Shown piece after piece: positions 1-24,481 of a DNA stretch of 24,481 bases; position 1 is the stretch's first letter, and each line of letters begins with the position of its first letter. Position numbers and translations under genes: made by a program. This DNA comes from a virus. The DNA is taken from IMG/VR virus record IMGVR_UViG_3300049432_000211, positions 1 through 24,481 of that record; one strand, 5' to 3'. Under the pieces are notes generated by a model. The model was not told the DNA's origin. It did no database searches and worked only from the letters and a program-made list of their open reading frames with translations.

Positions 1-507
1 GTGGCTCGGGGCAGGCCCTCGACCAAGCGACTCTCTGATGCCGAACGAGAGAAGATCGCAGAAGCGATACGGGACGGCAAACCTCGTAACGTCATCGCGC
101 GCGAGTTCGGACGCGGCGCCGGAACGATCACCAAGATCGCAAGGGATTTCGGTCTCGCGTTCGACCGGTCGGCCACTAAAGATGCAACCGAGGCGCTCAA
201 GGCCGACAACGAGAATGCCTTCGAGAAGGCGAAGCTTCGGCTGCTCGCAGAGTTCGACAAGGCCCTCGACGAGCTGCACAAACCAGCCAAGGCGATCCAC
301 TGGCACCAGGGCGAGATGGTGGAGAAGCAACTCGACGAGCCGACCTTCGTCGACAAGCGCCACATCATGTTCCGGGCCAACGGTGCGATCCAGTACGCGC
401 TGGCGATCGAACACCGGACCCAGGGAGACGACGACACCTCGCAGGCCGCGGTGAACGAGTGGATGCAGTCGATCCGGGCCGAGGCCGAGAAGCGAGCGGC
501 TGAGTGA
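1..507 (+). CDS. Probable small terminase subunit / HTH DNA-binding protein
   Basis: This 168-residue protein opens with a basic arm (MARGRPSTKR) and a helix-turn-helix-like segment at about residues 12-50, in which IAEAIRDGKP and VIAREFG are followed by the recognition-helix candidate GTITKIARDFG. The rest is charged and helical, as expected of an oligomerising stalk. In tailed phages a small HTH protein a few genes upstream of the large terminase is usually the small terminase, which recognises phage DNA and feeds it to the motor. That role is inferred from position and fold only. The window begins exactly at the GTG, so an upstream start cannot be excluded. The gene overlaps the next by four bases (GTGA at 504-507), suggesting translational coupling. 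An unrelated HTH regulator is the main alternative. Confidence 0.6.
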   Translation: MARGRPSTKRLSDAEREKIAEAIRDGKPRNVIAREFGRGAGTITKIARDFGLAFDRSATKDATEALKADNENAFEKAKLRLLAEFDKALDELHKPAKAIHWHQGEMVEKQLDEPTFVDKRHIMFRANGAIQYALAIEHRTQGDDDTSQAAVNEWMQSIRAEAEKRAAE

Positions 508-788
508 AGCTCGAAGAAGGTGACATTTCGAGGAATAAAATTCCCGCGAATGTCACCTCGCTAGGCCCCTGCGTCCGATGCGGCAAGCCCGGCACCGAGA
601 GCTTCGACCTCTGCGCCGATCACAACGCCCTTCGGTCCCTTTGCGATGACTGCGACATCGAGCTCAACGAGCTGGTGCTCCGATGGGTGGGGGATCCCGA
701 CGTCGAGGCGAAGATCGCTGCCTACCGTAAGTTGAAGTCGTCTATCGACTTAAGTGATGGCGCGGAATCGCCTCAAGAAATCAAGTGA
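504..788 (+). CDS. Small zinc-finger protein of unknown function
   Basis: The 94-residue product carries a Cys/His cluster: CVRC near residues 23-26, then a Cys, a His and a CDDC in FDLCADH and LCDDCDIELN. The arrangement suggests one zinc site. The following segment, ELNELVLRWVGD, is helical. Proteins of this look (a zinc knuckle followed by a CD..LN..VLRW stretch) recur in actinobacterial phages, but I know of no function for them. The GTG at 504 overlaps the stop of the previous gene. No other in-frame start exists before the first cysteine pair, so this start is the only workable one. The first 18 codons contain a strong nested inverted repeat (518-558), so translation or the DNA itself may be controlled there. 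Confidence 0.7.
   Translation: MKLEEGDISRNKIPANVTSLGPCVRCGKPGTESFDLCADHNALRSLCDDCDIELNELVLRWVGDPDVEAKIAAYRKLKSSIDLSDGAESPQEIK
518..558. repeat. Nested inverted repeat (hairpin) inside the 5' end of the zinc-finger gene
   Basis: AGGTGACATT (518-527) is matched perfectly by AATGTCACCT (549-558). Inside it a second perfect pair, GGAAT (532-536) and ATTCC (540-544), flanks an AAA loop. Together they make a two-storey hairpin with a small internal loop. The A+T-rich core stands out in GC-rich DNA. It could be an mRNA structure modulating the coupled gene, a protein-binding site or the scar of a small element. No T-run follows, so it is not a standard terminator. Confidence 0.75.
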
Positions 789-1447
789 TGGGCGCCCTCG
801 ACACACTTTCGATTGGTTGTCCGCTGGTGCAGTGGAACGGCGAGAAGGGCCACTGCAACTGGTGTGACAAGGAGCTCACCGGCCGACAACAACGGTGGTG
901 CTCGCCCGAATGCACGAGCGCGTACGGTCGGAACCACTGGTGGGGTGACGCGCGCAAGGCGGCTCTTGAGCGCGATGGATACACCTGCGTCCGATGCGGG
1001 TTCGTTGGATGGGTCGACGTCCCCTGGTCAGTGCTCGAGGTGCGGTGGACCGACGACGAGATCGATCAACGCGGTGCCAACCTTCGGGATTGGGCGGTCG
1101 CTCTAGGGCTGCTGGACCTCACCGGCTTCGAGCGGTTGGGCTGGTACGAGCAGGATCGGGTCTTGAAGATGGCTTACGAGCGTCTCCCGGAGTCGATCCA
1201 CGGACTAGTGCGGATCGAGGGCCTGATGCACATGGGCCGCAAGGCTCCGATGTCGGTGCGTCAACAGGACTCGTGGCGCCGCCGGCATCAGCTCGAGGTC
1301 AACCACATCGTTCCCTGTGAGGGGAAACACTCGATCACCGGATGCTGGCATCACCTCGACGGGCTCGAAACCCTTTGTCGACCGTGTCATCTCGTCGCTG
1401 GCCGAGAGCAACGCGCGGCGAAGAAGCGACAAGGCGTGCTGGCGTGA
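785..1447 (+). CDS. HNH endonuclease-like protein with extra zinc knuckles
   Basis: The 220-residue protein has CNWC (24-27) with C39 and C43, then CVRC (68-71), and a C-terminal HNH-like core: EVNHIVP with H174, a HHLDGLETLC stretch and CRPCH with C198, C201 and H202. In typical HNH nucleases the middle residue is Asn in a D-N-L context. Here that position reads D192-G193-L194, so the central N is replaced. H174 would supply the catalytic His and the Cys pairs the structural zinc. HNH proteins next to terminase genes can assist terminase-dependent DNA cutting during packaging (known for HK97-like phages); free-standing homing is the alternative. GTG at 785 overlaps the previous stop and is followed at once by an in-frame ATG (788), so either may be used. 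Confidence 0.8.
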   Translation: MMGALDTLSIGCPLVQWNGEKGHCNWCDKELTGRQQRWCSPECTSAYGRNHWWGDARKAALERDGYTCVRCGFVGWVDVPWSVLEVRWTDDEIDQRGANLRDWAVALGLLDLTGFERLGWYEQDRVLKMAYERLPESIHGLVRIEGLMHMGRKAPMSVRQQDSWRRRHQLEVNHIVPCEGKHSITGCWHHLDGLETLCRPCHLVAGREQRAAKKRQGVLA

Positions 1448-1842
1448 GTGGTCCGCGCCGGTGCGGCGATCCCGACTGCGAGACGATCTTGTCGCGGTTC
1501 AACTCGACGAGGTTTTGCTCGGTGCACGAACGCAAGCGGATGCCAGCTCCCCGAGGCCGGACGAGCGGTTCGCATTCTTCGCCCTCATCTGAGGCTCCAA
1601 AACCGGAACCGGCCGCCGCTCAAGCATCCGGGCAGAATGAAAATCGGAATAATCCGTCACCCGAAATCGGGGACGGTGACCTCGAGCGACTCGCCGAGGC
1701 GACGTGGATTGAAGCGACCGGCGACGGTGAGCGCGTCCGGCTTGACCTGAAGCTCGGCAACAACGTCATCCTCGCCCGCTGCTACATCTCGAATGTGAAG
1801 GCCAAGGATCTCGCCTTCCTCCTGATCCGAGTGTCCGCGTGA
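1444..1842 (+). CDS. Small zinc-binding protein of unknown function
   Basis: I place the start at the GTG at 1444, which overlaps the HNH gene's stop by four bases, the pattern used by its neighbours. This gives 132 residues. The N-terminus has C7, C12, C25 and H28 (CGDPDC, then RFCSVH), a plausible single zinc site like those in small phage accessory proteins. A low-complexity Ser/Pro/Ala/Asn-rich linker follows. The C-terminal part (about residues 80-132) is a mixed alpha/beta segment starting LERLAEATWIEATGD. The gene ends by overlapping the large terminase start (GTGA at 1839), so it is probably co-translated with the packaging genes. I do not recognise the C-terminal domain and assign no function. 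Confidence 0.7.
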   Translation: MSGPRRCGDPDCETILSRFNSTRFCSVHERKRMPAPRGRTSGSHSSPSSEAPKPEPAAAQASGQNENRNNPSPEIGDGDLERLAEATWIEATGDGERVRLDLKLGNNVILARCYISNVKAKDLAFLLIRVSA

Positions 1843-3170
1843 CCCTCGTCCTCGACCCCAAGAGCTTCACCGACAAGGGCCTCGCATCGTTGATCGGCTC
1901 GACCGCACGAATCAACATCTGGCACGGCTCGGTGCGATCGACGAAGACCATCAATGCCAACTTCCGGTGGCTCGACTACGTCGCCCGGGACGCGCCCGAG
2001 GGCCCATTGCTCTTCGGCGGCAAGACCAAGGACACGATCGTCCGCAACGTCATCGATCCGATGCAGCAGGTCGTGGGACATCGGGCCCTGCGCGTGGTCG
2101 GCAATAACGCCTACCTCTTCGGGCGAAAGATCCACATCATCTCGGGAAACGATGAGGGCTCCGAGAAGCGTGTTCAAGGTCTCACCCTGGCCGGCGCCTA
2201 CCTCGACGAGATCTCCACGCTGCCCGAGGGCTACTTCAAGATGGTGCTGTCGCGGCTCTCGACCCCCGGGTCCAAGCTGTTTGGGACCACCAACCCGGAC
2301 TCGCCGAACCACTGGCTGAAGACGGAGTTCCTCGACAAGGAGGCGGAGCTCAACGCGGTGGCGCGGCCCTTCGGTCAGGTCGGACTTCGTCAATTCCACT
2401 TCAACCTCGACGACAACCCGCACCTCGACCCCGCTTACGTCGCGTCGCTGAAGGCCGAGTACGGCGGGCCCGGAACGTTGTTCTACATGCGCTTCATCGA
2501 CGGCAGGTGGGTGTTGGCCGAGGGGGCGATCTACGACATGTGGCAGGAGTCGCTCCACGTGACCCCGTTCCTCCCGCCTCCCGAAGACGTCGCTCGAGCG
2601 TGGCTCGGCATCGACTACGGGACGTCGAACCCATTCGTCGCGCTACTGCTGCTGCATGTGACCAAGCCCGTCGATCACATCCTGGTCGCGCGCGAGTGGC
2701 GCTGGGATTCGAAGAGACGTAACCGGCAACTGACCGACGCCGAGTATTCCGAGGCCCTCGCCTTGTGGCTTTCGTCGCCCGAGTGCGCGCCCTACGTGCA
2801 GCCGGCCCGGGATCTCCCGTCCGGCAACCTGGAGCGCATCTACGTGGACCCGAGCGCGGCGTCCTTCCAACGACAGCTTCACGTCGATGGTTTCCACGGT
2901 GTGAATGGTGCGAACAACGATGTTTTGGATGGCATCCGCGCGGTGGCATCGCTGCGAGCGCGACGGCTGCTGTTGGTCCACGACTCCTGCGATGGGCTCA
3001 AGGAGGAGATCCCTAGCTACGTGTGGGACCCCAAACAACAAGCGAAGGGACAGGACGCCCCGAACAAGGAGAACGATCACGGGCCGGATGCCGAGCGTTA
3101 CGGCATCGCATCGGCGAGGACGATCTGGCGCCACTGGTTGGAGCAGGGAGAGTCCGCCCAGACCGGATAG
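1839..3170 (+). CDS. terL: Terminase large subunit (packaging ATPase-nuclease)
   Basis: This 443-residue protein is the DNA-packaging motor. It has a PBSX/Terminase_6-type Walker A, GSVRSTKT (30-37), a Walker B at LAGAYLDE with D123 and E124, and a coupling motif TTNP (150-153). The C-terminal RNase H-like nuclease is marked by GIDYG (D259), YVDPSA (D337) and DHGPDAERY (D413, D417), the acidic residues expected to bind metal. Length is normal for the family. The protein docks on the portal and cuts concatemers. The GTG start overlaps the preceding stop. Its stop codon TAG (3168-3170) lies inside the first copy of the 13-base repeat CCGGATAGACGCG, so the end of this gene overlaps a likely promoter for the following genes. 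Confidence 0.97.
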   Translation: MTLVLDPKSFTDKGLASLIGSTARINIWHGSVRSTKTINANFRWLDYVARDAPEGPLLFGGKTKDTIVRNVIDPMQQVVGHRALRVVGNNAYLFGRKIHIISGNDEGSEKRVQGLTLAGAYLDEISTLPEGYFKMVLSRLSTPGSKLFGTTNPDSPNHWLKTEFLDKEAELNAVARPFGQVGLRQFHFNLDDNPHLDPAYVASLKAEYGGPGTLFYMRFIDGRWVLAEGAIYDMWQESLHVTPFLPPPEDVARAWLGIDYGTSNPFVALLLLHVTKPVDHILVAREWRWDSKRRNRQLTDAEYSEALALWLSSPECAPYVQPARDLPSGNLERIYVDPSAASFQRQLHVDGFHGVNGANNDVLDGIRAVASLRARRLLLVHDSCDGLKEEIPSYVWDPKQQAKGQDAPNKENDHGPDAERYGIASARTIWRHWLEQGESAQTG

Positions 3171-3208
3171 ACGCGCTCCGCCCGTCCCCGCCCTTCATCC
3201 TGCGCGAC
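3163..3208 (+). promoter_or_regulatory. 13-base repeat motif copy 1 with -10-like box; candidate leaderless promoter
   Basis: CCGGATAGACGCG lies at 3163-3175 and overlaps the terL stop codon. Exactly 20 bases later is CATCCT (3196-3201), matching NANNNT, and predicted +1 falls at about 3208, one base before the ATG at 3209. No Shine-Dalgarno sequence precedes that ATG. Copies 1 and 4 share 16 bases (CCGGATAGACGCGCTC). Promoter function is inferred from the four-copy alignment. Confidence 0.6.
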
Positions 3209-3373
3209 ATGACCGAACGCCGCCGCGAGGCAACGATCGACGAGCTCGTGACGTTGCTGGCCGACGAGAGTGAGTACCCCGAGGACACCGTCAAGGACAT
3301 CCTCGACTCCATCGATGATCTCGGTGGCCGCGTTGTGGATGTCACTGTAGTCGAGCCGGAAGAGGCCGACTGA
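3209..3373 (+). CDS. Small acidic protein, unknown
   Basis: A 54-residue acidic product (starting MTERRREATIDELV, ending VVEPEEAD), predicted to be mostly helical, with a short beta-like stretch GGRVVDVTVV near the end. I chose the ATG at 3209 because it lies 33 bases after the first 13-base repeat, the same spacing seen at the other repeat copies; the longer upstream open frame overlaps terL and is a shadow. There is no Shine-Dalgarno sequence, consistent with a leaderless message. Its stop overlaps the next ATG by one base. Function is unknown. Confidence 0.65.
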   Translation: MTERRREATIDELVTLLADESEYPEDTVKDILDSIDDLGGRVVDVTVVEPEEAD

Positions 3374-3834
3374 TGCAGCCGGTCCCGATCCCTTCGCGCA
3401 TGTCCATCCAAGGTGCGAAGAAGAAGACGATCAAGGGTGGCAACACGGGAGCGAGCGACGTCGAGGCTTACGTGGGCGTCAACGATTTCACCAACGACAA
3501 GGGCGAGAAGATCGGGGAGCTTCCGTTCTTCGCCATGTTGATCGAGGTCGATGAGATCGATATGCGCCACCTCCACCTCGACAACCACTTCTGGATGATC
3601 CAGTACGGGCCGCGCCTGCACCCGTTCGCGTTCGATCCCGCCTTCATCTCGCCGGTGCTCGAAGGTATGGACCCCGTCATTAAGGGCCTTCAGGAGATCG
3701 GCGACCTGCTCGCGAAGGCATTCCATGAAGCCGGCCAACCGGAGGTCAACGACTCTGCTCTGCGTGCTCGGCTCTCGGAAATCGAGGCGCTCACCCGCAA
3801 GCTGCAGCTCCTATCAGGAGGGATAGCACGATGA
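3373..3834 (+). CDS. Unknown phage protein with C-terminal coiled-coil segment
   Basis: A 153-residue protein of unknown function. The first 35 residues are basic and polar (GAKKKTIKGG). The middle has alternating hydrophobic strands (ELPFFAMLIEVDEID, then NHFWMIQYGPRLHPF). The last 45 residues form an amphipathic helix with heptad-like spacing (ALRARLSEIEALTRKLQLL). There are no cysteines and no transmembrane segment. It sits between the terminase and portal genes and is coupled to the next gene through an ATGATG junction. A structural or packaging accessory role is possible from position only. Confidence 0.65.
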   Translation: MQPVPIPSRMSIQGAKKKTIKGGNTGASDVEAYVGVNDFTNDKGEKIGELPFFAMLIEVDEIDMRHLHLDNHFWMIQYGPRLHPFAFDPAFISPVLEGMDPVIKGLQEIGDLLAKAFHEAGQPEVNDSALRARLSEIEALTRKLQLLSGGIAR

Positions 3835-4040
3835 TGGACGTCTGGGAACCGGGGAAGTACCGCATTACGGTCGGCTCGGGTGGAGATGAGCCGAACAAAG
3901 TCGACGTAGACGTGGACACGTTCCGTTATGGCGGTCGCGACGGCAACGAGCTCCAGGCCGTGAAGGACAACAAGGTCGTTGCGAGCTGGCGCTGGTGGGA
4001 TTCGATCGAGCTGATCAAGAGCGCTAAGAACGACGACTGA
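3831..4040 (+). CDS. Small unknown protein upstream of the portal
   Basis: A 69-residue product beginning MMDVWEPGKYRITVGSGG. Its pattern suggests a short beta-rich fold: YRITVGS, KVDVDVDTFRYGG and ELQAVKDNKVVASWRWW. Two adjacent ATGs (3831 and 3834) are possible; the first overlaps the previous stop and lies eight bases after a strong Shine-Dalgarno sequence (AGGAGGG at 3816-3822), so I prefer it. The portal gene begins three bases after its stop. I do not recognise the family. Confidence 0.65.
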   Translation: MMDVWEPGKYRITVGSGGDEPNKVDVDVDTFRYGGRDGNELQAVKDNKVVASWRWWDSIELIKSAKNDD

Positions 4041-4043
4041 CCC

Positions 4044-5627
4044 GTGCCCCTCCCCGAAAGCAACACCCCGTGGCCCCTTCCGGGGACCGACGAGAAGATC
4101 CTGGAGGAGATGCGCGAGCACGCGGCTTGGTACGCGGGCGACCCGAAGGGACTGAAGGACTTCTACGGCGGGGTGCGCAACGGTCTCTCGCCGAGTCAGC
4201 AGGTACGTGGGCGCGCAGCCGGGCACCGCGGCCGCTGGTGGTGGAGCCGTCGAGGCTCCGACGAGGCGAGTCAATCCGAAAAGGTGCAGCTTCACGTTCC
4301 CATCGCCGGCGACATCGCGACTACGTCGGCAGACCTGCTCTTCGCCGAAGCTCCGCAGATCGAGATCCCCGAAGCACATGGGGACACTGGTGCGGACGAG
4401 CCCGCCGGCGGAGATAACGCCACCAACAGCGCAGCCAAGGTTGCCCAGGGTCGCCTCGAGGAGATCATCGAGGAAGCCGGGGTCCACAACACATTCCTAG
4501 AGATGGCGGAGGTTGCGGCCGGCATCGGTGGTGCCTACCTGCGACCGGTCTGGGATGTCGACATCGCCGATCACCCGTTGTTGACCGTCGTACAAGCCGA
4601 CGATGCGACACCCGAGTTCCGTTACGGGGTGCTCAACGCGGTGACCTTCCATCGCATCCTGCTTCGTGACGGCCGTCGGGTTCTCCGCCACCTCGAGCGT
4701 TACGAGATGGGCGTCATCTTCCACGGCCTGTACGAAGGCACGGAGACGAGCCTCGGGAACGTCATCCCACTGACCGAGCACCCGGAGACGAAAGGTCTTG
4801 CCGGCGTCGTCGCGGAGGGCAACGCGATCCAGCTTGACGGATTCGCCGGTCTGTTCGTGCGCTATATCCCCAACATGCTGCCCAACCGGAAACACCGCAA
4901 GGCTTACCAGGGACGCTCCGACTTGCAGGGGATCGAGGGCCTCATGGATGCACTCGACGAGACCTACAGCTCGTGGATGCGCGACATCCGGGTCGGGCAG
5001 GCTCGAGTGATCGTGTCGCAGCAATACCTCACGGGTCCTCGCAAGGCTGGTGAGGGAGCCACGTTCAACGTTGACAAGGAGATCTACACCGCGCTCGACT
5101 TCGACCCCACCGACAAGACACCGGGCATCACGCCGATCGAGTTCGAATTGCGGGCCGAGCAGCACGCCGCGACCGCGTTGAACCTCTTGGAGCGTGCGGT
5201 ATCGAACGCCGGCTATTCGGCTCAGTCGTTCGGGCTCAAGGGTGATGGGAGTGCGGTCACCGCGACCGAGATCCGAGCGCGTGAACGGAAGTCGTTCTCC
5301 ACCAAGGCGAAGAAGGAGCGCTACATCAAGGGCCCGCTGGCCGAGATCTTGGAGATCATGCTCTTCATCGACAAGGCCGTCTTCGGCGGCAAGCACGAGG
5401 TGCTTCGTCCGCGCGTGGGCATCTCCGACTCGATCGCGGAGACGCAGCGTGAGCTCGCCGAGTCAGCCCAGATGCTGATGTCGGCCCAGGCCGCATCGAT
5501 CAAGACCCGCGTGCAGATGGTCCATCCCGACTGGTCTGACGAGGAAGTGAACCAAGAGGTCGAGCTCATCAAGGCCGAAGAGGCCGCGTCGGTCCCGTCG
5601 TTCAACCTCCCAGGTGAAGAGGGCTAG
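4044..5627 (+). CDS. Portal protein, SPP1 gp6-like
   Basis: This 527-residue protein follows the terminase and has the length and layout of the SPP1 gp6-like portal family common in actinobacterial siphophages. The N-terminal segment (AWYAGDPKGLKDFYGG) is typical of that group. The middle contains the conserved-looking QGRSDLQGIEGLMDALDETYSSWMRD stretch in two parts around residues 290-320, and the C-terminal half has the long helix AATALNLLERAVSNAGYS and a KGDGSAVTATEIRARE segment that resembles the family's stem and crown region. Twelve copies would form the ring through which DNA enters the head. The GTG start lies just three bases after the previous stop without a clear Shine-Dalgarno sequence, so reinitiation is likely. 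Its stop is followed two bases later by motif copy 2. Confidence 0.92.
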   Translation: MPLPESNTPWPLPGTDEKILEEMREHAAWYAGDPKGLKDFYGGVRNGLSPSQQVRGRAAGHRGRWWWSRRGSDEASQSEKVQLHVPIAGDIATTSADLLFAEAPQIEIPEAHGDTGADEPAGGDNATNSAAKVAQGRLEEIIEEAGVHNTFLEMAEVAAGIGGAYLRPVWDVDIADHPLLTVVQADDATPEFRYGVLNAVTFHRILLRDGRRVLRHLERYEMGVIFHGLYEGTETSLGNVIPLTEHPETKGLAGVVAEGNAIQLDGFAGLFVRYIPNMLPNRKHRKAYQGRSDLQGIEGLMDALDETYSSWMRDIRVGQARVIVSQQYLTGPRKAGEGATFNVDKEIYTALDFDPTDKTPGITPIEFELRAEQHAATALNLLERAVSNAGYSAQSFGLKGDGSAVTATEIRARERKSFSTKAKKERYIKGPLAEILEIMLFIDKAVFGGKHEVLRPRVGISDSIAETQRELAESAQMLMSAQAASIKTRVQMVHPDWSDEEVNQEVELIKAEEAASVPSFNLPGEEG

Positions 5628-5629
5628 AA

Positions 5630-5674
5630 CCGGATAGACGCGGTGAGCTTCAAGCGTCATCGCACCATGCGTTC
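5630..5674 (+). promoter_or_regulatory. 13-base repeat motif copy 2 with -10-like box; candidate leaderless promoter
   Basis: CCGGATAGACGCG at 5630-5642 lies just after the portal stop. CACCAT (5663-5668) begins 20 bases after the motif ends, and predicted +1 coincides with the G of the GTG start at 5675. No Shine-Dalgarno sequence is present. Copies 2 and 3 share 17 bases (GAACCGGATAGACGCGG). Confidence 0.65.
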
Positions 5675-6589
5675 GTGACCACCAAGCTCGTTTTCAACAA
5701 GCTGATCGCGCCGAGCGGGAACTCTCCGCTCAAGGGCACCGCGGTGATCTACATCGCGAACGAGGCTTGGCTTACCGGTGAGTCGACATCCCTGCGCCAC
5801 GTCACACGGGCCTCGACCGATTCGACCGGCAAGTGGCAGGTGAGCCTGCGACCTAACTCGGAGATCACGCCAGAAGGCACCGTCTACGTCGTCGAAGAGA
5901 CCGTCCTTGGGAAGACCGAGACCTATGCGTTCATCGTGCCGGCCGCAGGTGCAGGCCCCCACTGGTTGTTCGACATCCTCACGGATCCACCGGGTGCGCT
6001 GACACCTTCGGCTCTCGCAGCAGAGACCGCGGCCCGTATCGAAGCGGACACCGACGAGGCCACCACGCGAGAGGAAGCCGATGACGTCCTCGCGGCTGCG
6101 CTGGTAGCCGAGACCGACGCCCGAACCGGCGCTGACGCCGATCTCGCCGGTGCCATCACTGAAGCCGAGACCGACGCGAACGCCTATACCGATTCTCGGG
6201 TCGTCAAGGCTGTCATCGACGCCCTGGGAATCGACGCAGCCACCCTTGAGGGGCTGACCGTCGTACAGCTCACCGCTGCAATTACGGCAGCGATCGTGGA
6301 CGCGTCCCCCGCAACCCTGGACACCTTGAACGAGCTGGCGGCTGCGCTGGGAGACGATGCCAACTTCGCCGCCACGATCACCGCGGCCCTCGCGGGGAAG
6401 CAAGCCTTATCGGACGCAGGCATCGGTGGCATCTTCGATTCAGCCGATCCGGTGGGCATCACCTACGAAACCAACTGGGGCATCGACGGCGACGGCAACC
6501 CCTACTACGACGAAGACGGTGCCGCTCCAGGCGAAGACGCCATCTTGTTCATCGACAACTCGGGCGCGTTCGCGCTCGCACAGCCCTAG
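5675..6589 (+). CDS. Tail-fibre/adhesin-like protein
   Basis: This 304-residue protein has three parts. Residues 1-105 form a beta-rich domain (FNKLIAPSGNSPLKGTAVIY, TDSTGKWQVSLRPNSEITPEG) like the N-terminal domains of actinophage minor tail and fibre proteins. Residues about 112-175 are an Ala/Glu/Asp-rich coiled coil suited to trimerisation. Residues 205-250 include ASPATLDTLNELAAALGDD, a segment typical of phage tail-fibre shafts. The C-terminus is short and acidic. A receptor-binding or fibre role is therefore likely, although the gene sits between the portal and minor head protein rather than after the tape measure. A head-decorating fibre is the alternative. The GTG start lacks a Shine-Dalgarno sequence and is predicted to be the first base of a leaderless transcript. 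Confidence 0.75.
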   Translation: MTTKLVFNKLIAPSGNSPLKGTAVIYIANEAWLTGESTSLRHVTRASTDSTGKWQVSLRPNSEITPEGTVYVVEETVLGKTETYAFIVPAAGAGPHWLFDILTDPPGALTPSALAAETAARIEADTDEATTREEADDVLAAALVAETDARTGADADLAGAITEAETDANAYTDSRVVKAVIDALGIDAATLEGLTVVQLTAAITAAIVDASPATLDTLNELAAALGDDANFAATITAALAGKQALSDAGIGGIFDSADPVGITYETNWGIDGDGNPYYDEDGAAPGEDAILFIDNSGAFALAQP

Positions 6590-6598
6590 GAGGCGAAC

Positions 6599-7225
6599 GT
6601 GGTCAAGAAGCTCCTGGCAACACCCGAAGACATCGCAGCGGCCCTACCCGATGGAACCGCCCCAGGTGACGTGCCTATCTGGGACGGGGATTCGTATTTA
6701 CCGGGCGCTCCTGCGGGTGGAGCTTTGCCGGGGTTCTCTGTCTGCGTGGCTGCCAACGCTGCCTTCACTGGCGTCGCCTACATAGACCCCATATCTTTCC
6801 CGACGGTCCTAGAGGACACCGATGGGTTCGTGACCAACGCCACGGACTTCACCGTCCCGGCTGGTCTGGGCGGGCTCTACGAGCTCAACGTGAATATCCG
6901 GGTAGAGATCGGCGCTCCCGCAGAGTTGTTGATCATCAACGCCTTCCCAGAGGTCTATAACGACGGCTACGCCTTGGATTTCTTAGGCATCGAACAGTTC
7001 CCGCAGGTTCCTAGCCTGGTTGGTCACCGGATATTCAGCTTCGCCCGCCGAGCGGTACTTGATGACGGGGACGTGCTCCACGTTGGCCTCTTCTGCCAAG
7101 CAAGAGACGCAGCGGGCAACAATGAGGACGCCGCTTTCAACGCCCTGGTCAAGTACGTCCGCTACCTCCCAGACGACATCTACGCATCCAGCTTCGTCGC
7201 GACCCGGATAGGAGACGCCCCATGA
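6599..7225 (+). CDS. C1q-like beta-sandwich protein, probable fibre tip or partner
   Basis: The 208-residue product begins MVKKLLATPEDIAAALPDG, a short connector like those joining fibre subunits. Residues about 45-205 follow the pattern of a C1q/TNF-like jelly roll: FSVCVAANAAFTG, ISFPTVLEDTDGFVTN, FTVPAGLGGLYELNVNIRVE, and late strands around DDGDVLHVGLFCQ. Such domains occur as trimeric receptor-binding tips in phage fibres. The start is a GTG with an excellent Shine-Dalgarno sequence, AGGAGG (6588-6593), which overlaps the stop codon of the fibre gene just upstream, so the two are translated together. The assignment rests on pattern recognition only. Confidence 0.65.
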   Translation: MVKKLLATPEDIAAALPDGTAPGDVPIWDGDSYLPGAPAGGALPGFSVCVAANAAFTGVAYIDPISFPTVLEDTDGFVTNATDFTVPAGLGGLYELNVNIRVEIGAPAELLIINAFPEVYNDGYALDFLGIEQFPQVPSLVGHRIFSFARRAVLDDGDVLHVGLFCQARDAAGNNEDAAFNALVKYVRYLPDDIYASSFVATRIGDAP

Positions 7226-7347
7226 CCTACGTAGCTACCAACATGACGCCCGGTTACGAAGCAGGCCAGAAGGTGGACGTGAGCGGCTGGCCTGAAAAGA
7301 AGATCGCTGCCTACCTCCGAACGGGCCGTCTCGAAGAGAAGAAGTGA
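7222..7347 (+). CDS. Small basic protein, unknown
   Basis: A 41-residue ORF: MTYVATNMTPGYEAGQKVDV, then a helical KKIAAYLRTGRLEEKK tail. The ATG overlaps the previous stop (ATGA) and GGAG (7211-7214) gives a Shine-Dalgarno sequence. The GC-biased third codon positions support translation. It resembles the small 'hydrophilic turn plus helix' proteins found in many phage head or tail modules, but no function can be assigned. Confidence 0.5.
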   Translation: MTYVATNMTPGYEAGQKVDVSGWPEKKIAAYLRTGRLEEKK

Positions 7348-7397
7348 CCACGACCGACAAGATGGATTACAGCGCGGTCGCTGAATTGGAGGCTTGA
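7344..7397 (+). CDS. Possible 17-residue leader or remnant ORF
   Basis: A GTG overlapping the previous stop (GTGA) opens a 17-codon frame, MTTTDKMDYSAVAELEA. It ends one base before the ATG of the next gene. Its first nine residues match six of nine in the ORF at 7818 (MTTAPRMDY). It may be a coupling leader or the truncated 5' end of a gene interrupted by the insertion of the gene at 7399-7821. Confidence 0.3.
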   Translation: MTTTDKMDYSAVAELEA

Positions 7398-7398
7398 G

Positions 7399-7821
7399 AT
7401 GTGCCCATATTGCGGAGGCGAGATGGTGTGGGTGAGCCACTTCTACGGCTCGGTGGATCATCCCCGTGGGCGGAACGTATGCGTCTCCTTCGGATCGAAT
7501 TGCCAGTGGCGGACCACGGCTCAAAGGAATGATTCCGCGGGCGTTGATTCGCAAGTAATCATCGAAGGTCTACGCCGCAACTGTGAGCACCCAGAGATTG
7601 AGCGTTCGATGCTGACATGCGAGGTACGTCGTTTCGACGCTATTGCTCACATCGAGTCCTTACAGGCGGCAGCGTGGGCGAATGGGTTAGAGCGTGACGA
7701 AGCCAACGACCGCCTAGGGAAAATCCACGGGCTGCTCAACGACCGGCACAATGCCGTCCGCATAGAAGCAGCGCAGGAGTTGGCCCGTCCAGTTCGATTG
7801 ACGAAGGTAGTCAGCGAATGA
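7399..7821 (+). CDS. Zinc-ribbon accessory protein, unknown
   Basis: The 140-residue protein begins MCPYCGGEMVWV. C2 and C5, with later cysteines in RNVCVSFGSNCQW, could form a zinc ribbon, loosely like the Lar restriction-alleviation family, though that link is weak. The C-terminal half is helical (IESLQAAAWANGLERDEAND). Codon third positions are less GC-biased than in neighbouring structural genes, and the gene is bracketed by two related short peptide starts, both hints of a recently acquired accessory gene. Upstream, TTGGAGG (7386-7392) provides a Shine-Dalgarno sequence. Its stop overlaps the following ATG. I assign no firm function. Confidence 0.6.
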   Translation: MCPYCGGEMVWVSHFYGSVDHPRGRNVCVSFGSNCQWRTTAQRNDSAGVDSQVIIEGLRRNCEHPEIERSMLTCEVRRFDAIAHIESLQAAAWANGLERDEANDRLGKIHGLLNDRHNAVRIEAAQELARPVRLTKVVSE

Positions 7822-7898
7822 CTACGGCCCCAAGGATGGATTACCGGCAGACCATGCCTAAGCCACGCTCCGAGGTTCTAACGTCACACCGGTCCTAG
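7818..7898 (+). CDS. Possible 26-residue remnant ORF
   Basis: The ATG overlaps the previous stop (ATGA) and opens 26 codons, MTTAPRMDYRQTMPKPRSEV and six more residues. The start region resembles the 17-codon ORF at 7344, so the two may be halves or copies of one ancestral reading frame. Its stop TAG lies within the 14-bp palindrome in front of the minor head gene. Confidence 0.25.
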   Translation: MTTAPRMDYRQTMPKPRSEVLTSHRS

Positions 7899-7903
7899 GA
7901 CCG
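7890..7903. repeat. Perfect 14-bp palindrome at the start of the minor head gene
   Basis: CGGTCCTAGGACCG is its own reverse complement and its last base is the first base of the GTG start codon of the minor head gene. It also contains the AGGA that would serve as that gene's Shine-Dalgarno sequence, although spacing is very short. It could be a dimeric protein-binding site. Confidence 0.7.
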
Positions 7904-8946
7904 TGCCTGTCTCCCCTGCGCTCGGCGAGCGGTTCGGTGCCAGGCTTCTAGCGATCTACACCGAGGCCGAGTTGGCCATGTTGGAACGGGTCGCCCGTCG
8001 CATCGAACGCGGGATCGACGAGCCGGGATGGGCCGAGCACAAGCTCTTGGAAGTCACCGAGCTGAAGCGCGAGACCCGCGCGATCCTCGAAGGGGTGCGT
8101 CGCACCGGCACCACGGAGATCCCCAAGGCGATCGAGGACGCGTACGCGGCAGGGCTGACCGAAGCCCGTCGCGATCTCGCCAAAGCCGAGGGGGAGTTCA
8201 CGGTGGCGAGCAACCCCCGGTTAGTCACTTCACTCACCACCGAGACGATGACCCGCGTGCAGTCGACGCACCTCCAGATCCTGCGTACCTCAGACGACAT
8301 CTACCGATCGACGGTCGCTCGGGCGAGCTCGCAGATTGCAGTCGGAGCATCGACACGCCGGGAGGCCGCGCAACTCGCGTTGAACGAGTTCGCGAATAAC
8401 GGGGTCACGGGGTTCGTCGACTCGTCGGGCCGTTCGTGGGACATGGCTTCCTATGCGGAGATGGCCCTGCGTGCGACCACCGGCCGCGCATCGGTGTCGG
8501 GTCACGCGGACTCTCTCGAGGCGAACGGGCAAGACCTCGTGATTGTCTCGGACGCTCCGGAAGAGTGCGAGATCTGTCGGCCGTGGGAGGGGCAGGTGCT
8601 GTCGCTTTCGGGTAGCGACCCCAACTATCCGTCACTTGCAGAGGGTGAGGCCGACGGCCTCTTCCACCCCAACTGCCGGCACCGTCTCGGCATCTACATC
8701 GAGGGCGTCACCCGTTCGATGGGCAAGACCGCCGATCCGATCGGGTCCACCGAGCGGGCCCAGCAGCGTTACCTCGAGCGCGGTGTCCGTCAGTGGAAGC
8801 GCCGTGAGGTCGTGGCCATCACTCCCATCGACAAGGTCACCTCGGCGTCGAAGCGCACGGAGTGGCAGACTCGGCTCAAGAGCTTCGTAGAAGACAACGA
8901 TCGCAAGCGACTGGCCTACAGGGAAAGTGTCTCAGTCGCTCGCTAG
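7903..8946 (+). CDS. Minor head protein, Phage_min_cap2 / Mu gpF-like
   Basis: This 347-residue protein sits downstream of the portal, where minor head proteins associated with the portal are usual. Its N-terminal two thirds are helical. The diagnostic part is the C-terminal zinc-like cluster: VSDAPEECEICRPWEGQVLS with C222 and C225, followed by GLFHPNCRHRLGIY with H255, C258 and H260. This CxxC...HxxCxH layout is characteristic of the Phage_min_cap2 and Mu F-like families, which are thought to act in head assembly or DNA ejection. The tail after residue 270 is basic (RYLERGVRQWKRREV). The GTG at 7903 overlaps a 14-bp palindrome. Capsid maturation protease is a less likely alternative, since I see no protease signature. 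Confidence 0.8.
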   Translation: MPVSPALGERFGARLLAIYTEAELAMLERVARRIERGIDEPGWAEHKLLEVTELKRETRAILEGVRRTGTTEIPKAIEDAYAAGLTEARRDLAKAEGEFTVASNPRLVTSLTTETMTRVQSTHLQILRTSDDIYRSTVARASSQIAVGASTRREAAQLALNEFANNGVTGFVDSSGRSWDMASYAEMALRATTGRASVSGHADSLEANGQDLVIVSDAPEECEICRPWEGQVLSLSGSDPNYPSLAEGEADGLFHPNCRHRLGIYIEGVTRSMGKTADPIGSTERAQQRYLERGVRQWKRREVVAITPIDKVTSASKRTEWQTRLKSFVEDNDRKRLAYRESVSVAR

Positions 8947-8955
8947 AGTCACCAC
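8945..8955 (+). promoter_or_regulatory. Candidate -10 box for a leaderless endonuclease transcript
   Basis: TAGAGT (8945-8950) fits TANNNT and lies five bases before the GTG at 8956, which has no Shine-Dalgarno sequence. Predicted +1 is within one base of the start codon. No copy of the 13-base motif precedes it, so if real it is a different promoter class, possibly carried with the mobile gene. Confidence 0.35.
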
Positions 8956-9396
8956 GTGACCGACACCGAGATCGCATGGGCAGCCGGACTCTTCGACGGC
9001 GAAGGAAGCGTCACAATCAAGAAGCGTGGAGGCGCGACCATCCAACTTGGGATGACGGACCTTCCTCTCGTCGAGCGGTTCACTCGAGTTGTCGGTGTTG
9101 GATCCATCTCGGGGCCACGCATCCAACCGAATCGAAAGCCTTCGTGGGTTTGGTTCGCCTGCGGGCTGAATGCCGTTTCGGTCGCCCGTCTCTTGCTGCC
9201 TTATGTCGGGGACCGGAACATCGGGAGATTCGAACGACTCATTCAGTATTACGACGCCTGTAAGAACGGAGTCTGCGAGACCTGCGGCGTCACGTTTTCG
9301 CGTGTTCACCGAGATCGTCGCTACTGCAGCACGTCGTGCCAGTGCAAGGGGTATCGTCGCCGAGGCAAGAGGAAGAGACCTGCTCTAAGTCGGTGA
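8956..9396 (+). CDS. Free-standing LAGLIDADG homing endonuclease
   Basis: The 146-residue protein has a single LAGLIDADG motif, AAGLFDGEGSVTI (residues 9-21), with acidic D14 at the active-site position. Single-motif enzymes act as homodimers. The middle follows the family pattern (FTRVVGVGSISGPR, then WVWFACGLNAVSVARLLLPYV). After residue 105 a zinc finger, CETC with C107 and C110 and then CSTSC with C124 and C128, is followed by a basic tail (KGYRRRGKRKR), likely adding DNA contacts. The gene lies between the minor head gene and the tRNA, and no interrupted intron or intein is visible, so it is probably a free-standing mobile gene. The GTG start lacks a Shine-Dalgarno sequence but has a TAGAGT box just upstream. 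Confidence 0.9.
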   Translation: MTDTEIAWAAGLFDGEGSVTIKKRGGATIQLGMTDLPLVERFTRVVGVGSISGPRIQPNRKPSWVWFACGLNAVSVARLLLPYVGDRNIGRFERLIQYYDACKNGVCETCGVTFSRVHRDRRYCSTSCQCKGYRRRGKRKRPALSR

Positions 9397-9410
9397 TCGC
9401 CGGGGGGCGC

Positions 9411-9584
9411 GTGACTGGACCGAGCTTCGAGATGTGCATCCTCTCGATCGAAGACATCGGAGAGGCGCTCGACGTTGGACCTGGGTTCCGTCGTGTGCGC
9501 ATCACCTACCAGTACGGCGACGGCATCACCACCATCGAAACCGTGCGCGGTCCCGACGATGAGGACGTGACCGGAACCGGATAG
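9411..9584 (+). CDS. Small acidic protein, unknown
   Basis: From the GTG at 9411 the product has 57 residues (MTGPSFEMCILSIEDIGEAL and on) with two likely beta strands, RRVRITYQYGDG and TTIETVRG. Other possible starts are GTG 9393, which overlaps the endonuclease stop, and ATG 9432. I chose 9411 because of the GGGGGG run just before it (9402-9407), although spacing is tight. Its stop TAG (9582-9584) lies inside motif copy 3. I do not recognise the protein. Confidence 0.5.
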   Translation: MTGPSFEMCILSIEDIGEALDVGPGFRRVRITYQYGDGITTIETVRGPDDEDVTGTG

Positions 9585-9620
9585 ACGCGGCGCTCCTTCG
9601 CGTGCGTGCGATGTTCGCCG
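9577..9620 (+). promoter_or_regulatory. 13-base repeat motif copy 3 with -10-like box; candidate tRNA promoter
   Basis: CCGGATAGACGCG at 9577-9589 overlaps the stop codon of the small gene upstream. GATGTT (9610-9615) lies exactly 20 bases after it, and predicted +1 is 9621-9622, the first bases of the tRNA (9621). Such a transcript would carry essentially no 5' leader. Read-through would also supply the scaffold and capsid genes. Confidence 0.6.
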
Positions 9621-9694
9621 CGCACCGTGGAGCAGTCAGGAAGCTCGTCGGGCCCATAACCCGAAGGTCCCCGGTTCGAATCCGGGCGGTGCAA
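9621..9694 (+). tRNA. Initiator-type tRNA-fMet (CAT) with C33
   Basis: The 74 bases fold as a full cloverleaf and follow the bacterial initiator pattern base by base. The acceptor CGCACCG/CGGTGCA has the C1xA72 mismatch, the D-arm has A11:T24 and the 17a insertion, and the anticodon stem is TCGGG/CCCGA with three consecutive G:C pairs. The loop is CCCATAA with CAT at 34-36, and the T-arm is CCCGG TTCGAAT CCGGG. The discriminator is A73 and CCA is not encoded, as is common in actinobacteria. The oddity is C at position 33, where T is nearly universal in bacteria and forms the U-turn. It lies 31 bases after motif copy 3 and 31 bases before the scaffold start. It may act in translation initiation, or be a tRNA-like leader for the head genes. 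Confidence 0.93.
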
Positions 9695-9725
9695 CGTCAG
9701 ATCCGCCACGCACAGGAGGACCGCG

Positions 9726-10529
9726 TTGAGAGACTTCTTGAACCTCTTCCGATGGATGCCACTTCGCGACGGTGAAGGTGGAGGTGCTAGTGGTGGAGGC
9801 GAAGGATCGGGCGGCGCTGGTGGCGCGGGCGGCGGCGACGGTGGGGCAGGCGGCTCGGGCGCTGGTGGTGGTAACGAAGGCGGCGCCGGTGCTGGTGCAG
9901 GTGGCGGCGCTGGAGGCCAAGGCGGAGCTGGACAAGGCGGCAACCAGGGCGGTGCAGGCGATCCTCTCGCGAACCTTCCCGAGGCCATAAAGACCGAACT
10001 CGAGACCCTCCGAGCCGAGAAGTCTAAGAACGACGACGAGTTGAAGCGCGCGCGCGACGAGGCGGCCAAGTTGCGAGTCGGTGCTCAGGACCGCGCCAAG
10101 GCTGCTGCACGGAAGGCGCTCGAAGACGCGGGTGTCGAGATCCCCGATGATCTCAAAGACACCCCCGAGGGCGACGAGCAGGCGGCCGCCGCGCACAAGA
10201 AGGCCGTCGAGGACATGGAGACCAAACTCCGTGATCGCGACATCAAAGATGCGATCCGCGACGAGGCCGATGAGCAGGGTGCGAACTTCCGTTTGTTGCA
10301 CGGGTCCTTGCTTTCTTCCAACGCGCTCTCTACTCTCGACCCAACCGCTGACGACTTTGCGGCGACGGTGAAGACTCTGGTGCAGGCCACCATCGAGAAA
10401 GAGCCGTTGCTTAAGAAGGGGCAGGCCCCCGGTAAGTCGGGAGGCGATTTCGGTGGAGGCGGGCCCTCCGACGAGAAGCCGAAGTCACTCGAAGACGCCA
10501 TCACCGCAAAGCTCAAAACTAACGCGTAG
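9726..10529 (+). CDS. Capsid scaffolding protein
   Basis: The 267-residue product lies immediately before the major capsid gene, the usual place of a scaffold. After a short hydrophobic N-terminus (MRDFLNLFRWM) comes a glycine/alanine/serine-rich linker of about 60 residues. From residue 80 a long charged coiled coil begins (LPEAIKTELETLRAEK), and the C-terminus has a basic capsid-binding-like helix (SLEDAITAKLKTNA) after a GGDFGGGG hinge. This layout is typical of phage scaffolds, which organise capsid subunits and are then lost. The start is a TTG with a strong Shine-Dalgarno sequence (AGGAGG at 9714-9719, six-base spacing). The glycine-rich linker is unusually long and repetitive. Confidence 0.85.
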   Translation: MRDFLNLFRWMPLRDGEGGGASGGGEGSGGAGGAGGGDGGAGGSGAGGGNEGGAGAGAGGGAGGQGGAGQGGNQGGAGDPLANLPEAIKTELETLRAEKSKNDDELKRARDEAAKLRVGAQDRAKAAARKALEDAGVEIPDDLKDTPEGDEQAAAAHKKAVEDMETKLRDRDIKDAIRDEADEQGANFRLLHGSLLSSNALSTLDPTADDFAATVKTLVQATIEKEPLLKKGQAPGKSGGDFGGGGPSDEKPKSLEDAITAKLKTNA

Positions 10530-10561
10530 GGGCGGGCCCCCACTCATCAACGCCTAGCGGG

Positions 10562-10594
10562 CTTTCGGAGCGGCGTCTCCCGTCGTCCCGAAAG
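10562..10594 (+). promoter_or_regulatory. Leader hairpin that could mask the capsid Shine-Dalgarno sequence
   Basis: CTTTCGG (10562-10568) pairs perfectly with CCGAAAG (10588-10594), and the latter overlaps the first bases of the AAAGGAGG that serves the GTG at 10603. A smaller GGAG/CTCC pair (10567-10570 with 10577-10580) competes within the loop. A GC-rich inverted repeat, GGGG/CCCC (10529-10532 with 10538-10541), also follows the scaffold stop. Together these could tune scaffold-to-capsid ratios. Stability was judged by eye only. Confidence 0.35.
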
Positions 10595-10602
10595 GAGGGG
10601 CC

Positions 10603-11802
10603 GTGCCCCCGATGAAATCCGTGCTGGTGATCTTGATGATCGCCGTGCTCGTACTACCGGTGCTCAACGCCGTGGCTCTCATGCGCGGTCAGGTCCAGGG
10701 CAAGACGCTCCTGCACCTGACGCACATGGACATCTCGACGCATCCGAACCGGGCAACACGTAGGTCGATCAGCCCACTGCTTGGTCGCACGTTGTTCGTG
10801 CTGCGCGGAGAGACCGGTGTGGTCACGCTCGCGCAGGCCAAGCTGAATGCGACCGACGATGTCGACATCCAGGTGATCGACGAGTTCCGCAAGTCATCCT
10901 GGTTGCTCGACAACATGGCCTTCGATGATGTCGTGAACGCCACGGGTCGAGGTGCGACGCTCACCTACGGCTACACCCGCCTTGTTACCGAGTCGGGTTC
11001 CGCCTTCCGAGCGATCAACGCCGAATACACCAAGAGCGAGGCCACCAAGCAGCGCGTCTCGGTGGACCTGAAGCCCTTCGGTGGTGCTTTCTCGATCGAC
11101 CGTGTTCTCGATGCGATCGCACAGGGGGCCGAGACCGCCTTCCAGATGCAACAGAAGATCAAGTCCACCCGGGCTCTCTTCCACGATGCAGTCATCAACG
11201 GTGACACCGGCGTCGATGCCAACAGCTTCGACGGTCTCGACAAGGCGCTCACCGGTACCTCGACGGAGATGAACGCTGATGTCGTGACGGACTGGACCGC
11301 GGTCAACACCGAGGCGCTCGCTCACTCCCAGATAGACGTTCTGGATGAGTTCCTCGAGCTCCTCGACGATGACCCGGTCGCGATCTTCGGCAACAAGAAG
11401 GGTCTTGCGAAGATCCGTGCCATCGCACGGCGCGCGGGCTACTTCACCCGTTCGGAGAATGCCTTCGGTCAGTCGATCGAGAAGTACGGAAACATCGCGC
11501 TGGTGGACATGGGCAACAAGCCCGCCTCGTCCAGCCCGATCATCCCGGTCGAGGACCGCACCGTCGACGGCGAGGAAGAGACGGGTCTCACCGACCTCTA
11601 CGCCGTACGTCTCGGACTCGATGCGTTCCACGGTCTGTCACTCGCTGGCCAGAAGTTGATCCGTCAGTGGCTGCCCAACTTCTCCGAGGAAGCCGGCAAC
11701 GCCGGAGCGGTGAAGGACGGAGAAGTCGAGATGGTTGCCGCGGTCGCGCTTAAGCGAACGAAGGCGGCTGCAGTTCTGCGCAACGTCAAAGTCGTCGCGT
11801 AA
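10603..11802 (+). CDS. Major capsid protein, HK97-fold, with N-terminal hydrophobic extension
   Basis: The 399-residue reading frame contains a typical actinophage major capsid protein starting around residue 73: VTLAQAKLNATDD, then EFRKSSWLLDNMAFDDVV, and late HK97-fold-like strands through VEMVAAVALKRTKAA. The preceding 72 residues are unusual. They begin with a membrane-helix-like run, MKSVLVILMIAVLVLPVLNA, followed by a basic segment (HPNRATRRSISPLLGR). The frame is well supported: third codon positions stay GC-rich and a strong Shine-Dalgarno sequence (AAAGGAGG) precedes the GTG at 10603. A second start, GTG 10819 with GGAGAG upstream, would yield a conventional 327-residue capsid. Both forms may be made. 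The extension could be a delta-like assembly domain or a fused small membrane protein. Confidence 0.9.
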   Translation: MPPMKSVLVILMIAVLVLPVLNAVALMRGQVQGKTLLHLTHMDISTHPNRATRRSISPLLGRTLFVLRGETGVVTLAQAKLNATDDVDIQVIDEFRKSSWLLDNMAFDDVVNATGRGATLTYGYTRLVTESGSAFRAINAEYTKSEATKQRVSVDLKPFGGAFSIDRVLDAIAQGAETAFQMQQKIKSTRALFHDAVINGDTGVDANSFDGLDKALTGTSTEMNADVVTDWTAVNTEALAHSQIDVLDEFLELLDDDPVAIFGNKKGLAKIRAIARRAGYFTRSENAFGQSIEKYGNIALVDMGNKPASSSPIIPVEDRTVDGEEETGLTDLYAVRLGLDAFHGLSLAGQKLIRQWLPNFSEEAGNAGAVKDGEVEMVAAVALKRTKAAAVLRNVKVVA

Positions 11803-11819
11803 CACCGCATCACCGAACC

Positions 11820-11851
11820 ACCAGCACGAACCGCTGGTTGGACCGTCCAAC
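11820..11851. repeat. Overlapping inverted repeats between capsid and next gene
   Basis: ACCAGC (11820-11825) pairs with GCTGGT (11833-11838). Overlapping it, GTTGGAC (11837-11843) is mirrored by GTCCAAC (11845-11851) around a single central base. The two alternatives compete, so only one stem forms at a time. No T-run follows. It may attenuate or process the message after the abundant capsid transcript. Confidence 0.45.
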
Positions 11852-11877
11852 TAGCCCATGAAAGGGGCTGACGAAAC

Positions 11878-12531
11878 ATGGAGGTTCGCTCTCCGAACCC
11901 GGAATACACCGGCGCTGGACCCCACGGGGTCGCGTTCGTTAACGGCGTCGGCTTCTGCTACAGCGCGGTCGCGATCGATTGGTTCCGACGCAAGGGCTAC
12001 GAGCTCCTCGACGAGCCGCAGTTCGACACGCCGGACGTCACCAAGGCTGCCAGCGGCAAGGGTGGAACTGACAGCCGCGATGTGATCCCGGCCGTTCCTT
12101 CCGAGGACGCGTCGGAGTCGAAGCTGCTCACCCAGGAAGAGCGTCGGACGCGTTACGGCATCGGTGTCGGGACCCTGCTTCCCGAGGGTCACTCGATCAC
12201 GGGTGCGCCGGCGATCGATGCTGGTCTTCCCCAGCTCTCCCGAGAGCAGCGTGCGAAGTTGCGCGACTACCTCGAGGAGACCGAGGAGGCACGCGTCGAG
12301 GCGGCCCACGACGAGCTCGACGGATCCGGCAACGTGCGGACCGCCGACGACATCGCCGAAGACGGGCCCACGGTCACACCGCCGCCTGCTCCTAGCGGCA
12401 ACTTCGACTCGATGTCTACCGCTGACCTGCGTAAGGCAGCACAGGCCGCGAACATCCAAGGCCGCACCACCATGAACCAAGCTCAGTTGCGCGATGCACT
12501 CAAGGCCGCCGACCAGAAGTCGAACGCCTGA
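11878..12531 (+). CDS. Head-associated protein with C-terminal Rho-N/SAP-like domain
   Basis: The 217-residue protein starts MEVRSPNPEYTGAGPHGVAF, then contains VNGVGFC and AIDWFRRKGYELLD, a pattern I associate with small proteins directly downstream of the capsid gene in actinophages. The middle is polar and poorly ordered, with a helical stretch REQRAKLRDYLEETEEARVE. The last 35 residues (STADLRKAAQAANIQGRTTM, then NQAQLRDALKAA) resemble the Rho N-terminal/SAP-type helix-extended-loop-helix, often seen in phage head proteins and able to bind nucleic acid. The ATG at 11878 has AAAGGGG upstream; another ATG at 11858 is in a different frame and is rejected. A decoration or head-completion role is inferred from position. 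Confidence 0.65.
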   Translation: MEVRSPNPEYTGAGPHGVAFVNGVGFCYSAVAIDWFRRKGYELLDEPQFDTPDVTKAASGKGGTDSRDVIPAVPSEDASESKLLTQEERRTRYGIGVGTLLPEGHSITGAPAIDAGLPQLSREQRAKLRDYLEETEEARVEAAHDELDGSGNVRTADDIAEDGPTVTPPPAPSGNFDSMSTADLRKAAQAANIQGRTTMNQAQLRDALKAADQKSNA

Positions 12532-12737
12532 TGCGCTACCGCGACGAGAAGACCGGAGAGATCCACGTCACCGTGGATGACTCCGCTAAGGACAAGCGGC
12601 TCGCGAAGGATCCGGACCGGTACAAGAAGGTCACGGAGAAGCAACTAGCGTCCGCCCAGGCCAAGGCGGAGACGCCTCAGGCGGAGGCTGCAGCAGTGGC
12701 CGAAGCCGCCGCGGGATCGGAGGCGCCGCCTAAATAG
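12531..12737 (+). CDS. Small charged protein, unknown
   Basis: A 68-residue hydrophilic protein: MRYRDEKTGEIHVTVDDSAK, then a lysine-rich stretch and an Ala/Glu-rich tail ending APPK. The ATG overlaps the previous stop by one base, so the two are coupled. It is a common kind of small ORF between capsid and connector genes, but its function is unknown. Confidence 0.6.
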   Translation: MRYRDEKTGEIHVTVDDSAKDKRLAKDPDRYKKVTEKQLASAQAKAETPQAEAAAVAEAAAGSEAPPK

Positions 12738-12750
12738 CGGCGTTCCACTG

Positions 12751-13116
12751 ATGACGACTTACGCGACCGCAGTCCAGTTGGAGGACTACCTCGGCACAGC
12801 CGTTCCGGATGATGCCGAGCGACTCCTTCAACGCGCCAGTGAGTTGATCGAGTCGTTCTTCCTCGGTCCCTACGACGTCGATGACGTAACGGGGTTCCCG
12901 AGCGATGAACGGATCGCCGGCGAAGTGGCCAAGGCCGCGTGCGCGCAGGTCGAATACTGGTTGCAGACCGGAGATGAAGCGGACGTGCTCACTGGACGGA
13001 CCTCGGTCTCGTTCAACGGCGCCATGTTCATGTCCGGCAAGGGACGGAGACTGGCACCCCGCGCGGCCGATGCGCTTGGTCGTGCGGGGTTGCTGGTCGG
13101 GGTAGATGCGTTGTGA
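12751..13116 (+). CDS. Head-tail connector (adaptor) protein, gp6-like
   Basis: The 121-residue protein begins MTTYATAVQLEDYLGTAVPD and has the helical pattern of gp6/gp15-type head-tail adaptors: AERLLQRASELIESFF, then IAGEVAKAACAQVEYWLQTG. A C-terminal strand and arm follow (SVSFNGAMFMSGKGRRLAPR). In such phages the adaptor forms a ring beneath the portal and is followed by stopper and joining proteins, exactly the order here. There is no clear Shine-Dalgarno sequence before the ATG, which lies 13 bases after the previous stop. Confidence 0.8.
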   Translation: MTTYATAVQLEDYLGTAVPDDAERLLQRASELIESFFLGPYDVDDVTGFPSDERIAGEVAKAACAQVEYWLQTGDEADVLTGRTSVSFNGAMFMSGKGRRLAPRAADALGRAGLLVGVDAL

Positions 13117-13421
13117 AACTGCCTCCGATCCTGTTCAACCACACGGTAACCGTCGAGCCCTCGATCGGCGAGACGGCTTATGGGCCGAAATTCGGGAGCC
13201 CGGTCGAGCTGAAGGTGCGGGTTATCTCGCGTCGGCGTCTCGTGAAGACCGGCGACGGTGAAGACCTGATGTCGGATGCCACGGTCCAAGCGGATGCCGA
13301 TGCTCCGATAGATCTCGGTGCGCGCGTGACCCTCGATGGGCGCACGCTCACCGCGGTCCAGGTGCTGAAGCCGGAGGCCCTCAACGGCAAGGCCACACAT
13401 CGTGAGGTGTTGCTCGGATGA
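13113..13421 (+). CDS. Head-tail stopper/joining protein
   Basis: The 102-residue product starts MKLPPILFNHTVTVEPSIGE and is rich in beta strands, with the late pattern PIDLGARVTLDGRTLTAVQV typical of head-closure (stopper) proteins such as SPP1 gp16-like members. The GTG overlaps the previous stop by four bases. Position between adaptor and gp10-like protein supports the call. Sequence similarity within this family is low, so it rests on pattern and order. Confidence 0.7.
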   Translation: MKLPPILFNHTVTVEPSIGETAYGPKFGSPVELKVRVISRRRLVKTGDGEDLMSDATVQADADAPIDLGARVTLDGRTLTAVQVLKPEALNGKATHREVLLG

Positions 13422-13756
13422 GCACCCGGGTCCGGTACTTGGGTGATGAGGTGAAGGCAGCTCTTCGCGCGAAGGGCGTGCGGGGGTTGTTCCTCGGTTC
13501 CGAACATCTCCTCGAGGAGTCGAACCGCACCGCACCGATCGAAGAGAACACGCTCATCGAGTCCGGGGCGACCGACGTCGACGAGGCCAACCTCACCGCA
13601 TCCGTGTATTACGACACGCCCTACGCGCGTCGTCAGCACGAGGAGCTGGAGTGGGAACACGATCCAGGCCGTCGAGCGAAGTGGCTCGAGCTGACGGCTA
13701 AAGAGCGCAAGCCTGCGATCGAGCAGATCCTGGCCGATGCGTTGGGTGACCACTGA
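13418..13756 (+). CDS. Tail-completion / HK97 gp10-like minor protein
   Basis: The 112-residue protein has a helical start (STRVRYLGDEVKAALRAKG), a GSEHLLEESNRTAPIEENTL segment and a strand motif TASVYYDTPYARRQHEELE followed by HDPGRRAKWLE. The last is a signature I recognise from gp10-like and minor capsid proteins involved in joining head and tail. It overlaps the stopper gene by ATGA and shares a TGATG junction with the tail-terminator candidate. Confidence 0.75.
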   Translation: MSTRVRYLGDEVKAALRAKGVRGLFLGSEHLLEESNRTAPIEENTLIESGATDVDEANLTASVYYDTPYARRQHEELEWEHDPGRRAKWLELTAKERKPAIEQILADALGDH

Positions 13757-14172
13757 TGTTCGCCGCAGTGATCGCCGGGCTCCTTGCCGAGCGGGACATC
13801 GTTGAATTCGACGAGACCGGGGCCACCGGTAACACGTTCATCAATCACCTTCCAGCCAAGCCGGACGTTGCGGTTCGCATCACGGAGCCGCCCGGCAACG
13901 AGGGTGATTTCAAGTTCGCGTACGACCGCCCGAGCCTGCAGGTATGGGTGAGAGGTGACGGCGACCCTCGAACCGCGGAGAACCTCGCGCGTTCGATCTA
14001 CGACTCGTTGCAGGGGATGGCCATGGTCGATGTTGGTGACACACACATCGTCTGGATGCTGGCCCTCACGACACCAGGATCCGTCGGTCACGACGGCAAC
14101 GGTCGCTACGAGTACGTCATCAACTTCAACGCCGAGGTCAAAGCGTTGGTGCCAGGTAACCGTGAGTTGTAA
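13756..14172 (+). CDS. Tail terminator / minor capsid-like protein
   Basis: The 138-residue product has an N-terminal helix (MFAAVIAGLLAERDIVEFDE) and the alpha/beta pattern of tail-terminator proteins: DRPSLQVWVRGDGDPRTAEN, LARSIYDSLQGM and a final strand pair ending YVINFNAEVKALVPG. Tail terminators cap the tail tube and set the interface to the head. It is followed ten bases later by the tail-tube gene, in the usual order. Distinguishing it from other small joining proteins needs a profile search. Confidence 0.75.
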   Translation: MFAAVIAGLLAERDIVEFDETGATGNTFINHLPAKPDVAVRITEPPGNEGDFKFAYDRPSLQVWVRGDGDPRTAENLARSIYDSLQGMAMVDVGDTHIVWMLALTTPGSVGHDGNGRYEYVINFNAEVKALVPGNREL

Positions 14173-14182
14173 GGGAGGGAAC

Positions 14183-14704
14183 GTGGAAACGATCAAGAGG
14201 TTCTTCAGGGAGCGGATCGACTCTCTGCGTATGTGCTTCACCTACCTGGGCGAGCTCGGGGAAGTGCAGAAGACGCTCATACGTCAGTGGACGGTGTCGA
14301 TCAACACAGGCACACTCCTCGTTCCGGTCTGGACCGAGGTCGCCGGCATCGACAACGTTGCCCCGACGCGCAGCAAGGCCAACGCCGACACCGGTGACTT
14401 CTCCTCGGGTGGTTGGGATGAGCACCTCCCGGCCGGCCGTGGTCGCAGTCTCACGTGTTCGGGTCACTACAAGGAGGACCCGGCCACCGGTGCGCGCGAT
14501 GCAGGGCAGGCCGCGTGCGAGGCTCTCGCCGACGAGATCGGTCCAGACGGCGTCGGGCAGTTCCGCTTCGAATCCCCGGGTGGTAACGGGTTCACGTGCA
14601 AGGCGTCGGCCGACATCACCGGTCCCGGTGGTGGCAAGAACGACGCGGCTTCGTGGGGCGTTGTTGTTGACATGACGGGCCCGCCGACCGCGCTGGTTCC
14701 CTAA
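14183..14704 (+). CDS. Major tail (tube) protein with N-terminal extension
   Basis: The recognisable tail-tube part starts at RQWTVSINTGTLL and includes VAGIDNVAPTRSKANADTGD, GWDEHLPAGRGRSLTCSG and a C-terminal GVVVDMTGPPTALVP, typical of lambda gpV-like tube proteins of actinophages. The gene as drawn (173 residues) begins at GTG 14183, close behind a good Shine-Dalgarno sequence (AAGGGAGGG, 14171-14179). It adds a 27-35-residue basic leader, METIKRFFRERIDSLRMCFT. Internal starts at ATG 14231 and GTG 14264 would give the family's usual N-terminus. Because the only strong ribosome site is upstream, the long form is plausible. The protein polymerises into the non-contractile tail tube. Confidence 0.85.
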   Translation: METIKRFFRERIDSLRMCFTYLGELGEVQKTLIRQWTVSINTGTLLVPVWTEVAGIDNVAPTRSKANADTGDFSSGGWDEHLPAGRGRSLTCSGHYKEDPATGARDAGQAACEALADEIGPDGVGQFRFESPGGNGFTCKASADITGPGGGKNDAASWGVVVDMTGPPTALVP

Positions 14705-14707
14705 CCG

Positions 14708-15250
14708 ATGACGAACCGGTTCCGAGACTTCGACGCGTTCTTCGAGGAGAAGGACGGGCCGAAGGAGCCGTTCATGATCCGCTTGTTCGGCAAGGAGTGG
14801 ACGCTTCCCGACGACGCTGCTGCAGACCAGATCCTTCGGCTGCAGCGCGTCCGTTCGTCATCGTTGCAGCTCGCGATCAAGACCAAGGCGGATCTCGCCG
14901 CCACTTTGACCGATGCAGAGGTGGCCGAGTTCAAGGACAGCCTCGGCGGGTTCGACATCAAGAAGGAAGCTCACGAGCTCCTCGGTGAGGACAACGTCAC
15001 AGCGTGGTTGAAGGATCACAAGTTGCCCTACAAGAAGCTCACCTCGATCTTCTGGTGGGCGGTCTCGGTGCACGAAGGATCGGTCTCGGCCAGTGATGGC
15101 CCGGGGGAACCCAAGGCCCCGAAGGGGGCGGCTCAGAAGGCGACGAGAGCCAAGGTGGCCAGAGCGAAGACGGCCCGACGGAAGAAGACCTCGCGCTCTT
15201 CGAGCACTGGTGGGCGATCGAAGCCGACTTCCACCGCGAGTACCGGGTAG
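14708..15250 (+). CDS. Tail assembly chaperone, short (zero-frame) form
   Basis: This 180-residue product lies between the tail tube and tape-measure genes, the position of tail-assembly chaperones. The N-terminal 130 residues are the conserved part (MTNRFRDFDAFFEEKDGPKE, LQRVRSSSLQLAIKTKADL, LTSIFWWAVSVHEG). The last 45 residues are low-complexity and basic (AKVARAKTARRKKTSRSSS), quite unlike a folded domain, because the better coding signal there lies in the -1 frame. The short form and the frameshifted form together chaperone the tape measure during tail assembly. The ATG starts three bases after the previous stop. Confidence 0.85.
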   Translation: MTNRFRDFDAFFEEKDGPKEPFMIRLFGKEWTLPDDAAADQILRLQRVRSSSLQLAIKTKADLAATLTDAEVAEFKDSLGGFDIKKEAHELLGEDNVTAWLKDHKLPYKKLTSIFWWAVSVHEGSVSASDGPGEPKAPKGAAQKATRAKVARAKTARRKKTSRSSSTGGRSKPTSTASTG

Positions 15251-15456
15251 AGCTCGACACCGTTCTGAAACCGCTGTCGAAAGGCGGCAAGACGTGGAGA
15301 TGGTTCGACACCCGACTTCGGGGTCTCAGTGCGGAGTCGATCTGGGTGTTCCTCCTGAGCCGCAAGAAGGAAGAGCCGCAAGTGATTGACGACTACGACG
15401 GCTCGGCCCTGATGAGCGCCGTGGGGCTGACCGTCATCGACGGAGGCAAATCGTGA
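14708..15456 (+). CDS. Tail assembly chaperone, -1 frameshift product
   Basis: The -1 frame is open from 15097 to its stop at 15454-15456. It contains a clearly protein-like segment: LFEHWWAIEADFHREYRVEL, KTWRWFDTRLRGLSAESIWV and DDYDGSALMSAVGL. This matches the second half of frameshifted chaperones in siphophages. A shift near 15103-15109 would join 133 zero-frame residues to 116 residues of this frame, about 249 in all, through an acidic Gly/Ser/Glu-rich linker. There is no start codon with a good ribosome site for the second part alone. Confidence 0.8.
15103..15109 (+). other. Candidate -1 ribosomal slippery site
   Basis: GGGGGAA reads as G GGG GAA in the zero frame. The P-site GGG can re-pair perfectly after a one-base slip; the A-site GAA to GGA match is only partial. 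GGGGGCG (15124-15130) is a second candidate of similar quality. The -1 frame opens only at 15097, after a TGA at 15094, so the slip must occur from about here onwards. Confidence 0.5.
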
Positions 15457-15581
15457 TGCTCGCTGTCGCACTTTCCGGTAGCGCTACGGGGGGCCTTCTA
15501 TCCGAGGCGTTCTCCATGGCGGCCGAGGCCGCAGCGACCGTCGTCGGCGGGCATGTGCCAAGCGATGAGGTGACCCTGTGA
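15453..15581 (+). CDS. Small ORF between chaperone and tape measure
   Basis: A 42-residue frame starts with GTG-ATG (15453/15456), overlapping the chaperone frameshift stop, and runs MMLAVALSGSATGGLLSEAF with an Ala-rich helix (MAAEAAATVV) to a stop overlapping the tape-measure GTG. Overlaps on both sides and GC-rich third positions suggest it is translated, perhaps to couple the tape measure to the chaperone. Function is unknown. Confidence 0.45.
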   Translation: MMLAVALSGSATGGLLSEAFSMAAEAAATVVGGHVPSDEVTL

Positions 15582-17833
15582 AAGTCGGCGAGCTGTTCTG
15601 GGAGCTCGGCCTCGATATGGGGATGTTCGACAAGGAGCTCGACGAGTCCGATCGCAAGGCCCAGTCGGTCAGCTCGGGTGTGGAGCAGACCTTCAAGCGT
15701 GCCGCTCTAGGGATCGCTGCTGCTGCAGGTCTTGGGTTCCATCAGTGGCACGAGGGCTTCGAAGCGATCCGCACCCAAACAGGGGCCGAGGGTGAAGAGC
15801 TCGAGGGCCTCATGGTTGTTCTCCGAAACGTCTCCGGTCAGGTCAAGGCTTCCCTCGGTGACATCGGTCAGGTGCTGGGGTTCGTGCACGTCAAGACTGG
15901 ATTGGTCGGTGACGAGCTCGAAGACCTGACCGTTCGCGCGATCAAACTCGCGGAAGTTACCGGTGGCGACGTCAACGGGACCGTCCGCACCGCGGTAAAG
16001 CTCTTCACCTCCTGGGAGGTCGCGACCAACGACCAAGCGGCTGCGCTCGAGCTTCTCTACGCGGCCTACCAGAAGACCGGTGTGGGCATCGAAGAGATCG
16101 CCGGCAACTCCCTTCGGGCACGCACCCTGCTTCAGGGCCTGGGGATGGACTTCGAGGATTCGATCGCGCTCGCGGCCAAGTTGGGCTCCGCTTTCCCTCA
16201 GGTTTTCGCTGGCCTGCGCATCGCTCTGGCAACGTTGTCGAAGGACCCCTCGGTCAAGAACATCCCCGCCGCATTCCGAGAGATGGTGGAGGAGATCGAC
16301 AACGCCGGTTCATCGGCCTCCGCGAACCGCAAGGCGATCGAACTGTTCGGGTCGCGCGCTGGCCCCTTCCTGGCTACGGCGATCCGTGAGGGCAAGCTAG
16401 AGCTCTCGGACTTTCTAACCGAGCTCCGCAACAGCCACGACACCATCGGCCAGGCACACGACGACGTCCTGACATTGATCGATCGCTTCCGGATGGTTGG
16501 CAAGTACTTCACGGCAGCCGTCGGTCCGGCGCTTCAATGGGGTTCGGCGATCGCCACCATCGCGTCGGGTACGGCTCCTCTCATCCGCGGGGTAACCATG
16601 GCGGCGGGCGCGGTCGGTGGACTGACGCTCTCTTCGATAACCAACAGCACCGCTGTCGTAACGATGGGTGTCGCGTGGCTTGGCCTCGTGGCTATCGCTG
16701 GATCGGTCGCGGCTGCGATCGGAGTGATGACGCTGGCGATCGGTGCAGTCACGCTAGCTGTTGCTGCGGCGGTCATTGGGTTCAAGGTATGGCAGGACAA
16801 TCAGCGAGCGCATCAGGAATCCGTTGACGCATCTAGCAGCCTGCTAAAGGCGTACGCCGTCAACGTCGCCACCGGAACGCATTCCCTCGAGGACTGGCGC
16901 AACCAGATCCGTGCCACGCTCGCGGACGAGAGTCTTTCGATCCAGGAGAAGGCCAAGCTCGCGGCGGAGGCCGACCGTCTCACAGATGCGATCAACGACG
17001 GAACCCTCGCAGCAGAGGGTGAAGAGAAGGCCCAAGAGGGGCTAGCCAAACGTCATAGAGAAGCCGCTTCGGCAGCGCGCGAGCAGTGGACTGCGGAGTT
17101 ACAGCTCGCCGGCGGGATGCTCGGTGTCGAGGCTGCCGCGCTCGGACGTCGTGACGCCATGGATCGTGTCATCGAGGTCCAGACGAAACTGAATCGGCTT
17201 GAGGCCAACGGCAAGGAAGACACGAAGAAGTACGCCGCGACCCAACGTGAGCTGCGCGAGGCGAACCTAGGTGCTCTCCAGGCGGCTCTCGGTCTTGAGG
17301 AATCCGTTCGCTCCTACGTCGAGGAGCTCCGTCACGGCGGGTCCTCACGGAAGGAAGCGATCGACGAGATCCGAGAGTTCGGGCGGCAGACGGGTGTGAG
17401 CCGCGATGAGGTCAACGAGATCATCGGTCGTATCGACTGGTTGAAGGGCCGTCTCAACGAGATCAAGTCACCGCCGCCCATCGACATCAAGATCACGAAT
17501 ATGGACCGCGCGATGGCGATGGTCGACGGGTTCATCGGGGCCCTGGGCGCCATCCCCGGAGCCATCGCGGTGAATGCTCCGGTGCCGAGCGCTTACGCAC
17601 CGAACCACATGATGGGCCCCTCGGCTCCAGCGCGGAGCCCGTTCGCCCCTCGGCCGACGCAAGGGCCACCGTCTCCGCCTCCTCCCACGGTCGGCCCGCG
17701 CACGCCGCGCGGTCGACGAGACGGAGGAAACATCATCATCAACAACGCAGGAGAACCCGTTGACTCGCCGCGCACGATCCGTCGTCTCAAGGACCGCATG
17801 CGCCGCCACGACGTGTTGCTGGGCAACTACTGA
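15578..17833 (+). CDS. Tape measure protein
   Basis: At 751 residues this is the longest gene in the window and follows the chaperones. The N-terminus (MKVGELFWELGLDMGMFDKE, then ASSGVEQTFKR-like helical stretches) matches PhageMin_Tail-type tape measures. Residues about 70-300 are the conserved phage-tail domain (IRTQTGAEGEELEGLMVVLR). Hydrophobic helices at about 310-405 could form the pore made during DNA entry. A long helical section follows (470-620), and the C-terminus has a Pro-rich linker and a NIIINNAG strand. From roughly 0.15 nm per residue the tail would be about 110 nm. No lytic domain is seen. The start is a GTG overlapping the small ORF before it. Confidence 0.93.
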   Translation: MKVGELFWELGLDMGMFDKELDESDRKAQSVSSGVEQTFKRAALGIAAAAGLGFHQWHEGFEAIRTQTGAEGEELEGLMVVLRNVSGQVKASLGDIGQVLGFVHVKTGLVGDELEDLTVRAIKLAEVTGGDVNGTVRTAVKLFTSWEVATNDQAAALELLYAAYQKTGVGIEEIAGNSLRARTLLQGLGMDFEDSIALAAKLGSAFPQVFAGLRIALATLSKDPSVKNIPAAFREMVEEIDNAGSSASANRKAIELFGSRAGPFLATAIREGKLELSDFLTELRNSHDTIGQAHDDVLTLIDRFRMVGKYFTAAVGPALQWGSAIATIASGTAPLIRGVTMAAGAVGGLTLSSITNSTAVVTMGVAWLGLVAIAGSVAAAIGVMTLAIGAVTLAVAAAVIGFKVWQDNQRAHQESVDASSSLLKAYAVNVATGTHSLEDWRNQIRATLADESLSIQEKAKLAAEADRLTDAINDGTLAAEGEEKAQEGLAKRHREAASAAREQWTAELQLAGGMLGVEAAALGRRDAMDRVIEVQTKLNRLEANGKEDTKKYAATQRELREANLGALQAALGLEESVRSYVEELRHGGSSRKEAIDEIREFGRQTGVSRDEVNEIIGRIDWLKGRLNEIKSPPPIDIKITNMDRAMAMVDGFIGALGAIPGAIAVNAPVPSAYAPNHMMGPSAPARSPFAPRPTQGPPSPPPPTVGPRTPRGRRDGGNIIINNAGEPVDSPRTIRRLKDRMRRHDVLLGNY

Positions 17834-19701
17834 TGGACGCCGCGCTCGATCGTCTCCGGATCGTGAAGGAAGACCTCGTGACCGTGGTCCTGAATCTGAA
17901 TGCTCTTCAAGAGGGTGGGGCTAGTGGTTTCCAGGTCAGCATGCTCGACCTCGGCACCCTGCAGATCCCCGGGCCCGCCGACGGCTCCGAGTTCTGGACC
18001 TTCGATATGCCCGCAGATCCGATCGAGTGGGCGATGAGGCTTAAGGCACGTCGAGCTGACAAGGACTACATGGAGCTTCGCTCGATGTTCCGCGACCTCG
18101 GGCTTGCCCTGAAGGACGGCAACTGGATCGAGTTACGCGAGCGCGCGGGCGAGCCCAGCATCTTCTTCAAGTTCCGACCGCTGATGATCCCGAGCTTGTT
18201 GCGCGGCCAAGTAACCATGTGGTCGGTGCTCGACCAGGGTTCCGACGAGATGGAGTCCGAGACCCTCGATCTCCTTCGTGAACCCTTCCTTCGGGAAGCA
18301 CCGGTCGAGCTGCTCGAGGCCGGGGCGATGACCAACGAGGTCGGCATGTTCGCTGCCAAGGTCTTCAACCCCGGGACCATGCCGTCGCCGGCGAAGCTCA
18401 CGGTCGTTGTCCCCGATGTTGCAGCCGAGGGTGTGCAGCTCCGAGTCGCGACCAAGCCTCACGACTCAGAGGCGATCGCGGATGCGCACTTGGCTCTCTA
18501 CAGTGTCGAAGCCGAGGACGGCACCGTGGGCACCAACACGGCGAACGAGATCGATGCCAACGCGTCCGGCGGCAACTTCACGCGCACGACCTATGCAGCC
18601 GTGGGCTACTCGCGCGAGCGCGTTGAAGTGATCGTGGTTCCGCCCACTGCGAATGCGAAGGCTGCTCTGGAGGGCGAGCACGATGTCTACGCGATCGTTC
18701 GAATAACCGAGGCTTCCGAGCAGACCCTTGGTCTCAAGTCGGGCCTTCGTAGCGTGAATCCTCTCGACAACACGCATGACCCCGTGACACTTGATGCGAA
18801 GGATGCCAACTCCGAGATGTGGGTGCCGGTCAGGCTCGGGCGGATCGAATACACCACCAACGCCGATGAGCTGGTGTGGCAACTGTGGGCGCAGTTGGAC
18901 GAACAGCCCGGAGCAGCGGTCCTAGACGTCGACTACTTCGTTCTCATGCCGATCGGGACCAAGGTCATCACTGCTGGCGTGATGGGATGGCGAGCTGGTC
19001 GAGCCGCGGTGGAGCGATACCGCGGCGACGAGCTAGTCACCCCGACGAGTCCCGCGGGATTGACGGCCGGAACGGTGAAGGAGAGCGGCGTTGTTCTTGA
19101 TGCCAATGACGAAGCGGTGGGGACTCAGCCCAACGCCGGTACCCCTTACCCCGCGGGCCGATTGGTGGTCACTGCTCGCGTAACCGTCAAGGATCAGTCT
19201 GGAGATCGCAACGAACTCGGCGTCCTTCGCCTCCGGAACATCACCGACGGAACCACCGATGTTTCTCGCAAGATCTACTCGAAGAAGAACCGCAAGGAGT
19301 GGGAGACCGAGGTCGAGATCGCGTTGAGCACGAACGCGGCCAAGCTCTACCAGGCACAAGTCGAGGCGACCAACATCGATCCGGACGCGAGTCAGAAGAT
19401 CGTGGTCGAAGAGCTCCGCACGCGGTTCGTTCGCGTTGTAGGTGACGGCGACAGCTTCGTACTCGATGCCGATGAACCTAAGAACGACGGTGTCTGGGCA
19501 GACGGGGTAAAGGTTGCCCACCTTCCGGCGATCACGCATCTCACGCTCGAGCCCGGGTGGTCCACGGTCCTCATCCAGATGGGCGAATGGTCCGGGCTCG
19601 CCTATCACTCAGACGTCGACGAGCGTGAGCCACTTGCCAAGATCGTTCAGGAACGGGACTTCGAAGCGACACTCGAAGTGACCCCGATGCATCCGGCATG
19701 A
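17833..19701 (+). CDS. Minor tail protein, distal-tail-like
   Basis: This 622-residue protein comes directly after the tape measure, where distal-tail (Dit-like) proteins are found. Residues 1-165 form a likely Dit-type region (LDLGTLQIPGPADGSEFWTF, then FRFRPLMIPSL-like strands). The remainder is beta-rich with repeated sandwich-like patterns, for example MWVPVRLGRIEYTTNADELV near residue 330, and YPAGRLVVTARVTVKDQSGD near 437, suggesting added carbohydrate-binding-like domains. It starts at the TGATG junction with the tape measure and overlaps the next gene by ATGA. The domain calls are pattern-based. Confidence 0.8.
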   Translation: MDAALDRLRIVKEDLVTVVLNLNALQEGGASGFQVSMLDLGTLQIPGPADGSEFWTFDMPADPIEWAMRLKARRADKDYMELRSMFRDLGLALKDGNWIELRERAGEPSIFFKFRPLMIPSLLRGQVTMWSVLDQGSDEMESETLDLLREPFLREAPVELLEAGAMTNEVGMFAAKVFNPGTMPSPAKLTVVVPDVAAEGVQLRVATKPHDSEAIADAHLALYSVEAEDGTVGTNTANEIDANASGGNFTRTTYAAVGYSRERVEVIVVPPTANAKAALEGEHDVYAIVRITEASEQTLGLKSGLRSVNPLDNTHDPVTLDAKDANSEMWVPVRLGRIEYTTNADELVWQLWAQLDEQPGAAVLDVDYFVLMPIGTKVITAGVMGWRAGRAAVERYRGDELVTPTSPAGLTAGTVKESGVVLDANDEAVGTQPNAGTPYPAGRLVVTARVTVKDQSGDRNELGVLRLRNITDGTTDVSRKIYSKKNRKEWETEVEIALSTNAAKLYQAQVEATNIDPDASQKIVVEELRTRFVRVVGDGDSFVLDADEPKNDGVWADGVKVAHLPAITHLTLEPGWSTVLIQMGEWSGLAYHSDVDEREPLAKIVQERDFEATLEVTPMHPA

Positions 19702-21380
19702 GATCGAAACTCGGGACCGTCGTGCACCAGGTCACCTCGGACGAGGGCACCTGCACATTCCGCGCCACGGAGCATTGGGAGGCGACCGAGATCGCACCCG
19801 GTGGCTATGAAGGGGCGAAGGAAGCGATTCCCGAGAGCATGTATCGGAAGCACCGCGGTGCCTTCAAGCGAGGGGCGGTCTTCCGGTCGTTCCTCGAGCA
19901 GACCGGCGAGTGCATCTTCGGCGGCGAGATCCCCGACGATCCGACCGTTAATGACGGGCGCCTCGACATCGCCGTTGATGGTTGGGCGAAGCGTCTCGAG
20001 CAGAAGGCAGGACGTCTCCTCTACAAGAGCGACGATCTTGGTGAGTGGGTGAAGCACAAAGGGCGGCTCTCAGGCGGACCCCGGAAGTGGGAGGCCGATC
20101 TCGATTCCGACTACTCCCACGGCCCCTTCGCTCTCGACGGTCCCTACCTCGGGTTCAAGCGTCACCACTTCAACATCATCGATGAGGGTGCCTACGGCAC
20201 GGCCGGTTGGCAGGCGGCAAATGTCGAGGGTTACGGGGAAGCCTTCCAGTTCGCGACCCCCGGCTTCAGTGGTCTGACCCGACTCAAGTTCAAGGCTTAC
20301 GGCGTCGGACACAGCTCGTTCTCCGTGAACGGTCGATCGCCCGGATGTCACCTGAAGGTGTGGGCTCTGAGTGACGAGGGAGGCGCCTACCTGATGGATG
20401 TCTTTTGGTACGGCATCAGTGGAGCGGGTGACGGGCTCGAGGTCGACGTGTTGCTCACCGGTCCGTCGATCAACTACGGGTTCCCAGGACCTTCGCACGA
20501 TTGCATGATGATTCGCCTAGAAGTGGGCGACATCTATCAGGGCATCCTCGAAATGTTCGCGAAGTATGGGGTCCCACCCGACGCCGCCTACTCGCCGAAC
20601 GGTGTGGCCAATCAGTACGACTCCTGGACGAACCCGATGCAGCTCGTGGTCTATGACGTTGAGGTCTTCGGGATCTCCACGGATAGCGACATGTCAGTTT
20701 CGGCCGGGGTCCGCGACATCGCCTCGCGCGCGGGGGTCCGGGACTCCCAGGTCACCGAGTTCGGCTTCAACATGCTGCCCCTGGATTTCAGGAACGGTGA
20801 AAGCTACGCCGAGTGCCTCGCTTATCTAGGGATGCTGGTCGGAGCCCGAGCTCTGATGCTCGACACCGGCACTCGCCCGTACCTGGAGTTCGACCGTCCC
20901 TCGAAGAGGGTCTGGACGCCCGATCGACATCAGCGGGTCGACACCTGGGCGCTGCGACGTTATGACCGAGCGAGCTTCCCGTGGCGATCGACGAATGGTC
21001 ACTCGCATGGGTGGACCCAAGTGGTGGCGGAAACACCTTTCGAGAAACCGCGCTCCTATGGGCGAATCCAGATGACCGATCGGTTTCCGTCGGAGGAGCG
21101 TCTAGCAGTGGTGGGAGGCCAGGTCGTGGAGCAACTCGTCAAGCATCGGCTCGGTGGGGATTTCGACATCACCTACGTCACCGATGACGACGGCGCGATC
21201 CGGTCTGGCTACCTAGTTCACGCCGGCGACATGATGAAGAACAAGGAAGGGTCGGGGCGCGGAGCGATCGCACGCAAGACGATGACCATCCGCGGCGTGT
21301 CGGGGCAACTGGAGACCAACCTCCTATCTCTCGATCGCCTGCTCGAGCACGAAGCCAAGCGGATGCAGAGGGCATCGTGA
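19698..21380 (+). CDS. Minor tail protein, tail-hub (Tal-like)
   Basis: The 560-residue protein is the second tail-tip gene. Its N-terminal part (ATEHWEATEIAPGGYEGAKE, then VFRSFLEQTGECIFGGEIPD and DIAVDGWAKRLEQKAGRLLY) follows the beta-barrel pattern of phage hub/baseplate proteins. A beta-sandwich-like insertion lies at about residues 150-260 (ATPGFSGLTRLKFKAYGVGH). The C-terminal half resembles the hub's second lobe (FGFNMLPLDFRNGESYAECL, then VVEQLVKHRLGGDFDITYV). With the preceding protein it likely forms the tail tip that contacts the host. No peptidase or glycosidase signature is visible. Confidence 0.78.
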   Translation: MRSKLGTVVHQVTSDEGTCTFRATEHWEATEIAPGGYEGAKEAIPESMYRKHRGAFKRGAVFRSFLEQTGECIFGGEIPDDPTVNDGRLDIAVDGWAKRLEQKAGRLLYKSDDLGEWVKHKGRLSGGPRKWEADLDSDYSHGPFALDGPYLGFKRHHFNIIDEGAYGTAGWQAANVEGYGEAFQFATPGFSGLTRLKFKAYGVGHSSFSVNGRSPGCHLKVWALSDEGGAYLMDVFWYGISGAGDGLEVDVLLTGPSINYGFPGPSHDCMMIRLEVGDIYQGILEMFAKYGVPPDAAYSPNGVANQYDSWTNPMQLVVYDVEVFGISTDSDMSVSAGVRDIASRAGVRDSQVTEFGFNMLPLDFRNGESYAECLAYLGMLVGARALMLDTGTRPYLEFDRPSKRVWTPDRHQRVDTWALRRYDRASFPWRSTNGHSHGWTQVVAETPFEKPRSYGRIQMTDRFPSEERLAVVGGQVVEQLVKHRLGGDFDITYVTDDDGAIRSGYLVHAGDMMKNKEGSGRGAIARKTMTIRGVSGQLETNLLSLDRLLEHEAKRMQRAS

Positions 21381-21407
21381 TGGGCCGGCAAGAAGGGACG
21401 TGCGGGT

Positions 21408-21827
21408 GTGTCCTTCCTTGAATCGGCCATCGTCGGAGTCACAACAGCCGGGATCACCGGGACCGAGCTCGCTGCTCTTCTCACAGCTCTCACCGGAATT
21501 GCTGCCCTACTTGGCAAGTGGTGGGGTGAGCGCCGAGGTCGACAAGAGAGGCAGGCTGCGGCTGACCTTGAAAAGTCCGTTGCCGTCATCAATGCCTACG
21601 CACAGCTCGTCAAGGATCTTCAGGGTCAGGTGGATTGGCAGGCGAAGGCGCACGGAGCGGATCGTGCTTCCTGGGCGACAGAGAGGGCAGAGCTTCGCGC
21701 GCGCATTGCGAAGTTGGAGAAGCAGGTCAGGGAGCTAAGGGGGCAACTTGAAAGAAGAGGGGAAGACACCGGCGCCCCAAGCGGAATCGGAGATCGACGA
21801 GGACCTACGGGTGCCAAAAGAGACTGA
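21408..21827 (+). CDS. Membrane protein with coiled coil, possible holin-type
   Basis: The 139-residue product has an N-terminal hydrophobic helix at about residues 12-36 (TGTELAALLTALTGIAALLG), then a tryptophan pair and a basic patch (KWWGERRGRQER). A long coiled coil follows (residues 45-118) with a charged tail. One membrane helix plus a coiled coil just before the lysis genes suggests a holin-like or spanin-like role, but a tail-tip or envelope role is equally open. The GTG at 21408 has AGAAGGGA (21391-21398) upstream. The region overlaps the next gene's 5' end. Confidence 0.55.
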   Translation: MSFLESAIVGVTTAGITGTELAALLTALTGIAALLGKWWGERRGRQERQAAADLEKSVAVINAYAQLVKDLQGQVDWQAKAHGADRASWATERAELRARIAKLEKQVRELRGQLERRGEDTGAPSGIGDRRGPTGAKRD

Positions 21828-22266
21828 GCACGCGATCTTCGACACGTTCGTAGCTCGAGCCGATCGCCTTGTGGCGGAGTCCCACCGACTAGCCAACCGG
21901 ATCACCGAGGCCAACCTCACTATCTCGCTCGTGGGACGGAAGTTCCTTGCCTACGCTGGTATCGCGGTGGTGGTGGGGTTCTTCCTTACCGCCACGTACG
22001 TCTCGCAGTGCGCGGTGATGGGGCAGCCGACGTCGGAAGCGAAGGCGACCGTCTGCGATGCTCTCTATCCGTTCCAAGGACACAGTGCGTCGACCACACG
22101 CGATGGGGGACCCGAATGGTGGGCGCCCCTCCCATGGGCGGTGGCGATTGCAGGTGCCACGATCTGGTACCGCCGAGCCGAGAGGTTCGTGCTCCGAGCG
22201 CAGAGACGGCTTCGTCAGGACACCGCTCGGTCGAAGGAAGACCAGGAACGCAAGGGTTACCTCTAG
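21748..22266 (+). CDS. Two-helix membrane protein, possible lysis accessory
   Basis: From TTG 21748 the product has 172 residues with an acidic N-terminus and membrane helices at about 67-87 (FLAYAGIAVVVGFFLTATYV) and 126-142 (APLPWAVAIAGATIWYRRAE). The loop between them contains two cysteines (about 89 and 104) and would lie outside the membrane if both ends stay inside. The C-terminus is basic. TTG has AAGGGGG (21737-21743) as its ribosome site but overlaps the previous gene by 80 bases; GTG 21811, with GAGGA upstream, is the alternative start. It precedes motif copy 4 and the endolysin, so a role in lysis is possible. Confidence 0.55.
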   Translation: MKEEGKTPAPQAESEIDEDLRVPKETEHAIFDTFVARADRLVAESHRLANRITEANLTISLVGRKFLAYAGIAVVVGFFLTATYVSQCAVMGQPTSEAKATVCDALYPFQGHSASTTRDGGPEWWAPLPWAVAIAGATIWYRRAERFVLRAQRRLRQDTARSKEDQERKGYL

Positions 22267-22270
22267 CCTC

Positions 22271-22315
22271 CCGGATAGACGCGCTCTCGCGACCCCCGCT
22301 TCCTACTGTCGGTGC
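22271..22315 (+). promoter_or_regulatory. 13-base repeat motif copy 4 with -10 box; candidate leaderless promoter
   Basis: CCGGATAGACGCG at 22271-22283 is followed 20 bases later by TACTGT (22304-22309), a full TANNNT -10 match. Predicted +1 is the A of the ATG at 22316. No Shine-Dalgarno sequence precedes that ATG. This is the clearest of the four copies and would drive the lysis genes. Confidence 0.7.
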
Positions 22316-23074
22316 ATGACCCCGTCGCCTCTGGGCACTGCTCCCCACGTTCTTCTGGATGCCACCGACGAGATCGGCACGACGGAGAACCCCGCTGGCT
22401 CTAACCGCACGAAGTATGGCCGGGCCTTCGGGTTGGACGGCTACGCATGGTGCGCGATGTTCGTGTGGTTCATCCTGGTGGTGCTCAACAAGCTCGATCA
22501 CATCAAGAGCGCCTACACGCCCGCCGTCTTCGAGTGGTACCGGGCCCAAGGGCGTACCAGCAAGAAGCCCATGGTGGGGGCTCTGGTCTTCTTCAACTTC
22601 CCCGACTCCCTCGATCGGATCCAGCACATCGGTTTCGTCGATCGGGTCGACGACGACTACATCTGGACCATCGAAGGCAACACCAGCTCCGGCACCGTCG
22701 GCAGCCAAGATGACGGCGGGATAGTTGCCCCGCGCAAGCGCCCGCGGGACGCATCGATCGTGGGCTACGCCTACCCCCACTACCTGCCGAGTCCGACGGA
22801 GCCCGTCTACGACTTCCCGGTCAAGGCGTGGTTCGGCAAGGGCGATACCGGAGCTGACGTCCGCAACTGGCAGCGGGACCTGAACGGTTACTTCAAGGCC
22901 AGGGGATTCCTGAAGCCTCTCGAGGTCGACGGCCACTTCGATGTCGCCACGGTCCAGGCCACCAAGCAGTTTCAGCACGAGCAGCACCTCGACGTCGACG
23001 GCCGGGTGGGGCAGCACACGATCCGCAAACTGGAAACGATCCGTGACCGTCAGAGGAAGAGGGAGGACCGATGA
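22316..23074 (+). CDS. Endolysin: CHAP domain plus peptidoglycan-binding domain
   Basis: I place the start at ATG 22316, which sits 32 bases after motif copy 4; the longer frame upstream overlaps the previous gene and is a shadow. The 252-residue enzyme has an N-terminal CHAP domain: YAWCAMFVWF with catalytic C46, QHIGFV with H104, and IEGN with E120 and N122 as candidates for the third residue. These domains cut peptide bonds in peptidoglycan. Residues about 165-245 match PG_binding_1: VKAWFGKGDTGADVRNWQRD, then LEVDGHFDVATVQATKQFQ and LDVDGRVGQHT. No signal peptide is seen, so release needs a holin. It overlaps the following holin-like gene by ATGA. Confidence 0.92.
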   Translation: MTPSPLGTAPHVLLDATDEIGTTENPAGSNRTKYGRAFGLDGYAWCAMFVWFILVVLNKLDHIKSAYTPAVFEWYRAQGRTSKKPMVGALVFFNFPDSLDRIQHIGFVDRVDDDYIWTIEGNTSSGTVGSQDDGGIVAPRKRPRDASIVGYAYPHYLPSPTEPVYDFPVKAWFGKGDTGADVRNWQRDLNGYFKARGFLKPLEVDGHFDVATVQATKQFQHEQHLDVDGRVGQHTIRKLETIRDRQRKREDR

Positions 23075-23337
23075 ACGGTCGAGAGCGAACCATCATCATC
23101 GCCGTCGTTCTCATCCTCGTGCTCGCCTACGCCGCCGCGAACGTGATCTTGGTTCTCAACGGGACGATCGATGCGGACAAGTTCGACGGTCGATACAACG
23201 GGATCCTGCTCTTTGCAGCCGGGCTCTTGGTGAAGCTGCCCCAAACGAAGGAGGAGGTCGAGGCAACCGCGAACACCACCACCTCGATCGAGAACATGAA
23301 CGCCGAGGTAGAGACCCTCACAGCTACTGAAAAGTGA
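23071..23337 (+). CDS. Holin-like two-helix membrane protein
   Basis: The 88-residue product has a first membrane helix at about residues 7-29 (ERTIIIAVVLILVLAYAAAN), a short charged loop, and a second shorter hydrophobic helix at about 43-56 (NGILLFAAGLLVKL). An acidic, Thr-rich tail follows. Small size, two helices and direct translational coupling to the endolysin (ATGA) are the usual picture for an actinophage holin, which forms membrane lesions at a set time. The two larger membrane proteins upstream of the endolysin are competing candidates. Confidence 0.7.
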   Translation: MNGRERTIIIAVVLILVLAYAAANVILVLNGTIDADKFDGRYNGILLFAAGLLVKLPQTKEEVEATANTTTSIENMNAEVETLTATEK

Positions 23338-23705
23338 GCAAGCCCTGTGTGACGTGCGACTTTGCCTCGGCCAACGGCCACTTCCCCGGCAAGGTCGTTC
23401 ACTGCGACGAGTGCCACCGATCGTGGACGGGCCTTGCCGAGTGTCACTGTTCTGACTGCCATCGCCACTTCTCGGGTGACTCCGCCTTCCAGGCCCACCG
23501 CGAGCACGGCGAGTGCCGTGACCCCTCGATCCTGAAGGACAAGAACGACAAGCCCAGGTTCAAGCCGATCCAGCGTAAGGATGGGTTCGTATGGGTCCGC
23601 AACGTGGACTTCGGCGGGATTCCCGGAGCGCCTTCCCAGGACGTTTCTAAGCGACCTAATAAGAAGGTGGCTCCCACAGAACCCAAGGAGTCTGCTGTCG
23701 CCTAG
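23334..23705 (+). CDS. FDXHR-like putative zinc-binding protein
   Basis: The 123-residue protein has cysteines and histidines in the pattern of actinobacterial FDXHR zinc-binding proteins: CVTC, CDECHRSWTGLAECHCSDCH, and FSGDSAFQAHREHGECRDPS. The family's FDxHR core reads FQAHR here. The C-terminal half is basic with an aromatic segment (DGFVWVRNVDFGG). These small proteins are common in actinophage genomes and have no proven role; zinc or nucleic-acid binding is likely. The GTG start overlaps the holin-like gene's stop. It is the last gene on this strand. Confidence 0.8.
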   Translation: MSKPCVTCDFASANGHFPGKVVHCDECHRSWTGLAECHCSDCHRHFSGDSAFQAHREHGECRDPSILKDKNDKPRFKPIQRKDGFVWVRNVDFGGIPGAPSQDVSKRPNKKVAPTEPKESAVA

Positions 23706-23715
23706 AGGCGGCGAC
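23697..23715. terminator. Weak hairpin between convergent genes
   Basis: GTCGCC (23697-23702) pairs with GGCGAC (23710-23715) around a seven-base loop, overlapping the stop of the last + strand gene. It lies in the short gap between convergent transcription units, where a bidirectional terminator is expected. There is no T-run on either side, so the call is tentative. Confidence 0.3.
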
Positions 23716-23734
23716 GTGCCAAGCGATTAGCCCG

Positions 23735-24481
23735 CTAGGAATACCCCACATCGAGCCAACTGTTGCAGTCGAGTTCACCGTTCGGTATCAGATCGTTTGC
23801 GGGCTCGACCAACTCATTCAGCTTGTTGATGCCGGAGAAATAGCTCGCCGCCCATCGGCGCAGCGGATCGAATAAGGGCGTCGTTATCTCAGCGATCTCA
23901 CTAGCGACGGCCTCGTCCCCCTTCAACGCATGCCCAGCGCCCATCTCGGCCAACGTTCGCGCCTCTGCTTCGACCGCCAGGTACCACTCGTCGAGGTCAT
24001 CGTTGATGAGGTCGCTGTCGTTCAACGCATCGTTCAAGGCCCCGGCTACGTCACACATCTCATCCGCCGAAGAGGCTGGGTAAGAGGTAACCGCGTCCTC
24101 GAGGCCGAGGGTCATCTCCCAATCCTGCTCACGGAGCTGCGCGAGTGAGTAGTTAGGGCCCTCGTGGCTACCGATCTTGATGCTGTAGAACTTCGTCTCT
24201 GGTACCTCGGGGACCTTGAACGTCACGATGCAGCCGAGATCCGGAAAGAGAGCGATCTTGTTCGGCGATGTCTGAGCGCTACCGATGATCTCGTTCTTCT
24301 CGTTGCGCAGCTCGACCTGGCTCTCGTCGATCGCATATCCGCTACCGCACTCGGGGGCTGCGAGACGGCCTGCTATCTCATGGGTGGGCTTTGGTTTAAA
24401 GAGGAGGAACCCCCCCACGAGCAGCACCACGACCAACGCGCCGAGACCCACCTTCGCCCATCGATTCGACAAGAAGCTCAT
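23735..24481 (-). CDS. Membrane-anchored extracellular protein, unknown
   Basis: The only clear gene on the minus strand encodes 248 residues. The N-terminus has a basic start and one transmembrane anchor (about 11-29: VGLGALVVVLLVGGFLLF), followed by an exterior domain. The next part is beta-like (ESQVELRNEKNEIIG, then CIVTFKVPEVPETKFYSIKI), with cysteines near 45 and 84 that could pair. The later part is acidic and helical (DDLDEWYLAVEAEARTLAE). There is no lipobox. The start ATG is the last three bases of the window, so its promoter lies outside. It may be a phage accessory, such as an exclusion or conversion protein, or the first neighbouring host-type gene; I cannot tell which. Confidence 0.7.
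   Translation of the reverse strand: MSFLSNRWAKVGLGALVVVLLVGGFLLFKPKPTHEIAGRLAAPECGSGYAIDESQVELRNEKNEIIGSAQTSPNKIALFPDLGCIVTFKVPEVPETKFYSIKIGSHEGPNYSLAQLREQDWEMTLGLEDAVTSYPASSADEMCDVAGALNDALNDSDLINDDLDEWYLAVEAEARTLAEMGAGHALKGDEAVASEIAEITTPLFDPLRRWAASYFSGINKLNELVEPANDLIPNGELDCNSWLDVGYS

Follow-up and report, generated by a model that had tools for sequence, protein, structure and literature searches.

A repeated 13-bp motif at fixed distance from four phage gene starts probably marks a phage-specific promoter family

Organization of the phage fragment

All the sites described here lie in a single 24,481-base virus record from IMG/VR (hereafter the window, which is the whole stretch of DNA analysed), a fragment of a siphovirus-like phage with head, tail and lysis genes and a GC content of 63%. 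The gene order is small-terminase-like HTH protein, terminase, portal, a set of inserted genes, MuF-like protein, LAGLIDADG protein, tRNA, scaffold, capsid, tail genes and endolysin, with the HTH protein (1-507) occupying the position of the small terminase. The nearest named relatives are actinobacteriophages, for instance Streptomyces phages SV1, Raleigh and Ignacio, with around 40% identity in the portal and up to 55% in the capsid. A genome scan with the capsid protein returned mostly Bacillota prophages, and neither the tail protein 17833-19701 nor phage DNA similarity led to any relative.

Two features of the head genes were noted in passing. The region 10603-10818 of the capsid ORF encodes an extra, hydrophobic N-terminal part of 72 residues preceded by a strong Shine-Dalgarno (SD) sequence, and matches to the family begin at residue 73, at a GTG. 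Also, a perfect 14-bp palindrome, CGGTCCTAGGACCG, occupies positions 7890-7903 and overlaps the MuF start codon by one base at its end.

Identical 13-mers at four gene junctions

The sequence CCGGATAGACGCG occurs in the 24.5-kb record in exactly four exact copies, all on the + strand and all at gene junctions. Each copy either overlaps the stop codon of the upstream gene, as do copy 1 (3163..3175; TAG of the terminase large subunit gene) and copy 3 (9577..9589; TAG of a 57-aa ORF, 9411-9584), or lies 2-4 nt beyond it, as do copy 2 (5630..5642; 2 nt past the portal stop codon) and copy 4 (22271..22283; 4 nt past the stop of the ORF 21748-22266). The intergenic gaps at these junctions are approximately as long as the element requires. 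A sequence-only reading of this DNA had reported the four motifs, and the stop codons contained in two of them, and both points were confirmed. The same reading named motif copies inside genes as evidence that would count against it; a record-wide mismatch scan found no further copy with up to two mismatches anywhere in the record, and the ten remaining matches have three mismatches each, a number at chance level. The sequence CCGGATAG at 7204 was rejected as a copy, because it sits in the end of a gene and is accompanied by an SD.

CCGGATAGACGCG is the sole 12- or 13-mer with four + strand copies in the record, and no 13-mer reached four copies in any of 300 Markov and 300 codon shuffles. Single 14-mer matches in other virus contigs, which among the matches listed sit in ORFs, do arise by chance; nevertheless, the shuffles (0/600), together with the junction position, orientation and spacing of the copies, make it extremely improbable that the 13-mer recurs here by chance. 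The sequences flanking the four copies are only 15-42% identical, indicating that selection, and not a recent duplication, accounts for the constancy of the 13-mer.

A −10-like box at constant distance from the motif

The 13-mer is separated from the next unit by 33, 32, 31 and 32 nt, a range of 2 nt over four junctions, and these units, all on the + strand, are three ORFs and one tRNA gene. Copy 1 precedes a 54-aa ORF (3209..3373) opening an extra two-gene cassette (3209-3834) between terminase and portal, and copy 2 precedes the gene for a 304-aa tail-fibre-like protein (5675..6589), which opens the four-gene cassette 5675-7821 inserted between portal and MuF. Copies 3 and 4 precede, respectively, an initiator-type tRNA-Met(CAT) (9621..9694) and a CHAP/peptidoglycan-binding endolysin gene (22316..23074), whose start at 22316 is supported because profile matches begin at residues 8-12. 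A −10-like box of the form NANNNT starts exactly 20 nt downstream of every motif (CATCCT, 3196..3201; CACCAT, 5663..5668; GATGTT, 9610..9615; TACTGT, 22304..22309; all +), followed at all four sites by 5-7 nt to the next unit. The gaps and box positions had been given in the sequence-only reading, and every number was correct when checked.

Comparison of 45 columns downstream of the motif left only offsets 15, 21 and 25 invariant in all four copies, the last two being the A and T of NANNNT. The probability of a common NANNNT offset anywhere in the range 10-26 was about 5 × 10−6, both in shuffles of the four downstream stretches and for random quadruples of window positions, for a pattern that was picked after inspection, though −10 boxes are known to have it as their core. 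A scan for a repeated 9-mer with NANNNT at constant offset and a start codon recovered the window motif; across about 270 further loci, its only match was a 327-nt repeat array. The constant distance to box and unit start, tRNA included, thus survived both the shuffles and the survey of other loci.

The boxes themselves are weak, matching TATAAT at three of six positions and having T in position 1 in one box only. No −35 hexamer was found 16-18 nt before them, and a sigma-70 scan detected no promoter-like −35/−10 pair in the window.

Start codons of the motif-headed ORFs

As previously claimed for the three protein starts, no SD sequence was found upstream of 3209, 5675 or 22316. Several other non-coupled genes have AGGAGG-type SD sites (6599, 9726, 10603 and 14183), and the SD is also absent from at least two further non-coupled genes, at 8956 and 12751, so that the contrast is weak when taken alone. 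All three motif-headed ORFs start with RTGACC (ATGACC at 3209 and 22316, GTGACC at 5675), as do, among the other listed genes, those at 1839, 7222 and 8956.

In the three ORFs, the box begins 12-13 nt upstream of the start codon. In the leaderless TA-led genes of high-GC bacteria, the −10 core is found 'around 12 bp' from the start (PMC3160421). In the window, a TANNNT core at 12-13 nt upstream has its A2 and T6 in all three ORFs and its T1 in one of the three. The motif-headed ORFs resemble the TA-led genes of Actinobacteria and Deinococcus-Thermus (PMC3160421) in the lack of an SD and the high GC content and, in part, in the −10 core about 12 nt upstream. However, TA-led genes are host genes whose sole defining element is the −10 box, whereas here an identical 13-mer stands at the place of the −35 and T1 is mostly missing.

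As a separate observation, the LAGLIDADG-type gene at 8956 has a GTGACC start 6 nt past TAGAGT (8944-8956), a better box than those at the motif sites and one that includes the MuF stop codon, with neither SD nor 13-mer. We list this single case as a side observation, a possible second kind of leaderless start.

A candidate promoter family

The interpretation best supported by the constant spacing ahead of both ORFs and tRNA is that of a promoter family, as the sequence-only reading had proposed. We consider it probable, from four sites in one contig, that these sites form one phage-specific family in which the 13-mer takes the place of the −35 and which gives leaderless mRNAs for the ORFs. 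Transcription would start at the start codon, or at most one base from it, placing the 13-mer at about −45 to −33, where it would take the role of a −35 element. Because the −10 boxes are weak and there is no −35 hexamer at 16-18 nt spacing, we propose that the 13-mer is read by a sequence-specific factor, which could be a class II-like activator from phage or host or an alternative sigma factor; a site at −45 to −33 is placed as expected for a class II activator, or for a factor that stands in for the −35 contact. Four units would then be switched on jointly: the 3209 cassette, the 5675 cassette, the initiator tRNA, with scaffold and capsid downstream, and the endolysin. Judging from their gene content, these would be late units. 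As to the terms used earlier, then, a promoter family remains the best-supported reading, 'leaderless' and 'activator-bound' are properties that we infer, and 'late' reflects the gene content; for the tRNA copy, 'leaderless' has no translational meaning, and only the three ORF mRNAs would be leaderless.

The tRNA is informative in another respect. Since an untranslated gene lies at the same distance from the motif as the ORFs, the spacing cannot come from ribosome binding and points to the transcript start, and a purely translational role for the 13-mer is excluded. An action of the 13-mer in RNA could also take the form of processing or antitermination in a read-through transcript, with the downstream ends made by cleavage. 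It would agree with a 13-mer that lies on the transcribed strand, overlapping or just past a stop codon, and with the presence of a tRNA at the same distance, given that tRNA 5' ends are normally made by RNase P. Nevertheless, we found no conserved RNA structure at the motif, the predicted folds differing between copies and being no more stable than those of shuffles, and the invariant A and T fit a −10 box; overall, we regard an RNA signal, translational or other, as quite improbable.

If the promoter reading is right, this would be a class of phage promoters that can be recognised from sequence alone, and one in which the promoter also sets the mode of translation, with the mRNA starting at the start codon.

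Comparison with known phage elements

Phage-specific promoter families are of a known kind; what is new here is the motif, its position, and its occurrence ahead of presumed leaderless starts together with an initiator tRNA. The T4 MotA middle, Mu C late and P2 Ogr promoters form a class of activator-dependent promoters that drive leadered mRNAs. Like the sites in the window, they have a phage-specific box upstream of a weak −10, without a proper −35, in several units, and an identical box at fixed distance from the −10 is present in all four units examined here. The sequence of the motif and its position (−45 to −33) differ from those of the T4, Mu and P2 promoters, and no homologous activator was found in this 24.5-kb fragment. 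The C-dependent late promoters of Mu are described in PMC4461284.

Actinophages also contain 13-bp repeats of other types. The start-associated sequences (SAS) of cluster K phages, GGGATAGGAGCCC, lie within a few nucleotides of start codons, occur at non-structural genes only, and are able to base-pair with 16S rRNA (PMC3203893). Both SAS and window motif are asymmetric 13-bp sequences, in the same orientation and near gene starts that follow larger gaps, and they have GGATAG in common. Unlike SAS, the window motif has a different sequence, lies 31-33 nt from the start, shows no SD pairing and heads structural and lysis genes as well as a tRNA. The distinctness from SAS that had been claimed for the motif thus holds, since SAS abut the starts of non-structural genes and have the capacity to pair with 16S rRNA (PMC3203893).

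The closest alternative to a promoter is an operator for a phage repressor. Stoperators of L5 and cluster A phages are repressor sites in transcription regulation; they are numerous and not tied to gene starts, which counts against an equivalent role for the four copies. They are likewise asymmetric 13-bp intergenic repeats of actinophages (PMC3203893), and a stoperator-like 13-mer, oriented with transcription in short intergenic gaps, could silence the units in a lysogen or block passing transcription; moreover, a repressor bound at −45 to −33 could also hold a fixed position. Stoperators appear to differ from the window motif in sequence and are not known to keep a set distance from a −10 box or start. 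Against an operator, silencing would not require the constant 20-nt spacing to the −10 box, and to the start, that all four copies show, and there is no good −35 for a repressor to mask. We therefore consider an operator unlikely.

Motif-headed units and syntenic relatives

Comparison with syntenic relatives indicated inserted gene cassettes directly behind two or three of the four motifs, while the fourth precedes the endolysin. Copy 2 opens a stretch of 2.3 kb between portal and MuF; in fourteen contigs or phages with both genes matched, the corresponding alignment gap is about 0-140 bp, mostly below 100. The 13-mer thus tends to stand in front of accessory units, which fits 'morons' with their own promoter. 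The absence of these genes from relatives could also mean that the 13-mer is mainly a recombination joint marking the insertion of cassettes, with no regulatory role. Such a joint would not require constant spacing to a −10 box or start, however, and the 13-mer is found only 5' of the units and never at both ends, while the endolysin is no obvious insertion; this explanation is very unlikely. Should the promoter reading be correct, it would offer a direct route to testing how accessory cassettes import their own late promoters into a head operon, and how leaderless translation is supplied in infection.

Phages of the SV1 group have terminator-like hairpins and SD-led starts in the gaps ahead of scaffold and endolysin, suggesting that these junctions are regulatory there too, by other means. 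More broadly, the corresponding gaps of SV1, Raleigh, Ignacio, GMA1, REQ3 and Keanu have mostly SD-led starts, and none matches the architecture.

No relative identified by its terminase, portal, capsid or MuF protein has the motif at gene junctions, and no other phage with the CCGGATAGACGCG architecture was found among the IMG/VR matches listed and the relatives compared. Scanning for the motif with NANNNT at 20 bases, as had been proposed, bore out the four sites in the record and gave no match at gene junctions of the relatives compared. Among the IMG/VR matches listed, nearly all 14-mer matches (L008-L127) are in long open frames and are due to chance, and loci with two 14-mer copies are protein repeats or in-gene. 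The complete pattern (motif, N20, NANNNT and start) had at least seven matches in IMG/VR, all listed ones inside long open frames, and a relaxed version had three, one of them the 13-mer with one mismatch and none with a multi-copy architecture.

A repeat of similar design was found in L005 (IMGVR_UViG_3300002136_000127), the best terminase match in IMG/VR (45% identity). In this contig, CTGACACC is followed by 8 nt, NANNNT, 6 nt and ATG (CTGACACC-N20-ATG) at SD-less starts, at three junctions with zero mismatches (9194, 11433 and 15581), and no further site has one mismatch. Two of these, at the terminase/portal junction and downstream of MuF, on the scaffold side, correspond to places that bear the motif in the window. 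The repeat did not arise in any of 300 Markov sequences for the L005 contig, and it was the only match among about 270 loci in an 8-mer architecture scan. It differs from the window motif in its sequence, its distance of only 8 nt from the box and its three sites. We take the L005 repeat as suggestive only, because it was found by searching many loci; it may represent a second promoter family built along the same lines.

An initiator tRNA with C33

The tRNA at 9621-9694 has a C1-A72 mismatch, an A11-U24 pair and GGG/CCC in the anticodon stem, which we take to mark it as an initiator tRNA. A comparable initiator-type tRNA occurs in Micromonospora phage pMLP1, which was discarded as a parallel case, as it has no matching repeat. 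The anticodon loop of the window tRNA, CCCATAA, contains a C at position 33, where U is near-universal in tRNAs. This C33 loop could possibly provide escape from anticodon nucleases.

It has been proposed that altered anticodon loops let phage tRNAs evade host tRNA nucleases, and where a host has a VapC that cuts tRNA-fMet, its phages were reported to lack, in general, a tRNA-fMet of their own (PMC10264068). A doubtful extension of the promoter reading is that a late leaderless regulon is coupled, within the same family, to an initiator tRNA whose C33 may resist tRNA-cutting defences, which would keep start-codon-only translation going after the host initiator tRNA is cut. If the promoter reading is right, a phage-made initiator tRNA and leaderless phage genes would be tied under one switch; that the phage uses the 9621-9694 tRNA to support leaderless translation is put forward only as a hypothesis.
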